From Ruminococcus sp. (lineage in GTDB: Bacteria; Bacillota; Clostridia; Oscillospirales; Ruminococcaceae), in assembly GCA_017441505.1 (NCBI GenBank), contig JAFRXL010000022.1:27883-91882 (forward strand): a DNA stretch of 64,000 nt, in the 5' to 3' direction. Under the pieces are notes generated by a model, which worked only from the letters and a program-made list of their open reading frames with translations, was not told where the DNA came from and made no database searches. Every line of letters begins with the position of its first letter. The stretch's first letter is position 1. Positions 1 through 64,000 of the stretch are shown here, piece by piece. A program made the position numbers and the translations under genes.

Positions 1-180
1 TTATTACTCATTGACCCGTAACGAGGGATACGCCGGAGAATACTTGCCGCTGAAAAGCGGTTTCCTCACCGGAGCTGACAGCCGCACTTCACATATCCCG
101 TCTGCACCGTCACACCGCCCCGATGCTCTCTGAAAGACTGAAGATAAGCTACTCTGACTGCTACGCCTTTAATATAACCT
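1..180 (-). ncRNA. T-box leader, 5' part (cut by window edge)
   Basis: Read on the minus strand, this stretch has the order of a T-box leader. An AGAGAG stem I start (126-131) is followed by stem-loops, then a hairpin with a GTTA core and CAATGAG tail at 7-27. The thrS T-box in this window has the same tail (CCCGTTA, then CCAATGAG). The T-box sequence itself and the antiterminator would lie left of base 1, so the regulated gene (an aminoacyl-tRNA synthetase, or an amino acid synthesis or transport gene) is not seen. The specifier codon cannot be read safely. Known family: these RNAs sense uncharged tRNA. Confidence 0.7.
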
Positions 181-187
181 ATAACAT

Positions 188-217
188 ATTATATACCAAA
201 GCTATCGGTTTTGTCAA
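188..217 (-). promoter_or_regulatory. Sigma-A promoter for the T-box leader
   Basis: Perfect TTGACA (212-217) and TATAAT (188-193) on the minus strand with an 18-nt spacer. It reads into the T-box leader, so transcription should start near base 180. Confidence 0.8.
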
Positions 218-252
218 GAGTCTTGAAGGATTCATTTTTCTGCCGGAAGAAA

Positions 253-1236
253 TCATTTTTTCACACGGCAGAGACTTGCCTCTCCGGAGCCGAGATGCCT
301 TATCTCGCCGTCGGGGAGTTCTATCATAAGGTTCGCATTATTATCTATCCCCAGAGCATTGCCGACCAGAGTTTCTCCGCCGACATTAGCTGTTATGAGT
401 TTGCCGGTAAGGTACTCTCTGCGGCGGTATTCAAACAGGAATTCGTGACTTTCTATCCTGTCCAGCCAGTATTCAAGCCTGTTGAGCACTTCCGCACAAA
501 GCTCATTGCGGTCGACTGCGATACCCGTCTCGTCCTCAATGGAAGAAGCTATAGATGAAAGCTCCTCCGGCATCACATCTCTGACACTGCGGACATTTAT
601 GCCGATACCTATGACAGCCATATCCAGTGACTTCATTTCAAGTCCGAGCGACGCTTCTGTCAGAATACCGCATATCTTGCGTTCATTCATGTACAGGTCG
701 TTCACCCACTTTATCTGCACTTCTCTGTCGATGAGCTTTTCAACAGCTTCGGCAACTGCTACTGCGGCTGTTGAGGTGATAAATCCTGCGTCCTCCAGAT
801 TTATTTCCGGACGTATTATTACACTCATATAAAGTCCTGTACCGGAAGGCGAAACGAAGGTCCTGCCAAGTCTGCCTCTGCCCATAGTCTGTTTTTCCGC
901 AATTATAACAGTCCCGTGAGCAGCTCCGGCTGTTCCCATTTCCTTAGCGGCGGAGTTTGTAGAATCTATCTCGTCATATACCCTTATGCTTTTTCCGAGA
1001 GACTTTGCAGTAAGTTTTGCGGAGATAAACTTCTCCGAAAGACGGTTATTATCAGCCGAAAGGCGATAGCCCTTTGAGGTCACTGATTCTATCGAATATC
1101 CGTCGGCTTCAAGCGACTTTACTGCTTTCCATACTGCATTTCTGCTTACTCCGAGTTTTTCAGCAAGTGCCGCACCGGATGAGTAACTGTCTTTATTTTC
1201 TGCGAGAGTCTTTAAAAGAGCTTCTTTCACACTCAT
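253..1236 (-). CDS. birA: Biotin-[acetyl-CoA-carboxylase] ligase / biotin repressor BirA
   Basis: Joins biotin to the biotin carrier protein through biotinyl-AMP; acts in the cytoplasm. The 327-aa length and two-part layout fit the bifunctional (group II) form. There is an N-terminal winged helix (about residues 15-60, with LGVSRNAVWKAVKSL), then the catalytic domain with the biotinyl-AMP loop GRGRLGR at 119-125 and KWVNDLY near 206. The start at 1236 is chosen because AGGGGG lies just upstream; an in-frame start 28 codons earlier has no ribosome site. The presence of the helix suggests it also represses biotin genes. None are in the window, so that role is inferred from the family. Confidence 0.95.
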   Translation of the reverse strand: MSVKEALLKTLAENKDSYSSGAALAEKLGVSRNAVWKAVKSLEADGYSIESVTSKGYRLSADNNRLSEKFISAKLTAKSLGKSIRVYDEIDSTNSAAKEMGTAGAAHGTVIIAEKQTMGRGRLGRTFVSPSGTGLYMSVIIRPEINLEDAGFITSTAAVAVAEAVEKLIDREVQIKWVNDLYMNERKICGILTEASLGLEMKSLDMAVIGIGINVRSVRDVMPEELSSIASSIEDETGIAVDRNELCAEVLNRLEYWLDRIESHEFLFEYRRREYLTGKLITANVGGETLVGNALGIDNNANLMIELPDGEIRHLGSGEASLCRVKK

Positions 1237-1262
1237 ATTTCTGTCCCCCTTTTCACCTGTAT

Positions 1263-1291
1263 ATTCTATCATAAGTATACAAAAAAGGCAA
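1263..1291 (-). promoter_or_regulatory. Promoter of birA
   Basis: TTGCCT (1286-1291), 17-nt spacer, TAGAAT (1263-1268) on the minus strand, a short distance before the birA start. Divergent from the promoter at 1397. Confidence 0.65.
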
Positions 1292-1396
1292 TAGGGAAGT
1301 GTACACATTATATTTCTCACGTTTTATCAGAGCATAAAACCTGCAAAAAACCGCATACCATTTTTTGTCATTTTGTCCATTTTTTTGCATTTTCTA

Positions 1397-1425
1397 TTGC
1401 ATATCTGTAAGCTATGTGTTATAAT
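1397..1425 (+). promoter_or_regulatory. Promoter of the FHA-phosphatase-kinase operon
   Basis: TTGCAT (1397-1402), 17-nt spacer, perfect TATAAT (1420-1425), about 65 nt before the first gene. No terminator or other clear promoter is seen until after 14.3 kb, so this may drive a very long transcript. Confidence 0.65.
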
Positions 1426-1492
1426 TATACTGATTTTATATACTTATTAATTGTATACTTTAAGTCTTATATATTCAGGAGGTCTTTTCTGA

Positions 1493-3001
1493 ATGAATAA
1501 TCTAAAGAAAATGTTTTCATTCAAAACGGTTTATTCCGAAAACAAAACCTTTCTCGTTTTTTCTATCGGAAGAAAAGAAGAGATAAATTATTCACAGGTG
1601 CAAATGCTTGAAAGTGATACTTTCCGCAGCTATTTCCTGCCTTTTCAATGCACTAAAACTGCAAGCACTAATAAAATAAGCTTCAATATAAGCGGTCTTA
1701 CTTCACTCTCAGAATACCTTAAAACTGAGATGAAACAGGAACAGTATTTTGAAATGATAGCCGGCATCCAGAAGATAATCTCTTTCTGCCAGAAATCCTA
1801 TCTTTCTTACGATAACCTGATATGCGACCCTAAATATATGTACTATCACAACACCCTTAAAAGGATACTGATGATATATATACCGCTAAAAAATCCGCAC
1901 TACGTCTGCGATAATATTCCCAAATGCCTTAAAAAGCTCCACAACAATGCCAAAAGCGTTATAATCACTGACGGCAACTACATGAATAAATACGAAAACT
2001 ATCTTGCAAGATTCGCTAATTCCGGAAACAAAAAAGGCACGAACTCTTTTTCACCCGATTCACTCCTGCATTTCTTCAACGAAAATGACGTAATAAATAA
2101 TAATGCTCCTGTCGCTCCTGTAAACTACGAACCGGAACCGGTAAAGAATGATTTCTCCATAAACAGCCAGATAATACCTGTTATCCCGTCCGGAGAGCTC
2201 AATAACGACATCCGCTCACAGATGTCCGGTCAGCATGAACGCATCGACTCTGATATAGAGAGAACTTCCAGTGCGACTGTGGTAAGGTCACGCAGAGATG
2301 AGGTCTTCCTCACAGACCAGTCCGGAAATAAATATACAATCCGCAACTTCCCGTTCACTATCGGAAGAAGCCGTGATAAGGACATGGTCATCCCACAGGA
2401 TACCGTATCCGGAAACCATGCAACCATAACCTCTGAAAACGGCAGATATTTCATAAACGACCATTCTTCCAACGGTACATACCTCAACGACGAAAACAAC
2501 AAAATTTCCTACTGCGAGATAAACAACGGCGATAAACTTTTCTTCGACAGCTTCTGCTACCTGTTCACAGTCGTAAAGGCAAACAGCGGCAATGAAGAGG
2601 ACGATTCTTCAAGAACTGTAATGGTTTCAAGAAGACGGCAGCCTGAACAGCAGCAGCCTGCTCCGGAAGCTCAGGCAGTCCAGTCTGCTCCGGAAACTAA
2701 TGAAGCTCCGGCCGTTCAGGAAGCTCCGGCATCTCAGAAAGCTCTTGCTTACCTAAAACGCATCTATGATGACCGTTTCATACGCATAATGGAGTATCCT
2801 TTCAGGGATGACGAGCTCCCCGGAGTTACCTTCTTTACTGAGGTCGTTAACAACCGTACTGCTATATTCCTTGAAAATGTCTCCTGCGGCACACTTGTAT
2901 TTGAAAACGCTCTCGTCGCAAAAGGAACAACAGTCGAGATATTCTCAGGCTGTACATTATTCATAGACTGTGTAAAGTATACTTTCATAATCGAAAACTG
3001 A
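1493..3001 (+). CDS. FHA-domain protein with DUF6382-like N-terminus
   Basis: The FHA domain lies at about residues 277-362, with the expected TIGRSRDKD, SGNHATI and NDHSSNGTYLN motifs that bind phosphothreonine. The first ~175 residues look like the DUF6382 region found before FHA domains in Firmicutes; its pattern (SYDNLICDPKYMYY) loosely recalls the pseudokinase fold of the type VII component EssB/YukC, which is inference. A Pro/Gln/Glu-rich linker (about 375-415) joins a second beta-rich C-terminal module. No signal peptide or membrane helix is visible, so it is probably cytosolic. It heads the operon with phosphatase and kinase genes and probably reads the kinase's phosphorylation marks. 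Start: ATG after AGGAGG with about 9-nt spacing. Confidence 0.8.
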   Translation: MNNLKKMFSFKTVYSENKTFLVFSIGRKEEINYSQVQMLESDTFRSYFLPFQCTKTASTNKISFNISGLTSLSEYLKTEMKQEQYFEMIAGIQKIISFCQKSYLSYDNLICDPKYMYYHNTLKRILMIYIPLKNPHYVCDNIPKCLKKLHNNAKSVIITDGNYMNKYENYLARFANSGNKKGTNSFSPDSLLHFFNENDVINNNAPVAPVNYEPEPVKNDFSINSQIIPVIPSGELNNDIRSQMSGQHERIDSDIERTSSATVVRSRRDEVFLTDQSGNKYTIRNFPFTIGRSRDKDMVIPQDTVSGNHATITSENGRYFINDHSSNGTYLNDENNKISYCEINNGDKLFFDSFCYLFTVVKANSGNEEDDSSRTVMVSRRRQPEQQQPAPEAQAVQSAPETNEAPAVQEAPASQKALAYLKRIYDDRFIRIMEYPFRDDELPGVTFFTEVVNNRTAIFLENVSCGTLVFENALVAKGTTVEIFSGCTLFIDCVKYTFIIEN

Positions 3002-3017
3002 TACAGGAGCCAACAGT

Positions 3018-3800
3018 ATGTTTATTTATTCTTATGTCACTACTGAGGGAATTGTCAAGAAAGTAAATCAGGATGCTCTTATGATAAAAACAGCCCGCCT
3101 TCACGGAAAAGAGATACTGTTCGCCGCTGTCTGCGACGGTATCGGAGGTCTTTCCGGCGGAGAGGATGCAAGCTCCTGCGTGATAAAGGCTGTGTCTGAC
3201 TGGTTCGAGACAGAGTGTGCGGAGCTCATAAAAAACGACAGCGATATACTCGAAATAAGAACAAGCCTCGATGAAAGACTTCATAAGATCAATGACGCTA
3301 TAAACGATGAATGTGCAAGAGGACGGGAAATGGGTACTACATTCACTTCTCTCCTTATAGATATGATCCACAATTCTGTACTTGTCGCCCATGTCGGTGA
3401 TACAAGACTGTACAGGATATACGATAAGAAGCTTGAGATCATCACCTCTGACCATTCAATTGTTGCAGAAGAAGTAAGAAGAGGCATCATCTCAGCGGAA
3501 TCTGCAAGATTCGATAAGCGTCAGAACCAGATAACCAACTGCATCGGTGCAGGAGAAACCGGCAGAATGTACGATTTTGCCATACAGTCCCCTGAGCAGA
3601 ACTGCGTTTATATGCTCTGCTCTGACGGATTCAGAAAAATGGTATCACCGGAGGAACTGCATCAGGCTCTTATGCCTTCGGCAAATCCGGATCAGAACGC
3701 TCTGCATTCTTCACTGGATCACCTCCTGAGCCTTAATATCGACCGCAAAGAAAGCGATAACATAACCGCTCTTGCAGTAATTCTTAAAGGAGATCGATAA
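3018..3800 (+). CDS. PP2C-family Ser/Thr protein phosphatase
   Basis: Metal-dependent phosphatase of the Stp1/PrpC type, which removes phosphate from Ser/Thr residues. All core motifs are present: NQDAL near residue 19, CDGIGG near 39-44, GTTFTSLL, AHVGDTRLYR, DHSIV, CSDGF and the final DNITALAV. At 260 aa it is the size of a lone catalytic domain, with no membrane helix. It sits 16 nt after the FHA gene and 3 nt before the kinase gene, so all three should be made together; it is the natural counterpart of that kinase. Start: ATG behind AGGAG. Confidence 0.95.
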   Translation: MFIYSYVTTEGIVKKVNQDALMIKTARLHGKEILFAAVCDGIGGLSGGEDASSCVIKAVSDWFETECAELIKNDSDILEIRTSLDERLHKINDAINDECARGREMGTTFTSLLIDMIHNSVLVAHVGDTRLYRIYDKKLEIITSDHSIVAEEVRRGIISAESARFDKRQNQITNCIGAGETGRMYDFAIQSPEQNCVYMLCSDGFRKMVSPEELHQALMPSANPDQNALHSSLDHLLSLNIDRKESDNITALAVILKGDR

Positions 3801-3803
3801 AAG

Positions 3804-5489
3804 ATGAGCACAAAAGCCAGACTTTTGGCAAATCGCTATGAAATAGAAAAAATTGCTGGTCGTGGCGGTACATCCGTTGTCTATAAAGCATACGATCTTC
3901 AGGCTGAAAGAGCCGTAAGAGCTATCAAAGAGATCAGCAAATCAAAATACGAAGAATACGATATGGCTAAACAGGAATCAGCCCTCATAAAAGAACTCTA
4001 CGAGGCTGACCAGTCCAACGCTTTCTTCCCTAACATAATCCACCGATTTGAAACAGACCACTACTTCTATATCGTTCAGGACTTCCTTGACGGCGAATCT
4101 ATGGGATATATGCTCGAAGCAGGTCCTATGCCGTATAAAATGTTCATAGAAGCGGCTAAACAGATATGCTCCTTCATGAAGTTCTTCCACAGCACCGGAC
4201 GTGTTCACAGTGACATGAAACCGGAAAATATCATGGTGCTCAAACCCGGAAAAGCCATGCTCGATAACGATGCGAAGATCAAGCTGAAATTCATAGATTT
4301 CGGTACAGCTATCCGTAACGCTACCGGTGTTACAGGATATACTCCGGAATATGCCGCTCCGGAGCAGTACCGCCAGTCTGAGCTCGATGAACGCACCGAT
4401 ATTTTCAATATGGGTGCGACCTTCTTCCACATGATACAGGGAAGAAAGCCGCTTAAAGTCCACGGCGATAACCGTATGCTCACAACTCAGGAAAGATTCA
4501 AGTTCGATAAGAATGTGAGTGCGGATATAAAGAGGATAATCCTCAAATGCGTTGCCGAAGACCCCAATAAACGCTACCGCTCGTGCGATGCTTTATACAG
4601 AGACCTATGCCGTGTTGAAAGACACTCAAATATCCGCTGGCTCTCTCTTTCAGCATCGCTCTGTATACTCTGTTTTGTCGCTGCCGGAATATCATCGCAT
4701 ATGGCAAATAAGCTCGACAGGCAGAACATAGCGGAAAAATATGCCTCCAACGTCAACAAAGGCAACTACGCCGAAGCCATAAAGCTCGATCATACCAACA
4801 GGGACGATATTTACTCAAAGCTTATTCAGGACTTCACTCAGGACAGTAAACTCGACCACGATGAGGATAATTTCATAATCAATGAGATAAAAAGTCCGGA
4901 TTCTATAAAGTCGGGCGACAGCAATTACGGTAAATGTATGTACGAGATAGCCAATGCCTACTGGCTTTACTATCTTCCATATGATGACAGTTCAAAGGAA
5001 TATACCGAGCTTGAACTCGAAAAAGCAAGAATAAATGCCTCTTATGAATGGTTTGAAAAAGCTGTTTCCAGCAGCGACCTCAAAGAATCTATGCCGGACG
5101 CTTATAAACGTGCCCAGATATTCCTTAATATAGGCAAATTCTACATAGATATAGACCGCATGGAAAAAGAGGGCACTGACAGCTCTGAATTCTATACCGA
5201 GATGTGGAACAATGTCGAAGAGATGTCAAAATATATTGATGAATCCAATGAAGTGGTCAGCGTGCGTGTGTGCCAGACTCTTATGAGCCTTATTTCAAGG
5301 TATTCATCAAAGTTCCACCAGAACGGCGTTGATTTCAGAAGTCAGGAAAAAATAATCGATAATATAAACAAAAAAGTCTATCTCAACGGCGAGATCAACT
5401 ATAACAACGATTACGCAAGAAGTCTTGCAGAGAGCTTCGACACAGAGGCTGTAAGACTAAAGCTTGAGATGGCTTATGCCGATGAATAG
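3804..5489 (+). CDS. Membrane Ser/Thr protein kinase, non-RD type
   Basis: Hanks-type kinase domain over about residues 10-270. The glycine loop is GRGGTSVVYKAYD, the catalytic lysine is in RAIKEI, the catalytic loop is HSDMKPEN near 135 and the metal motif IDFG near 164. The residue before the catalytic Asp is Ser rather than Arg, so this is a non-RD kinase, perhaps not needing activation-loop phosphorylation. One membrane helix (about 279-300) is followed by ~260 residues with TPR-like helical stretches. These lack the PASTA repeats usual in PknB/PrkC, so it probably senses something other than muropeptides. Fourth-gene neighbours and the secretion genes downstream suggest it controls that machine. 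Confidence 0.93.
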   Translation: MSTKARLLANRYEIEKIAGRGGTSVVYKAYDLQAERAVRAIKEISKSKYEEYDMAKQESALIKELYEADQSNAFFPNIIHRFETDHYFYIVQDFLDGESMGYMLEAGPMPYKMFIEAAKQICSFMKFFHSTGRVHSDMKPENIMVLKPGKAMLDNDAKIKLKFIDFGTAIRNATGVTGYTPEYAAPEQYRQSELDERTDIFNMGATFFHMIQGRKPLKVHGDNRMLTTQERFKFDKNVSADIKRIILKCVAEDPNKRYRSCDALYRDLCRVERHSNIRWLSLSASLCILCFVAAGISSHMANKLDRQNIAEKYASNVNKGNYAEAIKLDHTNRDDIYSKLIQDFTQDSKLDHDEDNFIINEIKSPDSIKSGDSNYGKCMYEIANAYWLYYLPYDDSSKEYTELELEKARINASYEWFEKAVSSSDLKESMPDAYKRAQIFLNIGKFYIDIDRMEKEGTDSSEFYTEMWNNVEEMSKYIDESNEVVSVRVCQTLMSLISRYSSKFHQNGVDFRSQEKIIDNINKKVYLNGEINYNNDYARSLAESFDTEAVRLKLEMAYADE

Positions 5490-5499
5490 GGAGAGATAA

Positions 5500-5952
5500 A
5501 TGGATTCTAATACATGGCGTGATATATCTCATATACTGCTTATATCCGGTATCGTCTTTCTGATACTGACCATTATTCTGGCTGTAAAATTCCAGCTGTT
5601 ATCTATGATAAAAGCTGAACTCAACCATAAAAAGAAAAAGATAAGTTCGGATAACAGAGATTACTTTGAATATGTTGAAAACAAAAACAGAAACAATATC
5701 GAAGCTATCTCCTCCTCTGAACGTTCAGGCTTCACTGAAAAAACAACAGCCGCAAGAAAAGCTGTTCCGCCGCCGGCAGTTGATGAAACTCCGGCAACGG
5801 TAGTCATATCATCAGCAAAGAAAAATGTGCAGCCTGCTAACATCGACGCTACAGTTTTGACCAGACGAAATAATGAGCAGAATGAAAATGAATTCATAAT
5901 AACCGAAAATATCATCGTTATACACGGTGATCCGAATATTGTTTCTGTCTGA
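5500..5952 (+). CDS. Small single-pass membrane protein, unknown
   Basis: 150 aa with one hydrophobic helix near the N-terminus (about residues 11-36, rich in Ile/Leu), then a lysine-rich segment and a charged, low-complexity tail of Ser, Thr, Ala and Asn. I do not recognise a family. The Lys-rich stretch after the helix suggests the tail lies in the cytoplasm. It starts 10 nt after the kinase and precedes the giant surface protein, so it belongs to the operon. The Thr-rich tail could be a target of the kinase next door, which is a guess. Confidence 0.75.
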   Translation: MDSNTWRDISHILLISGIVFLILTIILAVKFQLLSMIKAELNHKKKKISSDNRDYFEYVENKNRNNIEAISSSERSGFTEKTTAARKAVPPPAVDETPATVVISSAKKNVQPANIDATVLTRRNNEQNENEFIITENIIVIHGDPNIVSV

Positions 5953-6007
5953 TCTTTTCAGAACAGAAAACCAATGTATATCACTTAAAGGGTGGGTGTA
6001 TTTATTT

Positions 6008-9000
6008 ATGGAGCCAAAAAAACATATGCTTAGAAAGACCGCTGCTTTTGCTGCTGCACTTTCTTTCCTGTCTGCAACCAATCTGAACATAATGAATTCA
6101 GCTGCTGAATCATCAACTGTTAAAAAGCAGGCAATAGCTTCAACTGTAAAGGAGCTTAACAATAACGTGTCATCTGCACAGTCAGAGCAGTCCCCAAGTG
6201 CAGGCACTGCAAAATCTACTACAACGACAACAACTACTACCAGCACAACTACTACAACTACCACTACAACTACTACTGCACCGGTCACAAAATCAACTGA
6301 AATTCAGGTAGATATTGATGTGAACGGCGATTTCAACACTATGAATAATCTTACAGTTCATTATGCATCAGAACTGCAAAAAGAGCTTACAGGATTATCA
6401 CCATATATTTCTGTCGGCACAAAATGCAGTTATTCCAGATTGTATTATCCGCATAATGTCGTCACCATTACATATCCGGAAAATCTTGAAAGCACAGTTA
6501 AGAATAGAATAAACAATTTAAAGGTCGAAAAAATTGAGAATGAAACATATTATGCATACGGATATAGCATTGAACATGAACAGTGGGAGTGTAAACGCTA
6601 TTATAAACTGGAAGACTATTCTGAATTTGCAAAATTTAATATCCCAAACACTAATTTGAAGAAAAACGGTAATGACTCTTACGTCAGCGAGGACTATGAA
6701 TTTTCAGACAAATCTTTCACTGTTGAAAAAAGAGAATATTATCTTGATGATTTTTCCGGTATAAAACCGACCGGAAAAGTTACACTAAATTACCTGACTA
6801 TAAAGCTTAACGGAAAAGACCATGAAATAAAATCAGCAAAAGTTAATATAACATTGACATTCGATAATTGTTACATTGAAGATGGGAATATAAAGCTGTA
6901 CAGTAAGGAAATTAATTGTGAATGGAAGAATTTACAGAATGAAAAAATAACTATAAACTCAAAATCTGCAAACAATTTTATCATAGATAATAAATGGGAT
7001 GCTCCTATACCTATAGAATCTGAAAGTCAGACTATTGATATGGAAACCTTAGTAAAAAAATATACCGATTACTATGCAGACACAAATACCGATCCGCTGC
7101 CTAAAAATGGTGATATCACCTTTAATATCTATGCATCACCAAGCGAGATAGGTGCTCAGCGTATATTCCAGAATAGTGAAGGTGAAGAAGATACTTCATT
7201 AGAAGATACATATTCCTACAAGGTCGATCAGGATGACAATATAACTGTTCCATATGTTGTTAACAAAAACGGAAAAAATTACTACTTAGTGAGAGAAAGA
7301 TCATATATCCTCAAAAATACCGCCCTCCCCGACACCGGTGAAGATTCTCCAAATCGTGAATATCGTTCAGCAAAAACTTTTTCGGCGACAGAAATATGCA
7401 GCAATTTATTTTCAAATAACAGCCAAAGCTACTGTACTATAGATGCTCACGAAGATATAAACAACTTTTTTGTTGAACTCACATACAGAGAATTTCCGGA
7501 TACCGAAATAATTGATTCTGATCCTCTGATAAAACTGTTTGCAAACAGTCTTAACGGAACTATCAAGGATGATGTTATCTTTGCAAAAAGACCAGCTCCG
7601 ACCGGTGATGATAGTAAAAGATTAATATCCTTAAATCTCCCAGGATATGCCGGCCATGAAATAATAATAGTGGACGATGACAATAACAGCTCATCTGTAA
7701 AGGTAACGGCTGATGCGACCGATGCCACTGTCGGAAAAGCTGTATATGAAGTTAAGGACGATACTAAATTCGTAAAAGTTGTCCTCGTAAAGAAGATCGG
7801 CAATAAAGACGTGCCTGTTGATACTCAGCCTTTCTTCGTCTACTTCGATGACCACCAGCCTGAAATTATAATAAAAAACAATCCGAATAAATGGTCAAAT
7901 ACAAATAATTACAAAATTGAATTTACTGTAAATGATAAAGACGACCTCTCTTCTGTACATCCGCTTTTCTGTGCAGATGCAGAAAAAATAAAGAAGCTTG
8001 AAGAGCTGAAAGCTATCAAATATATCAGCATCCTCGAACAGGAAGGCAGTTCTACTCTTCCGCTGGTAACCTATGAGCATAGATTTAATATCCCTGATAC
8101 CATCGACGACCCAATAGATTCATATACTTTAAAAGCAGATGATCTGTCTCAGGAAGCTGAAAACAAACTCAATGTCACGCTCATAAAGAAGCTCGATGAA
8201 AAAGGAAATCCATATTTTACTGCCGAATTTTCTATGGCAGACAGTGCAGCTAAAGGTTACAGAGGTTATGTATATATTTATGCTGCCGCTGCTTCCGGAA
8301 TACCTGCAATCTTTGTGCCATCGGACAAAGAACCAAGGCATCAGGTGATGATCGATATTGCTGCCCCGACAGTTACAAGCATAACTGCAACAGTTGAAGA
8401 CAATAACCAGAACATAGAAAAATATTTAGAAAATGGTAAGAATATCAGGGTCAAAGCAGCAGCGACAGATAAATATGACGACTATCCATGCTGCGGTGTT
8501 GGTAAAAAAATCTATCATTTTAATGGTCAGACTATTACTAAAGAAAAAGATCAACTTGATGACGATGTGATATTTGAGGTAAGAAGCGATAACTGTAACG
8601 ACATCATCACGATAACAGTAGTTGACGGTGTCGGAAATTCTGATGATTTCTATTACTGCAATGATCCGGAAAACGGCAATGTTACAAAATATATATCAAA
8701 AGCTGAAAGAATAATCGTTGATAACATCTCTCCTTCAGAACCGGTATTAACAGCAGGCAAAGCCGATTTCACAGATGATAACAACACTCCTTTCCCACAT
8801 GATGACAAAAACTGGTATAAAAAATATGCTGATATATCGATCAAAGCAGAAGATGAAGGTGAAAGTGAAAACATTTCCGGCATAGCTGAACTGAGATTCA
8901 TTTTCAATAATACTGAAAAGAACATTACTGTAGATACACTTTGTGATCCGGATAATTACGGTTTCCCTTCGGCTGATATACTTGTAAGTGAACTTGCAAA

Positions 9001-12000
9001 AGATAATGCGTGCTATCTGTGCTTTGTTCAGGATGAGATAAACAGTTCAAGATACCTGCCGTACCTCAGAGACAAAAATTATCCTTCTGTCAATGTAAAA
9101 CTCACCGATTCCCCTATCAGTTTATATAACGACGGAAAATTTGAGTTGAAAATGCAGACTGCGGATAACTCCGGAAACGTAAGCCAACAGACTTCTATAG
9201 AAGTCTTCATCGACAATAACGCTCCGACTTCCGACGGAATATTTGAAAAGGGAAATGCGGAACACAGCGACAGGACTGATGATTCCATCCATATGTACAA
9301 ATACGGTACTTTCAGCAACCACAGGATACAGATCAAAGTGCCTGTTTCTGACGGTCAGGACACAGTACCTTCATCAGGCTACCGTGATGCCTATCTTACC
9401 GTAACTAAAAAGGACGGAACTGATGTAACATTCTTCTCAAATAAATTTGATAACGACTATGTTATATTCGAGCTGCCGGATAGTCTTGATGAAAATGAAG
9501 TTTTCTCCGGCACTATGACAGTGTGCGTATATGATAAAGTCGGAAATAAATCAGAGGTGACCGCTCTTGTATCACCTCAGCCAGACAGCAGTGAAGTCCT
9601 GATACTCGAAAGGGTCGCTCCTGTTATCCCCGATGCTCCGCAGCTGAAAGGCAATGACCGCTATACAGACGGCGAAGGTAAAATATGGTTCAGCAGTGAT
9701 GTTGCTTTAAGCTATAATATTTCCGATGCCGATTCCGGTCTTGCAAGAGCTCATATAATAAGAACTCACGAGGGCGAAGCTCCGGAAGCTCCTCAGGCCA
9801 AAGAATATACCGGCAAAAATGTTATCACATCAAGTGATGTGCATACCATATCCACAGCCTCCGGAAAAGACGGAAGATTCGATTTCAACGTCTACGCAGA
9901 GGATAACGCAGGCAATCATTCAGATAATTCATTCACGGTATATAAGGATACTTCAATACCTTATATCTACTCGTTCAGCTTCTCAGGACTTATAAAGAAC
10001 AGCGACAGCGAGATATGGTTCAATAAAGCTCCGGCTAAGTACGGACACTTCCATAACAGCGACTACATCATGACCGTAACTGTAAAAGATGACCTCGGAG
10101 CAAGCTCCGGTATAAAGAATATATACTGCGAGCTCTATAACGCTGACGGTTCATTGTTCAGGTCTTACGTATTCGATGCCTCATCATTCAGAAGTACGGG
10201 CGAGGCTGATACCTATTCTGCCGACTTCGCCGTACCTGAGGGATTCAAGGGCGATATAAGAGCATGGGCTGTCGATAACGTTGCTCACGAATCACAGAAA
10301 GCTTCACCTAACGGATTTATATCAGAGAACAGAAATACTCACGATAACGCCTCATACAGCCATGTGACCATAACTCTGCCTTCAACAACAAAACACGATA
10401 CCAGTGGCAGACCTCTGTATAATCAGAACGTTGAAGCTAAGATAGAGATAACTGATATTCATTCCGGTATCGAGCAGATCCGCTGGAGAACTTCCGATAC
10501 TCAGGACTGGATGGAGCTGAGAATAAACGCTGACGGAAATATCAGCGGAAACACTGAGGGCTGGGAAATACAGAAAAACGACAGGAATATCATCCAGAGC
10601 ATTTCTAAAAATATCATCGTATCAAAAGATGCTAACGACGATTTCATTCAGGTCGCTATGAAGGATAATTCCCAGAATATATCCGAAGCAGAGGCAAGAT
10701 TCAGCATTGATAAGCATAAGCCTGTCATAGCAGTTTCCGGAATCGAAAAGTCAGATCAGGTAAAATATTACAACACACATAAAACTGCTCATGTTGTCAT
10801 ATCTGAGCGAAATTTCGACTCTCCTTCTGTAAACGGAACTGTTGATACAAGATTTGCTGACGATAACCGTACCGATAAGAACTCAGACCAGTTCAGACAT
10901 ACAAGAGACCTTCCTTTCAATTCCGACGGACGTTACAATCTGAACATAACTGATACCGACCTCGCCGGAAATGCCTCCGATGCCTATGCATCCGGTACAT
11001 TCGTTATCGATACTATTGCTCCGAAAGCATCAGTAACTGTAAGAAAAGACAACGGAGTTACAGTCGCAAACGGAAAGAATACATACATTGAAAGTCCGGC
11101 ACAGGCAACAGTAGTTGTCGATGAGATAAACTTCGACCCCCAGCTCGTCAGCATAACCATAAACGGCAAAGCTTTCACACCAAGCGGCTGGAGCGGTACA
11201 AATTCTCATTCCGCTTCTATACCTGTGAGCTACTTTACAAATGACGGCTCATACACTATCTCTGTATCCGGCAAGGACCTTGCAGGAAATACTCTGAAAA
11301 CTACTGCCGTTTCGTTTACTGTCGATAAAAAAGAGCCTGAAATAAATATCACAGGTGTATCCTCAGCTAATAAGGACACCGTTGCTCCTGTTGTCAATAT
11401 CAAAGACAGCAACCTTGATTCTCAGAACGTAAAGGTATACAGAAATGGTCAGCCGCTGAAGCTCACAACAGAAAATAACGGTCAGACAGCTAAATACGAT
11501 GTAGACGGCAGCGGCAGCTTCATCACTGCTAACTGGGTCGAGGAAAACGATAACAGTGACATCAAAAAGAAGCTCGTATTCGATAACTTCCCGACCGACG
11601 AGGTTTTCGACGGTTCATACAGGATAGAGGTCGAAACTGCTGATAAAGCTGAAAACACATCCTCTGAAGATCTCGAATTCACTGTAAACAGACACGGTTC
11701 TGTATTTGCTGTGCAGAATGCGGAGGATATAAACGGAAAATATCTCAATAAAGCTCCTACTATCGTCATAACAGAGCGAAATGTAGACAAGCATAACTCC
11801 GACTCTGAAATAATCATAATAGTCGACAAGGGCTCAAATACAGTCAAGCTGACAGACAGAGAGTATGAAGTTTCCGAGCCTGTAGCTTTATCGGATAATT
11901 CGGGATATGAGTACACCTACACTATCCTTCCGGAAGTATTCGATCAGGACCTTAACTACAATATCTCTATACAGTCAGTCGATGCTGCCGGAAACAAGAA

Positions 12001-12442
12001 CGTAAGCTCCGGAAGAGGTGCTGAGGTAAGCTTTGACCTCGATACTCAGGAACCTGAATTCAAGTGCGATGACCTCGCAGATAAGGCTGAATTCAGAGAA
12101 TCCGAAAAGGAATTCAGAATTAATGTAAACGAGAAGATAAAGCATATCAAAGTTTCAACAAGCAGCGATGAAGTCCTTCTGGACATTGATCCGGAAGACG
12201 GAGAGAACAGCTATGTATTCAGGATACCGGCTTCAAACAGCTCCCGTGATATTACGATAGAGATCACAGACCTTGCCGGAAATACCACTGTAAAAACATA
12301 CAGCGATCTGCTCATAACCGAAAATATCGCTCTTTATATGATGCATAAGTCATGGGTAAAGATAACCGGTATATCAGTACTTGCAGGTCTTGGTGCTATA
12401 GGCGGACTGCTGTTCGTAAGAAAAAAGAGAAAGAATAGATGA
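6008..12442 (+). CDS. Giant Ig-repeat cell-surface protein (2144 aa)
   Basis: The N-terminus has a positive cluster and a hydrophobic signal peptide (about residues 8-33). An almost pure Thr tract follows at 71-91, then a ~300-residue unique region, then many beta-sandwich modules typical of bacterial Ig-like domains. These are recognised by repeats of DNAGN/DLAGN/DKVGN and IDxxAP, at least ten copies across residues ~700-2080. The C-terminus has one membrane helix followed by RKKRKNR, with no LPXTG sorting signal, so it should be anchored in the membrane with its body across the wall. Start chosen at 6008; GGGTGG upstream is rather far (about 12 nt), and a GTG at 5996 is an alternative. Position inside the secretion locus suggests it is part of, or guided by, that machine. 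Confidence 0.88.
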   Translation: MEPKKHMLRKTAAFAAALSFLSATNLNIMNSAAESSTVKKQAIASTVKELNNNVSSAQSEQSPSAGTAKSTTTTTTTTSTTTTTTTTTTTAPVTKSTEIQVDIDVNGDFNTMNNLTVHYASELQKELTGLSPYISVGTKCSYSRLYYPHNVVTITYPENLESTVKNRINNLKVEKIENETYYAYGYSIEHEQWECKRYYKLEDYSEFAKFNIPNTNLKKNGNDSYVSEDYEFSDKSFTVEKREYYLDDFSGIKPTGKVTLNYLTIKLNGKDHEIKSAKVNITLTFDNCYIEDGNIKLYSKEINCEWKNLQNEKITINSKSANNFIIDNKWDAPIPIESESQTIDMETLVKKYTDYYADTNTDPLPKNGDITFNIYASPSEIGAQRIFQNSEGEEDTSLEDTYSYKVDQDDNITVPYVVNKNGKNYYLVRERSYILKNTALPDTGEDSPNREYRSAKTFSATEICSNLFSNNSQSYCTIDAHEDINNFFVELTYREFPDTEIIDSDPLIKLFANSLNGTIKDDVIFAKRPAPTGDDSKRLISLNLPGYAGHEIIIVDDDNNSSSVKVTADATDATVGKAVYEVKDDTKFVKVVLVKKIGNKDVPVDTQPFFVYFDDHQPEIIIKNNPNKWSNTNNYKIEFTVNDKDDLSSVHPLFCADAEKIKKLEELKAIKYISILEQEGSSTLPLVTYEHRFNIPDTIDDPIDSYTLKADDLSQEAENKLNVTLIKKLDEKGNPYFTAEFSMADSAAKGYRGYVYIYAAAASGIPAIFVPSDKEPRHQVMIDIAAPTVTSITATVEDNNQNIEKYLENGKNIRVKAAATDKYDDYPCCGVGKKIYHFNGQTITKEKDQLDDDVIFEVRSDNCNDIITITVVDGVGNSDDFYYCNDPENGNVTKYISKAERIIVDNISPSEPVLTAGKADFTDDNNTPFPHDDKNWYKKYADISIKAEDEGESENISGIAELRFIFNNTEKNITVDTLCDPDNYGFPSADILVSELAKDNACYLCFVQDEINSSRYLPYLRDKNYPSVNVKLTDSPISLYNDGKFELKMQTADNSGNVSQQTSIEVFIDNNAPTSDGIFEKGNAEHSDRTDDSIHMYKYGTFSNHRIQIKVPVSDGQDTVPSSGYRDAYLTVTKKDGTDVTFFSNKFDNDYVIFELPDSLDENEVFSGTMTVCVYDKVGNKSEVTALVSPQPDSSEVLILERVAPVIPDAPQLKGNDRYTDGEGKIWFSSDVALSYNISDADSGLARAHIIRTHEGEAPEAPQAKEYTGKNVITSSDVHTISTASGKDGRFDFNVYAEDNAGNHSDNSFTVYKDTSIPYIYSFSFSGLIKNSDSEIWFNKAPAKYGHFHNSDYIMTVTVKDDLGASSGIKNIYCELYNADGSLFRSYVFDASSFRSTGEADTYSADFAVPEGFKGDIRAWAVDNVAHESQKASPNGFISENRNTHDNASYSHVTITLPSTTKHDTSGRPLYNQNVEAKIEITDIHSGIEQIRWRTSDTQDWMELRINADGNISGNTEGWEIQKNDRNIIQSISKNIIVSKDANDDFIQVAMKDNSQNISEAEARFSIDKHKPVIAVSGIEKSDQVKYYNTHKTAHVVISERNFDSPSVNGTVDTRFADDNRTDKNSDQFRHTRDLPFNSDGRYNLNITDTDLAGNASDAYASGTFVIDTIAPKASVTVRKDNGVTVANGKNTYIESPAQATVVVDEINFDPQLVSITINGKAFTPSGWSGTNSHSASIPVSYFTNDGSYTISVSGKDLAGNTLKTTAVSFTVDKKEPEINITGVSSANKDTVAPVVNIKDSNLDSQNVKVYRNGQPLKLTTENNGQTAKYDVDGSGSFITANWVEENDNSDIKKKLVFDNFPTDEVFDGSYRIEVETADKAENTSSEDLEFTVNRHGSVFAVQNAEDINGKYLNKAPTIVITERNVDKHNSDSEIIIIVDKGSNTVKLTDREYEVSEPVALSDNSGYEYTYTILPEVFDQDLNYNISIQSVDAAGNKNVSSGRGAEVSFDLDTQEPEFKCDDLADKAEFRESEKEFRINVNEKIKHIKVSTSSDEVLLDIDPEDGENSYVFRIPASNSSRDITIEITDLAGNTTVKTYSDLLITENIALYMMHKSWVKITGISVLAGLGAIGGLLFVRKKRKNR
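6215..6284 (+). repeat. ACN trinucleotide tract coding poly-Thr
   Basis: Near-uninterrupted ACA/ACT/ACC codons make a ~21-residue Thr run in the giant Ig-repeat protein. A likely flexible, possibly glycosylated linker next to the membrane signal; the DNA is of a kind that changes length by slippage. Confidence 0.8.
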
Positions 12443-12455
12443 TACAGGTGATAAA

Positions 12456-13388
12456 ATGATAAATTTCAATGAACTGAAAAATAAAGAAATGATTACCGGA
12501 CATGATGTCGGAAAACTGATAATCTGCAATGATATATATTCATATGCCAAACAGTCCGGAGCCGATCAGTACAAGGAATTTACCCCTGTAACTCAGGAAG
12601 AGCTGGATATGCTCATAGAGAAGATAGACACCTATGAAGAGGCGGATATTCTTGAATGCTATGTACAGCTCCAGAACTTTATAAAATACGCTCAGGCTAT
12701 GTCATATGCTTACAATCAGCAGGCTCAGAACGGTTTCTGCCGTCTGCTGATGTATATGACTCAGGCACAGCAGGTCGAACACGCAAGACGCATGATAGAG
12801 CTGCTGCCGATGATAATGACCAATTCTCAGTTCAGCGAAATGAGAAATCCCGGCGAGCTTGCAAGACTAAGGGGAGTAGCTGTCGTTGCGGACAGCTTCC
12901 CTTGCCGTCCTAAGTGCCTTGATGCCCACGATCACTTCATTGAACCAGAAATAGATTGCTTCCAGGAAATGATGAGCCTTGAACATTCTGAAACTATGGA
13001 GGATAAGATCGCTTATTTCCGCAATGACCTCATGCTTAAAGGTCTGGAGTATCAGAATGCCTATAATAAGCTCTTTGAGCTTATCGCCGAAAGGATAGAT
13101 ATACCTGAGTTCACTGTATTCTGCACCGATACAAGCGAGATCGTTAAACAGATCGGAGAATTCAACGTTCAGCGAGTTGATATGGAAAACGAGATCGCCG
13201 GCGAAGGTGAAGAATATGAAAATAAAAAAAGAATACTGAAAAAAGTATTCATGCCTATCGACCTGAATGAAATAAGGATAACAGAAGAAGCTGTAAAAGC
13301 AGTCAGAGAAAAGCTCGACGATATAAGAATATTCCGTACTTCTGTAAACGACCTTGTAAAGCTTCTCCTGCCTGATAGGAGGACATGA
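12456..13388 (+). CDS. Unknown protein of the type VII locus (310 aa)
   Basis: Not recognised. It is largely alpha-helical by eye, acidic, without signal peptide or membrane helix, and so probably cytosolic. A repeated Gln/Met-rich patch lies at about residues 85-115 (AQAMSYAYNQQAQ, then TQAQQVEHARRM). It lies 13 nt after the giant surface protein and overlaps the next gene by 4 nt (ATGA), so translation of the two is probably coupled. That tight link with the initiator-like protein suggests the two work as a pair. Start ATG at 12456 follows CAGGTG. Confidence 0.75.
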   Translation: MINFNELKNKEMITGHDVGKLIICNDIYSYAKQSGADQYKEFTPVTQEELDMLIEKIDTYEEADILECYVQLQNFIKYAQAMSYAYNQQAQNGFCRLLMYMTQAQQVEHARRMIELLPMIMTNSQFSEMRNPGELARLRGVAVVADSFPCRPKCLDAHDHFIEPEIDCFQEMMSLEHSETMEDKIAYFRNDLMLKGLEYQNAYNKLFELIAERIDIPEFTVFCTDTSEIVKQIGEFNVQRVDMENEIAGEGEEYENKKRILKKVFMPIDLNEIRITEEAVKAVREKLDDIRIFRTSVNDLVKLLLPDRRT

Positions 13389-14359
13389 TGGGATACACAA
13401 AAGGTATCGACGGAACTTCATCGACCATCGGACAAGTTCTTGAAACTAATCTACAGGTAAATTCGGTTTCAAGAAATGCCTTCCGTATCATGAAGCAGTC
13501 TTCCGCTATGAACAAACTCTCTACCTTAAAAATAACAAAGAAAATGGCTTCCGGTCCGGAAGATGAAGTTTGCATAGAAAAAGACAATCTGAAAATATCA
13601 TTTGAAAATCTCGCCGGTCTTGGAAACGGACTAAAAACTACTACTCACCGGCTCGCAGATGCACTTATGATAAAATTCACGGAACTCGGCTCAAAAGAAC
13701 AGATAGTAACTCTTTCGCTTGATGAGTATATGAGACTTTGTGAGCTGAAAAATACAACAGAGATGCGAAAACAGGTCAATGCCGACCTGAAAACGCTCCT
13801 CAATATGCGTGTAAGCTTCCAGAAATCTTCAAACAGAGAACAGAGTATGCAGGACATCAGACTTTGTACCAATGTGAAGATAAAAAACAATATCATCTTC
13901 TTTACTTTCAGCGATGAATTTTTCATCATAATGAAGACCATGCCGGTAATGCCTTATCCGGAAAAGCTTTTCAGGATAAACCTTAAAAAGAATCCTAACA
14001 GCTATTATTTCCTGAAAAAAATTTCCGAGCATAAGAAGATGAACTATTTCAAGAAAAATGCCGATACTCTCAGCGTTAAGACCCTGCTGAGCTGTACTCC
14101 GGAGCTTCCCTCCTACGACGAGGTCGTCAATACTGACAGAGCCGTAGGAAGACGCATTATCGAACCGTTTGAAAGAGATATGAACGAGCTTTCAGACCTG
14201 CTCAGGTGGGAATACTGTCATTCAAACGGCACTAAACTAAGCGATGATGAGCTGGTAAACTTCAATTACCATATCTTCTACGGACTGCTCATCAAGATAA
14301 AATGGCGTGAATATCCAAAGCTTGAACGCAAGAAAAACAAAGTATCCAAAAGCAAGTAA
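13385..14359 (+). CDS. Replication-initiator-like winged-helix protein
   Basis: 324 aa. The pattern resembles plasmid initiators of the RepA/Rep_3 type. There is a helix-rich region with LDEYMRLCEL and KQVNADLKTLL, a strand pair around FFTFSDEFF, a segment PEKLFRINLKKNPNSYYFLKKI, and a C-terminal basic tail ending KKNKVSKSK. Such proteins bind iterated DNA repeats, but no iterons, partner partition genes or origin are visible here. It is translationally coupled to the 310-aa protein (4-nt overlap) and precedes yukD. It may therefore be an initiator fold reused as a regulator. Family assignment is by eye only; either of two adjacent ATG codons may be used. Confidence 0.6.
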   Translation: MMGYTKGIDGTSSTIGQVLETNLQVNSVSRNAFRIMKQSSAMNKLSTLKITKKMASGPEDEVCIEKDNLKISFENLAGLGNGLKTTTHRLADALMIKFTELGSKEQIVTLSLDEYMRLCELKNTTEMRKQVNADLKTLLNMRVSFQKSSNREQSMQDIRLCTNVKIKNNIIFFTFSDEFFIIMKTMPVMPYPEKLFRINLKKNPNSYYFLKKISEHKKMNYFKKNADTLSVKTLLSCTPELPSYDEVVNTDRAVGRRIIEPFERDMNELSDLLRWEYCHSNGTKLSDDELVNFNYHIFYGLLIKIKWREYPKLERKKNKVSKSK

Positions 14360-14368
14360 GCTGTAAAG

Positions 14369-14417
14369 AACCTGTCAGCATGGCGTATCCGAAAGGCTTA
14401 GAACCTGCTGACAGGTT
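14369..14417 (+). other. Hairpin with 12-bp perfect stem between operon halves
   Basis: AACCTGTCAGCA (14369-14380) and its exact complement (14406-14417) flank a 25-nt loop. No T-run follows, so it is not a classical terminator. The right arm ends 14 nt before the yukD ribosome site. It may stabilise or cut the mRNA, or partly stop transcription before yukD. Confidence 0.6.
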
Positions 14418-14440
14418 AATTTTATGTGAAAGGAGCTTTT

Positions 14441-14692
14441 ATGAATAAAATAATCGTTCAGGTCTATCTTCCTGCTAACGGAAAGACCTATGATATAAGA
14501 CTTCCCGAGGATATGTATGTCCACGATGCTGCGGACATACTCGGCGACCTTTTTGCCGATGCGGCAAAGGGTCTTTACTGCAAGGGCGATGTAAATATAC
14601 TCTGTTTCCTTGATAAGGGAGAAAGTCTTCCTCAGGACAAAACTCTTAAAGAACTTAATATCTGCAACCGCACAAAATTAATGTTCGTATGA
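14441..14692 (+). CDS. yukD: YukD/EsaB-like ubiquitin-fold protein
   Basis: 83 aa from ATG 14441, which follows AAAGGAG; an earlier in-frame start lacks a site. Beta-grasp pattern as in YukD/EsaB: an initial strand (IIVQVYLPANGKTYDIRLPE), a helix (DAADILGDLFADA), and a closing segment LKELNICNRTKLMFV. EsaB is a cytosolic accessory factor of Firmicutes type VII secretion. Its position just before essC is the usual order in these loci, and this supports the call. Confidence 0.85.
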   Translation: MNKIIVQVYLPANGKTYDIRLPEDMYVHDAADILGDLFADAAKGLYCKGDVNILCFLDKGESLPQDKTLKELNICNRTKLMFV

Positions 14693-14714
14693 TCCAATAT
14701 AAAGGGGTGAGATA

Positions 14715-17700
14715 ATGCTTCTTATTACTTTTTTGCAGAACGAATTTATCAACACTACCGTTCTGCCTGATAAGAAAAAAGGTCACTATAAACTCAATCA
14801 CGGCATAAGCAGCCTGACAGAGGATATAAATATCGACGGTATCGACAATAAATGGATAATATCCGGCGGCAATGAATACAGCATATACCGCTATTCAGAT
14901 GACGATAATGCCGAGCTCGTACAGCAGGCTGAGCTGACAAGTGACGATGTGCTTACTATAGATATTGCCGGTACAAGATGCATCCTCATAGTCGAGACTA
15001 TAAAAGATGAGAAAAACCGCTTCAACAAAATATGCTTCAATAACCCTTCTTCCCAGAAATTCAGTATCGGTAAGAAAAGCGACAACGATATAGTCCTTGA
15101 TGATACATATATATCCGGTTACCACGCTCTTATATCCAAAGAAAACGGAGTATGGAAGGTCACCGACCGTCAGAGCAGAAACGGTACTTACGTAAACAAC
15201 CGCAGAATAGACGGCGAATATGAGCTTAATATCGGTGATGTGGTGTTCATCGTCGGATATAAATTCATAATCTGTGCCGACTTCATAGCCGCTAATATCG
15301 ATTTCGACAAGAACGTAAAAGGCAGAGGTCTGAGCAAAGTCATATTCCCTAAATTCGTGCGTCCGGTAAAGAAAAGCGAGAGCTATGATGACTATTTCTA
15401 CAGGACTGTCGACCTCGGAGAAAAAGCTCCGGACCTTCCGGAGATAAAACTGCTTCCGCCCGAGCATATGCATAAGGTGGACGAACAGCCTGCTATACTC
15501 AGCATGGGCTCTGCAATGACAATGAGTACCGCTACCGTCCTTGTAGCCGCTTACTCGGGCCTTGCAGCTTATTACCGTGGTACGAATATATCCTATGTAG
15601 TCCCCTCTTTCATCATGGCAGGAAGTATGGTGCTTTCCTCATTGCTGTGGCCAAATCTCATAAGAAAACGCCGTAAGAAGGATATGAGGATCCGTGAGGC
15701 TCAGCGTATAAAGGAATATCAGGACTATATCATGGACCTCAGAGCTGCTGTCAATGTAATGCTCGATAACGAGAAAGAGTACCTCTGCAATAAATTCCTG
15801 ACCGCTGAGCAGTGCATGATGAGGGTCATAAACCATGACCGTTTCCTGTGGAGCAAAAGCATCAACGATGAAGATTTTCTCAGTGCGGCTATAGGTACAG
15901 GTAAACGTGAGTCTGCTATACAGGTAAAGTATACCGAAGATGCCGACACTTTCTTCAAGGACGACCTGCGTTATGATATGATGCAGTTTGCTCATGATGA
16001 AAGGATACTCTACGATGTGCCGATAACTATATCGCTCAATAAAGGCTGCATATGCGGTATCAGCGGAGAAAAAGCTGCCGCTTACGACCTCATCAAAGAG
16101 ATAGTAGTACAGCTCACATCACTTTATTCATATGACGAACTGAAGCTCATCTTCATCTGCGGTGAGGACGAAGACGAAAAGTGGGACTATGTAAAGTGGC
16201 TTCCGCATACATGGAACAGCGAAAACTCTTTCAGATACTTTTCATCCTCCGCAGATGAGCTTAAAGAACTTGCTGCCGAGCTTGAAAAAGAGATCGATAA
16301 CCGTATGACTCACCCACAGAATGATTTCCCGAAAATGCTCGTTATCGCCTCTAACAAAAAGTACATGGACAGCCTTGATATTATGTCCGTTATCATGAAG
16401 AACAGGGCATCACTGAATATAAGCATACTTACAGCGTTCGGAATGTACAACTATAATAACTCCAACATCATCATAGAAATTTCCGGCGAGGGAGCTAAGG
16501 TCTACGACCGCAAAAACAGTGATGTATCTGAGTTCAGACCATATACAGTGCCCACCGCACTCGATTCACCTGTTATCAACTTTGAAAATTACCTCGATAC
16601 AATATCAAATATAAAGCTCGATATAACCAACGAAAAATATCAGCTCCCTAAGATGATAACCTTCCTTGATATGTTCAAGGTATCAAAGGTAGAGCATCTT
16701 AACAGCCTTACAAGGTGGGCTGAGAACAATCCTATAAAGTCGCTGAAGACCGAGATAGGTGCATCACCTTCCGGCGACGTTTTCTTCATCGATATGCACG
16801 AAAAGTACCACGGTCCTCACGGACTTATAGCCGGTACTACCGGTTCAGGTAAGAGTGAATCTATCATCACTGTGATACTCTCACTTGCTGTAAACTACAG
16901 TCCGGAGGAAGTCGCATTCGTTATCGTCGACTACAAGGGCGGCGGTCTTGCCGACGCTTTCAACGATGTCAAAGAAGAAGTTATAGACGGCAAAACAGTT
17001 GAGGTAAGCTATAAGCTGCCGCACGTTGTGGGAACTGTTACAAACCTCGACGGCTCAACTATCGAAAGAGCCTGCATATCCATTGAGACTGAGATCAAAC
17101 GCCGTCAGATACTTTTCAAGAAAGCACGTAAAATATCCAACGAGGGTACTATGGATATTTACAAGTACCAGCAGCTCAGACGTGAAGGTGCTGACCTCGA
17201 AGTGCTCCCTCACCTATTTATAGTGTGCGACGAGTTCGCTGAGCTCAAAGCCGACAGAAGCGACTTCATGGACCTTCTCGTAAGTGCGGCTCGTATCGGA
17301 CGAAGCCTCGGTGTGCACCTCATACTCGCTACACAGAAGCCGGACAGCGTTGTAAGCCCTCAGATATGGAGTAACTCTCGTTTCAAGATATGTCTTAAAG
17401 TTCAGGGAAAAGAGGACAGTAAGGCTGTTATCCAGTGCCCTGACGCTGCCGAAATATCCACAACAGGACGTTTCTTCTTCCAAGTAGGATACAACGAAGT
17501 GTTCAGCATGGGACAGTCTGCATGGTGCGGTGCGGACTATATAGAAGCAGAGGATTTTGTCAAGAGCGATATAGAGTCCGCTGAGGTCATAGGCAATACC
17601 GGAAATATCATTTACGAAAAAGTTAGAAAACCTGAAATAAAAGTCAACAAGAACAAGCGTACAGTTTCTCAGCTGATAGCTGTAAGAAATTACCTCATAG

Positions 17701-19406
17701 ACATTGCAAAGGATATGGATGTAAGACCTCTATGGCTCGACCCTATCCCTGCAAAGCTCTCTCTCAAAGCACTCTACAGCGAGCTTGGAGAGCGTAAATA
17801 CAGGGACAATTACGTGCCGCTCGACCCTGTTATCGGTAAGCGTGATGACCTGTACAACCGCATTCAGGAGATAATGACAGTGCCGTTCTCTGAGAAAGGA
17901 AATCTCATAGTATACGGAGCTGCCGGAAGCGGTCTTGATATGTTCTTCATTTCTTTCATCTACTCGCTCATCTATGCCTATAATGCAGATCAGGTGAACA
18001 TATATGTACTTGATTTTGATGCCGGATTCCTTAAAGTATACGAAAAAGCTCCGCAGTTAGGGGACGTTGTTATCGAAGAGGAAGAGGAGGATGTCAAGAA
18101 CATTATAAGCTCCATAAGCGATGAGATAAACAGAAGAAGCAAGCTTTTCTCTGAGTACAGAGGTGAATATTCAGAATACTGCAAGTACTCCGGAAGCACT
18201 CTCCCTAACATCGTGCTTATCCTCAACAACTATACTGCCTTTATGGAAAAATTCAACGAGGGCATAACTTCTCAGCTTATCTACATCGCAAGAGAAGGCG
18301 TTAAAAGAGGTGTATATGTAGTTGTAGGAACTCCTTCCATAAACACCAATTTCCGTCTGAGACAGTATATCCAGCAGACATTTATGCTGAAAATGAACGA
18401 TGTAAACGATTATGTCGGAATACTCGGACGTACCGGCGGCATCACTCCTTCCGACTGTGCAGGAAGCGGTATCGTAAAAGAGAACGATATTACATATAAA
18501 TTCCAGACTGCCGATATTTTCGACATTATCCCTTCGGAAGATGAAGCAGACGAGATAATCCTCGATTCTGCCAAGGAAATAAGAGACCTCTGCGAGGATA
18601 TAAACGAAAACTGGAACGGAAAATCAGCACATTCATTTAAGCATATTGAAATAAATACAGAAAATGTACTTTCCGATGATGTATCATGGAAGAGCATCCC
18701 TCTCGGTACAGCAGATGATACCGTTTTAACCTATGATATGAGCGATAAATACATAACCTTTGTTTCTTCCGTTTCCGAAGAGCATCTTACCCGTTTTGCC
18801 GGATATATCACAAAGGCTCTTGCAAAGGATGACTCTATCTCTGTAGTCCTCCTCGACAGCTCGGGAGAACTCAGACCGGATGAAGAGGTTAACTATAAAT
18901 ACTACTCAACAGTTGAAGAATTCGATGAATGGAACAAGTTCTACAAAGCAGATGCCGAAGAAAGATGCAGCAAGCTGATAAAAAATGAACAGGGCGAGAT
19001 AGTCATGAGCGAAGACGCAAAACACGTCTATGTCGTTATAAACTCCTTCCAGAAAGCTTCAAAGATAGCCGATCTCAACGTAACTTTCAATAACTTCAAG
19101 CTCATTATCAACGAACTTCCGGAGGTACACTATCACTATGTTATTCTTGATACACAGAATGATATGAACGCCGACAGAGGTGCATATGTCCACATAGTCA
19201 AGAACCTTACAGACATCACCTCTCTTGATAATTTCGACATTGAAAATAACAGAGAGTGGTTCGATGCTTCGGGTATATGGCTCGGCGGAAGCTTATCCAG
19301 AAACGGATTATTTACTATCGAGAACACTCCGCCTATGCTCACGGAAAGCGAAGGAATTATCATAAGAAATAAGACCGCTGAGAAGAAATTCCGTTATTTT
19401 GTGTGA
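14715..19406 (+). CDS. essC: EssC-type FtsK/SpoIIIE secretion ATPase
   Basis: 1563 aa, the usual length for EssC, the motor of Firmicutes type VII secretion. N-terminal FHA-like region with a second, clear FHA domain at about 116-190 (SIGKKSDNDIV, SGYHALI, SRNGTYVNNRR). Two membrane helices follow at about 265-285 and 295-315, then three ATPase modules. The first has an intact Walker A GTTGSGKS near 706-713 and a Walker B-like LFIVCDEFAEL. The second has GAAGSGLD near 1068 with Leu in place of the Lys, so it probably does not hydrolyse ATP. The third is degenerate. This pattern is known for EssC, where the outer modules mainly bind substrate. The first start (ATG 14715) follows AAAGGGGTG. Confidence 0.95.
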   Translation: MLLITFLQNEFINTTVLPDKKKGHYKLNHGISSLTEDINIDGIDNKWIISGGNEYSIYRYSDDDNAELVQQAELTSDDVLTIDIAGTRCILIVETIKDEKNRFNKICFNNPSSQKFSIGKKSDNDIVLDDTYISGYHALISKENGVWKVTDRQSRNGTYVNNRRIDGEYELNIGDVVFIVGYKFIICADFIAANIDFDKNVKGRGLSKVIFPKFVRPVKKSESYDDYFYRTVDLGEKAPDLPEIKLLPPEHMHKVDEQPAILSMGSAMTMSTATVLVAAYSGLAAYYRGTNISYVVPSFIMAGSMVLSSLLWPNLIRKRRKKDMRIREAQRIKEYQDYIMDLRAAVNVMLDNEKEYLCNKFLTAEQCMMRVINHDRFLWSKSINDEDFLSAAIGTGKRESAIQVKYTEDADTFFKDDLRYDMMQFAHDERILYDVPITISLNKGCICGISGEKAAAYDLIKEIVVQLTSLYSYDELKLIFICGEDEDEKWDYVKWLPHTWNSENSFRYFSSSADELKELAAELEKEIDNRMTHPQNDFPKMLVIASNKKYMDSLDIMSVIMKNRASLNISILTAFGMYNYNNSNIIIEISGEGAKVYDRKNSDVSEFRPYTVPTALDSPVINFENYLDTISNIKLDITNEKYQLPKMITFLDMFKVSKVEHLNSLTRWAENNPIKSLKTEIGASPSGDVFFIDMHEKYHGPHGLIAGTTGSGKSESIITVILSLAVNYSPEEVAFVIVDYKGGGLADAFNDVKEEVIDGKTVEVSYKLPHVVGTVTNLDGSTIERACISIETEIKRRQILFKKARKISNEGTMDIYKYQQLRREGADLEVLPHLFIVCDEFAELKADRSDFMDLLVSAARIGRSLGVHLILATQKPDSVVSPQIWSNSRFKICLKVQGKEDSKAVIQCPDAAEISTTGRFFFQVGYNEVFSMGQSAWCGADYIEAEDFVKSDIESAEVIGNTGNIIYEKVRKPEIKVNKNKRTVSQLIAVRNYLIDIAKDMDVRPLWLDPIPAKLSLKALYSELGERKYRDNYVPLDPVIGKRDDLYNRIQEIMTVPFSEKGNLIVYGAAGSGLDMFFISFIYSLIYAYNADQVNIYVLDFDAGFLKVYEKAPQLGDVVIEEEEEDVKNIISSISDEINRRSKLFSEYRGEYSEYCKYSGSTLPNIVLILNNYTAFMEKFNEGITSQLIYIAREGVKRGVYVVVGTPSINTNFRLRQYIQQTFMLKMNDVNDYVGILGRTGGITPSDCAGSGIVKENDITYKFQTADIFDIIPSEDEADEIILDSAKEIRDLCEDINENWNGKSAHSFKHIEINTENVLSDDVSWKSIPLGTADDTVLTYDMSDKYITFVSSVSEEHLTRFAGYITKALAKDDSISVVLLDSSGELRPDEEVNYKYYSTVEEFDEWNKFYKADAEERCSKLIKNEQGEIVMSEDAKHVYVVINSFQKASKIADLNVTFNNFKLIINELPEVHYHYVILDTQNDMNADRGAYVHIVKNLTDITSLDNFDIENNREWFDASGIWLGGSLSRNGLFTIENTPPMLTESEGIIIRNKTAEKKFRYFV

Positions 19407-19661
19407 AAAAATGGTGGGTTTTTACAGCAAAAAGAGCGGAAACCTTCAGCAATATAAAGGGTAAAAAACAGCAAAAAAATTTTTTATGGTCAAAATTTGC
19501 CGATATTCCGTGACTTATTGGACACCCAAAATTTAAAATAACTAAAATTTTAACCCGTGCATTTTTAAAATACCCCAAAATACAAATGTGGTATAATATA
19601 TTCAACAAAGCAAGAGATGCTTTGAAAACGATCAATTATTTATTAATAGGAGGAATTAAAA
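19407..19661 (+). promoter_or_regulatory. Promoter region of the WXG100 genes
   Basis: A 255-nt AT-rich gap. An extended -10 (TGGTATAAT, with TATAAT at 19592-19597) lies 65 nt before the first WXG100 start; no good -35 is visible. A separate promoter here would let the small, abundant substrates be made in excess over EssC. No terminator is visible after essC. Confidence 0.6.
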
Positions 19662-19982
19662 ATGGCAAACAATTCAATTCGTTACAGTGAAGGTACAGAT
19701 TCCGTTATAAACACTGCTACCCAGATCTCTGAACTCGGTGATGAATTCTTCAGAGAATACACACAGCTTTATAATTTAGTTGAAGGCGATATGGCATCTA
19801 ACTGGAAGGGCGAAGACTTCGATGCTTTCAAGCAGAGAGTAAATGACGAAAAGCACTTCTTTGAAACAATGAGAGACATTATCACAGAGTATGCTACTTT
19901 CCTTCGCAACACAGCTAATGCTCATGAAGCTCGTATGGAAGACAGTAAAACTCAGGTTGATTCAAACTGTTCTTTTGATTGA
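19662..19982 (+). CDS. WXG100-family secreted protein
   Basis: 106 aa, two helices joined by a turn with NWKG (Trp-x-Gly at about residues 47-49), the mark of ESAT-6/EsxA-like proteins. It has no signal peptide, as expected for substrates exported by EssC. A C-terminal helix carries the E/Y/F-rich stretch. Strong AGGAGG ribosome site. Placed just after essC and before a second protein of the same size, with which it may pair. Confidence 0.9.
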   Translation: MANNSIRYSEGTDSVINTATQISELGDEFFREYTQLYNLVEGDMASNWKGEDFDAFKQRVNDEKHFFETMRDIITEYATFLRNTANAHEARMEDSKTQVDSNCSFD

Positions 19983-20046
19983 TCTTACCGCAAACACAAG
20001 TAATAAACTATAATAAATCAATTGTTTTTTTAGGAGGAATTTTATC

Positions 20047-20361
20047 ATGGCTAACAGAGAATTATTTATAAGCCCAGAAGCAATCAGAACTTGTGCTTCT
20101 AATATCAATACATATGCTGATCAGATCAAGGATACTCTTGATAATCTCGTTGTAAAAATGGACAGCACAGAAGCTTTATATCAGGCACAGAGTGCTGTGG
20201 ATATGAGAGAAAAGTTCACAGAACTTAAACCTGAATTCGAGAAGTTCACAGCTTACCTCAGAAAGGTAGCTACATACCTCGTTCAGAACGTTGCAGATCC
20301 AGCAGATGTAACAGATCAGGTTGCATCTCAGAACGTTGCAAACATTAAGAAGCCTCGCTAA
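20047..20361 (+). CDS. WXG100-size partner protein lacking the WXG turn
   Basis: 104 aa, all-helical, two-helix hairpin arrangement like ESAT-6 family proteins. Where the Trp-x-Gly turn should be, the sequence reads LYQAQSAVDMREKF, so the motif is missing. Such WXG-less partners occur in heterodimers (as CFP-10-like or LXG-like partners), so it probably pairs with the 106-aa protein. The helix after the turn (KFTELKPEFEKFTAYLRKVATYL) keeps the heptad spacing. AGGAGG lies upstream; the gene is 64 nt after its neighbour. Confidence 0.8.
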   Translation: MANRELFISPEAIRTCASNINTYADQIKDTLDNLVVKMDSTEALYQAQSAVDMREKFTELKPEFEKFTAYLRKVATYLVQNVADPADVTDQVASQNVANIKKPR

Positions 20362-20381
20362 GTAAACTCATGAAACAGCAC

Positions 20382-20425
20382 GCCGGATACGGTCATTTCT
20401 TCCCGACAAAAATGACTGTTCCGGC
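20382..20425 (+). other. Hairpin after the WXG100 pair
   Basis: GCCGG (20382-20386) pairs with CCGGC (20421-20425) and GTCATTT (20392-20398) with AAATGAC (20410-20416), with a small internal loop. It is not followed by a T-run, so it may protect the 3' end of the abundant WXG100 messenger rather than end it. Confidence 0.55.
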
Positions 20426-20460
20426 ATAATCAACAATTAAATATTTAAAGGTGGTTTAAG

Positions 20461-22491
20461 ATGATATTTAAACGTATAATATCAGCGATGACTGGTGCTG
20501 CCTTGCTTACATCCTATATGTCCGTTCTTTCCGGATGCAGCTTGAAGGAGTTCTTCAATAATTCAAGCTCAAGCTCAGATACATCTGAGGATAAAGCCGA
20601 TGACGGAGTTCTCACAAACGGTGAGTGGCTGTCAATGGTCAATGATGCATTCGGTATGCAGGTCGACGAAGAAGCAGAAGACGGCGAACTCGATGCAGCA
20701 AGGGAATGGGGAGTTATCGGTGAAAGTGAAGAAATCGACAAGAATGCTCCTGTAGATGATAAATTCGTTACCACTACTCTGATGAGAGCAGCCGGATTTG
20801 CTGACGAGAATTCTACTGATGAAGAGGTCATAAATGCCGCTATCGAACACGGCGTTCTCAAGGATTCAGAAACTCCTCTTACTGATCCTACAGCAGCTGC
20901 TGAAACTCTTATACAGGCTCAGAACGAATGGGCTAATCAGGAATTTGAAGAGCATCGTAATGTTGATCTCGTAGAAGGCGTTCAGAACTTTGATGAAAAA
21001 CTGAAAACAACAGACTTTGAGATCAAAGACGATTTTATCGTACTCCCGACAGAGTACGCTCAGACACTTACCAAAGACAGTGTATTCATCCTTCCAAAAG
21101 ACGAAGAAACAGGCAAGGGCGGTGCCTATAAGGTAGTTGCTACTGTTGACAACGGCGACGGCACAACAAATGTTAAGGGAGTTGCTGCTAAGCCGGAGGA
21201 AATATATTCAAAACTTGATGTTTCCGGTAAGATCGCTCCTGATCTCAGTAAATTTGAACCTTCTTCTGACCCGAGAGTTTCATTCAACGGTACAGAAGCA
21301 ACCGGAGTCTCTTACGCACAGCCAGAAGACTTCACTGTAAGACCTCTCAGCTATACAGGCTATAATGGTGACCAGCCTATTAAGGCTATGGCTTCTGTAG
21401 GATTAAATTCAATCGACTTCTCGATCGATCTCAATGATGATCTTACATTAAGTACAAGTGTTCATGACATTTCATTGAATGCTGATATTGACTGGGATTT
21501 CGGAATCTTCTCTGGTCTTGATGTTAACAGAGTTTACATGGCTATAAAATATAGTTCTGAGATCTCAATAGAATCTACACTGTTTGACCTTGACGATGTT
21601 ACCAAAAAGAAATTTGAACATGAACCTTCTATCGAACTTGGTAAGATACCGGTTTATATATGCCCGGGTCTTTCAGTAAATCTCAGATTTGAACTCTGCC
21701 TTGAAGCAAGCGGTAAGATCAAGCTTTCATTCACAACAAATAATACAAAGGGCTTTGAAATGAAGGGTTCAAGCTTCCGTGCTATCGATGAATGCTCAAA
21801 GAGCGTTGACCTCCTCCTTACAGGTGAAGCTGGTATTTACTTCAAGATAATACTTGCACTCAGCCTTGATTATGCTATAGGTGAGGTCGATCTTCTCAGC
21901 CTTGAACTCAAGTTAGGTCCAAATGCTAAGGCAGAAGCTAAAGTACATAAAGAGAGCGGCAAGGATCCTCTCGTCTGCCTCGATATAGGTGCTTCGTTTA
22001 AGGTGGAACTTAAACTATACCTTATGAAGACGCTAATGGAGATCATAGGTGCCGAAGCCTCGATAACGCTCATAGATTATGATAAGAGTCTCTGGAATCG
22101 TCATTTTGAAAACTTCAAGCAAGTTCCAAAGTGTACAGCTGATGAAGAAGCAACTACCGAAGCAGTTGAAACAACTACTATTCCAACAGGTAACTTCGAG
22201 CTTGCTGATGCTTATGTATCACTCGAAGCTGGTCAGAGCGGAAGAATCGGCGTTAAATCCCTCCCATCCGGCTACACTGTAAATGACCTCGTATGGTCTT
22301 CAAGTGATACCTCTAAGGTAACTGTAGATCAGAACGGTAATGTAAACGCTATCGCAGGCGGTACTGTCAGCATCACAGTTAAGACCAAGGATGGAAAGAA
22401 TATAAGAAACTGTGCGGTTATGGTAAAATCCAAAGTTAACCTCGCAGACAATACAGGACAAAATAATACAGTACAGCTTTTAGCTGCATGA
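20461..22491 (+). CDS. Lipoprotein with SLH-like and BIG2 domains
   Basis: 676 aa. The signal peptide ends in a lipobox (SVLSGC, Cys26), so it is lipid-anchored outside the membrane. After an acidic linker, residues ~45-140 show two SLH-like stretches (NGEWLSMVNDAFGM and TLMRAAGF). The centre (about 300-560) is a long beta-rich region of unknown fold. The last ~80 residues match a BIG2 Ig-like domain (LVWSSSDTSKVTVDQNGNV). It lies at the end of the type VII block, just before a terminator, so it is probably an outer partner of the system. Function unknown. Confidence 0.82.
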   Translation: MIFKRIISAMTGAALLTSYMSVLSGCSLKEFFNNSSSSSDTSEDKADDGVLTNGEWLSMVNDAFGMQVDEEAEDGELDAAREWGVIGESEEIDKNAPVDDKFVTTTLMRAAGFADENSTDEEVINAAIEHGVLKDSETPLTDPTAAAETLIQAQNEWANQEFEEHRNVDLVEGVQNFDEKLKTTDFEIKDDFIVLPTEYAQTLTKDSVFILPKDEETGKGGAYKVVATVDNGDGTTNVKGVAAKPEEIYSKLDVSGKIAPDLSKFEPSSDPRVSFNGTEATGVSYAQPEDFTVRPLSYTGYNGDQPIKAMASVGLNSIDFSIDLNDDLTLSTSVHDISLNADIDWDFGIFSGLDVNRVYMAIKYSSEISIESTLFDLDDVTKKKFEHEPSIELGKIPVYICPGLSVNLRFELCLEASGKIKLSFTTNNTKGFEMKGSSFRAIDECSKSVDLLLTGEAGIYFKIILALSLDYAIGEVDLLSLELKLGPNAKAEAKVHKESGKDPLVCLDIGASFKVELKLYLMKTLMEIIGAEASITLIDYDKSLWNRHFENFKQVPKCTADEEATTEAVETTTIPTGNFELADAYVSLEAGQSGRIGVKSLPSGYTVNDLVWSSSDTSKVTVDQNGNVNAIAGGTVSITVKTKDGKNIRNCAVMVKSKVNLADNTGQNNTVQLLAA

Positions 22492-22503
22492 TATAGTTTT
22501 TGG

Positions 22504-22536
22504 ATCGGAAGCTCGTTTCGGGCTTCCGATTTTTTA
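22504..22536 (+). terminator. Rho-independent terminator ending the type VII block
   Basis: Stem ATCGGAAGC (22504-22512) with GCTTCCGAT (22522-22530), then a T-run. The convergent spoIID gene ends just inside it. Confidence 0.9.
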
Positions 22537-23571
22537 TTGTTTCAGATCGCATCTCTTTATGTCGCAGCCGGAATAATAATGTTCAAGTATCTCACGCCAG
22601 TTTTTGCCGTCCTTAGCCATAGCGTCCGCACCGTACTGGCTCATGCCGACTCCGTGACCGAAGCCCCTTGTAGTGAACACAGCCTCCTCGCCCTCGAATC
22701 TGACATCAAAGCAGGCGGAGCGTAAGGTGAGTGCCGAGCGTAGTTCGCTTCCCGATACAGTCCTGTCACCGGCAGAAGCTGTGAGGACTGTGCCGGAATC
22801 CGAAACATCCCCGACCTTTATCCACGAGCTTATATCGTCACCAAGCTTTATATCCGGAAAAGCAGTTTCAAGCTTGTTTTCGAGCACTTCCCTTTTATAG
22901 CGTATCTCGTCCATATATTTCGGAGCAGAACGGTCATAGCTGCTGTCAACGGGGACAAGATAGTCTACAGAAGCTCCCCACGCATTTTCTGCACTCTCCG
23001 TCTTGCCGGAGGACATAGAATGGAATGCAGAGATTATCGGTTCGTCATTATACATTATTATATAGTCGAGCACCTCATCGGCTGCATCTGAGATTTTTTT
23101 ATAATTCGCCCCGAAATTTTCACCAAAGTACTGCTTAGCCTGCTCCTCGGTAAAATATCCCTGATATTTCGAGGTATCGTTTGAAAAATCAGCACCTTTC
23201 AGCTCAGAAGTCGGAGAAGCTTTTTCCCGTATACGCTGTCTTTCAGCATATGTATGAGCCGCAACTGCCTGTGCTTTGAGAGCTTCATCGCTGAAAGATG
23301 CCGGCATTTCCGCACATACAGCTCCTATGACGTATTCTCTCACCGGAACTTCAAGCACTTCTCCGGATGCCATATCAAGGACTTTATAGGGCGTATCAGA
23401 TACAGTACTTACGCTATTTTCAGGCTCGTCCGGAGCTTCTGCCGCCTTCGTGACCGCCGTTTTCTCTTCTTCTGACGGTATATCTGCTTTTCCCGAAAAA
23501 TAGACCGGTATCGCCGGAAGTACTGCCGCTGCGGCAGAAAGTATAAGAACTGTAGAAAAATACTGTTTCAT
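22534..23571 (-). CDS. spoIID: SpoIID/LytB-type peptidoglycan lytic protein
   Basis: 345 aa with an N-terminal membrane anchor or uncleaved signal (about residues 7-27). SpoIID-domain marks are the early PVREYVIGAVCAEMPASFSDEALKAQAVAAHTYA block and the late GFGHGVGMSQYGA and ILEHYYSGC motifs. SpoIID cuts glycan strands lacking stem peptides and with SpoIIM/SpoIIP drives engulfment in sporulation. The glutamate in AEMPA fits the catalytic residue. Start ATG follows GGAGG. A SpoIID-like cell-wall enzyme in a non-sporulating relative is possible, because lone homologues exist. Confidence 0.88.
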   Translation of the reverse strand: MKQYFSTVLILSAAAAVLPAIPVYFSGKADIPSEEEKTAVTKAAEAPDEPENSVSTVSDTPYKVLDMASGEVLEVPVREYVIGAVCAEMPASFSDEALKAQAVAAHTYAERQRIREKASPTSELKGADFSNDTSKYQGYFTEEQAKQYFGENFGANYKKISDAADEVLDYIIMYNDEPIISAFHSMSSGKTESAENAWGASVDYLVPVDSSYDRSAPKYMDEIRYKREVLENKLETAFPDIKLGDDISSWIKVGDVSDSGTVLTASAGDRTVSGSELRSALTLRSACFDVRFEGEEAVFTTRGFGHGVGMSQYGADAMAKDGKNWREILEHYYSGCDIKRCDLKQ

Positions 23572-23609
23572 TGTTTACCTCCATTAGTCTTTTTTTAACT
23601 CGATTTCAT

Positions 23610-23638
23610 TTGACATAGCACAAAATATGGTGTATAAT
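23610..23638 (+). promoter_or_regulatory. Promoter of citrate synthase
   Basis: Perfect TTGACA (23610-23615) and TATAAT (23633-23638) at 17-nt spacing; about 35 nt before the start. Confidence 0.85.
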
Positions 23639-23672
23639 TATTAGTGTATATTTTCAGAGGAGAGTGATTGTG

Positions 23673-25031
23673 ATGCCATCATATATTTCAGGTGCCAATA
23701 TTACAGATTTATGCAGGGAACTGGCAGAAAATTCCGTTGTCGATCCCACATTGTACGATAAATATCATATAAAAAGAGGTCTCAGAAACAGTGACGGTAC
23801 AGGCGTAAAAGCCGGTATAACCAAAATATGTAACGTTCATGGCTACGTTATCAACGAAGGTGAGGTAGAGCCTATCCCCGGACAGCTGATATACAGAGGC
23901 TACAGCATCAATGATCTCGTTGAAAATGTTGAAAAGGAAGACCGCTATGGCTACGAAGAAACTGCGTTTCTTCTGCTTTTCGGTCATCTCCCTACAGAAG
24001 ATGAGCTTAAAACCTTTACTACTTACATATCATTGAAGAGAGACCTCCCTAACGGTTTCGTCGAGGACATGATACTCAAAGCTCCTTCAAAGAACATAAT
24101 GAACAAGCTCGCACGTTCTGTACTCGCACTTTATTCCTACGATGATGAATGTGAGTCAAAAGGACTTGAAAATGAGATGCGTACAGCTATAAGTCTTACC
24201 GCAAAACTTCCGGTCATAATGGCTAACGCTTATCAGGTAAAAAGACGTGTATTCGATAACGCAAGCATGATAATGCATCCTATAAATTACGAGGAGAATA
24301 CCGCTCAGTGTATCCTTTCTCTGCTCCGTCCGGACAGACAGTACACAAAGGACGAAGCTCAGATGCTCGACCGTCTGCTCATGCTTCAGGCTGAACACGG
24401 CGGCGGAAATAACTCCACATTTACCTGCCGTGTCCTCACATCTTCCGGTACAGACCCATACTCAGCATATTCATCTGCGATATGCTCATTAAAGGGACCT
24501 CGTCACGGCGGTGCAAATCATCAGGTAATAAATATGCTCGATAACTTCAAGGCTAACATAAAGCACTGGGAAAATGAGGGCGAGGTTGCCGACTATATGC
24601 GTCGTGTGATAAAGAAGGAAGCTAACGACGGCTCCGGACTTATCTACGGTATGGGTCATGCAGTATATACTATCTCAGACCCTCGTGCAGTTATCCTGAA
24701 AAAGAAGGCTTTCGAGCTCGCTAAGGGCAAGGAGATAGAAGCTGAATTCAGACTTCTCGATACCGTTGAGAGACTTACTCCGGAGATATTCAAGGAAGTC
24801 AAGGGAAGCACAAAGACTATGTGTGCTAACGTTGATATGTACTCCGGACTTGTATACCGTATGCTCGGTATACCGGATGAACTCTTCACACCGCTCTTTG
24901 CTGTTGCACGTATGGCAGGCTGGGCTGCTCACCGTATGGAAGAGATACTTACAAGCAACAGAATAATCCGTCCTGCTTATAAGGCTATTGCAAAGGAAAA
25001 GGACTACGTTAAACTCAGCGACAGAAAGTAA
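23673..25031 (+). CDS. gltA: Citrate synthase
   Basis: Condenses acetyl-CoA with oxaloacetate to citrate. 452 aa, somewhat longer than the ~370-aa Gram-positive form, with a helical N-terminal extension as in some Clostridia. Catalytic region is clear: GPRHGGANHQ (His), GMGHAVY (His) and an Asp-containing loop. Start ATG 23673 is 11 nt from AGGAG; GTG at 23670 is an alternative. In strict anaerobes the enzyme mainly feeds glutamate synthesis. Confidence 0.93.
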   Translation: MPSYISGANITDLCRELAENSVVDPTLYDKYHIKRGLRNSDGTGVKAGITKICNVHGYVINEGEVEPIPGQLIYRGYSINDLVENVEKEDRYGYEETAFLLLFGHLPTEDELKTFTTYISLKRDLPNGFVEDMILKAPSKNIMNKLARSVLALYSYDDECESKGLENEMRTAISLTAKLPVIMANAYQVKRRVFDNASMIMHPINYEENTAQCILSLLRPDRQYTKDEAQMLDRLLMLQAEHGGGNNSTFTCRVLTSSGTDPYSAYSSAICSLKGPRHGGANHQVINMLDNFKANIKHWENEGEVADYMRRVIKKEANDGSGLIYGMGHAVYTISDPRAVILKKKAFELAKGKEIEAEFRLLDTVERLTPEIFKEVKGSTKTMCANVDMYSGLVYRMLGIPDELFTPLFAVARMAGWAAHRMEEILTSNRIIRPAYKAIAKEKDYVKLSDRK

Positions 25032-25065
25032 TTTCTGATAACGATATTTCTGAACAGGAGGAACG

Positions 25066-26385
25066 ATGCGTTTAAAATATCTATGCCTTTCAGCGGCAGT
25101 TACGACTTTTTCACTCAGCAGCTGTTCCTTCGGTTCTAATATAGACAATCTTATGACTCCGCCGAAGCTGAGTGTCGAACAGGAACAGATATATAAGGCT
25201 CTTACAGAAGGAAATAATACCTCTATCAGCCTTAAATACCCTAAATCCGGAAAGTACCTCTCGGCTTTCATCATCGAGGACCTCGACGGTGACGGCGGCA
25301 GCGAAGCTATTGTATTCTACGAACATAACGGTATCGTTGCCGAGGAAAATTCTCTGCGTCTGAATATCCTCGATCAGGAGAACGGAAAATGGCGTTCTAT
25401 CGGTGAGACCTCTGTTGCCGGTACAGAGATCGAAAAGGTCATGATCTCTAAACTTGGAGCAAATAACAGAGTTAACATTATAATAGGAAGCAGTCTCATA
25501 AACCGCTCTGAGAAAAATGTCACTGTCTATACCTACGACAGCGAAGAGGGTACTATCGACTCCGATTTCTCTCAGGCTTACGCTTTCATAGATGTCACAG
25601 ACCTCGACAGCGATAACGAAAATGAATTTCTCCTGCTCACCGGTGCATCTAACAGTGCTCCGGCGACCGCCTCGGTATATGAGCTCGATGAAAACGGCAG
25701 GTATATATGCTTCCCTATCGAACTAAGCGGAAGCTTCACTGAATTCAACAGCCTTACCTACGGCAATATCGGCGGCGGCAGAAACGGTCTGTGCATAGAC
25801 GAGCTTTCAGGTACGGGTGCTATACAGACCGATATGATATATATGAACGATTCTCAGCTTTACAAGGTGTTCAATACTCCGGACGAAGCTGCGGCTACAC
25901 TGCGTCCGGCAGGCTACAGCTCGGCTGATATTGATAACGACGGTACTATAGAGATACCGGTCCAGACCATAGCTCCGGGATACGATAACGTGCCGGAAAG
26001 CGAACAGATGAGCATAACTCAGTGGAAGGTGCTCAACAAGGATAACCGCCTCGTACAGAAATATTCGTCCTATTACAGCGTATCTAACGGATATACTTTC
26101 ATTTTTCCAGAAAGGTGGCATAATAATGTCACCGTAAGGCGAGATGCTGTAAACGACGAGATAGTGTTCTGTGAGTACTCCGACGGAGAGGTAGGAGAAG
26201 AGCTTATGCGAATATTCTGTGCGGATGACGCTCCGTCCCGTGAGGACAGACTCTTCAACGGTTATATGCTAATGGGAACTAAAGGCGGCACCTCCTACCT
26301 TGCCTATATCCCTCAGCATAATAAAAATGACGTGCCTCTTGCTCCGACTGCCGGTGAAGCCGCCGTCGGATTCAAGCTTATATAA
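25066..26385 (+). CDS. Lipoprotein with FG-GAP/VCBS-like repeats
   Basis: 439 aa with a lipobox (SLSSC). Three Asp-rich calcium-type loops are visible: EDLDGDGGSEAIV, TDLDSDNENEFLLL and ADIDNDGTIEIPV. These are the marks of a beta-propeller built from FG-GAP/VCBS-like blades. The protein is probably membrane-tethered and outward-facing. Role unknown. It lies 31 nt before a response regulator and kinase, so it could help sensing by that pair; this rests only on position. AGGAGG precedes the start. Confidence 0.78.
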   Translation: MRLKYLCLSAAVTTFSLSSCSFGSNIDNLMTPPKLSVEQEQIYKALTEGNNTSISLKYPKSGKYLSAFIIEDLDGDGGSEAIVFYEHNGIVAEENSLRLNILDQENGKWRSIGETSVAGTEIEKVMISKLGANNRVNIIIGSSLINRSEKNVTVYTYDSEEGTIDSDFSQAYAFIDVTDLDSDNENEFLLLTGASNSAPATASVYELDENGRYICFPIELSGSFTEFNSLTYGNIGGGRNGLCIDELSGTGAIQTDMIYMNDSQLYKVFNTPDEAAATLRPAGYSSADIDNDGTIEIPVQTIAPGYDNVPESEQMSITQWKVLNKDNRLVQKYSSYYSVSNGYTFIFPERWHNNVTVRRDAVNDEIVFCEYSDGEVGEELMRIFCADDAPSREDRLFNGYMLMGTKGGTSYLAYIPQHNKNDVPLAPTAGEAAVGFKLI

Positions 26386-26416
26386 ATTTACCTGACCTGA
26401 AAAGGAGTGAATGATA

Positions 26417-27118
26417 ATGAAACGTATACTTATATGCGAGGACGAAGCTACTATCCGTGAATTCGTAGTAATAAACCTCAAAAGAGCCGGCTATGATGTA
26501 GTCGATGTAGACTGCGGCGAGGCTGCCCTCAAAACCTTTGAGGACGAACACGGTAACTTCGACATCGTGCTTCTCGATATAATGATGCCGGGTATCGACG
26601 GATTCACGGTATGCAAAAAAATAAGAGAAAAAAGCTCTACTATCGGAATAATAATGCTCACAGCAAGAACTCAGGAAATGGACAAGGTCAGCGGACTTAT
26701 GATAGGTGCTGATGACTACATCACAAAGCCTTTCTCACCGTCAGAGCTAACAGCCCGTGTCGACGCTATTTACCGCAGAGTCTGCATGAGCTTCATAAAG
26801 AACGAAAAGCAGTCCGTTATAGAATCCGGACCTTTCGTGCTCAACCTGAAAAGCCGTACCGTTACCAAAAACGGCACTCCTATCGAACTTACTCAGGTTG
26901 AATATCAGATACTCGAATTCTTCATGAACAACAAAAATACCGCCCTCGACAGAGCAAGTATACTCAATCATATATGGGGCGAAAGCTACTACGGCGACGA
27001 TAAGATAGTCGACGTTAATATCCGAAGGATAAGAATGAAAATTGAAGAAGAGCCTTCAAGCCCTAAATATATCATCACGATATGGGGCTATGGCTATAAA
27101 TGGAATGACGCTCAGTAA
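26417..27118 (+). CDS. OmpR/PhoB-family response regulator
   Basis: 233 aa: receiver domain (acidic pair near the start in CEDEA, phospho-acceptor Asp in VLLDIMMPG, Lys in ITKPFSP) and a C-terminal winged helix (TQVEYQILEFFM, HIWGESYYGDDKIVDVNIRRIRMKI). Start ATG 26417 gives 9 nt from GGAG; the ATG at 26411 is too close. It overlaps the kinase gene by one base, the classic coupling of a two-component pair. Target genes cannot be read. Confidence 0.93.
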   Translation: MKRILICEDEATIREFVVINLKRAGYDVVDVDCGEAALKTFEDEHGNFDIVLLDIMMPGIDGFTVCKKIREKSSTIGIIMLTARTQEMDKVSGLMIGADDYITKPFSPSELTARVDAIYRRVCMSFIKNEKQSVIESGPFVLNLKSRTVTKNGTPIELTQVEYQILEFFMNNKNTALDRASILNHIWGESYYGDDKIVDVNIRRIRMKIEEEPSSPKYIITIWGYGYKWNDAQ

Positions 27119-28527
27119 TGGCTAAAAAAAGTATAACCAAACGCTGGATAGTGAACAATCTCGGCGTTATCATACTCGCACTCATCGTCATAGAAATGGC
27201 GATAATCTATGCGATACAGACCTATTTCTACAGCTCAGCCAAACAGTACCTTTTCTCTAAGATAAATGCGGTAACAAGCGTGCTTAGTCTCCATTCGCAG
27301 GATAATTCAACGAATTTTTCCGCAGAAATGAGAAATATGCTTGAGACCTTCAACGAAAAGGATAAGATCGAGCTTATGGCTATCAACTCAAAGGGAAGAG
27401 TTGTACTTACTTCCTCCGGATTCTCTCCGGATTCCGATATGCCTATGCCAGATTATGAAGAGGCTATGGCTGAGGGAGAAGGCTCGTATATAGGCAAACT
27501 CGACGGCAGCAGCGAAAAAATACTCGCTGTTTCTGTCCCTATCTCGACCCTCAACAGCGAATACAGCTCTGTAAGAATGGTAATATCGCTGAAAGAGATA
27601 GACGATACAATAAAGACATATACTCTTATTGTAACGCTCATCTCAGTTGTGATAATAGTCATCATCATCTCTACCGGACTTTATTTCGCAGGCTCTATCG
27701 TAAAACCTATACGGCAGATAAGCGGTATCGCCCGAAAATTCGCTATGGGTGACTTCTCTGTCCGCATAAAGAACAACAGCAACGATGAGATAGGCGACCT
27801 CTGTACCGCTATAAACCATATGGCGGACGAGCTTTCCAATGCGGAAGCTATGAAAAATGAATTCATCTCCTCTGTTTCCCACGAGCTGCGAACACCTCTG
27901 ACCGCTATAAAAGGCTGGGCAGAAACGCTCATGGTGGACGGCGGCGAAGACCCTGATACCATGAAAAAAGGTGTCGGAGTTATTGTTAACGAGACAGAAC
28001 GTCTTTCTCAAATGGTAGAAGAGCTTCTCGACTTCTCACGTATGCAGAGCGGTCATTTCACTCTTCAGGAAGCTAATATGGACATCCTCGCTGAGCTTGG
28101 CGACGCTGTGCTCATATACAGCGATAAGGCTAAGCGTGAGGAAAAAAGTATCATATACCACGAACCGGAAATGCTGCCTTTCGTTTACGGCGACAAGAAC
28201 CGTATACGTCAGGTCTTCATAAATGTCATAGACAATGCTATAAAATACTCGTCAGCCGGTGATACCATAACCATAGATGCTTATGAAAAGGACGACAAGA
28301 TAATCGTATCTGTTGCAGATACGGGATGCGGCATCAAGGAATCAGACCTCGCTAAAGTTAAAACTAAATTCTATAAAGCAAACCACACCCGCCGTGGTTC
28401 AGGTATCGGACTTGCTGTGGCGGATGAGATAATCGCAATGCACGGCGGAAATATGGACATCGCCAGTGAAGGTGAGGGCAAGGGTACTACCGTGACCATA
28501 ACCCTTCCGGCTAAAAAAGATAATTGA
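27118..28527 (+). CDS. Membrane sensor histidine kinase (PhoR/ResE type)
   Basis: 469 aa. Two membrane helices (about 14-36 and 162-186) enclose a ~130-residue outside sensor region. A HAMP linker follows, then HisKA with SHELRTPLTAIKGW (phospho-His) and a HATPase domain with N, G1 (VADTGCGI) and G2 (GSGIGLAVADEI) boxes. It starts within the stop of the regulator. The signal is unknown. A lipoprotein gene is upstream of the pair. Confidence 0.93.
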   Translation: MAKKSITKRWIVNNLGVIILALIVIEMAIIYAIQTYFYSSAKQYLFSKINAVTSVLSLHSQDNSTNFSAEMRNMLETFNEKDKIELMAINSKGRVVLTSSGFSPDSDMPMPDYEEAMAEGEGSYIGKLDGSSEKILAVSVPISTLNSEYSSVRMVISLKEIDDTIKTYTLIVTLISVVIIVIIISTGLYFAGSIVKPIRQISGIARKFAMGDFSVRIKNNSNDEIGDLCTAINHMADELSNAEAMKNEFISSVSHELRTPLTAIKGWAETLMVDGGEDPDTMKKGVGVIVNETERLSQMVEELLDFSRMQSGHFTLQEANMDILAELGDAVLIYSDKAKREEKSIIYHEPEMLPFVYGDKNRIRQVFINVIDNAIKYSSAGDTITIDAYEKDDKIIVSVADTGCGIKESDLAKVKTKFYKANHTRRGSGIGLAVADEIIAMHGGNMDIASEGEGKGTTVTITLPAKKDN

Positions 28528-28578
28528 AAAGCCGTGCAGTACAGTACATAATAAACACAAGCGAAATCAGGAGAAACT

Positions 28579-29616
28579 ATGAGCAAAAACAATAACGATC
28601 CACAGTGCTGTGAAAAATTCAAATCAAAGATCGGCGGACAGGCTCTTATAGAAGGTATAATGATGCTTGGTCCTAACACCGGAGCTATGGCTTGCCGAAT
28701 GCCGGACGGCTCTATCGACCTCGAAACATGGGAGGAAAACAACGGAAAGAATGCTCCGTGGTATAAAAAGACTCCGCTGATAAGAGGATGCACAAACTTT
28801 GTAACATCCCTTGCTAAAGGCTATAAGTACATGATGAAATCAGCTGACAAACAGCTGGCTGCCGAGCTTAAAGCTCAGGAAGAAGAGGAAAAGAAAAAGC
28901 AGTCCGAAAATGCTGAGGACGCTTCTGAGGAAAATGCCGCAGAAGAAAAATCCAAAGCTCCGGAAAAAGCCGATAAAAAAGACGAAAAAGAGGGCTCCGG
29001 ATACGATATATTCATGTATATAGGTATCGTTGTGGGAGTTGTCCTCGCTATAGGACTTTTCGTGTTCCTGCCGAAATGGATAGTCGGATTTATTCCGGGA
29101 ATCAAGGAAAAAAGGATACTCCGCTCTGTAGTTGAGGGAGTTGTGAAAATTGCGATATTTGTAGGATATATGGCTCTTGTAAGTCTGGCAAAGGACATAA
29201 AGCGTCAGTATATGTATCACGGTGCAGAGCACAAGACTATCGCCTGCCACGAAGCTGAACTTCCGCTGACTGTGGAAAATGTCCGCAAACAGACAAGATT
29301 CCACAAAAGATGCGGTACAAGCTTCATATTCATAGTACTCCTTGTGAGCATATTCGTTATGTGCTTCGTACCATTCACTGTTACATGGCAGAGAATAGTC
29401 GCATCACTCATCCTCCTTCCGCTTGTCGTAGGCATTTCCTATGAATGCATCCGCCTTGCCGGAAATAAGGACAATCTCTTTACAAGAATTCTTTCTGCAC
29501 CCGGTCTTGCTATGCAGAGGATAACCACTAAAGAACCGGATGACAGTATGATAGAAATTGCTATCGCAGCCCTTACTCCATGTATCCCTAAGGATAAGGA
29601 GGAGGACAAGTGGTAA
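28579..29616 (+). CDS. DUF1385 (YqhQ-like) membrane protein
   Basis: 345 aa with the conserved opening GGQALIEGIMMLGP and the later HGAEHKT motif, which define DUF1385. There are several membrane helices (about 152-175, 193-208, 250-300). A Lys/Glu-rich insert (about 92-140) is longer than in B. subtilis YqhQ. Its last seven bases overlap prmC, as seen in other Clostridia. The biochemical role is not established; the paired His in HGAEH suggest metal binding (inference). Confidence 0.88.
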   Translation: MSKNNNDPQCCEKFKSKIGGQALIEGIMMLGPNTGAMACRMPDGSIDLETWEENNGKNAPWYKKTPLIRGCTNFVTSLAKGYKYMMKSADKQLAAELKAQEEEEKKKQSENAEDASEENAAEEKSKAPEKADKKDEKEGSGYDIFMYIGIVVGVVLAIGLFVFLPKWIVGFIPGIKEKRILRSVVEGVVKIAIFVGYMALVSLAKDIKRQYMYHGAEHKTIACHEAELPLTVENVRKQTRFHKRCGTSFIFIVLLVSIFVMCFVPFTVTWQRIVASLILLPLVVGISYECIRLAGNKDNLFTRILSAPGLAMQRITTKEPDDSMIEIAIAALTPCIPKDKEEDKW

Positions 29617-30503
29617 ACCGAAGTCAGCTTTTTTCTGAATGCCGTACCGCTCTTGAAAACAGCGGTATAGATACGGCTCATTTTGATACTCTATGTATCT
29701 TTCAGGATATGCTGGCAGATAAAAATCCGCTTTTCAAGCCGCAGGAAGCAGTTCCGGATGATGCCGAAAAACGCATCCGTGAGCTTATAAAAAAACGCAG
29801 CGAAGGCTATCCGCTGCAATATCTGCTCGGAGAATGGGAGTTCTACGGATACCCCATAAAAGTCGGTGAGGGAGTGCTGATACCACGCCCCGATACCGAA
29901 ACTCTCGTAGATCAGGTACTGGAGATCTGCCGCAAAAACGGTATGACCTCGCCTAAAATCGCCGACCTGTGCAGCGGAAGCGGATGTATCGCTATCGCAT
30001 TGAAAAAGCAGCTCCCCTCTGCTGAGGTGTACTCCGTAGAGCTTTCGGATAAGGCTCTTGGCTACCTCAGAGAGAACATAAAGCTGAACAATGCGGATAT
30101 AACCGTGATAGAGGGAGATGTGCTGAAAAAAGAGACACAGAAGCAGCTCTCCCGCCTCGACATAATCGTGAGCAATCCGCCTTACCTGACCGGTGAGGAA
30201 ATGCGTGAGCTTCAGACAGAAGTCTCACATGAACCCGGTCTTGCACTTTACGGCGGAAACGACGGTCTTGGCTTTTACCGTGCTATCACAGAGTTATGGA
30301 GAAGATCGCTTAAACTTGGCGGATATATCGCCTATGAATTTGGTGAAGACCAGCATGATGCAGTTAAAAAGATACTTACTGCAAATTCATTTGATAATAT
30401 ACAGTTCTGCCGTGACGGCGGAGGGATAATACGAACAGCAGCAGCACAGAAAATAGCAGACGGTATCCCGAGATTTATCGATACCTCGATGCAGTGCAGC
30501 TGA
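29610..30503 (+). CDS. prmC: Release factor glutamine methyltransferase PrmC
   Basis: Methylates the GGQ glutamine of RF1/RF2 using S-adenosylmethionine, which speeds translation termination. 297 aa with the family's GEWEFYG and RPDTE region, the SAM pocket IADLCSGSGCIAIAL, and the NPPY motif (IVSNPPYL) that holds the glutamine. Start is GTG at 29610 directly behind a strong AAGGAGGAGG; it overlaps the previous gene by 7 nt. Confidence 0.95.
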   Translation: MVNRSQLFSECRTALENSGIDTAHFDTLCIFQDMLADKNPLFKPQEAVPDDAEKRIRELIKKRSEGYPLQYLLGEWEFYGYPIKVGEGVLIPRPDTETLVDQVLEICRKNGMTSPKIADLCSGSGCIAIALKKQLPSAEVYSVELSDKALGYLRENIKLNNADITVIEGDVLKKETQKQLSRLDIIVSNPPYLTGEEMRELQTEVSHEPGLALYGGNDGLGFYRAITELWRRSLKLGGYIAYEFGEDQHDAVKKILTANSFDNIQFCRDGGGIIRTAAAQKIADGIPRFIDTSMQCS

Positions 30504-30522
30504 CCATATGGAGGGATAGTTA

Positions 30523-31710
30523 ATGGCAAAAAAAGAACTTGCTAAAAAAGCTACCGTGGTACGTGTTACCACTAAAGAGGATAAAAAGTCTGCTTTGGAC
30601 GGTGCTCTGAAACAGATTGAGAAAAAATACGGTGCAGGAGCTGTAATGCGTCTTGGTCAGACAAAGGCTCTCAACGTTGATGCTATACCTACAGGCTCTA
30701 TGACACTTGATATGGCTCTGGGTATAGGCGGTGTTCCGAGAGGACGTATCGTTGAGATATACGGACCTGAAAGCTCCGGTAAGACCACAGTTGCTCTTTC
30801 AATAATAGCTCAGGCACAGAAAATGGACGGCGAAGTCGCTTTTATAGACGTTGAGCACGCTCTTGACCCTGTATATGCCAAAGCTCTTGGAGTAAACATC
30901 GACAACCTCCTCGTTTCTCAGCCGGACAGCGGTGAACAGGCTCTCGAAATTGCTGAGGCACTTATCCGCTCCGGTGCTATCGACGTAATAGTACTCGACT
31001 CAATTGCCGCTATGACTACCCGTGCTGAAATAGACGGCGAAATGGGCGACCTTCACGTAGGTCAGCTTGCAAGACTTATGTCACAGGCTATGAGAAAGCT
31101 CACATCAGCTATCTCAAAGTCCAACTGCGTAGCTATTTTCATAAATCAGGTACGTGAGAAGATAGGCGTTATGTACGGCAACCCTGAGACTACTCCGGGC
31201 GGAAGAGCTTTGAAATTCTATGCATCTGTCCGTATCGAGGTAAGAAAGGGCGAGGTAATAAAATCCGGCAACGAGATAATCGGTGCTGATACAAAGTGTA
31301 AGGTCGTAAAGAACAAGGTAGCTCCGCCATTCAAGGAGTGCCATTTCGACATGATGTACGGTCAGGGAATCTCCAGAACAGGCGAAGTCCTCGACCTTGC
31401 CGTAGAACTCGACATAATCAAGAAGGGTGGCTCGTGGTTCAGCTATAAGGACCAGAAACTCGGTCAGGGACGTGATAACGTCAAGGAGCTTCTCAAAAAT
31501 GACGAGGCTCTCATGAAGGAGATAGAGGAGCAGATACTCGCTCGCAAGGACGAGATACTCAATGCTCCGCCTAAGAAGGACAAAAAGGCTAAGGATGCCG
31601 CTGAAGATAATACTTCCGGTGAAGAGACCGCTGAAAAGCCTGCATCATCTGACGACATCCTTGCTGATATAGACGAGGATTTTGAGGAGTTTACTCCTGC
31701 TGAAGAATAA
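30523..31710 (+). CDS. recA: Recombinase RecA
   Basis: 395 aa. Walker [13 protein letters not shown]-type segment and the L2 loop region ([22 protein letters not shown]) are all intact. The C-terminal tail (about 345-395) is long and very acidic, with Glu/Asp runs. It catalyses homologous pairing and helps LexA self-cleavage. No clear LexA box was found in the short space before it, so SOS control may come from further upstream or be absent. recX follows, overlapping by one base. Confidence 0.97.
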
Positions 31711-32336
31711 TGGAGATAACTTCTCTTACCAGATACAAAGGCTCTACATTTGAGGTCGAGCTGGACTATCAGCGAAAAATATATCTTCATGCCGATATTA
31801 TCCACGACCATTCACTGCGTCAGGGCACTCAGCTTGAACGTGATGAACTTAAAAAGATAATATACGCTTCTAACTTCCGGCGAGCTTATCAGAGGGCTCT
31901 GTATCTGCTCGACTACAGAGATCACTCAAGAAAAGAGATGTACGATAAGCTCATAGGTACCTATAAGAGCGAGGCACTTTGCTCTGCTGTGCTTGATAAG
32001 CTGGAAGAGAACCGCTTTATCGATGACGAAAGATATGCCGAGAATATGGCGAGAAAGCTTGTCGTTTCAAAGAGATTCGGCAGACGCAGAGCTCTCCGTG
32101 AGCTTGTACAGAAAGGTATCGGACGCTTTACCGCCGAGGACGCTTTAGCTGAGTATGACGATACTTTCTCTGAAAATCTAAGTGAAATGCTCGAAACAAA
32201 GTATTCACGCTATCTCGGTGACCCTACTGACAGAAAATCAATAGAAAAAGTAAAAAGCTCACTTGTACGGTACGGCTACAGCTTTGATGAAATAAACCGT
32301 GCCGTAAAGGGATATTTTGAAAATATGGAAAGATGA
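31710..32336 (+). CDS. recX: RecX, regulator of RecA
   Basis: 208 aa, helical three-repeat RecX pattern with the segments ALYLLDYRDHSRKEM, VLDKLEENRFIDDERYAENMARKL and RRALRELVQKGI. RecX binds RecA filaments and limits their growth. Its start codon shares a base with the recA stop, so it should be made at a low fixed ratio to RecA. Confidence 0.93.
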   Translation: MEITSLTRYKGSTFEVELDYQRKIYLHADIIHDHSLRQGTQLERDELKKIIYASNFRRAYQRALYLLDYRDHSRKEMYDKLIGTYKSEALCSAVLDKLEENRFIDDERYAENMARKLVVSKRFGRRRALRELVQKGIGRFTAEDALAEYDDTFSENLSEMLETKYSRYLGDPTDRKSIEKVKSSLVRYGYSFDEINRAVKGYFENMER

Positions 32337-32350
32337 TGGAGGAACAACAA

Positions 32351-33679
32351 ATGCCTATAAAGGTTGGAATGGTTTCACTTGGCTGCTCTAAGAATCTTGT
32401 GGATTCCGAGAGAATGCTCTTCAAACTCAAAAGCAGAGGGTATCAGCTGGTAACAGAGCCCGGACTTGCTGATGTTGCAGTAGTCAATACCTGCGGCTTT
32501 ATAAAGTCGGCTAAAGAAGAAGCCATAGAAACTATACTTGAACTTGGAAAGCTGAAAGAAGACGGTACTCTCAAAAAAATCATTATCACCGGCTGCCTTG
32601 TTGAAAGATACAAGGAAGAAACTGCCGAGCTTTTTCCGGAGGCTGATGCCGTTATCGGAATAGGCAATAACAAGGACATTATCGACGTTCTCGACCATGT
32701 CCTTGCAGGCGAAAAATATATAAACTTCGCCCCTAAGCTCGACGCTGAGCTTACCGGCGAGAGAATAATATCAACTCTGCCTTTCTTTACCTATCTTAAA
32801 GTAGCGGAGGGATGCAGTAACTGCTGCACCTACTGTGCTATACCTATGATAAGAGGTAAATTCCGCAGCGTTCCTATGGATGATGTGGTAAAGGAAGCTG
32901 AATTCCTTGCAGAGCACGGTGTTACCGAGCTTGTTGTCATAGCTCAGGATACCTCCCGATACGGTGAGGATATTTACGGCACTTCAAAGCTCCCTGAGCT
33001 TCTCAGAAGGCTCTGCAAAATAGACGGTCTTAAATGGATAAGAACTCTCTACTGCTACCCTGAGCGTATCACTGACGAGCTCCTTGATACTATCGCTTCT
33101 GAGGAAAAACTGGTCAAGTACCTTGAGATCCCTATCCAGCACTGCGACGGCGATATACTCCGGAGGATGAACCGCTGGGGTGACGAAGAACAGCTCGAAG
33201 CTCTGTTCAGCCATATCCGTGAGAAGATACCGGGAGTAGTCCTGCGTACTACCCTTATAACCGGCTTCCCGGGCGAAACTGAGGAGCAGTTCAATAAGCT
33301 CGCAGAATTCGTACAGCGTGTCCGCTTCGACAGGCTCGGCTGCTTTGCTTACTCCCGTGAGGAGGGCACTAAATCTTATGATTTTCCCGACCAGATAGAC
33401 GAGGAGACTGCTGCTCACAGAGCTGATATAATAATGGAACAGCAGATGCTCATAAGTGCTGAAAATAACGAAAAGCTCCTCGGCAAAGAGTTTGAAGCCG
33501 TTGTTGAGGGCTTTGATAAATTCGGAGAGTGCTGGTTCGGAAGAACTGTTCTCGATGCTCCGGATATTGACGGAAAAGTATTCTTCACATCATCTGAACC
33601 GCTTGAAATAGGCAGCTATGTAAAGATCCGCATAAGCGATACACTTGATTATGATCTGATAGGAGAGGTGATAGAATAA
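32351..33679 (+). CDS. rimO: Ribosomal protein S12 methylthiotransferase RimO
   Basis: 442 aa from ATG 32351, which has GGAGG at 8 nt and gives the usual N-terminus. UPF0004 domain with GCSKNLVDSE, NTCGF and TGC cysteines; radical-SAM motif CSNCCTYCAIP near 160; and a C-terminal TRAM-like domain. It adds a methylthio group to an Asp of ribosomal protein S12. It lies between recX and pgsA, overlapping the latter by one base. This order is usual in Clostridia. Confidence 0.95.
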   Translation: MPIKVGMVSLGCSKNLVDSERMLFKLKSRGYQLVTEPGLADVAVVNTCGFIKSAKEEAIETILELGKLKEDGTLKKIIITGCLVERYKEETAELFPEADAVIGIGNNKDIIDVLDHVLAGEKYINFAPKLDAELTGERIISTLPFFTYLKVAEGCSNCCTYCAIPMIRGKFRSVPMDDVVKEAEFLAEHGVTELVVIAQDTSRYGEDIYGTSKLPELLRRLCKIDGLKWIRTLYCYPERITDELLDTIASEEKLVKYLEIPIQHCDGDILRRMNRWGDEEQLEALFSHIREKIPGVVLRTTLITGFPGETEEQFNKLAEFVQRVRFDRLGCFAYSREEGTKSYDFPDQIDEETAAHRADIIMEQQMLISAENNEKLLGKEFEAVVEGFDKFGECWFGRTVLDAPDIDGKVFFTSSEPLEIGSYVKIRISDTLDYDLIGEVIE

Positions 33680-34263
33680 TGAATCTTCCAAATAAACTTA
33701 CATTATTAAGAGTGCTTCTGATACCATTCTTCCTGCTGTTTATGTATATCGGCATCCCGTTCCATTACGGACTTGCTCTGATACTCTTTGCAGCAGCATC
33801 TATAACCGATGCACTCGACGGAAAAATCGCAAGAAAACACAATCTTGTAACCAATTTCGGCAAATTCCTCGACCCTCTTGCTGATAAGGTGCTGGTAATC
33901 TCTGCTCTTACAGTCTTTGTTGAAAATAAGGACGTTAGTATGAGTGCTATACCGCTGATTATCATAATCGCAAGAGAATTCATGGTATCCGGTCTGAGAC
34001 TTCTTGCTGCTGACAGCGGAATAGTCGTTGCAGCCGGTATCTGGGGAAAGCTGAAAACCGCATTCACTATGGTGACTATAGTTGGCATACTCCTCTGGCT
34101 CAGTATTTACCACGACTTTGATCTCGGTATCTCTTGCTCAGTAAAGGACGCTGTAGAAAATATCATCGTACCTGTTCTTATATGGATCTCAACAGCTCTG
34201 ACTATCATATCAGGTGCTGTATACCTCAAAGGATATTGGCATCTCATTGATTCAGATAAGTAA
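33679..34263 (+). CDS. pgsA: CDP-diacylglycerol-glycerol-3-phosphate 3-phosphatidyltransferase
   Basis: Makes phosphatidylglycerol phosphate from CDP-diacylglycerol; membrane enzyme. 194 aa with the full CDP-alcohol phosphotransferase motif (DALDGKIAR, then GKFLDPLADK) and about five to six hydrophobic helices. Start codon shares a base with the rimO stop. Confidence 0.94.
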   Translation: MNLPNKLTLLRVLLIPFFLLFMYIGIPFHYGLALILFAAASITDALDGKIARKHNLVTNFGKFLDPLADKVLVISALTVFVENKDVSMSAIPLIIIIAREFMVSGLRLLAADSGIVVAAGIWGKLKTAFTMVTIVGILLWLSIYHDFDLGISCSVKDAVENIIVPVLIWISTALTIISGAVYLKGYWHLIDSDK

Positions 34264-34293
34264 GGATTCCCCGACCTTTGAAGGAGGTTAAAA

Positions 34294-34677
34294 ATGAAAC
34301 ACTGTGCCGGACAGATAAAATATCTGGTTGCTATCAAAGAACTCATGGATGTGGACGAATATGTCCGCTGTGTAAACATCTCAAGACATCTTGGAGTCTC
34401 AAGACCAAGCGTCAGCAAAATGCTCCGCTGCCTTGCCAATTCCGGACTTGTTTATGAGGATTTCTGCAACAGCGTTGTCCTTACACCAGAAGGCGAAAAA
34501 GCCGTAAAGGATATATTCTCATCCTATAAAGAAGTTTACACCTTCTTCCATAACTTCCTGAAGCTTCCGGAACATGAAGCTCACGAACAGGCTGTAAAGT
34601 TCATCACGGATTTCCCAAAAGAGACCTGTGAACGTCTTAAAGTTCTTGTAAAAAGAACTCTTAAAAAGAAAGTATAA
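34294..34677 (+). CDS. DtxR/MarR-like winged-helix regulator
   Basis: 127 aa. The helix-turn-helix region (NISRHLGVSRPSVSKMLRCLANSGLVYED) resembles the DtxR/MntR family, and the following part keeps a short dimerisation helix (HEAHEQAVKFI) with His residues that could bind metal. It is shorter than full DtxR, lacking the SH3-like domain, as in MntR. The metal and targets are not visible; manganese or iron is the family expectation. GGAGG precedes the start. Confidence 0.8.
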   Translation: MKHCAGQIKYLVAIKELMDVDEYVRCVNISRHLGVSRPSVSKMLRCLANSGLVYEDFCNSVVLTPEGEKAVKDIFSSYKEVYTFFHNFLKLPEHEAHEQAVKFITDFPKETCERLKVLVKRTLKKKV

Positions 34678-34678
34678 G

Positions 34679-34717
34679 AAAAACTCTCCTTTCAGTTGAT
34701 TTGAAAGGAGAGTTTTT
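34679..34717. terminator. Bidirectional terminator
   Basis: Perfect 16-bp stem (34679-34694 with 34702-34717), loop of 7, with A-run on the left and T-run on the right. It serves the DtxR-like gene on the plus strand and the anti-sigma-like gene on the minus strand. Confidence 0.95.
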
Positions 34718-34718
34718 C

Positions 34719-35636
34719 TTAGTATTTATATCCATATGCATCATATAATATAGAGCTTATAGCAGCATCTATCTGCATTTGGTCAGACTGCAATGCAAGA
34801 AGAAGCTCACGAGAGTTTCCTGATTTATCCTTGAACCTTTGTCTGTTCCCGTTTCTGTCAGTAATATCGAGTATTCCGAACTGGTCATAAAGCTCATATT
34901 CCATGAAAGTACCGTCCTTATAGTATACTCTTAATATGAATCCACCGCCTTCAAATCCGATTTCTTCGTATTCATCTGAAAGCTCAAATCTGTTTACCAT
35001 GTCAAGATTTCTGTCGGACTGTTCTTTATCACAGTTTATCCAGAAGGAAAAACGCTCTTTTAAAAACGCATTACCATATTTTACACAGGCTATATCCGGA
35101 TCACCGGCATAAGAATAATCTTTAAGAACCTGAAACAATCCATCCTCTAAACTATAATAGTATTCAAACGGCAAAACAGTTTCATCAGGATATGTTTGAT
35201 CTGTCACCGTTTGTTCAGTCTCGTCTGTTTCAGTTGTGGTGACTATTACCGATGAAGTAGTTTCAGTTAAAACAGCAGGAGCTGTTGAAGCCTTAGTGGT
35301 CGTGATATTTTTGCTGCTGGCAGTAGTTTCAACTACTTTATCATTTTTTCTGTTCTCATAGGTTATTGACGTGCTTACTATTGCAGCTTCATTCATCTGA
35401 GTAGTAGTCTCAGGCGGAACTATCAAATTATCATCTCCACCATTATTGTTGTTTTTTTCGTTATAGAAGTGAATAAGCATAGCCGCAGTTATCACCGTTG
35501 CCGCAGCTGCACCTATAACAGCTGTCCGTATAAGACGTATCTTCGCTTTATAGCTTATTACAGACACTGTTGCAGCTTCATTAATAAGCTCGTCATCAAT
35601 ATTTTCAAGTCCCTTATCAAGCAATTCTTTTTTCAT
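34719..35636 (-). CDS. Single-pass membrane partner of the ECF sigma factor (anti-sigma-like)
   Basis: 305 aa. A short cytosolic N-terminus of about 45 residues, one helix (about 49-67), then a Thr/Ser-rich outside segment and a folded C-terminal domain. The ATG is one base beyond the sigma-factor stop and uses AAGGAG inside that gene, so production is coupled. This layout matches anti-sigma factors that hold an ECF sigma at the membrane, but no zinc-binding anti-sigma motif (HxxxCxxC) is visible. I infer the role from layout only. Confidence 0.7.
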   Translation of the reverse strand: MKKELLDKGLENIDDELINEAATVSVISYKAKIRLIRTAVIGAAAATVITAAMLIHFYNEKNNNNGGDDNLIVPPETTTQMNEAAIVSTSITYENRKNDKVVETTASSKNITTTKASTAPAVLTETTSSVIVTTTETDETEQTVTDQTYPDETVLPFEYYYSLEDGLFQVLKDYSYAGDPDIACVKYGNAFLKERFSFWINCDKEQSDRNLDMVNRFELSDEYEEIGFEGGGFILRVYYKDGTFMEYELYDQFGILDITDRNGNRQRFKDKSGNSRELLLALQSDQMQIDAAISSILYDAYGYKY

Positions 35637-35637
35637 A

Positions 35638-36189
35638 TCATAAACTCTCCTTTTCAAGAAATTTCCGCAACTTTCCTCTCATACGGAATAATATCTGCTT
35701 TACAGAGCTTTCGCTCAACAGATATTTCTCAGAGATTTCATGCACTGAATCATAGTACCAATATCTGCGTATAAACACTATCCTGTCACGTTGCTTCTGA
35801 GTACGGAGAAAACGGGATATTATTTCTCCAAGCTCTTTTGCGTCACATATATCCTCAACATTCTCGTCAGAAGAGATACAATCTGCAAGCTCATCCAAAG
35901 AAACAAGAACCTCAGGATTTCTCTTCTGTGCGTTGTTATACTCATACTTTTTTAAAGCAAGGTTACGCATTATTCGGCAAATAAATGCAGGGAAATATTT
36001 AGGCTTATGCGAAGGCATAGAATTCCATGCCGCAAGGTAGGTATCATTAAGACATTCCTCTGAATCAGAATGATCTTTAAGTATGTTATCCGCAATATGC
36101 AAACATAGAGACTTATATTTTATATCAGTCTCAGATATAGCTCTTTCGGAACGTTCCCAGAACAAATCTATTATCTCCTTATCTTCCAC
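35638..36189 (-). CDS. ECF-family RNA polymerase sigma factor
   Basis: 183 aa with sigma region 2 (SEECLNDTYLAAWNS) and sigma region 4 (VHEISEKYLLSESSVKQILFRMRGKL). The start is GTG at 36189 behind a GGGGGG site. Coupled to the membrane protein that follows. Its regulon probably includes its own operon, given the ECF-like promoter upstream. Confidence 0.93.
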   Translation of the reverse strand: MEDKEIIDLFWERSERAISETDIKYKSLCLHIADNILKDHSDSEECLNDTYLAAWNSMPSHKPKYFPAFICRIMRNLALKKYEYNNAQKRNPEVLVSLDELADCISSDENVEDICDAKELGEIISRFLRTQKQRDRIVFIRRYWYYDSVHEISEKYLLSESSVKQILFRMRGKLRKFLEKESL

Positions 36190-36213
36190 ATTGTTCCCCC
36201 CTTCATAAATATA

Positions 36214-36275
36214 ATACGGAATTGCATTATACAGGTTACAAATTAATTATTACTCACAAAGCTAAACTTTGTCAA
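36214..36275 (-). promoter_or_regulatory. Tandem promoters of the sigma operon (vegetative and ECF-like)
   Basis: Minus strand. A vegetative pair TTGACA (270-275 within this kb) and TAATAA at 17 nt is followed by an ECF-like pair. The latter is TGTAACC (36234-36240), a 15-nt spacer and CGTAT (36214-36218), close to ECF promoters with AAC in the -35 and CGT in the -10. This would give basal plus self-amplified expression. Confidence 0.5.
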
Positions 36276-36280
36276 GAGAA

Positions 36281-36315
36281 AAACCGCTCCTGCCATTTCT
36301 GACAGGAGCGGTTTT
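36281..36315 (-). terminator. Terminator of the ABC/HlyD operon
   Basis: Stem AAACCGCTCCTG (36281-36292) with CAGGAGCGGTTT (36303-36314); on the minus strand it is followed by a T-run. It ends the minus-strand operon coming from 43.6 kb. Between it and 36425 I see nothing else. Confidence 0.9.
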
Positions 36316-36424
36316 CGCTAAGGAGGTTTGGTATTTATTTGCGAAGACAACTTGAGTTAATACATCCGCTCCGCTCTGAAATGGGAAGGGAGTTTATGGG
36401 CGAAGAGGATAGGAGTGAGGCGAA

Positions 36425-38788
36425 TTATGCCTGCTCACTAAGGAGAATAGAAGCTCTGCTCTGTATCATATCAGCAGCAGCCTGAGCTGTTTTTTCTCCG
36501 GCAAAATAAGCTTTCATTTCTTCGTTGATTATCTTCATAATGTCTAACGGCAAATCAGACTTGATCATATCTATATCCTTGATATAGTTCATAAGAGTAT
36601 TTTTTTCATCTTCTGTAAGAGGAGGTACGTTTATTTCCTTACCATTGACAAACATAATACGGTCAATTTCCTGTTTCTTACCATCGTCATCTATGTAATA
36701 ATCCTTTTTAGTGGAATCTTCCGCTCTTTTCTCGAAAGCAGATATTAGTGCAGGGAATGAACAGTATATCTGATCGGTCTGAGCTCCTTCATCAAAGAAA
36801 GTTTTTATCAGCTTCCAGCATTCCTCTTTTGCAGGTGAGCTTTCAAGGATAGCACAATAACTTTCTGCCTGAAGCACACCGCCGTTGCTGCCTTTATCAG
36901 AAGGATAGCCGACTAAAGATATATCCTCGTTGAATGTAACTTTTTTCATGTCATTATATTCTTTTATGTCACCGATATTCCAATCATAAAGCAGAGCCTT
37001 ATCGTTGATGTATTTCAGTTCCTCTTCTTTCATGTAATTTTCCCAGTCTTCTTCTGTAAAGTTATCTGTATTCAATTGACTGTCTGCCGGCTTTTCCGGA
37101 AATTGATTGCAGAATTCAAGCATTTCTGCAAATTCAGGGTCGTTAAAGCTGCAAGTACCTTTATCGAGATCAATAAACTTATCTGCTGCTGAATACAATA
37201 ATGTACCAAAGACATTTTCCTTTGAGTCATATCCTGTAAGCTCAGCACCCTCAGGAAGTTTTTCATAAGCTGCCTTCATATCTTCAAAAGTCCAGCCCTG
37301 CTTATCTGAATATTTTTTCTTGCAGACTAAAGTATTAACATAGAATGAAGGAACAAGTCCGACCAGCTTTCCGTTTACTTCACCCAATTTAAGAGCAGAA
37401 GGCATTAACTTGTCTTTATTCAGCTCAGTATCTTTTTGCATCAATTCATAAAAATCGACTAATGCACCTTTTTTTGCAAGCAATTTAAGTGTGCTTCTTG
37501 AATTTATTATCATCATATCAGGAGCATTACCGGCAATAATATCCTTTTTGAGCTGCTCTTCACCGGTATTGGCAAGGTAATTATCGCCCTCGCTGTAATC
37601 GTTATACTTCCCGTAATCTATGAGCTTTATTCGATAATCTTTACTTGCCTTGTTGAAATCAGTTACCTTTTGTGATACTTCCTCAGAAGAGTACATAACG
37701 GCTAATTTGATAACCTTTGTGTTTTTAAGTTCAGACACATCACGCTGTGTAAGACGGCTCAAAGTGCAATCATTATTGACTATTATAAAATCGCCGTTTT
37801 CAAGCGGTATAGCCTTCATTACCATTCCCGAACTAATATCAGAGTCAACCCAGTTAACTACTTCTTCTGCATTGCCGTCTTTTATTTTGAATATACCGGC
37901 ACCATTTTTAACATAGAGTGTATCCGGTTCGTTTCCGGCTATCATCTCATAGATACCGCCTTCAATATTGGTCACATCTATAGGCTCTCCGTCTTCTTCT
38001 AAAGTACTGCTGTTATAAGTATGTATTTTTGTGCTGTCATCACCATATTTCAGAACGTTTAATTTATTGTCGCTATTCAGTACCATGCTGTCTATGCTTT
38101 CATTTTGGTCGAGCTTCTTTTCCTTTACGACCTTTCCTGATCTATCCAGAACGATAAGATATGTAGAAGAATTTATAAGAATATTCCCGTCACTAAGAGA
38201 CTCGATGCCGTATATATTCACCCGTTCTTCATCTTCTTTATATTTTTTCAGATCGATCTCTGCCGCATTGCCTACAGCATTTCCGTCAAAATCGAAGGTA
38301 TAAAGTTTATAGCTTTCTTTTGAAGCTTTTTCCATAGCTTCATAATCGAAGTTCCTGTAATCGAAATCAGGATCTTCAAAGTCCGGAAGCTTGAAATCGC
38401 CGTAATCCGTTATATCAGCAATAACTGTGATATTGCCGTCATTTCCGGCAGTAACTATAGGGTTTACATAACCGTTTTCAGGCTTATCTATTTTCAGGTT
38501 TAATTCCTTTGCAGCTGTTGCATCTTTATTTACCACATATAATTTAACGTTTTCGTTCTTATATCCTTTTAATAACATTTCTCCCGAACTATTGATATAC
38601 TCTGCGGTCTCAAAATAATCAGCATCAATGTTAAGATCGATGTCTACCGAACGATATGAGTTGTGGATAAGCTGGTCTGCTGTCTGTAGCTCTTTAGCTT
38701 CTTTAGATTTTCCGCATGATACTGCTGTTGTACCTATAGCCATAGCTGAGGCAATTGCTGAGACCCTTTTTAATAAATTCCTGTTCAT
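36425..38788 (-). CDS. Extracellular solute-binding lipoprotein fused to a propeller-like N-terminus
   Basis: 787 aa. Lipobox TAVSC (about residue 25). The second half (about 375-780) is a family 1-type solute-binding protein fold, with an AGNAPDMMIINS ligand-region motif, VPSFYVNTLVCKKK, a WTFEDMKAAYEKLP segment, and a final helix. The first half (about 45-360) has repeated Asp-Gly beta-turn segments such as SDGNILINSSTYLIVLD, like a beta-propeller. Usual binding proteins are 400-550 aa, so this is an enlarged form. It is the last gene of a minus-strand operon with two sugar-type permeases. Substrate unknown. Confidence 0.85.
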   Translation of the reverse strand: MNRNLLKRVSAIASAMAIGTTAVSCGKSKEAKELQTADQLIHNSYRSVDIDLNIDADYFETAEYINSSGEMLLKGYKNENVKLYVVNKDATAAKELNLKIDKPENGYVNPIVTAGNDGNITVIADITDYGDFKLPDFEDPDFDYRNFDYEAMEKASKESYKLYTFDFDGNAVGNAAEIDLKKYKEDEERVNIYGIESLSDGNILINSSTYLIVLDRSGKVVKEKKLDQNESIDSMVLNSDNKLNVLKYGDDSTKIHTYNSSTLEEDGEPIDVTNIEGGIYEMIAGNEPDTLYVKNGAGIFKIKDGNAEEVVNWVDSDISSGMVMKAIPLENGDFIIVNNDCTLSRLTQRDVSELKNTKVIKLAVMYSSEEVSQKVTDFNKASKDYRIKLIDYGKYNDYSEGDNYLANTGEEQLKKDIIAGNAPDMMIINSRSTLKLLAKKGALVDFYELMQKDTELNKDKLMPSALKLGEVNGKLVGLVPSFYVNTLVCKKKYSDKQGWTFEDMKAAYEKLPEGAELTGYDSKENVFGTLLYSAADKFIDLDKGTCSFNDPEFAEMLEFCNQFPEKPADSQLNTDNFTEEDWENYMKEEELKYINDKALLYDWNIGDIKEYNDMKKVTFNEDISLVGYPSDKGSNGGVLQAESYCAILESSPAKEECWKLIKTFFDEGAQTDQIYCSFPALISAFEKRAEDSTKKDYYIDDDGKKQEIDRIMFVNGKEINVPPLTEDEKNTLMNYIKDIDMIKSDLPLDIMKIINEEMKAYFAGEKTAQAAADMIQSRASILLSEQA

Positions 38789-38825
38789 GGTAATGTCCTT
38801 TCTATAATAAACTTTCTTTTGTTAT

Positions 38826-40001
38826 TTATTCCGGATGCTGTCCGGAGTTTTTTTTGATGTTCTTCAGGCGGTGCCATAGTCTGTCTGTTTTTATAGCTAT
38901 GGTACGCTTTATGTATGACTTTCTGCGTCTGTAGGTTCTTGCAAGAAGGAAGATGAACCATGCCGCAGTAAGCAGTGGTATCATCATAATGCTCCTTCTT
39001 GCAAAAAATATATATGAAAGACGGAATTCGGCAACTCTGGAAGCATTCTCCCAGAACGGATAAGCTACCGAATCGTCTATTATCGTTGACTTATAAAGCT
39101 TACTGAAATTCTTCGCCATTTTCTCAGGCTCGAATCTGCCTGTATTCCGGACTATTTTCATAGTCTTATCCTTGACATAAGTCTCTTTGAATAATTCCCC
39201 GACATAGTTTAATGCAAAGTTTTCAACAGGGTCTGGCATAATAAGTTCATAACAGGTGACCTTTGAAAATTTATCCTGATTATTGGTCTGAGGCATATCA
39301 TAGTCCTCATACATACTGTCACTCATAGTGAAATCAGACGAAGTATCAGAGCTTTTTATAAGTCCGGCAGACTCATAGGATATATAAGCCATTGGCTTGC
39401 TTCCGATGCATTTTTTCTCCGGCTCAGTCGAGGGAGTTTCTATAACTCCCGAAATATACATCTTGACGTTGTTTATGTATATATTCATCCCGACTACATT
39501 ATCCGAACCATAAAGCTGCCATGCAAGCTCACGGTCTATTACAGCACCGTCCTTCATAAGGTCGCCGTCATCGAAAAAGCAGCCGTCGAGCAGTCTGAAT
39601 TCGTGAAACAGGAAGAAATCTCCGCCGACCGCCGTAACATCGGCTTCGGCTTTACGCTCCATATCGCATCCGACTCTCTCCACTCCAAGCGGAGCACTGT
39701 ATGCCTGAGCTATCCAGCGATGTTCTCCGCTGAAATCATATGAAGCATCCACGAGCTTATTCTGTATCTGATAAAAGGTAGTTTTTGCATTGTTTATATT
39801 AAAATCAGCTTCATTTGAAATGAAACAGCTTATCTGTGAAAAAGACTCGTCACTGTCGCCTTTCCAGCGTTCAGCAGCATAATTATAGTACTGAGACTTT
39901 GCAAGGGCATTCCCACGCATCGTAAGTACTCCCGCACTCAGCAAAGCGGCGGCATTAACAGCGGCGATAACAATATATCGCTTCTTGATCTTATATCTCA
40001 T
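38826..40001 (-). CDS. MacB periplasmic-core-like protein with two membrane helices
   Basis: 391 aa. One helix near the N-terminus (about 9-27), then a ~290-residue outside domain that resembles the MacB/FtsX-type periplasmic core (GGDFFLFHEFRLLDGCFF, AVIDRELAWQLYGSDNVVG), then a helix (about 332-352) and a basic cytosolic tail. A full MacB-type permease has four helices and a C-terminal permease block, and here three of those helices are missing. It is therefore a stripped form, or a protein that reuses the domain. It sits between an HlyD-like adaptor and a solute-binding protein. Confidence 0.7.
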   Translation of the reverse strand: MRYKIKKRYIVIAAVNAAALLSAGVLTMRGNALAKSQYYNYAAERWKGDSDESFSQISCFISNEADFNINNAKTTFYQIQNKLVDASYDFSGEHRWIAQAYSAPLGVERVGCDMERKAEADVTAVGGDFFLFHEFRLLDGCFFDDGDLMKDGAVIDRELAWQLYGSDNVVGMNIYINNVKMYISGVIETPSTEPEKKCIGSKPMAYISYESAGLIKSSDTSSDFTMSDSMYEDYDMPQTNNQDKFSKVTCYELIMPDPVENFALNYVGELFKETYVKDKTMKIVRNTGRFEPEKMAKNFSKLYKSTIIDDSVAYPFWENASRVAEFRLSYIFFARRSIMMIPLLTAAWFIFLLARTYRRRKSYIKRTIAIKTDRLWHRLKNIKKNSGQHPE

Positions 40002-40015
40002 AAAGCGGCACCGCC

Positions 40016-41740
40016 TTACTTATCTTTCATACGAACCTGATCGCCCGGCGATATAGATCTGCTCGATTCGGTGATAACGTAAGTACCCTGAGAGATATTG
40101 CCCTGAACCGCCTTTGATACTTCATCGGCAGCCAGTACGTCAACTTTCACTTTCTCGGCAAAATAGCGATTTCCAAGAGGTGAATTCTTTGATTTCAGAG
40201 TAAGTACAAAATCTCCGTCGTCACCCTTTCGCACCGCACTCTTCGGCACTATAGCGTCATATGTTCCAGAGCCGCATGGTATGGATATTTCAAGCTGTGA
40301 ACCTGCCTCAGCTTCGCCTGTTACATCAAATACCAGCATCTTATTCTTAGAACCGGATGTTGTATCAGCCTTTATCTCCCTGAGGATCGCTTCTGTAGTG
40401 CCGCTCCAGTTGTTGAGCACCTCAGCTTTTACTCCTACTTTTATCTTTCTTGCTTTTTCCGGATCAACACCGTTTACTTTAAGTGTATATCCCTCATCAG
40501 CAAGGTCTACCATTGCAAGAATCTCGCCCTCAGTTACATCAGCGTCCGGCTGAGCTATTATTTCTCGCACTATACCGTCATACTTTGCTTTCAGCTCAAC
40601 TTTGCCGGTATTTTTCTTCAGATTCTTTATTTCAGCCTTCTGAGCTTCTATACTTTTCTTCTTAGCCTCCATATCGAGTGCATTCTTTTTGCCTGTTACA
40701 GCGTCCTCAGCCTGAGCGTCAGCAAGAGCTGCCACAGCATCATCAAGAGCTGCCTGCTTTTCGTTTACGTCATCAACGTATGATTCATAGGACTCCGCTT
40801 CACCGCTAATATTGCTCTCATAAGCAGCAACTCTGTCTGAGACAGGCTCTAATTCTTCTTCAATGCCCATAAGCTGTTCTGTGAGATCGTTTCTTAGAGC
40901 CTCCTTTATGCTGTTATAATGATCGGATTCCTTATCTCTTACGGCACGTTTTTTCTCCGCATCATTGTAAGCTGAGTTTACTATATCAGCTTCTGCACCG
41001 TTAGCAACCGCCTGTGTATAATTAGCATAGGCATTGCTGTAGTCATCGGCAGCTTTCATGTATCTGTTATAGGCACTCGCAACGGAATTCGTATATTCCG
41101 GAGCAGCAGTTGAAAGGTCATCGGCATCAAGAGCACTTATAGTCGCTGAAAGCTTCTCCTTTATGCCCTGAAGTCTTCTTTCCTCTGACTTGTCAGAGCT
41201 GTACTGCACTTTTTCCTGAGCTGCATCAGCCTGCATACTGTATGCCCTGTCACGCTTTTTTATGGCAGCATCAAGAGCTGCTCTTGCGTCCTTAACAGCC
41301 TTTTTTTCCTCTTTGAAGCTGTTTGGAGTATCAAGCAGAGCTTTTTCGTATTCAAGCTCAGCTTCCTGTAAAGCTTTTTCAGCTTCTTTAAGGGTCGCAT
41401 CAGATTCTGCTGTAAGAGTGAAAAGCACATCGCCTTTTTTTATCTCCTGACCCTTTTTAATATTTATGGCAGCAATGGTCATTGCTTTTTCCGCCTTGAC
41501 CTCATATGCCTGATTTGATTCAACTATACCGCTTCCTCTTACACGCTCTGTAAGTTTTCCGGAAGTCACGGTCTCAGTGGATATTTCCGGAAGATGCCTG
41601 TTCATTATAGTGTTCGAGAAAAATGTGAGTATAAGCATTCCTGCAAGAAAGATTATAAGCAGAGTTTTTATTATCTCACGTTTTCTTATCGGGGAACGTT
41701 CGTCTTTTTCAGTATTTTTTATATCGATCTTTTCGTTCAT
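40016..41740 (-). CDS. HlyD/MacA-like membrane-fusion adaptor
   Basis: 574 aa. N-terminal helix (about 26-44), a biotinyl-lipoyl-like half (KAEKAMTIAAINIKKGQEIKKGDVLF), a very long Ala/Glu/Lys-rich coiled coil (about 110-370), the second lipoyl half (KYDGIVREIIAQ), then beta-barrel segments. This is the layout of adaptors that join an inner-membrane pump to other envelope parts. The coiled coil is long for a Gram-positive. The gene lies 16 nt after the permease gene, in an operon without an ATPase. AAGGAGG precedes the start. Confidence 0.88.
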   Translation of the reverse strand: MNEKIDIKNTEKDERSPIRKREIIKTLLIIFLAGMLILTFFSNTIMNRHLPEISTETVTSGKLTERVRGSGIVESNQAYEVKAEKAMTIAAINIKKGQEIKKGDVLFTLTAESDATLKEAEKALQEAELEYEKALLDTPNSFKEEKKAVKDARAALDAAIKKRDRAYSMQADAAQEKVQYSSDKSEERRLQGIKEKLSATISALDADDLSTAAPEYTNSVASAYNRYMKAADDYSNAYANYTQAVANGAEADIVNSAYNDAEKKRAVRDKESDHYNSIKEALRNDLTEQLMGIEEELEPVSDRVAAYESNISGEAESYESYVDDVNEKQAALDDAVAALADAQAEDAVTGKKNALDMEAKKKSIEAQKAEIKNLKKNTGKVELKAKYDGIVREIIAQPDADVTEGEILAMVDLADEGYTLKVNGVDPEKARKIKVGVKAEVLNNWSGTTEAILREIKADTTSGSKNKMLVFDVTGEAEAGSQLEISIPCGSGTYDAIVPKSAVRKGDDGDFVLTLKSKNSPLGNRYFAEKVKVDVLAADEVSKAVQGNISQGTYVITESSRSISPGDQVRMKDK

Positions 41741-41756
41741 CGTATTCTCCTCCTTA

Positions 41757-42707
41757 TCAGCCTTTTATACCACCGGCATAGGTTATGCCCTCTACGAGGT
41801 AATCCTCGCCATACAGGAACATAAGGATCGTCGGTATCATGTACACAACGCCTACCGCAAATGCAAGTCCCACATCGCCGGTATTGACCTGTGAAAGGAA
41901 CACTGAAAGCGGATGCATTTCCGAATTTTTCATGAGTACCAGAGGCTGTTCTACCATATTCCAATAATCTATAAACACCAGCATTCCTATCGATACAAGA
42001 GCACTCTTGCAGAGCGGAAGGTATATCTTTGTCATTATCTGAAATTCTCCCGCACCGTCAAGCTTCGCCGCTTCAACGTATGATATTGGTATCCTCCGCA
42101 TCACCTTTGTAAGCAGGAAGATGCTGAACGGCGAGAATATGCTCGGCAGCAATACCGCTCTCCTCGACCACATCATGCAGAATACATTCAGCGGAGCAGC
42201 AGCTCCCTTGAATATCAGTTTCTCAGATGTTTCAAGCATACCAAAATGGTCTGCAACAAGGTAATTAGGTACAAGAGTTACCTGATAAGGCATCAGCATC
42301 AGTATTATGTAAGCAAAGAAGATGATGCTCTTTATCTTTCCCGGGTATCTTGCAAATCCATAGGACGTTACAACTGCAAGCATCAGCTGGAAAAGTGTTA
42401 TCGGTACTGTGAGTATGACCGAATTCCAGAATTTCATAAGATAATCTGAATTAAGTATCAGTACCGACTTGTACTGCGAAATAGTGACCTTATCCGGAAT
42501 GAATTTCAGGTTAACGTCCTTGGAAATAAAAACATTTTCTTCTCCGCTCATGTTGTTGAACATCGCACCGTAATTGGCTGATATTTCTTTTGAAGTCATG
42601 AACGAATTTGCAATGGTCAGCACTGTAGGAAGAATGAACAAAACTGCACAAAGGAATACAAATACTGCAATTGCTATATCTATAGGTCTGTATTTCTCTT
42701 TCTTCAT
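41757..42707 (-). CDS. Carbohydrate-type ABC permease, MalG-like
   Basis: 316 aa with about six membrane helices and an EAA loop (YVEAAKLDGAGEFQIMTKIYLPL) typical of sugar (CUT1) importers. A longer loop after the first helix contains the GEENVFISKDVNL region. It overlaps the preceding permease gene by one base. Importer type is clear from the EAA loop; the sugar is not. Confidence 0.92.
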   Translation of the reverse strand: MKKEKYRPIDIAIAVFVFLCAVLFILPTVLTIANSFMTSKEISANYGAMFNNMSGEENVFISKDVNLKFIPDKVTISQYKSVLILNSDYLMKFWNSVILTVPITLFQLMLAVVTSYGFARYPGKIKSIIFFAYIILMLMPYQVTLVPNYLVADHFGMLETSEKLIFKGAAAPLNVFCMMWSRRAVLLPSIFSPFSIFLLTKVMRRIPISYVEAAKLDGAGEFQIMTKIYLPLCKSALVSIGMLVFIDYWNMVEQPLVLMKNSEMHPLSVFLSQVNTGDVGLAFAVGVVYMIPTILMFLYGEDYLVEGITYAGGIKG

Positions 42708-43594
42708 CAGTTCTCCACATCCTTTCCGAAAAAGCTCTCAGCAATCAGGAGAACCGCTATTACCACTATCATCACAAGCGAGAATAATACCGCAGCTGCT
42801 GATAATTTCTGATAATCAAGACTCTGGAACGTGTTGTTCATAAAGTGCTGTAGCATATACAGCTTCGCAGGATAGTTTCCGGTAAGAAGATATACTTCAC
42901 GGAATATCTTGAACGAGTTTATAAGTGAAAGTATGAAAACGAAAAGTATAGTTGGTGAAAGATACCTCAGCTTTATGTGTACGAATTTGTAGAATGTGCT
43001 TGCTCCCTCAAGGTCGGCAACTTCTATTATATCTTTGGGGATGCTGCAAAGAGCTGACATATAGAGTATCATATTATACCCCATATTCTTCCATAGGAAC
43101 ATCAGTATTATAACTACCTGTCCCTTTGAAGTTTTCAGCCAGTCTACAGGCTCTCCGCCGAACATCTCCACTATCTGGTTTACTGTACCGTGATTATGGA
43201 ACAGCACCTGCCATACAAGCACTACAGATGCTGTAGGTACCATTAGCGGACTTAGAAAGAAAGTTCTTACAAGACTTTTTCCCGGTATCCTCCTTTCAAG
43301 CAGCACCGCAAGCATCAGTGAAAGCACGGTCGCAAGAGGAACTGCTATACCTGTGAATATCGCTGTATTCTTTGCCGCTGTCTTAAATGCCATATTATCC
43401 ATCAGCTTTGAGTAGTTCTCCGTTCCAACATACTCTTTGCTGATAGCATTATTAATAGTCGAGTAATAAACAACTATAATAAATGGGATTATAAAGAAGA
43501 TAAGCACTCCGATAATGCTCGGAACAAGACAGGCATTGCTGAATAATCGCTCACGCCGTCTGCCGCACTGATTTCCTGACCTTCTCCTTATCAA
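42707..43594 (-). CDS. Carbohydrate-type ABC permease, MalF-like
   Basis: About 295 aa from a TTG at 43594, which follows AAAAGGTG at 8 nt. A GTG at 43660 would add 22 residues but lacks a ribosome site. About six helices and the EAA loop (EVADLEGASTFYKFVHIKLRYLSP) define a CUT1 permease, the partner of the MalG-like protein. It heads the operon. The start codon is uncertain. Confidence 0.88.
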   Translation of the reverse strand: MIRRRSGNQCGRRRERLFSNACLVPSIIGVLIFFIIPFIIVVYYSTINNAISKEYVGTENYSKLMDNMAFKTAAKNTAIFTGIAVPLATVLSLMLAVLLERRIPGKSLVRTFFLSPLMVPTASVVLVWQVLFHNHGTVNQIVEMFGGEPVDWLKTSKGQVVIILMFLWKNMGYNMILYMSALCSIPKDIIEVADLEGASTFYKFVHIKLRYLSPTILFVFILSLINSFKIFREVYLLTGNYPAKLYMLQHFMNNTFQSLDYQKLSAAAVLFSLVMIVVIAVLLIAESFFGKDVEN

Positions 43595-43774
43595 ATGTAT
43601 CACACCTTTTGTTCTGTATTTTATATCAACTATCCTGAAGCTGTCTCTATTACCTATCACAGACTCTGAAAATGATCTTCATATATTAGTGTCCTGAAAA
43701 CGTAAAAAAGACGATGCTGAAATATATTTTTTTGTTTTAACTTTAATTTCCGTTTCTTTCCCGAGTTCTCTAAT

Positions 43775-43803
43775 ACTATAATCCATTGATAATTCATTGT
43801 CAA
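43775..43803 (-). promoter_or_regulatory. Promoter of the ABC/HlyD operon
   Basis: Minus strand TTGACA (43798-43803), 17-nt spacer, TATAGT (43775-43780). This leaves a leader of more than 100 nt before the MalF-like gene. The rest of 43661-44080 is AT-rich with no gene or clear hairpin that I can support. Confidence 0.75.
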
Positions 43804-44080
43804 TGGATTTTGCAGTTATTTTGCATTTCGTTTATCACATTTTTGATTTTTTGCCTTTTTATTTCTTTTTGCTGTCAGCAATATTGTTTTTTTATCTCAT
43901 ATTTTTTGGAACAATAATTAGTATAATACCCCATTATTACATTACGATGACTTCTGCATAACAAAACCGTCATTTTTCTATCCTTCATTGTGTTTTGAAA
44001 GCTTAATATAGCAATTGTCACTCTGCAAATCAAATATCAAAAATTTTTTTGTGTATTGTGACTTTTTTTGATTTTGAGTA

Positions 44081-44109
44081 TTGACAAACCAGCTTTTTTG
44101 TGATAGAAT
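44081..44109 (+). promoter_or_regulatory. Promoter of the tRNA cluster
   Basis: Perfect TTGACA (44081-44086), 17-nt spacer, TAGAAT (44104-44109), about 20 nt before tRNA-Gly. Confidence 0.9.
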
Positions 44110-44129
44110 ATTTACTGTTGAAACGCCAT

Positions 44130-44203
<74 letters not shown>

Positions 44204-44241
44204 TTTTCTTTTTAGCAGCTTTGGCTGCTGATTTTATCTAT

Positions 44242-44318
44242 GCGCCTTTAACTCAGCTGGATAGAGTAACTGCCTTCTAAGCAGTAAGCCGCTGGTTCGA
44301 ATCCAGCAAGGCGCGCCA
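44242..44318 (+). tRNA. tRNA-Arg (anticodon TCT)
   Basis: Acceptor stem GCGCCTT pairs with AAGGCGC; CCA is encoded. Loop CTTCTAA gives anticodon TCT, reading AGA/AGG codons. The T loop is GGTTCGAATCC. Confidence 0.97.
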
Positions 44319-44382
44319 CCCGAAACTCTCCGTTACATACTCCTATTTAATGGAGAGCTTCGTTTTTATTTACCATATTCAT

Positions 44383-44460
44383 GGTGGGTGTAGCTTAGCT
44401 GGTTAAAGCGTCGGATTGTGGTCCCGAAGACCGTGGGTTCGAATCCCATCTCCCACCCCA
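44383..44460 (+). tRNA. tRNA-His (anticodon GTG)
   Basis: Loop TTGTGGT gives anticodon GTG. The extra 5' G (44383) faces C before CCA, as in tRNA-His. One T-T mismatch in the acceptor stem at the sixth pair. CCA is encoded. The 3' half is copied in a decayed form near 52.19 kb. Confidence 0.96.
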
Positions 44461-44468
44461 GAAGAACA

Positions 44469-44499
44469 GGCACTTTCGAGAGATCGAAGGTGCCTTTTT
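44469..44499 (+). terminator. Terminator after the tRNA cluster
   Basis: Stem GGCACTTTCG with CGAAGGTGCC (one wobble), then TTTTTCG. The same terminator form occurs at 52210. Confidence 0.9.
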
Positions 44500-44627
44500 C
44501 GTTGCTTTCCTACATTTTTCCTACACTTTTTAACGATACTTGCAAAATCAAGGACGAATAAAGGCGATTAAAAATCAGCAGGATAGTTCTTTCGTCCATC
44601 GGGCAACGGTTCTTCTGTTAAAGCGTC

Positions 44628-44656
44628 TTGACTAATATTTTATAGCTTGTTATAAT
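44628..44656 (+). promoter_or_regulatory. Promoter of the small-protein/Fic pair
   Basis: TTGACT (44628-44633), 17-nt spacer, perfect TATAAT (44651-44656). GGGGGG follows as a ribosome site before the 77-aa gene. Confidence 0.8.
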
Positions 44657-44684
44657 ATTATAAAAGATAAGGGGGGCATTTGAA

Positions 44685-44918
44685 ATGAGCGAAGTAAAAA
44701 AATATGAACCTATTGTTTTTAAAATAACTGATCAAGATGATCTGAAACAAATCAATGATTTTAAGGAACAGCACAAAAAATCTTGCAGAGAAAAACATCC
44801 AGATACTTTGGGTGCTCTATTTACTTACAAAGCGATTCCGACCAGTTTAGGGACATTGTATGTAGTAGAATGTGCTTGTGGAGAAGAAATTACACTGAAT
44901 GGTGATTTTAATTTTTAA
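44685..44918 (+). CDS. Small protein upstream of fic, unknown
   Basis: 77 aa, charged N-terminal half (Lys/Glu/Asp) and a C-terminal half with three Cys (KKSC, VECACGEE). The CAC spacing could bind a metal. No known family. Only 17 nt separate it from the Fic gene, under the same promoter, so it may be its partner or antitoxin. The Fic protein seems to hold its own inhibitory motif, which weakens the antitoxin idea. Confidence 0.65.
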   Translation: MSEVKKYEPIVFKITDQDDLKQINDFKEQHKKSCREKHPDTLGALFTYKAIPTSLGTLYVVECACGEEITLNGDFNF

Positions 44919-44935
44919 TAAAGAGGGCGTTCCTT

Positions 44936-45706
44936 ATGTCAGATACAAGAGAACTACTGCCTGTTCTGCTTTCTGAGAAGAGCAGAAAGATCAAGGGCAG
45001 CATATATAACAGAATGCAGGTCGATTTTGCCTACTACTCTAATCGTATCGAAGGTAACCACCTTACACACGACCAGACCAGATATATCTATGAGACCCGC
45101 ACTATCGACGGTACTGTTCCTGTGAACGATGTGTTTGAAGCGGCAAACCACTTCAAATGCTTCGACTATATCCTTGATACCGTTAATGAGACTATCACTG
45201 AGGACTATATAAAGCAGCTTCACCGTATGCTGAAGAATGGCGTTATGGAAGATGACACAGATTACGCCGTTATCGGCGACTACAAGAAATATCCCAATGA
45301 AGTCGGCGAGATAGAGACAGCCTTACCCGAAGAGGTCGCTGGTCTTGTGCAGAACCTGCTCCGCAATTACGCCAACAAGCCGTCTCTCGACCTATATGAC
45401 GTTGCTGAGTTCCACGCAGCATTTGAGAAGATACACCCATTCTACGATGGAAATGGTCGTATCGGCAGGCTTCTGATGTTGAAACAGTGCCTTGCTAATA
45501 ACATCGTTCCTTTCTTCATCAACGAGGATATCAAGCACTTCTACTATGTCGGACTCAAGGAATGGCAGTCGGACGAGAAAAAAGAACGCCTGATAGATGT
45601 ATTCCTGTCCATGCAGGACGATATGAAGGCTGTCCTTGATTTCTTCCGTATCGGCTACGATAAAACCGAGCTGACGGCAAGAGAACTGATAAACAAACAT
45701 ATGTAA
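44936..45706 (+). CDS. Fic-domain AMP-transferase
   Basis: 256 aa. The catalytic motif HPFYDGNGRIGR is intact at about residues 165-176 and would transfer AMP to hydroxyls of a target protein. The N-terminal segment SNRIEGN (about residues 35-41) matches the self-inhibitory motif (S/T-x-x-x-E-G/N) of class II Fic proteins. The helix carrying the Glu normally blocks the ATP site. Substrate unknown. Class II proteins are self-controlled and usually not plain toxins. Confidence 0.9.
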   Translation: MSDTRELLPVLLSEKSRKIKGSIYNRMQVDFAYYSNRIEGNHLTHDQTRYIYETRTIDGTVPVNDVFEAANHFKCFDYILDTVNETITEDYIKQLHRMLKNGVMEDDTDYAVIGDYKKYPNEVGEIETALPEEVAGLVQNLLRNYANKPSLDLYDVAEFHAAFEKIHPFYDGNGRIGRLLMLKQCLANNIVPFFINEDIKHFYYVGLKEWQSDEKKERLIDVFLSMQDDMKAVLDFFRIGYDKTELTARELINKHM

Positions 45707-45719
45707 AAAATACAAGTTT

Positions 45720-45778
45720 GCACTCCCTTACGGAGTGCTCAGTCTATCAAAAAAGTCCAGCATAAAGCTGGACTTTTT
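45720..45778. terminator. Double hairpin after fic; right one resembles IS1182 border hairpin
   Basis: GCACTCC/GGAGTGC (45720-45738) and AAAAAAGTCCAGC/GCTGGACTTTTT (45749-45778). The second is a strong bidirectional terminator, convergent for fic and the minus-strand peptide gene. Together with about 8 nt to its left it nearly matches the hairpin in front of the transposase at 63701-63740. Confidence 0.85.
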
Positions 45779-45822
45779 CAAATATAAGTGATATTACACA
45801 TTTAAATTGGTTTAGAATTAAA

Positions 45823-45933
45823 TTAAGCTGGAATTTCAGGGAAATCAACAGTTTTTGATCCTGGAGATGCAGTGATTACATCTTCGTTGTCGAAAGAGCT
45901 GATCTCAAGTTCAGCAGGTATATATTTTTCCAT
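45823..45933 (-). CDS. 36-aa peptide gene downstream of the giant surface protein
   Basis: ATG at 45933 with a perfect AAGGAGG site 8 nt away, ending at TAA (45825-45823). The product begins MEKYIPAELEISSF and has the acidic ITAS-containing middle (NEDVITASPG). The ribosome site lies just after the stop of the 1929-aa gene (13-nt gap), on the same strand, so the two are probably transcribed together. Short peptides of this form (an acidic E-L-E-I...DVIT-S/A-S pattern) are known to me from gut Clostridia, without a settled function. No maturase is nearby. Too short for standard gene lists. Confidence 0.75.
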   Translation of the reverse strand: MEKYIPAELEISSFDNEDVITASPGSKTVDFPEIPA

Positions 45934-45946
45934 TTTTTGATCCTCC

Positions 45947-48900
45947 TTATTCAGTTATATATTTCTTGATTTCCTGATTACAGAAGTACAGAGCTTTCAT
46001 TGTATTTTTGAGTATAGCGTCATCACTGATCTCCAATACTTTCTTAGCATAAGTTAAGCAGCTGTAATCAATGGAAACATAATCAGAAGTATTCTTCTTT
46101 GACTGTACTTTGAAATTATACATCTTGTCAAAGTTTTCAGGAGAAATACCATTCATTGAGACGATATATGATGTACCTGATTTTTTAGGTGTAACAGTCT
46201 GACCGTTTACAGTAAACACATAATCGCTTAAATTTACACCATTTGCAAGCTCAAATCTGATATTTATCTTTGAAAGCGTGTCAACAGAAAGGCTTGCAGA
46301 TTTGATCGTAACTGCACTGCTGTTTACTGTCTTAACAGCATTGAAATCGTCACTGATCTCCGGATCAACATCGTCAAGAGGCATTCCGAGGTCAGCGTTT
46401 ACCGCATCTTCCGGAGCTGTTCCTGCATATATCTGAACATATCCGCTGAAATTAACAAGTGCCTTTATGCTGTTAACAGTTGCTTCACTGAAACTGTTTG
46501 CATTTGCAATGATATAGTCGGTATACTTCTTTACGCTATAATCAAGGTATGAACCCTTTTCATTGTTGGAGTAGTAAACCTGAGCTCTGATGTTTTCGTT
46601 TATCTCATGGATATAAACACTGCAAGTGAAAGTATAGGTTCCGTCACCGTTATCAATAGCATCTGTGATCTTCTGTGTCTGGGTTGAACCGTCAGCCATT
46701 TCAAATACAACTCTGAGTTCACTGTCGGCAAGAGCTTTTTCTGTAAATCTGACCACGTATTTTATCTTGATCTCGCTGCTTACGGAGATACCTATCTTCT
46801 GGAACGCATCCTTGCCGTTTTTAAGCTCACCGCACTTTGAACACTTTCCGCTTGCTGTGAATGTGTGATGAATATCAGCGTAATATATCTTGGAGTGATT
46901 CTTGTCACCTGCTGTGAATGGAACGAAAGGTTCGCTGAACTCAGCGTCTGCGTACCAGCCATTGAATTCACAATCACCTGAAAGGTCAGGGAGCTCTGTA
47001 ACTTCTTCACCGTACTTAACAGGCATTATTTCTGTTCTGCCGTCCCAGTATTCAAGGACAACATTTTCGTAGATCTCATCTTCATTATCGTGTGTGAAGT
47101 CGATGTATTCGCCGTCAACAATGATATGAGCTGAATTCTTGAATGTGATATTTGCAAAAGGAGTGATGAGGAGTTTTACGTTATCAGGGATAACGAGGTC
47201 CTTGCCAAGTGTAATGTCGCCGAATATTGAAAGCTCAATTTCGCCGTCGTAGTTTTCCTTTGCGTACTCAGCAGCCTGATATACATTCTGGAACATCTGA
47301 CCGTCGCTGAGCATTGCATAGAATGAAGCAGGGATACGTCTTGTCTTTACAGGCTTTTTGCATTCTGTACATAACTGAACAGCAAGACCGTCGTTTCCGC
47401 CTTCAGGAGCATTTGCTACATAGAAATGTCCGCCTGTACACTCGTGCTCAGGAACAGCAATAAACGGATAAACTGTTTCATTTCCTTCATCATTAACAAA
47501 ATGAACGTAATAAACGCCTGGCTTATTAGCCCTTGTTCTGATAAGACAATTATCTTTAAGTGTGTATACTCCGTTATTGTATTCATAGTCACCTGTCAGA
47601 ACTTCAAATACGAAATCCGGTTCAGGTGAAGCCCAGACTTTTCTCATAAGATTCATACGAGGTGCCGGGGAAGAAGAAGGAGTGTAATAAAATTTATTTC
47701 CATTTGCATCAGTAATATATGCATCATAGGTTACTGTAGCATCTTCGGTTTGGAATCTCTTAATAATATCATCAGCTACAGTTAACGTAGTACCATTAAG
47801 GTAAGATGTCCAAGGATTCTCATTAGAATCTAAAGTGAGAGTGTAAGCATTAAAGATATCTCCGTTAGATGACGGTGAAAATATATGTTCTAAGTATTCT
47901 GTATTGTATTTGTAATTAAACTCATCTTCTGTCATTTCACCACTTTTAACTTTTTCATAATCATCAGTCATTCTTTTAGAAAAATCTGATGTGAACTCCA
48001 ATTCACTAAAATACCACTTGCCGGCAAAATAGATAGGCTGTGCTCCTTGGATAATTTTTTCAATATCGGTGCCTTCCGGAATAGTACCTTCTGGGAGAGC
48101 ACCAAGAGCACTGAAACTAGCGTATACACCTGCGTCAACGAAGTCAAATTCTTTGCCTTCACCTATCTCATCGAAGTTGTCGCTGATGATTATCTGATAA
48201 GGTATCTCTGTTGTTGAACCTTCAAGAGTTGTTACACAAACGCTGTCAAGTACATGGATAACTGTAATACCTTCAATGATTTTAGATGTAAGAGTTGCAA
48301 GGAAGTTTGCAATTGGCATTTTTGCTGCTCCGGCTCCAAGAGCAATTAGATCAATAAAAATTTTATTTGTTTCAAGTTCCTTCTGTAGAGGAGATTTCCA
48401 TGCATCATGTACTTTAATATCGATTACAGCAGATTCACCAGGGTTAAGCGTATCGACACTTATTGTCTTTCCACCACCTGTATTACCACCGTTTTTGGGG
48501 TCGAATGTTTCTGTTTCTTTTATACAAACACGTTCGCCATTAGACGCTATATGTTTGTATGTGTAAGTTCCCTGCTGGGCTTTTACAGTATGCTCAAGAC
48601 CATAAATTGGTCTGTCAGAAACATTTGTCAAAGTTATTCTTATAGGATAATCGTAACCTAAGCAGGAATAATTCGGAGCTTCGATAGTCATTTTCAAAGC
48701 ATTGCCTGCATAAACGTGAATATCATTCTTTGAATGGAACTCATATTCAAACTCATCGCCGTCATTTGTTCCCTTGAAAAGAGCACTTACATTGTAATCA
48801 CCGGCAACATCGCCACGGAGATACCAGTGGATATTTTTTACCTCTAACGGTAAAAGGTCACCAACAGACTGTGTCTGTTCACTGTTGCAGAGTGTAAGTC

Positions 48901-51736
48901 CTTCAGGAACATTCAGAGTTGCTGTACAGTCTTCAAGAGTCTCACGGTCACTATTCATAACAATAAGCTGAACATCGTAGAATTCCTTGAGCCACTTGCA
49001 TTCACCATAAATAATGATGAACATTTCCTGTTCTTCCCATTCATAATATGTAACTGTAGCTTCAATTTCTGGGATATATACACAGTCACCAGGACCAACA
49101 TAATCGTGATTCGGATAAGATATTTTAGGCTGCGGTGCTACAATAGTACCTGGTTCACTTGTAGATATGTTGATTGGAATTGCTTCATACTTGGTAAAGA
49201 TGATTGGCTCATCATGGAATGTAAGCTCTACAGAATAGTTGAAGTAATGATAATTATCAGGGTCATCAACGTCGATTCCAACACTCTGGATCTCTGACTT
49301 GGTCATTGGCTTTGCAGTCAATTCACCGGTAATGTTAAGCTTATTATTCTTTTCTTTTTCTATCTTTTCTTCAACATCAGGATCGTTTTCAGTAGTTACC
49401 GGAGCAAATGGAGCTCTTGTTGTAGTAGTTGTAGTGGTAGTCGAAGTAGTTGAAGTTGTAGACGTAGTTGTTGTTGTGGTAGTTGTTGAAGTTGAAGTAG
49501 ATGTAGTTGAGGTTGTAGTAGTGGTCGTTGTAGTAGATGTAGTAGTTGTGGAAGTAGTAGTTGTTGTTGTAACTACCATATCAGGATCAAAGTGATTACA
49601 CTTTATACAGTAGCCATTGTCAGCATAGCTGTGTCCTGTGGCACGATGCCCTTCTTCATCACGTTCAAAAGTCTCAGCAGACTCTTTGCCGCAGTTGATA
49701 CATCTCTTGTTCCAGAATTCATTTTCTGTACAAGTTGCCGGTACAACACACCTGCCCCAGTCATCAAATACGTGCTCAACTAATTCAACTGTGCCTGATT
49801 TTTCAGCATCGTTAGTATACTTTGTTTCAGGCTGAGGGTCGGTCTCGCTGCATGAATGATTTACAGTGAAGGTGTAAACAACGTCTTCGCCTCTTAACTT
49901 AGGGAATGAATCAGTTCCTAAGTTCTGGAACCATCCGCTTCCGAGCTTATATGCAGCCTTACCAGATGCAAAATCATCAGATGTGAATGACGTTGTACCA
50001 GTTTCGTCAGATAAACAATAGCTGTTTGAAACTGTACCTGTTGATACACCGAAGATCTTATTATCATTATCGATAGTACCCGCAAAGAAAGAATCGGTAA
50101 TTTTTGAAGAATCGATACTATATACAAGACCAGCTGTGTTATCACCGCTAAGGTCAGCAAGGCTGTATACATTATCAATAGTAGTGTTTGAATCAGCACT
50201 TCCGGCAAGTGAACCTGTTGCCCCATACTGACTTGAGAACTGTGAATCAACAATTCCGAGATCATGTATACGAGCACCACTTAATTTCTCAAATATACCA
50301 CCATTATGTTCTGCATCAGCAGATGTGAATTTAATTCCGCTTATCTCATAGCCATTTCCGTTAAATTCACCGGAGTAATTTTTGATAGGAGTCCAGTTGA
50401 TTCTCGCATCCTCAGGCATATTGATATCATGCATGAGCTGTACATTTGCGTTTGCATTTATGCTTCCGCTGTTAATCTGCTCTGTTAGCCACATTAACTG
50501 TCCGAAGTTTCTGATCTCATATTTATCAGAAACATAAATCGCAGGCTGACAGAAGAATGTATCTTCAGTTACATGATCTATAAGAAGATCACAGTCATCT
50601 CCACCAAAGCAGAAACCGTTCTCATTGAAAGAATGCTTACGGAAAAGGTGAATATCTCCGGCTGCAAATACAGCATTTCTTGTTACTGTTTCGCCGGAGT
50701 CAAGTGAAATTCCCTGCCATGAATAAGCGATTCCTGAGTCATATGATCCATCATATACAGAGTTTTTATGACCTGAAAATGCATAATCATCTCTGGCACT
50801 GTAGTATCCCCACCAACAATCACCATCATCAGAAAGTGAAAGGCTGAATATGTTTCCTGAACCGTCATGCATCTCAACATTAGGAACTGTTGAGAACTGA
50901 TCCTTGTTCTCATTTGTTACACGAACCTGATCAATACTGTATCCATAAATTGCAGCACTATCATTTCCGCCGATCATAACATCGGCTGTACTTGAAATTC
51001 CAAGTTCAGTTATCTCATTTTCTCCTCTGTTCTGAACGAGATACTCGATTTTCATGAATGTATTTTCAAGTTCATTTTCAGAGATCTCGCCTTTTGAGTT
51101 ACTGAATGAAAATACAGGTGTGATGTAAACACCGTTACCTATCGAATAAGTAGCCTTTGAACCATCAAAGTAAAGCATACCTGAAGCTGACAGATTATCA
51201 GGACCATATGTATACTTATAATACAATTCATATCCGTTGTTATTATAAGTTGTTCTGAAATTCCCGCTTCCTTTAAGGTCAAAATAATGTTCAGAAGAGT
51301 AGATCTGATATTTCAGATTTGAGAATTCATTCACTTCTTCTCTTGAACCGTATTTCCAGTTAGCAAAATACTTAGTGTCAGCCTGAAATTCAGTAACCGG
51401 CTCATTGTCACTGTTTACCCAACCTGCAAAAACAAGGTTGGATCGTGCAGGAGCAGTAGGATCTGGAATATAATCCGGCTTAGATTCGTCAGCAAGACTG
51501 CATACTCCATCAATTGTTACGAAGTTTTCATTTTCAATGCTTCCGCCATTAAGGTCAAAAAGCGTTGACGCAGATGTAACGACAGTACCTTGGTACTCTA
51601 AGCTTTCCTGTTCTTCTCCCTCAGCATACGCACTTACAGTATTAAAATTCAAAATAGCTGTAAGCGGCTGCATTCCGGCAAGCATTGCAAGTGCAGTACA
51701 TCCTGAAATGAAACGTTTGAGTTTTGAATGCTTCAT
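45947..51736 (-). CDS. Giant secreted surface protein with GLUG-, InlB-B-like and Cys-pair modules (1929 aa)
   Basis: Start ATG 51736 with GGAGATCGATA upstream gives a signal peptide (basic RF, then ISGCTALAMLAGMQPLTA). The layout by eye is a Listeria-Bacteroides (InlB B-repeat) type motif with FAGW near residue 105; a GLUG-like region (about 450-600) with GNGYEISGIKF; a Cys-pair cluster (about 690-745, RCINCGKES and YCIKCNHFD); a Thr-rich linker (about 755-820); Ig/CARDB-like beta domains; and a second InlB-B-like motif (NGWYADAEF) with another Cys pair (KCSKCGE) near 1660. The C-terminus has no LPXTG or membrane helix, so it may be secreted or held by its binding modules. Adhesion is the likely role (inference). 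Confidence 0.85.
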   Translation of the reverse strand: MKHSKLKRFISGCTALAMLAGMQPLTAILNFNTVSAYAEGEEQESLEYQGTVVTSASTLFDLNGGSIENENFVTIDGVCSLADESKPDYIPDPTAPARSNLVFAGWVNSDNEPVTEFQADTKYFANWKYGSREEVNEFSNLKYQIYSSEHYFDLKGSGNFRTTYNNNGYELYYKYTYGPDNLSASGMLYFDGSKATYSIGNGVYITPVFSFSNSKGEISENELENTFMKIEYLVQNRGENEITELGISSTADVMIGGNDSAAIYGYSIDQVRVTNENKDQFSTVPNVEMHDGSGNIFSLSLSDDGDCWWGYYSARDDYAFSGHKNSVYDGSYDSGIAYSWQGISLDSGETVTRNAVFAAGDIHLFRKHSFNENGFCFGGDDCDLLIDHVTEDTFFCQPAIYVSDKYEIRNFGQLMWLTEQINSGSINANANVQLMHDINMPEDARINWTPIKNYSGEFNGNGYEISGIKFTSADAEHNGGIFEKLSGARIHDLGIVDSQFSSQYGATGSLAGSADSNTTIDNVYSLADLSGDNTAGLVYSIDSSKITDSFFAGTIDNDNKIFGVSTGTVSNSYCLSDETGTTSFTSDDFASGKAAYKLGSGWFQNLGTDSFPKLRGEDVVYTFTVNHSCSETDPQPETKYTNDAEKSGTVELVEHVFDDWGRCVVPATCTENEFWNKRCINCGKESAETFERDEEGHRATGHSYADNGYCIKCNHFDPDMVVTTTTTTSTTTTSTTTTTTTTSTTSTSTSTTTTTTTTSTTSTTSTTTTTTTTRAPFAPVTTENDPDVEEKIEKEKNNKLNITGELTAKPMTKSEIQSVGIDVDDPDNYHYFNYSVELTFHDEPIIFTKYEAIPINISTSEPGTIVAPQPKISYPNHDYVGPGDCVYIPEIEATVTYYEWEEQEMFIIIYGECKWLKEFYDVQLIVMNSDRETLEDCTATLNVPEGLTLCNSEQTQSVGDLLPLEVKNIHWYLRGDVAGDYNVSALFKGTNDGDEFEYEFHSKNDIHVYAGNALKMTIEAPNYSCLGYDYPIRITLTNVSDRPIYGLEHTVKAQQGTYTYKHIASNGERVCIKETETFDPKNGGNTGGGKTISVDTLNPGESAVIDIKVHDAWKSPLQKELETNKIFIDLIALGAGAAKMPIANFLATLTSKIIEGITVIHVLDSVCVTTLEGSTTEIPYQIIISDNFDEIGEGKEFDFVDAGVYASFSALGALPEGTIPEGTDIEKIIQGAQPIYFAGKWYFSELEFTSDFSKRMTDDYEKVKSGEMTEDEFNYKYNTEYLEHIFSPSSNGDIFNAYTLTLDSNENPWTSYLNGTTLTVADDIIKRFQTEDATVTYDAYITDANGNKFYYTPSSSPAPRMNLMRKVWASPEPDFVFEVLTGDYEYNNGVYTLKDNCLIRTRANKPGVYYVHFVNDEGNETVYPFIAVPEHECTGGHFYVANAPEGGNDGLAVQLCTECKKPVKTRRIPASFYAMLSDGQMFQNVYQAAEYAKENYDGEIELSIFGDITLGKDLVIPDNVKLLITPFANITFKNSAHIIVDGEYIDFTHDNEDEIYENVVLEYWDGRTEIMPVKYGEEVTELPDLSGDCEFNGWYADAEFSEPFVPFTAGDKNHSKIYYADIHHTFTASGKCSKCGELKNGKDAFQKIGISVSSEIKIKYVVRFTEKALADSELRVVFEMADGSTQTQKITDAIDNGDGTYTFTCSVYIHEINENIRAQVYYSNNEKGSYLDYSVKKYTDYIIANANSFSEATVNSIKALVNFSGYVQIYAGTAPEDAVNADLGMPLDDVDPEISDDFNAVKTVNSSAVTIKSASLSVDTLSKINIRFELANGVNLSDYVFTVNGQTVTPKKSGTSYIVSMNGISPENFDKMYNFKVQSKKNTSDYVSIDYSCLTYAKKVLEISDDAILKNTMKALYFCNQEIKKYITE
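49404..49576 (-). repeat. ACN repeat coding the Thr-rich linker
   Basis: About 60 residues of Thr with scattered Ser, encoded by ACT/ACA/ACC/TCT codons on the minus strand. It is the longest low-complexity stretch in the window and prone to length change. Confidence 0.85.
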
Positions 51737-51839
51737 TATCGATCTCCTTTTTTTCGGCAAAGCCGTATTTTTGTCTGATAAAACCACCAATGTCAGACAA
51801 ATTATCATACAAATAAATATTTTTTGTACAACGATAATA

Positions 51840-51868
51840 TTTTATCATATTTACAATAATGTGTCAAT
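51840..51868 (-). promoter_or_regulatory. Candidate promoter of the 1929-aa gene
   Basis: Minus-strand TTGACA (51863-51868), 17 nt, then TAAAAA (51840-51845), a weak -10. Leader of about 100 nt. Confidence 0.5.
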
Positions 51869-52164
51869 AAAAACACTCCAAACATAAATATCGTGATCCT
51901 ACAAAAATCAAGTGTCTTACAAAGAAATTTCTGTTTACTATTTTATCTTGATAAAATCTTTATAGGATATGCAACGTCATCCGAGCGATACTTCTATTTG
52001 ACTGTGGACTTCAAGATACAAAGAGGTTGCTGTATTTACGATAATTCTCTGCTGTATTTTTCCTACAGTTAGGCAGATTTTTCTGCAAAGGCATTACACG
52101 GCAAATCCGCTCAAATCCTCGAAAAACAGGTGCAAAGCAGTATATTGATAAAACGGGCGAAACT

Positions 52165-52243
52165 GCGGAATATTCGTCAGCATAGGCTTGTGGTCCCCCA
52201 CAGAATAACAAGCACTTTCTCAATCGAGGAAGTACTTTTTTCG
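52165..52243 (+). pseudogene. Relic of tRNA-His 3' part with its terminator
   Basis: TTGTGGTCCC (as in the tRNA-His anticodon arm) is joined to a shortened CCCACAGAA. Then follow AACAAGCACTTTC, a hairpin (52210-52221 with 52226-52237) and TTTTTTCG. The order and the flanks mirror tRNA-His and its terminator at 44418-44499, with the middle of the tRNA missing. It lies in direct orientation to the real gene, 7.7 kb apart. The rest of 51870-52160 holds no gene that I can support. Confidence 0.5.
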
Positions 52244-52325
52244 TTAATTTTTAGTACTCCCCTTGCAGCTGCAGCGACTTTTACATCCGAACAATATAAA
52301 AAAGCTACATTTTATTCCACTATTA

Positions 52326-52354
52326 TTTACATTTCTTTGTCATTATGGTATAAT
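52326..52354 (+). promoter_or_regulatory. Promoter of the flavoprotein operon
   Basis: TTTACA (52326-52331), 17 nt, perfect TATAAT (52349-52354). Confidence 0.75.
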
Positions 52355-52465
52355 TATACCTATAACAGAAGGGACACACAATATTGCCCCACCGGTTAAA
52401 CTTTGTCCAAAAGGACGAAAACGACAAAAATCCAGAAGACAAAAACACTTTAGGAGGAAAATAAA

Positions 52466-52999
52466 ATGAAAGTAGTAATCATAACAGGAAGCCCTCACAA
52501 AAACGGAACAACTGCATATCTGACAGAGCAGTTCATAAAAGGAGCCGAAGAAGCCGGACACGAAATTTTCCGCTTTGATGCAGCAGCTAAGGACGTTCAT
52601 CCATGTATTGCCTGCGAGAAATGTCACGGGGACGTGCCGGTATGTGTGTTCAAGGACGATATGCAGGAGCTCAATCCGCATCTGATAGAAGCTGACGCTA
52701 TAGTGCTGGTATCGCCTATCTACTACTATGACATCAACGCTCAGCTAAAGGCAGTAATTGACCGATTTTATGCTAACGATGCAGTTCTGCACGGAAGCAA
52801 AAAGGCTGTACTCATGGTGGCAATGGCAGACGATACTATGGAGTCTGCCGAGGGAGCACTCGCTTCATTCAAGGGTATGGCGAAGTATCTCGAATGGGAA
52901 ATTGCAGGAACAGTAGTCGGAGTGAACTGCATGACCCCCTCAATGATCAAAAATACTGATTATCCTAAACAGGCTTATGAGCTTGGAAAGGCGTTGTAA
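52466..52999 (+). CDS. Flavodoxin-fold NAD(P)H-dependent oxidoreductase (iron-sulfur flavoprotein-like)
   Basis: 177 aa. The N-terminal phosphate-binding loop is GSPHKNGTT. A Cys cluster CIACEKC...VPVC at about residues 48-62 resembles the compact [4Fe-4S] motif of archaeal and clostridial iron-sulfur flavoproteins. The flavin contact SPIYYYDINAQLKAVIDRF is intact. It probably moves electrons from NAD(P)H to an unknown acceptor. AGGAGG precedes the start. The next gene follows 36 nt later. Confidence 0.85.
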   Translation: MKVVIITGSPHKNGTTAYLTEQFIKGAEEAGHEIFRFDAAAKDVHPCIACEKCHGDVPVCVFKDDMQELNPHLIEADAIVLVSPIYYYDINAQLKAVIDRFYANDAVLHGSKKAVLMVAMADDTMESAEGALASFKGMAKYLEWEIAGTVVGVNCMTPSMIKNTDYPKQAYELGKAL

Positions 53000-53035
53000 A
53001 AAGCCTTAACTATTCAATAAAAAGGAGCGATAAAC

Positions 53036-53875
53036 ATGGATATAAAAAAGGTACTTGAAAAGGTAAACGAGATACTACCGCCACGACCAACCGTAAAATT
53101 CACGGTCGAGAGAGGTGAAACAGGACTGTTTGACAACAAGGTCGGAGGAACGCCATATTTCCCGAAGAATATGGAATATCCGAGGGGCAGGAAGAGTGAA
53201 TTCAAAGACCAGCCGCTGGTACTGCTTGCACAGCTGAACTTTGAAAAGCTCCCGCACATACCTGATTTTCCGGAAAAGGGAATATTGCAGTTCTTCATTG
53301 CAGGAGATGACCTCTATGGAATGGCTGCGGAGTGCTATGGTGAAGCTCTTGCGGAACAGGACGATTTCCGTGTTATATATCACGAGAACATTATAACAGA
53401 CGAGTCTCAGCTCCTCTCAGCGGACGAGATTCCGCAGTATGACGGTGATGATGAAGAATTGCTCCCATTCACAGGAGAGTACAGACTTATCCCAAGCGAG
53501 CCTGATATGAGAGCTCCAGATGCTCATGATTTCCGCTTTGAGGAAGCTTTTGTAAAGTGCTATAACGAGGTTTCAGATGAGCAAATAGAAAGTCTATACG
53601 ACCTTGATGATGAGGTCTATGATGCGATCTATAATAATGATTTCCCTGATGCTGCAATAGGCGGATACCCTATATTCACCCAAGAGGATCCACGAAGCGA
53701 AGACAGCCTCGGAGACTGTGATACTCTGCTGTTCGAGCTTGACAGCGTCTATGACAAAGAAAATGGTCTCGACATTTTATGGGGAGATTCCGGAACAGGT
53801 TCGTTCTTTATTCCCCGTGAGAAGCTGAAAGCTCTTGATTTTTCGAGAGTTGCCTACAACTACGATTGCTATTGA
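53036..53875 (+). CDS. DUF1963 (YwqG-like) protein
   Basis: 279 aa. The pattern VGGTPYFPKNMEYP near residue 40, LLAQLNFEKLP and GILQFFIAGDD define DUF1963. Asp/Glu-rich throughout. The C-terminus with WGDSGTGSFFI is also typical. Cytosolic by lack of a signal. Function is unknown in the family. Strong AAAAGGAG site. Confidence 0.88.
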   Translation: MDIKKVLEKVNEILPPRPTVKFTVERGETGLFDNKVGGTPYFPKNMEYPRGRKSEFKDQPLVLLAQLNFEKLPHIPDFPEKGILQFFIAGDDLYGMAAECYGEALAEQDDFRVIYHENIITDESQLLSADEIPQYDGDDEELLPFTGEYRLIPSEPDMRAPDAHDFRFEEAFVKCYNEVSDEQIESLYDLDDEVYDAIYNNDFPDAAIGGYPIFTQEDPRSEDSLGDCDTLLFELDSVYDKENGLDILWGDSGTGSFFIPREKLKALDFSRVAYNYDCY

Positions 53876-53887
53876 TGAGATGAAAAA

Positions 53888-54271
53888 ATGAAAATAGAAC
53901 ACATAGCGATGTACGTTAACGATTTAGAATCGGCAAGGGAATTTTTTGTAAAATATCTGGACGGCAGCTCAAACAGTGGCTACCACAACATAAATACCGG
54001 ATTCAGGTCATATTTTATCAGCTTTGAGGACGGTGCACGGCTTGAGCTTATGAACAAGGCAGATGTGTCCGATCCTGACAAATCTGCTGACCGCACAGGT
54101 TATGCTCATATAGCTTTCAGTGTGGGAAGCAGGGAAAAAGTTGACGAGCTGACCGAGCTTCTGCGTTCGGACGGATATAAGGTAAAGAGCGGTCCACGAA
54201 CGACAGGTGACGGATACTATGAAAGCTGCATTGTGGCTTTTGAAGATAATCTTATAGAGATCACTGTATGA
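53888..54271 (+). CDS. VOC-family (glyoxalase-fold) protein
   Basis: 127 aa, two beta-alpha-beta-beta-beta units. Metal-ligand candidates are His5 (KIEHIAMYV), Glu in ARLELM, His in GYAHIAFSV, and the C-terminal Glu in NLIEITV; this is the full four-ligand set. It may act on a small thiol adduct or give resistance; the substrate is unknown. A 12-nt gap follows the DUF1963 gene. Confidence 0.88.
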
Positions 54272-54284
54272 ACGGAGGCTAATA

Positions 54285-56216
54285 ATGAAACGTCTTTTGT
54301 CTTTGACATTATCAGTAACAGTGGCAGTTTGTGTACCGCTGCCGGCAGCTGCCGATGATGCGTACTCTGACGTCTTTTTCGAGGATTTCAGCGGCGGCAG
54401 TCTTGATACGGATAAATGGCTTATTGTCGAGAAAAACTGGGGCGGTACTGTAAACGCCGACGGAGTGACCGAGGACTACAACGGCGGAGTTATTGCCGAA
54501 AATGTGAAGCTCCGTGACGGAGAGCTTGTCCTCACCGGACTTGGCAATGAATATAACGGCGAGCTGAAAGGCATCAACCGTGACCAAAGCCGCCGTTCAG
54601 ACGGAAAACGCTGCGGCGGAGCTATTGCTACAAGGGATTATTTCGGCTCGGGAAGCTACGAGATACGTGCGAAAATAGCTCCTGAACTTGGCTGCTGTTC
54701 GGCAATGTGGACATTTGAATATGAGGAAAATTACTCCGGAGACACACTGAATATCGTCAATCACGAGATAGATATTGAATTCCCGGGACGTGACCCAAAT
54801 GACGATCTCAGCCTTAGTCACGCACTTTGTACTACATGGGTCACAGAGGACGACTATAAGTCAAAGTCTGTGGACTGCGGCGATCAGGCTGACGGCGAGT
54901 TCCACACCTACCGTTTCGACTGGCATACAGGCAGCGACAGCGAGACTCCGAGAGTAGATTACTACTTCGATGATGTGCTGACCTATACCTCCTATGACTT
55001 CATCCCCACCAACGAGAGCCGCTTCTGGCTTGGACTGTGGTTCCCGAAATACTGGGCTGGAACACCTGATTTTGAGCAGACTGAATTTGAAGTGGACTAC
55101 GTTAAGATAACGCCTTTCCACGAAAGCGGAGATACTCCGCAGCACGAGTCGTACCCTGACAGCGGCTGGAGCGAAAAAGCTGAGCTGCCAAAAGGCTGGC
55201 TGCTATGGCACAGCTACGGAAGATATGCCGACCTCGACAGTAAACTATACCTGAAAACTCCGGACGGCTATGTTGAAACTATAACCGGCGATTTCATTCA
55301 CGCTATGAATGGAAGTTTCGGCAATTCTCCCGATATATTCACGTTTATGGCCATCGACCAGAAGGCTGATGAATGGGACATATATCTCAGCAGGAACGGT
55401 AAAATAACCAACCTCACCCAGAACAGCGGATTCCGCAATGAAGACCCTAAGTTCTCGCCGGACGGTCAAAGCATCGTCTTTAAAAGAGGTCACTGGGATA
55501 ATTCTGTGGACGGATTTATCTATGACCTCGCTCTTCTTGATGTGGATACAATAGAAGTCACCATGCTGACTGATGATGCTGTTGAGGAGGCTATGCCCTG
55601 CTTCTCCGCCGACGGAAAATACATATACTATGCCGCCTACAATAACGGTATCGGCTCTATATGCCGTTTTGAGGTCAGCTCGGGCAGATCAGAGACTATA
55701 TACAGCGAAAACAACGTTACCGCCTATTACCCCATAGTTTCCGGAGATAATGTTTACTTCACAAAATGGTATTCGGCTGATAACCGCTGCGACCAGCTAA
55801 TGCGGTACGACGGCGAAAATATAACTGAACTGCCTTTTGATTCGTACAGTTTCGATTGTTCGGATGCTTGTCCGATAGACGATAGCAAGATAGTTTTCAG
55901 CTGCACCGTGAACGGTGACTATGACCTGTTTTACTGCGACGGAAGAAATATTTCTTCACTCTATGAGCTCAATTCCGACAAAAATGAACTTGGTGCGGAT
56001 TTCTTCCCATATGAGGAGCATATCAACGTAAAAGGCGACGTGAATTCCGACGGCAAACTTAATATCTCAGACTTGGTGCTGTTACAGAAATGGCTGACAG
56101 CAGTCCCCGATGCTGAGCTGAAAAACTGGCAGGCTGCTGATATGTCCGGTGACGGCATACTCGACAGCTTCGACCTCTGTCTCATGAGACAGCAACTGCT
56201 GAAGGCTCAGACTTGA
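54285..56216 (+). CDS. Cellulosomal GH16 glycosidase with PD40-like repeats and type I dockerin
   Basis: 643 aa. Signal peptide ends near AAADD. The GH16 domain (about 28-275) has the catalytic motif E-I-D-I-E at about 161-165 (ExDxE). GH16 enzymes cut beta-1,3/1,4-glucans, xyloglucan, laminarin or galactans; the target is not readable. A middle region (about 310-570) has PD40/TolB-like repeats (SPDGQSIVFK, SADGKYIYYA). The dockerin (about 583-640) shows two Ca-loop segments (GDVNSDGKLN and ADMSGDGILD), so the enzyme should dock to a scaffoldin. GH16 with a PD40-like region and dockerin is an unusual order. Confidence 0.9.
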   Translation: MKRLLSLTLSVTVAVCVPLPAAADDAYSDVFFEDFSGGSLDTDKWLIVEKNWGGTVNADGVTEDYNGGVIAENVKLRDGELVLTGLGNEYNGELKGINRDQSRRSDGKRCGGAIATRDYFGSGSYEIRAKIAPELGCCSAMWTFEYEENYSGDTLNIVNHEIDIEFPGRDPNDDLSLSHALCTTWVTEDDYKSKSVDCGDQADGEFHTYRFDWHTGSDSETPRVDYYFDDVLTYTSYDFIPTNESRFWLGLWFPKYWAGTPDFEQTEFEVDYVKITPFHESGDTPQHESYPDSGWSEKAELPKGWLLWHSYGRYADLDSKLYLKTPDGYVETITGDFIHAMNGSFGNSPDIFTFMAIDQKADEWDIYLSRNGKITNLTQNSGFRNEDPKFSPDGQSIVFKRGHWDNSVDGFIYDLALLDVDTIEVTMLTDDAVEEAMPCFSADGKYIYYAAYNNGIGSICRFEVSSGRSETIYSENNVTAYYPIVSGDNVYFTKWYSADNRCDQLMRYDGENITELPFDSYSFDCSDACPIDDSKIVFSCTVNGDYDLFYCDGRNISSLYELNSDKNELGADFFPYEEHINVKGDVNSDGKLNISDLVLLQKWLTAVPDAELKNWQAADMSGDGILDSFDLCLMRQQLLKAQT

Positions 56217-56245
56217 AAATTTCCATTATATTTTGATTTCCATGC

Positions 56246-56274
56246 TTGACAAATGGGGATATATGTGCTATTAT
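56246..56274 (+). promoter_or_regulatory. Promoter of the thrS operon
   Basis: Perfect TTGACA (56246-56251), 17 nt, TATTAT (56269-56274). Confidence 0.75.
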
Positions 56275-56294
56275 AATTACAATAACTTTTAAAT

Positions 56295-56518
56295 CTGTGA
56301 TGAGGAAGGTACGATCCGAAACGTCATTTCAGAGAGCAGCCGGTCGGTGCGAGGCTGCATGGCAAGGAGAAGTACACACCGCCTCTGAGAGTGCCCAATA
56401 AGCACCGGATGCTCCCGTTAAAGAGCCAATGAGATACGGAAAGATATTCCGTGTGAATCAGGGTGGAACCACGATCTATCGTCCCTTATGCCTAATACAG
56501 GTGTAAGGGACTTCTTTA
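56295..56518 (+). ncRNA. T-box leader, threonine type
   Basis: Stem I starts with CAGAGAG; the specifier stretch before CTCTGAG contains ACC (Thr codon). Then comes the CCCGTTA hairpin with CCAATGAG and the T-box AGGGTGGAACCACG (56459-56473). The terminator hairpin GTCCCTTA/TAAGGGAC (56481-56488 with 56504-56511) has a short T-rich tail. Uncharged tRNA-Thr should favour the antiterminator and allow read-through into the 125-aa gene and thrS. Confidence 0.93.
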
Positions 56519-56540
56519 TTCCGGTACAAGGGGGTGTGGT

Positions 56541-56918
56541 ATGAGCAATATAAAGTATAACAAACAGGAAGAAGCGTTCGAGCTTCCATATAAGCTCTGG
56601 GAGAATATGCAGACTGTCAGATTTTATGTTGAAAACGAGTCTGATATAATGGATAATCTCAGTGAGATAGCCGGAAAACTGGCAAAACTCGACGGTTCAA
56701 GAAAACATCTTGCCGAACTTATCATAAGCGACGGTTTCTATGAGGGCGGTGATGCTGCTGCTCTGGCAAAAAATCTCTCTCTGGAAAATGTGTATGTGGA
56801 TATCGATGAGGACGAGATAGTTGTCTGTATAGACGTTGACAGCTTCGACGGGTATATGCCCGGAGCAGTCCATATCGAGCTTTTTGAAGATGAGTTTGAA
56901 ATAACCGGAAATGCGTAA
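56541..56918 (+). CDS. Unknown 125-aa protein between T-box and thrS
   Basis: Acidic, without signal peptide or membrane helix. The middle third reads as a helix (LSEIAGKLAKLDGSRKHLAELI) and the end as beta strands with many Asp/Glu (YVDIDEDEIVVCIDVD). No family recognised. Placed between the threonine T-box and thrS, with GGGGGTG before the start, so it should be induced by threonine shortage. It could aid tRNA-Thr charging or quality control; that is inference from position only. Confidence 0.7.
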   Translation: MSNIKYNKQEEAFELPYKLWENMQTVRFYVENESDIMDNLSEIAGKLAKLDGSRKHLAELIISDGFYEGGDAAALAKNLSLENVYVDIDEDEIVVCIDVDSFDGYMPGAVHIELFEDEFEITGNA

Positions 56919-56960
56919 ATCATACGTCTGCTGACGATATTATATAAAGGAGATATAACC

Positions 56961-58901
56961 ATGATAAAATTAACATTAAAAGACGGCAGCATCCGTGAGA
57001 TAGAAGCTGCTGCACCTGCAAGCGAAATAATCAAGGGCATCGGCATGGGACTTTTCAAGGCTGCCTGCTGCGTAAAGATAAACGGAGAAGTAAAAGACCT
57101 CCGCACTGTTATTGACAGCGACTGCGAGTTCGAGGTATGTACTTTCGATACGCTCGACGGTAAAAAGACTTTCTGGCATACAGCTTCACATATCCTCGCT
57201 CAGGCTGTAAAGAGACTTTATCCTGATGCTAAACTCGCTATCGGACCTGCTATCGATAACGGTTTTTACTACGATTTCGACATCGCTAAGCCTTTCACTC
57301 CGGAAGAACTTGCAAAGATAGAAGCTGAAATGAAGAAGATAGTCAAGGAAGGTCTTGAACTCGAACAGTTCGAGCTCTCACCGGAAGAGGCTATCGCTAA
57401 GCTCAAAGAAATGGAAGAGCCTTACAAGGTTGAGCTTTGTGAGGAACACGTTGGCAAGGGCGAGCCTATATCATTCTATAAGCAGGGCGAATTCGTAGAC
57501 CTCTGTGCAGGTCCTCACCTCATGACAACAGCTCCTGTAAAGGCATTCAAGCTCCTCTCATGTACAGGTGCTTACTGGAGAGGAAATGAGAACAACAAGA
57601 TGCTCTCTCGTGTATACGCTATCGCATTCCCTAAGTCATCACAGCTTGATGAGTATATCCAGATGATAGAAGAAGCTAAGCTCCGTGACCACAAGAAGCT
57701 CGGAAAAGAACTCGGACTCTTTATGTTCGACAGAACAGCTCCTGGTATGCCATACTGGCTCCCAAGAGGCTGGAAGCTCTTCAACGCACTTCTTGAATAC
57801 TGGAGAAGCGTTCACGAAGATCACGCATATACAGAGATTTCCGGTCCTGTTCTTTCAAAGAAGGAACTCTGGGTAACCTCCGGTCACTGGGATCACTATC
57901 AGGACGGTATGTTCGTTATCCCTTCTGAGGACGAGAACGAAGTTTACTGTGCTAAGCCAATGAACTGTCCTAACGCTATAAAGGTGTACATGAACAGACA
58001 GCGTTCATATAAGGAGCTTCCGCTTAAATTCAATCAGGTAGACGTTATCCACCGTAAGGAGAAGTCCGGCGAGCTCAATGGTCTTTTCCGTGTACAGCAG
58101 TTCAGACAGGACGATGCTCACATTCTCGTTACTGAGGAGCAGATAGCTTCTGAAATAAACGATATTATGGACATCGCAACCGAGATGTACGATGCTTTTG
58201 GTCTTAGCTATAAGGCTGAGCTCTCAACTCGTCCTGACGACTTTATGGGCGATATTAAGGTATGGGATAAGGCTGAGGCTGACCTCAAGGCTATACTCGA
58301 AGAAAAATACGGTCCTGACGGATATGAGCTCAACGAGGGTGACGGTGCGTTCTACGGTCCTAAGATAGACCTTAAAATGAAGGACGCTATCGGACGTGAA
58401 TGGCAGATGGGTACTATTCAGCTCGACTTCCAGCTCCCACTCAACTTCAATATGAAGTATATCGCTTCTGACGGCTCAGAAAAACAGCCTGTTATGATCC
58501 ACAGAGCTATATTCGGTTCATTCGAGAGATTTATCGGTATCATAACAGAAAACTTCAAGGGTGCGTTCCCATTCTGGCTCTCACCTATGCAGGTAGGTAT
58601 CGTTCCTATCAGAACAGAGCACAATGAATACGCAAAGAAGGTTGCAGCTCTCCTTAAAAAGAACCGTGTAAGAGTTGAAGCAGACTACACTGACGACAAC
58701 ATGAAGAACAAGATCAGAAGATTCAAGGATTATAAGGACCCATATGTTGTCATCATCGGTGACAGTGAAGCTGAAAATGAGCAGGTATCTATCAATATCA
58801 GAGGAAACAAACAGCTTAAGAATGTTCCTCTTGATAAGTTCATTGAGATGTGTACAACAATGAACGAGAATCATTCTCTTGACATTATCGACACTCTCTG
58901 A
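56961..58901 (+). CDS. thrS: Threonyl-tRNA synthetase
   Basis: 646 aa class II synthetase with the TGS domain (about 1-60), the second editing domain with HTASHILAQAV (His/Cys site that removes mischarged serine), catalytic core with the Zn ligands Cys (MNCPNA), His (DDAHI) and His (MIHRA), and an anticodon domain (VGIVPIRTEHNEYAKKVA). Full-length. Start ATG 56961 follows AAAGGAG. T-box control lies upstream. Confidence 0.97.
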   Translation: MIKLTLKDGSIREIEAAAPASEIIKGIGMGLFKAACCVKINGEVKDLRTVIDSDCEFEVCTFDTLDGKKTFWHTASHILAQAVKRLYPDAKLAIGPAIDNGFYYDFDIAKPFTPEELAKIEAEMKKIVKEGLELEQFELSPEEAIAKLKEMEEPYKVELCEEHVGKGEPISFYKQGEFVDLCAGPHLMTTAPVKAFKLLSCTGAYWRGNENNKMLSRVYAIAFPKSSQLDEYIQMIEEAKLRDHKKLGKELGLFMFDRTAPGMPYWLPRGWKLFNALLEYWRSVHEDHAYTEISGPVLSKKELWVTSGHWDHYQDGMFVIPSEDENEVYCAKPMNCPNAIKVYMNRQRSYKELPLKFNQVDVIHRKEKSGELNGLFRVQQFRQDDAHILVTEEQIASEINDIMDIATEMYDAFGLSYKAELSTRPDDFMGDIKVWDKAEADLKAILEEKYGPDGYELNEGDGAFYGPKIDLKMKDAIGREWQMGTIQLDFQLPLNFNMKYIASDGSEKQPVMIHRAIFGSFERFIGIITENFKGAFPFWLSPMQVGIVPIRTEHNEYAKKVAALLKKNRVRVEADYTDDNMKNKIRRFKDYKDPYVVIIGDSEAENEQVSINIRGNKQLKNVPLDKFIEMCTTMNENHSLDIIDTL

Positions 58902-58924
58902 GACTGGATCTTAATAAATAACGA

Positions 58925-58950
58925 AAAGGACGGTCAATGACCGTCCTTTC
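58925..58950 (+). terminator. Terminator of the thrS operon
   Basis: Stem GGACGGTCA/TGACCGTCC (58928-58946) with AAA before and TTT after; the T-run is short. Confidence 0.75.
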
Positions 58951-58969
58951 AGCATTTATCGGGAAATAA

Positions 58970-58995
58970 AAAGAGCGGATGCAATATCCGCTCTT
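58970..58995 (-). terminator. Terminator of mscL
   Basis: AAAGAGCGGAT (58970-58980) with ATCCGCTCTTT (58985-58995). On the minus strand the stem is followed by TTTTATTT, so it ends mscL. Confidence 0.85.
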
Positions 58996-59011
58996 TAATA
59001 GTATGTATAGA

Positions 59012-59401
59012 TTACTTTCTCTCTTTGAGGAGGTCTCTGATCTCTGTAAGGAGAACTTCTTCCTTTGGAGGCTCAGCAGGCTTCTCTTCTTCCTTCTTCT
59101 TGCCGAGATTCATTACTTTGTTTACTGCCTTCATCATGAGGAAGATGCAGAACGCCATAATGAGGAAGTTGATGACTGCTGAAATAAAGTGACCGTAGTT
59201 GAGGTACTGACCTGTGTCGCCGAGCTTGATATGACCGCCGACTTCAGCTCCGCCTATGCAAGCGATGAGTGGGTTGATGAAATCATCAGTGAATGCGGTA
59301 ACAATGTCACCAAACGCAGCACCGATGATAACACCGATAGCCATGTCCATTACATTGCCCTTGAGTGCGAATGCTTTGAATTCTTCCAGAAACTTTTTCA
59401 T
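59012..59401 (-). CDS. mscL: Large-conductance mechanosensitive channel MscL
   Basis: 129 aa from ATG 59401 behind AAAGGAG; an earlier in-frame start has no site. Cytosolic opening helix (KKFLEEFKAFALKGNV), first pore helix (MDMAIGVIIGAAFGDIVTAF), second helix (FLIMAFCIFLMMKAVNKV), and a charged C-terminal bundle. It opens under membrane tension in osmotic down-shock. The length fits the family. Confidence 0.96.
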   Translation of the reverse strand: MKKFLEEFKAFALKGNVMDMAIGVIIGAAFGDIVTAFTDDFINPLIACIGGAEVGGHIKLGDTGQYLNYGHFISAVINFLIMAFCIFLMMKAVNKVMNLGKKKEEEKPAEPPKEEVLLTEIRDLLKERK

Positions 59402-59449
59402 TGGAATTCTCCTTTTCTTTTGAATTTGATGCTTCATTTTGTAGGAAGT

Positions 59450-59478
59450 ATCATAATATTAAAGGCAATATCGTACAA
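59450..59478 (-). promoter_or_regulatory. Promoter of mscL
   Basis: Minus-strand TTGTAC (59473-59478), 17 nt, TATGAT (59450-59455). Confidence 0.6.
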
Positions 59479-59532
59479 AGACCGTGCAGATGCATATTGT
59501 TTGTGCTTGGTATGATCTTTGTGCGATGTTAC

Positions 59533-61179
59533 CTAAAATTCTGGCAGATCAGGTATTTCCGGCTGCTCTTCTTTAGAGACGGACTTTCTTGCCTGCATCT
59601 GAGTCGGAAGCTCTATGAGGTCGACTTCACTTACATGATCACGCTTTCTTTTTGGCATAGCCTCAACAGCGTGGTCTGCCTGAGCCATGAGAGCTTCTTT
59701 GTGTTCAGGGATATATGCTTCGAGCTGATCCGGGTCGGCTTCTTCGGTTTCGCCCATAATAACTCTCGCACGATGATACTGCTGATTAACACTGAGGTCT
59801 TCCGCATTGACACTTCTGGTCTTGCCCATGAAATCAACGTGAGCTTTTTCCTCTTTTGCCTGAAGATCGCCGGCGTTTACCTCGGCAGTAGCTTTCATAT
59901 ATAACTTGTTGAATTTAGCAGCTGTATTCGGGTTAAGATCTGATGCATTGACGAGCGGAGTATCGCTCATATAATTATTCTTTTTTCTTTCAAACTTTTT
60001 AAGTCTGCCCATGTCGATGTCTTTAGCGGAGACACTTCCCATATCGTGCTTGCTGAAGAAATCGTCAACAGGCTCGGCGTGTTCGGTCTTTTTTCCGCCG
60101 TCGAAAAATTCCCAGAAGTCGTCGGGAACATCGACTCTTTTATCGTCTTCCTCTTCTTCCTCCGGCTGAGAAAAAGCCTTTGCAAAAGGATTCTGAGGAG
60201 AATCAGCCTTGAACTCTGCCGGACTGCCTTCAGCGGGACTCGGAAAAACTGCCGGCTGACCGTAGATAGGCATACCGTTGGGGTCGTAGCCGATTATCTG
60301 CGGCTGAGACTGATACATCACCGGCTGACCATATATAGGCATACCGCTCGGGTCATAGCCGATTATCTGAGGCTGAGACTGGTACATAACAGGCTGAGCA
60401 TAGATAGGCATACCGCTCGGGTCATAGCCGATTATCTGCGGCTGCTGAGGCTGTGCGGGACGCTGATTCTGAGGCATACCGCCCATTTGCTTGGGCTGTC
60501 TCTGCATACCCATAGGCTGGTTTGGCATACCACCCATTTGCGGCTGTCTCTGCATCCCCATAGGCTGGTTTGGCATACCGCCCATTTGCGGCTGTCTCTG
60601 CATACCCATAGGCTGACTTGGCATACCGCCCATTTGCGGCTGTCTCTGCATACCCATAGGCTGGTTTGGCATACCACCCATTTGCGGCTGTCTCTGCATA
60701 CCCATAGGCTGATTTGGCATACCGCCCATTTGCGGCTGTCTCTGCATTCCCATAGGCTGATTAGGCATACCGCCCTGCATAGGCGGATTATAGTTATTTG
60801 GCTGAGAATAGCCATAAATATTCTGTTGTAAAGTATCCTGTCTTTGTGGATGAGCCTTTGGAAGAGCTACTCTTCCGGTATCGAGTTTAGGGATAAACGG
60901 TTCATCGAAATCATCGAATGAGAATCCGTTATCGTCATCGTCATTAAGTTCATCGGCTGTATATATATCTGAGGATGAACTTGCAGATGAGGTATCCTTT
61001 ATAGTAAAGGTGCCGCTTCCGAAACTGAAACCGCCTGCAGTGCCGTCGTCTTCAGAATGGTAGTTACCCATATCTACCTGCTCGTAATTTATCTCCTGCG
61101 GGTCTTCGAGATTGGTACCGCAGTTCACACAAAACTTTAGTTTCGGCGGATTTTCGTTTCCACATTTAGGACATAACAT
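59533..61179 (-). CDS. Zinc-ribbon protein with Gln/Met/Pro-rich repeats
   Basis: 548 aa. The N-terminus is a double Cys-pair zinc ribbon (CPKCGNE and FCVNCGT). Then come an acidic segment, six tandem 16-residue units of the form GGMPNQPMGMQRQPQM, then three 23-residue units with QIIGYDPSGMPIYG, and a charged C-terminus with repeated (A/N)x-DL segments (NASDLNP, NAGDLQ, NAEDLSV). No signal peptide or membrane helix, so cytosolic. Zinc-ribbon plus disordered repeats suggests a scaffolding or regulatory role; unknown. AAGGAG precedes ATG. Confidence 0.8.
   Translation of the reverse strand: MLCPKCGNENPPKLKFCVNCGTNLEDPQEINYEQVDMGNYHSEDDGTAGGFSFGSGTFTIKDTSSASSSSDIYTADELNDDDDNGFSFDDFDEPFIPKLDTGRVALPKAHPQRQDTLQQNIYGYSQPNNYNPPMQGGMPNQPMGMQRQPQMGGMPNQPMGMQRQPQMGGMPNQPMGMQRQPQMGGMPSQPMGMQRQPQMGGMPNQPMGMQRQPQMGGMPNQPMGMQRQPKQMGGMPQNQRPAQPQQPQIIGYDPSGMPIYAQPVMYQSQPQIIGYDPSGMPIYGQPVMYQSQPQIIGYDPNGMPIYGQPAVFPSPAEGSPAEFKADSPQNPFAKAFSQPEEEEEDDKRVDVPDDFWEFFDGGKKTEHAEPVDDFFSKHDMGSVSAKDIDMGRLKKFERKKNNYMSDTPLVNASDLNPNTAAKFNKLYMKATAEVNAGDLQAKEEKAHVDFMGKTRSVNAEDLSVNQQYHRARVIMGETEEADPDQLEAYIPEHKEALMAQADHAVEAMPKRKRDHVSEVDLIELPTQMQARKSVSKEEQPEIPDLPEF
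60250..60450 (-). repeat. 69-bp tandem repeat, three units
   Basis: Inside the zinc-ribbon gene; codes three 23-residue units with IIGYDP and GMPIYG. Units differ at a few codons, so the repeat has aged somewhat. Confidence 0.85.
60477..60775 (-). repeat. 48-bp tandem repeat, six units
   Basis: Codes 16-residue units (GMPNQPMGMQRQ core). Units are nearly identical at the DNA level, so copy number may vary between strains. Confidence 0.9.
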
Positions 61180-61295
61180 AGAAAATCACTCCTTAATCGT
61201 AAAAACATAAATTCAGCTGCCCGATAAGAGGGTGTACGGACGTTCTGAATGATATTGCTGTCGGAATATAACAGCAACCGACATTTTTACATTTT

Positions 61296-61325
61296 CATTA
61301 TAACATTATATTTTAGGTATTTCAA
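61296..61325 (-). promoter_or_regulatory. Promoter of the zinc-ribbon gene
   Basis: Minus-strand TTGAAA (61320-61325), 18 nt, perfect TATAAT (61296-61301). A leader of about 115 nt follows, with a 7-bp hairpin near 61254-61276. I see nothing in 61330-61580. Confidence 0.7.
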
Positions 61326-61588
61326 GTAGTTTTTGAAAGATTGTGCAAAAAGTGACAATAATGTGACGGGAATTGTACATATTAACGTGTATATCGTCAT
61401 TTGTGGGAACTGGTAAATGCCGGTAAGGCAAACAGTTAAGCTGTATTATTTTAGTAAAATATTGCTATTTGTAAAACGAGACGATACAGTATCAGAAAAA
61501 GTACCAAATATCGCCTGATAAATAGAATAAAAAAAAGCAATATGACAAATATGAACCGAAAACACTATATTTTTCGAGTTATATGTGG

Positions 61589-61720
61589 TATAATAATTTC
61601 AATTTGTATTTGCTACAGAAAGAACAAAAGCTCCGGTCAGTTAAGTTTTATTTGAAACCTTCTCTTTTCAGTGCCGCCTGAGAGAGAACGATATGCTGAC
61701 CTGATGCGGCAGACAGGAGT
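61589..61720 (+). ncRNA. Candidate structured leader with pseudoknot before the carboxypeptidase gene
   Basis: TATAAT with extended TG (61586-61594) starts the transcript near 61601. The leader can fold as an outer stem GGTCAG/CTGACC (61635-61640 with 61696-61701). Inside is a hairpin (61660-61666 with 61682-61688 and 61668-61671 with 61678-61681, one bulge) with loop TGCCGC (61672-61677). That loop is the exact complement of GCGGCA (61706-61711), just 3 nt before AGGAG. This looks like a ribosome-site pseudoknot. It matches no riboswitch class I can name. Its covariation cannot be tested here. Confidence 0.5.
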
Positions 61721-61726
61721 AAAAAA

Positions 61727-62857
61727 ATGCCTAAACAGAAAGTGAGCAAGGAGAAGAGTATCCGCCGGACTAAAAATTTCGTCCAGCTGGTGATATGCCT
61801 TGCAGTTATCGGAACAGGTGCTTATTATATCAAGGATATTAATGACCGTTCAGGCAAGGTCGGACAGGCTCCGGCGATAAGCGACGGAGATGCTGAGGTG
61901 ACTACAGTCAGTGTCCCTACCGAAGCTTATGACCCGAATAAGGTCATATATGAACCATTAGCTGTAAAAACAACTGATAAATTCAGAGGAAATCTCATAC
62001 TTGTCAACGAGGACCACCAGTACTTCGGCGGCGGAGAAGACCTTGTAAGCATCCTTGAAAAGAATGACGAAAAAGGAATTGATTATTTTACATCTGTAGA
62101 CTATACCTACACGATACTTGCTAATGTATACGAGCCAATGGTCAAGATGATAAGCGATTTCTATAGTATCTATTCAAACGATACCCTTACTATATACGGT
62201 TCATACCGTACCACTGAATTCCAGCAGCAGCTCTATGATGAGGACCTCGCAAACACCGGTGATGATAAGTCCACCCGTGTCGCAAAGCCGGGTTTCAGCG
62301 AGCATGAGAGCGGCTATGCATTTGATTTCAGCGAGACTGTAAGCAACGATTACGACGGTACAGGCGATTTCGCATGGATAAACGAAAATTGCTATAAGTA
62401 CGGTTTTGTTCTCAGATATACAAAGGATAAAGAGAGCATAACAAAGATCCAGCCGGAGCCGTGGCACTTCCGTTTTGTCGGAATACCGCACTCCTACTAT
62501 ATGACAAAGAACAACCTTTGCCTTGAAGAGTATATCGACCTCCTCAGAAAATACCCTTATGACGGTCAGCATCTTGAGATAACCGATGAGGATAAAAAGT
62601 CCTATGAGGTGTATTTCGTAGCTTCTGATGACGGTGCAGAGGAAAATAACATCCCTGTGCCAGCCGGAAAGGAATACGATATATCAGGAAATAACGTTGA
62701 CGGTTTCATAGTAACTGTTTATAACGACGGCAGACCTGAACTTATGAAAGCTCAGACTGCTCCGGCAAAAACAACAACAGCTTCCGCCGAGGAAACTTCC
62801 TCTGAAAACAGCGAGGGAGAAACTTCCGGTGAAGCTGACGAAAATGCAAATCAATAA
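61727..62857 (+). CDS. VanY-type D-alanyl-D-alanine carboxypeptidase
   Basis: 376 aa. N-terminal membrane anchor (about 16-35). The peptidase domain (about 125-265) has zinc-site marks: KPGFSEHESGYAFDF (His, Asp) and EPWHFRFVG (Glu, His). It removes the last D-Ala from muropeptides outside the membrane. The C-terminal tail is Thr/Ser/Glu-rich. Ribosome site AGGAG lies within the possible pseudoknot leader. No VanS/VanR genes are near, so this is likely a housekeeping enzyme rather than vancomycin resistance. Confidence 0.93.
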   Translation: MPKQKVSKEKSIRRTKNFVQLVICLAVIGTGAYYIKDINDRSGKVGQAPAISDGDAEVTTVSVPTEAYDPNKVIYEPLAVKTTDKFRGNLILVNEDHQYFGGGEDLVSILEKNDEKGIDYFTSVDYTYTILANVYEPMVKMISDFYSIYSNDTLTIYGSYRTTEFQQQLYDEDLANTGDDKSTRVAKPGFSEHESGYAFDFSETVSNDYDGTGDFAWINENCYKYGFVLRYTKDKESITKIQPEPWHFRFVGIPHSYYMTKNNLCLEEYIDLLRKYPYDGQHLEITDEDKKSYEVYFVASDDGAEENNIPVPAGKEYDISGNNVDGFIVTVYNDGRPELMKAQTAPAKTTTASAEETSSENSEGETSGEADENANQ

Positions 62858-62896
62858 TTAAATCGGCAATATGCCGTTAAAAAGGAGATATTTACA

Positions 62897-63661
62897 ATGT
62901 TCAGAAAAACAATGGCAGCTATTCTGGCTGTATGTATGACAGGAATGATCGCATTTACAGGCTGTGGTGACACAAGCGACAGCAGCAGCTCATCTTCAAG
63001 CAGTACAGAAGCAACAAATGCTCCGGCAGCAGAAGCAGGCGAAAACGAAGCAACTGACGCTCCAAAGGAAGCAGGCGAAAATGAAGCAACAGATGCTCCA
63101 AGGGAAGCAGGCGGTAACAATGCAAGCTCAAGCAGTGCAGATTACAGCTTCCACGGTGAAAAATTCGTTGTTACTCTCTACAAGGACAAAGCTCCTATAA
63201 CTTGCGAAAACTTCGAGAAGCTCGTTTCTGAAGGCTTCTATGACGGACTTATATTCCACAGAATAGTTGAAGGCTTCATGGCTCAGGGCGGTGACCCGGA
63301 GGGTACCGGTATGGGCGGCAGCGATGAGACTATCAAGGGCGAATTCTCATCCAACGGCGTTGAAAATGACCTTTCTCATAAGAGAGGCGTTATCTCAATG
63401 GCAAGAAGCATGGACCCTAACAGTGCATCAAGCCAGTTCTTCATCTGCTTTGAAGACAGCTCTTTCCTCGACGGAAACTATGCTGCTTTCGGTGAGGTAA
63501 CAGAGGGTATGGAGACTATCGATGCTTTCCTCGAAGTCCCACGTTCTATGGGAAATGACGGCGACATTTCAGCTCCTAACGATCCTATCGTTATCGATAA
63601 GGCTGTAATGATCGATCCTGATGAAAACGGCAACCCAAGAGCTGAATTTACTATGAAGTGA
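62897..63661 (+). CDS. Cyclophilin-type peptidyl-prolyl isomerase lipoprotein
   Basis: 254 aa. Lipobox FTGC (about residue 23) then a Ser/Glu/Ala-rich spacer with three 13-residue units (EAGENEATDAPKE core), and a cyclophilin domain from about residue 90. Core motifs FHRIVEGFMAQGGD, SMARS and SSQFFICF hold the active Arg, Phe and Gln. It helps exported proteins fold. It lies 39 nt after the carboxypeptidase, in the same direction. Confidence 0.94.
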   Translation: MFRKTMAAILAVCMTGMIAFTGCGDTSDSSSSSSSSTEATNAPAAEAGENEATDAPKEAGENEATDAPREAGGNNASSSSADYSFHGEKFVVTLYKDKAPITCENFEKLVSEGFYDGLIFHRIVEGFMAQGGDPEGTGMGGSDETIKGEFSSNGVENDLSHKRGVISMARSMDPNSASSQFFICFEDSSFLDGNYAAFGEVTEGMETIDAFLEVPRSMGNDGDISAPNDPIVIDKAVMIDPDENGNPRAEFTMK

Positions 63662-63678
63662 CAAATAATACTTATGAT

Positions 63679-63700
63679 AAGAGACCGGTTATGGTCTCTT
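63679..63700 (+). terminator. Terminator after the cyclophilin gene
   Basis: AAGAGACC (63679-63686) with GGTCTCTT (63693-63700), then the CAGTCTG element. The T-run is weak, but the stem is strong, and the next hairpin (63711-63739) continues the block. Confidence 0.65.
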
Positions 63701-64000
63701 CAGTCTGTCGAAAAAGTCCAGTGCCGCACTGGACTTTTTCAATGTAATGTGGTAAAATAGAAGAGAAGGGAGCTGAGTGAAGATGCTTAAAGAAAACAAG
63801 GCAGAGCGAGAGCAAATGGAAATGGTGTGTATAGAAGAAATGGTATCGAAGGAACATATTTTGAGGAAAATAGACTCGGTAATAGATTTTACACACATAT
63901 ATGAACTTGTAGGAGAAATGTATTGTAAGAATAACGGAAGACCAAGCATAGATCCTGTGGTAATATTCAAAATGGTGCTGATACAGCATCTTTTTGGCAT
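63701..64000 (+). mobile_element. IS1182-family insertion sequence, left end (cut by window edge)
   Basis: Begins with CAGTCTGTCG and a hairpin (63711-63722 with 63728-63739), then an extended -10 promoter (TGGTAAAAT, 63750-63758) and the transposase start. The hairpin type is common at the border of this family in gut Clostridia. The exact end base is not known. Confidence 0.7.
63783..64000 (+). CDS. IS1182-family transposase, N-terminal part
   Basis: 72 codons to the window end without stop. The start MLKENKAEREQMEMV, the segment IDFTHIYELV and the NNGRPSIDPVVIFKMVLIQHLFG block are typical for the N-terminal domain (DUF772) of IS1182 transposases. AGGGAGC precedes the ATG. The catalytic DDE part is outside the window. 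Confidence 0.9.
   Translation, partial: MLKENKAEREQMEMVCIEEMVSKEHILRKIDSVIDFTHIYELVGEMYCKNNGRPSIDPVVIFKMVLIQHLFG

Follow-up and report, generated by a model that had tools for sequence, protein, structure and literature searches.

The window analysed here is a 64,000-nucleotide stretch of a Ruminococcus sp. genome. It contains a single gene row, all on the + strand, with genes for an FHA protein, a PP2C phosphatase, a membrane kinase, YukD, EssC and two WXG100-size proteins. The row consists of the following genes.

1493..3001, + strand: J, TseJ-like adaptor with DUF6382 (residues 17-134, Pfam 5.9e-11), FHA domain (289-349, Pfam 2.6e-15) and a C-terminal beta-rich-looking domain, without a transmembrane segment (TM)
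3018..3800, + strand: F, TseF-like PP2C/PPM phosphatase (PP2C_2 3.4e-9)
3804..5489, + strand: D, TseD-like membrane Ser/Thr kinase with an outer domain (Pkinase 2e-34; TM at ~277)
5500..5952, + strand: K, TseK/TseH-like single-TM protein with a Thr-motif tail (TM at ~7; relatives; Thr-motif test)
6008..12442, + strand: I, TseI-like giant Ig-like surface protein of ~2144 residues (Big_13 3.3e-16; C-terminal TM; signal peptide by eye; relatives)
12456..13388, + strand: u310, conserved protein paired with u324 in the Ruminococcus-group lineage (15-row alignment, 51-73% identity)
13385..14359, + strand: u324, Rep_3 winged-helix-like protein (PF01051 1.6e-4, 22.5 bits, cut-off 22.4)
14441..14692, + strand: B, TseB-like YukD/EsaB-like ubiquitin-fold protein, frame opening at GTG 14426 (PF08817 0.013, 16.7 bits, below the cut-off of 27; syntenic relatives)
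14715..19406, + strand: C, TseC-like EssC-type ATPase with an FHA domain (TIGR03928 829 bits, cut-off 778; FHA at residues 117-177, 9.6e-18)
19662..19982, + strand: A1 (P0011), WXG100-like protein (PF06013 3.3e-4, 21.3 bits, below the cut-off of 27.3; syntenic relatives)
20047..20361, + strand: A2 (P0012), WXG100-like protein (PF06013 4.7e-7, 30.4 bits, above the cut-off of 27.3)
20461..22491, + strand: lipoprotein-like protein downstream of A1-A2 (Big_2 5.3e-10; lipobox by eye; relatives with conserved position)

Other genomes of the genus have the same row, with identities of 26-86% for the different proteins, and this synteny excludes a chance arrangement. The initial annotation had placed an FHA protein, a PP2C phosphatase and a membrane kinase directly before the type VII genes, and an FHA domain near residue 116 of EssC; the genes were confirmed at these coordinates, on the + strand and in synteny, as was the domain, at residues 117-177. 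J has no TM window by hydropathy, and F scores 155 bits against the NCBIfam Stp1 model, below its cut-off of 230. Because its YukD score falls below the cut-off, B is taken as TseB by position and kinship; copies lie beside EssC in 11 relatives of the genus (41-86% identity). Both A1 and A2 are syntenic in relatives. The longest frame of I opens at 5927.

Gene content and order vary around this core. In eight wider loci the order is C-B-A1-A2-(lipoprotein)-J-F-D-K, and in R. flavefaciens 007c (G499) J, F and EssC are present, with D, K and I not beside them. Sister genomes encode an extra protein, x323, between K and I, which the window lacks; a cohesin-like identity for x323 was rejected for want of Pfam support. 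The pair u310 and u324 accompanies essC in the Ruminococcus-group lineage. No Pfam family matches u310 above its cut-off. u324 is 60-85% identical in 15 relatives, and its sequence makes it a possible DNA-binding regulator. That u324 is common across the order was rejected, the window's own copy being the sole match to its model in 295 genomes, a draw that did not include the u324 carrier G135. A promoter scan gave 52 hits against 46.7 in shuffles (sd 6.5), and a terminator scan 24 against 15.0 (sd 3.5). The promoter count is no better than in the shuffles, and any operon borders drawn from these scans are provisional.

EssB, EsaA and the DUF6382 domain

Searches for EssB and EsaA covered 26 of the 31 EssC-bearing genomes (G052, G111, G143, G432 and G518 were left out), 21 of which have a completeness of 90% or more and a contamination of 5% or less. 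EssB (PF10140) was found in 0 of the 26 at E<=0.01, with controls including B. subtilis matching. EsaA (TIGR03929) likewise had no match above its cut-off in these 26 genomes; matches below it scored 85 bits in G132, ~320 kb from its essC, and 17 bits in G446. The window's assembly is only 79.6% complete, and the absences therefore rest on the relatives. For EsaA this agrees with the initial annotation, which held it to be unrecognisable. A separate full type VII set with EsaA and EssB elsewhere was looked for and rejected, none being found in the 26 genomes.

By profile comparison and predicted topology, the DUF6382 domain of J appears distantly related to the EssB pseudokinase domain. With an alignment of 77 rows, hhalign matched DUF6382 to the EssB N-terminal domain (EssB-N) at E 1.4e-4, with a score of 32.1 and a probability of 52%, and the maximum of 100 shuffles was 21.1. 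A smaller alignment of 34 rows gave a weak match to EssB (E 0.0035-0.0059; 0.006 in another run). Residues 1-200 of J were predicted by AlphaFold2 with a mean pLDDT of 90.9, and the order of the predicted elements fits the description of EssB-N. No relative of DUF6382 was found by sequence among solved structures at E<=5. Kinase D, with its kinase domain, TM and outer domain, is a candidate second EssB counterpart: the full lengths match at E 2.5e-4 (score 41.1; <=26.6 in 60 shuffles). The kinase domain of D alone hardly matches EssB-N (E 0.014), and its outer domain alone does not match that of EssB (E 0.11).

It is quite possible, if somewhat short of probable, that DUF6382 is a mere kinase-like platform for the FHA proteins of many machines and is unrelated to the job of EssB. 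Of 20 DUF6382 loci that were fetched, 15 adjoin Tad genes, with no EssC in the stretch. However, DUF6382 is closer to EssB-N (E 1.4e-4) than to kinase D, its operon partner (E 2.6e-3), and the 26 EssC-bearing genomes searched in the family lack EssB. The suggestion that the N-terminus of J is a soluble counterpart of EssB is consistent with the remote likeness; the divergent architecture proposed along with it is not a new one.

Predicted phosphate-reading domains and a cassette shared with Tad loci

The residues needed to write, read and remove phosphate appear to be kept. In the window's EssC, the FHA residues are G119, K120, S134, H137 and N156. In the loci that have this kind of EssC (30 rows, G476 and L119 being one record), S and H are present in 30 and N in 29, whereas H is absent from the FHA pocket in 22 of 22 EssC rows beside EssB. 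The Arg position of the pocket holds Arg in 17 rows, Lys in 8 (the window included), Gln in 4 and Thr in 1. J of the window clade keeps G-R, S, H and N in 8 of 8 rows, as read from the alignment. The catalytic K, D, N and D of kinase D are invariant in 22 of 22 rows. Phosphatase F contains the motifs NQDA, CDGIGG, CSDGF and SDNITA, which presumably bind metal. The claim that the kinase set controls the type VII machine and that the EssC FHA domain reads its marks gains from the kept pocket (with Lys for Arg) and the invariant kinase residues, but this trio does not belong to type VII secretion alone.

The J-F-D-K-I cassette is also found at the end of Tad pilus loci. G207 and G812 carry it in Tad loci, with no EssC detected in the genome, and a related cassette lies in a Tad locus of G063, from the same family. 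Two Tad loci (L240 and L242) have the cassette genes in the same order and a third (L243) nearly so; in the kinase tree, Tad and type VII rows are interleaved. Tad (type IVc) loci share the DUF6382-FHA, PP2C, kinase, K and I genes with the window, but have prepilin peptidase, TadB/TadC and TadE-like genes where the window has EssC and WXG100 proteins. In the neighbourhood survey of the genus, the kinase set adjoins essC of the window's type. Three genomes of the genus with other EssC types (G485, G503 and G513) showed no J, F, D, K or I by profiles in 26.0, 36.0 and 16.5 kb, respectively. The expected adjacency to essC thus stands for this EssC type but is not general, and the cassette is not dedicated to type VII secretion, because it also occurs in Tad loci and other EssC types lack it in the stretches read. 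We infer that J-F-D-K-I form a portable envelope cassette, present in certain Tad pilus loci as well.

This distribution could mean that the cassette exerts general control of expression or envelope homeostasis, as IreK does for the Enterococcus T7SSb locus, and is a mere neighbour of essC instead of an assembly switch. DUF6382 occurs in 72 of 391 genomes of the class, the triad and the EssC genes are divergently oriented in L115, L120 and L123, and IreK-dependent transcription of T7SSb is cited in the discussion of PMC11217815. Such a role nevertheless appears unlikely, as the phosphothreonine-type pocket of the EssC FHA domain is kept in these loci and not beside EssB, and the K tail resembles an FHA docking site.

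K tails carry repeated Thr-(x)-V-L motifs. In 19 tails the motif is at 100 of 266 Thr, compared with 6 of 225 Ser and 8 of 211 Asn; the tails hold 84 motifs, against a mean of 14.3 and a maximum of 29 in 2000 shuffles, and 18 of the 19 have at least two. The first pattern, T-[VIM]-[VILM], was found 18 times versus 1.8 expected in 7 window-clade tails, and 33 times versus 9.05 expected in another 16 tails, which include copies. This pattern was later widened by one optional intervening residue after the tails had been viewed, so that only six later tails are independent of its choice; in these the motif is at 15 of 45 Thr versus 3 of 42 Ser (p 0.003). The tails of L164 and L240 have no Thr motif by pattern. 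The linkers flanking the FHA domain of J appear to hold Thr motifs as well; the chance controls cover the K tails. From its sequence, the K tail is plausibly a multisite dock for FHA domains. A mainly structural role for K, as an anchoring membrane subunit like TssL or TseH whose repeats are unphosphorylated low-complexity filler, is improbable. K proteins do differ widely in the length of the tail and the number of repeats, and the most conserved part of K is a C-terminal F-x-I...V-I-H-x-D stretch instead of the repeats. Yet filler would not explain a motif that is held on Thr and is rare on Ser or Asn in the same tails, and the motif recurs in tails whose surrounding letters differ.

Class of the system and a proposed phospho-docking switch

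By its part list, the locus is probably a T7SSe, in a form peculiar to the Ruminococcus group. PMC11217815 (Garrett, Higginson and Palmer 2024) describes T7SSe with a kinase, a phosphatase, a DUF6382-FHA protein, a small membrane protein and a giant Ig-like protein, and already proposes phospho-control as in type VI secretion. A new architecture was therefore rejected. The window shares with T7SSe an EssC with a phosphothreonine-type FHA domain, a non-identical WXG100 pair, a YukD-like protein, a membrane kinase, a PPM phosphatase, a DUF6382-FHA protein without a TM, a small single-TM protein, a giant Ig-like protein with a signal peptide (by eye) and a C-terminal TM, and the proposed phospho-control. 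Unlike T7SSe, it has the triad at the front of the row, u310 and u324 between I and B, a lipoprotein-like gene further downstream, and a Lys in place of the Arg of the EssC FHA pocket; one small single-TM protein (5500-5952) was seen, where T7SSe has two, TseH and TseK. With T7SSb the locus has in common its EssC, WXG100 and YukD-like proteins, a large surface protein and an adaptor that shows kinase-like features; unlike in T7SSb, no EssB or EsaA was found, the phosphate pocket is kept, and a kinase and phosphatase are present. It is unlikely that the locus is T7SSj-like or a type of its own. In favour, the one small single-TM protein seen fits T7SSj, given in PMC11217815 as the same set minus TseH, and u310 and u324 are absent from the published T7SSe parts. 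Against it, the T7SSj of that paper has a kinase with a TPR outer domain and a TsjC nearer T7SSf/b, no TPR model was among the Pfam hits of the window kinase at E<=1, and a non-identical WXG100 pair, as in the window, is given there as the exception of T7SSe and T7SSg.

PppA belongs to the threonine phosphorylation pathway of type VI secretion, and the contractile system has TssB/C, Hcp and VgrG genes. The same pathway includes PpkA, Fha and TssL, according to PMC3953482. The triad had been likened to this switch (PpkA, PppA, Fha); the kinase, phosphatase and FHA set is indeed present, but the comparison had already been drawn in PMC11217815. The kinase, the FHA protein and a membrane partner, predicted to be phosphorylated, are alike; the machine is different, and J scores 59.7 bits against the TagH model, far below its cut-off of 120.

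The favoured reading, given a probability of roughly 60%, is a T7SSe-kind locus with a phospho-docking switch. Kinase D would sense the envelope through its outer domain and phosphorylate the Thr motifs of K, plus those of the J linkers beside the FHA domain. Docking on the phosphorylated motifs, the FHA domains of J and EssC would bring EssC, J and the wall-spanning giant I together as an active export site, and F would strip the marks and reset the site. The DUF6382 domain of J probably fills the adaptor role for EssC that the EssB pseudokinase domain has in T7SSb. More tentatively, and with the odds somewhat against it, a self-contained phospho-docking cassette of EssB-like J, F, sensor kinase D, multivalent K and wall protein I may be shared and exchanged between the type VII and Tad systems, which are unrelated machines, gathering their ATPases at the membrane; T7SSb would then be derived, its kinase signal lost and its EssB binding EssC without phosphate.

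The literature yielded no measurement of phosphorylation, binding or secretion for this system, and PMC11217815 offers predictions only. A search on Ruminococcus, type VII secretion and WXG100 returned no title on the window locus. Relative to PMC11217815, the Thr motifs of the K tail, the likeness of DUF6382 to EssB, the cassette in Tad loci and u310/u324 with essC are additions. The published suggestion of phospho-controlled type VII systems becomes directly testable: the sites likely to carry phosphate (repeats of the K tail, and the J linkers) and their likely readers (FHA domains in J and EssC) are named, and a cultured commensal genus is offered for the purpose. The resemblance of DUF6382 to EssB would suggest what replaces EssB in systems that lack it. 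If the cassette does work for type VII secretion as well as for Tad pili, two envelope machines would have a signalling part in common.

Parts and type of the type VII locus

The genes of 1493..22491 lie on a single strand, and the coordinates and domain calls of the initial annotation for this stretch are correct. Compared genomes are labelled G (G000 is the window's own) and fetched locus stretches L. The order is:

1493 onward, front of the row: J, DUF6382-FHA protein
second: F, PP2C phosphatase
third: D, kinase with one transmembrane segment (TM)
fourth: K, 150 residues, single TM
fifth: I, giant Ig-like protein with a C-terminal TM
between I and B: u310, then u324
directly before C: B, YukD-like protein
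after B: C, EssC
after C: A1 and A2, proteins of WXG100 size
20461-22491, same strand, after A1-A2: lipoprotein-like protein with a Big_2 domain

Genes from J to C overlap or are separated by 3 to 81 bases (66 with the start of B at GTG), and C and A1 by 255 bases. The source assembly (79.6% complete, 2.24 Mb) contains one full-length EssC; the closest named relative among the matches listed is L104, from a sheep-rumen Ruminococcus sp. MAG (EssC identity 95%). Elsewhere in the window, a frame of 1953 residues occupies 45947-51808 on the - strand.

As described by Garrett, Higginson and Palmer 2024 (PMC11217815), the T7SSe set of Bacillota comprises TseA, TseA2, TseB, TseC, the TseD kinase and the TseF PPM phosphatase, plus TseH, TseI (large Ig-like), TseJ (DUF6382-FHA) and TseK (single TM). 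The window matches all listed features except the two small single-TM proteins, of which one was found. The second-nearest type, T7SSj, is described without TseH and with a TPR kinase and another ATPase clade. The window locus is assigned to T7SSe by its parts and not by phylogeny. The initial annotation had read a type VII locus with its own kinase, phosphatase and FHA protein; that reading is correct and the locus is real, but its kind was already described in PMC11217815, where possible T7SSe control is likened to Agrobacterium type VI secretion.

D retains its catalytic residues (Lys, Asp, Asn, Asp) in 22/22 rows, and F has the usual PP2C motifs. The FHA pocket of EssC was compared in 30 hand-chosen rows from the window clade and from loci in which EssC neighbours a DUF6382 protein (G476 and L119 are the same record). 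S and H are present in 30/30 rows and N in 29/30, while the Arg position holds Arg in 17, Lys in 8 (window included), Gln in 4 and Thr in 1. The pocket His is found in 0/22 EssC rows of EssB-bearing genomes, frames that were picked by position beside EssB and all match the EssC profile (22/22). This pattern, with the pocket kept here and His absent beside EssB, agrees with PMC11217815, in which the phosphothreonine motif is retained in the TseC FHA domain, and with PMC9600267, in which B. subtilis EssC-FHA binds the EssB pseudokinase domain, presumably phosphate-free.

A candidate docking tail and a likely relation to EssB

K has a single TM close to its N-terminus and a tail ending with a conserved F-x-I ... 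V-I-H-x-D, taken as cytoplasmic following the TseK prediction in PMC11217815. Threonine repeats sit between the TM and this terminal stretch: A-T-V-V-I-S and A-T-V-L-T in the window, N-A-T-E-V-L in L143, N-A-T-T-V-L-S in L141, N-T-V-L-A-P-Q-Q in G431 and N-T-V-L in G135. The motif, defined after viewing 19 tails, is a Thr, Ser or Asn with [VIM][VILMP] either directly behind it or one residue further on; four tails were excluded, L104 for being almost the same as that of the window, and L118, L119 and L122 as copies of G449, G476 and G472. It includes 100/266 Thr, 6/225 Ser and 8/211 Asn. Non-overlapping motifs number 84, versus a mean of 14.3 and a maximum of 29 in 2000 shuffles, and 18/19 tails have at least two (L164 has zero). 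Among six tails not used for choosing the pattern (L110, L113, L116 and Tad-locus L240, L242 and L243; L110 and L113 partial), it includes 15/45 Thr versus 3/42 Ser (p 0.003), with no motif in L240; L105, L107 and L108 were omitted as copies of rows already counted. FHA domains favour phosphothreonine over phosphoserine, a preference that would predict the threonine bias of the motif. Judged from sequence, the K tail is a concrete candidate docking tail. One or more T-[VIM]-[VILMP] sites are present in 8/8 window-clade J proteins too, mostly in the linkers next to the FHA domain, a count made without a chance control.

DUF6382 had been suggested as a soluble counterpart of EssB. The literature search on DUF6382 found a single paper, Garrett et al. 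2024 (PMC11217815). AlphaFold2 predicts J residues 1-200 (mean pLDDT 90.9) as strand-strand-helix-helix-strand-strand-short helix-long helix-strand-strand-three helices. This predicted topology fits EssB-N as described in PMC3694306: a four-stranded sheet, a strand 4-strand 5 link and two antiparallel helix pairs. The DUF6382 profile (77 rows) matched the EssB-N profile (22 rows) at E 1.4e-4 with a score of 32.1, the controls reaching at most 21.1 (100 column shuffles) and 10.8 (reversed). Full-length D matched full-length EssB at E 2.5e-4 (41.1 versus a maximum of 26.6 in 60 shuffles); compared domain by domain, D and EssB gave weaker matches. Since full-length D matches EssB too, both DUF6382 and D may be remote kin of EssB. 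For DUF6382, the relation is likely, rather than shown.

EssB itself (PF10140) was found in 0/26 EssC-bearing genomes searched, out of 31 identified, and EsaA had no credible match in the same 26. EssB occurs at E<=1e-10 in 1/149 genomes of the phylum, and at E<=1e-20 in 23/120 genomes of the order of that single match.

Conservation around EssC

EssC above the TIGR03928 cut-off is present in 12/148 genomes of the family, and relatives of the window EssC at E<=1e-60 in 16/100 genomes of the genus. Neighbourhoods were compared with blastp and profiles built on Ruminococcus copies. Among the loci of the window EssC clade that have enough upstream sequence, J, F, D, K and I adjoin EssC in the window, G135, G440, G431, G476, G449 and G472 (I of G135 is a 2056-residue frame whose profile score comes from its named twin, L107). 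J, F, D and K have the opposite orientation in L115, L120 and L123 of this clade. In R. flavefaciens 007c (G499, L109), only J and F of the cassette lie beside EssC; there (L084/L085) they immediately precede u310-u324-B-C, D, K and I are absent, and an additional A1-A2-lipoprotein set lies upstream. Sister genomes have a gene, x323 (L046:11504-12475), between K and I that is missing from the window; it reads as a protein with a signal peptide, a C-terminal TM and a Thr-rich linker.

Within the genus, no J, F, D, K or I was found by profile at E<=1e-4 in G485, G503 and G513 (26.0, 36.0 and 16.5 kb covered), whose EssC are other types, 37-38% identical to the window's; G466 (EssC 32% identical) has a weak kinase match alone. 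Outside the genus, the order C-B-A1-A2-(lipoprotein)-J-F-D-K, with some interspersed frames, is found in L128, L132, L141, L143, L145, L150, L169 (Caproiciproducens galactitolivorans) and L175. Matches to J, F and D share the stretch in 19/60 loci (L124-L183). The lipoprotein-like profile matches 32/60 of these, domain-only matches possibly included, and the Big_2 lipoprotein-like protein may therefore be a further T7SSe part. Other EssC types in L036, L038, L124-L126, L129, L153 and L159 have between one and three PP2C next to them, along with at most three larger kinases; EssB was looked for in the genomes of the first two (G132, G077) and none was found.

The genes u310 and u324 lie immediately upstream of B/C in 16/18 named window-clade loci covering that place (L104-L123 minus contig-cut L106 and L112; L119 and L121 are without them), and remain with EssC in triad-inverted L115, L120 and L123. 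Profiles detected them in 0/60 further loci (L124-L183), the place being covered in part of these. u324 is more conserved than J (60-85% versus 32-58% identity) and resembles a Rep_3 winged helix, hence our guess from this likeness that it could be a regulator. In u310, Cys150, Cys154 and Cys168 are invariant in 15 rows.

The cassette in Tad loci

DUF6382 is found at E<=1e-12 in 72/391 genomes of the class. Twenty places were fetched, hand-chosen and non-random, one of them the second copy in the window's own genome. In 15/20, the stretch also contains TadB, TadC, prepilin peptidase or TadE-like genes; of the others, L245 has EssC, and L239, L249, L252 and L258 have neither EssC nor Tad genes. 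Tad calls used Pfam Peptidase_A24, T2SSE and T2SSF; TadE-like is our own assignment and has no counterpart in the Pfam results. Tad-type genes precede J-F-D-K-(small membrane protein)-I in G1006 (L240) and G207 (L242), and still farther upstream lie TadB and TadC (L261, L262); K of L242 was assigned by position and sequence, not by profile. In G812 (L243), Tad-type genes are followed by J and, after a further two membrane frames, by F, D and K, and the contig end reads as the beginning of I. A Tad-type locus in G063, from the window's family, combines J with three PP2C genes and a pair of larger kinases. EssC at E<=1e-45 was not found in G207, G812 or G063, and G1006 has a partial EssC (340 bits) about 507 kb off.

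The second DUF6382-FHA protein of the window's own genome (G000:C34:76536-77069; L239:8165-10267; 700 aa) adjoins a second PP2C, with no EssC or Tad genes in 20 kb. In L183 (206-2269; 8260-19795), a single stretch combines a prepilin peptidase and a WG-repeat gene with two DUF6382 proteins, one of which belongs to an EssC locus.

In a kinase tree, three Tad kinases are placed among type VII ones, and well-supported branches force at least two machine changes; the tree has a single long outgroup branch, and the sequence composition is unusual in G031 and L164, the neighbours of a Tad row. Judged by titles, Garrett et al. 2024 is the one paper on such a cassette found in a literature search on Tad pili and type VII systems. 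The J-F-D-K-I cassette is probably portable and occurs in type VII loci as well as in some Tad loci. This analysis adds a concrete candidate for the docking tail, evidence favouring a relation to EssB, the occurrence of the cassette in Tad loci too, and two lineage genes.
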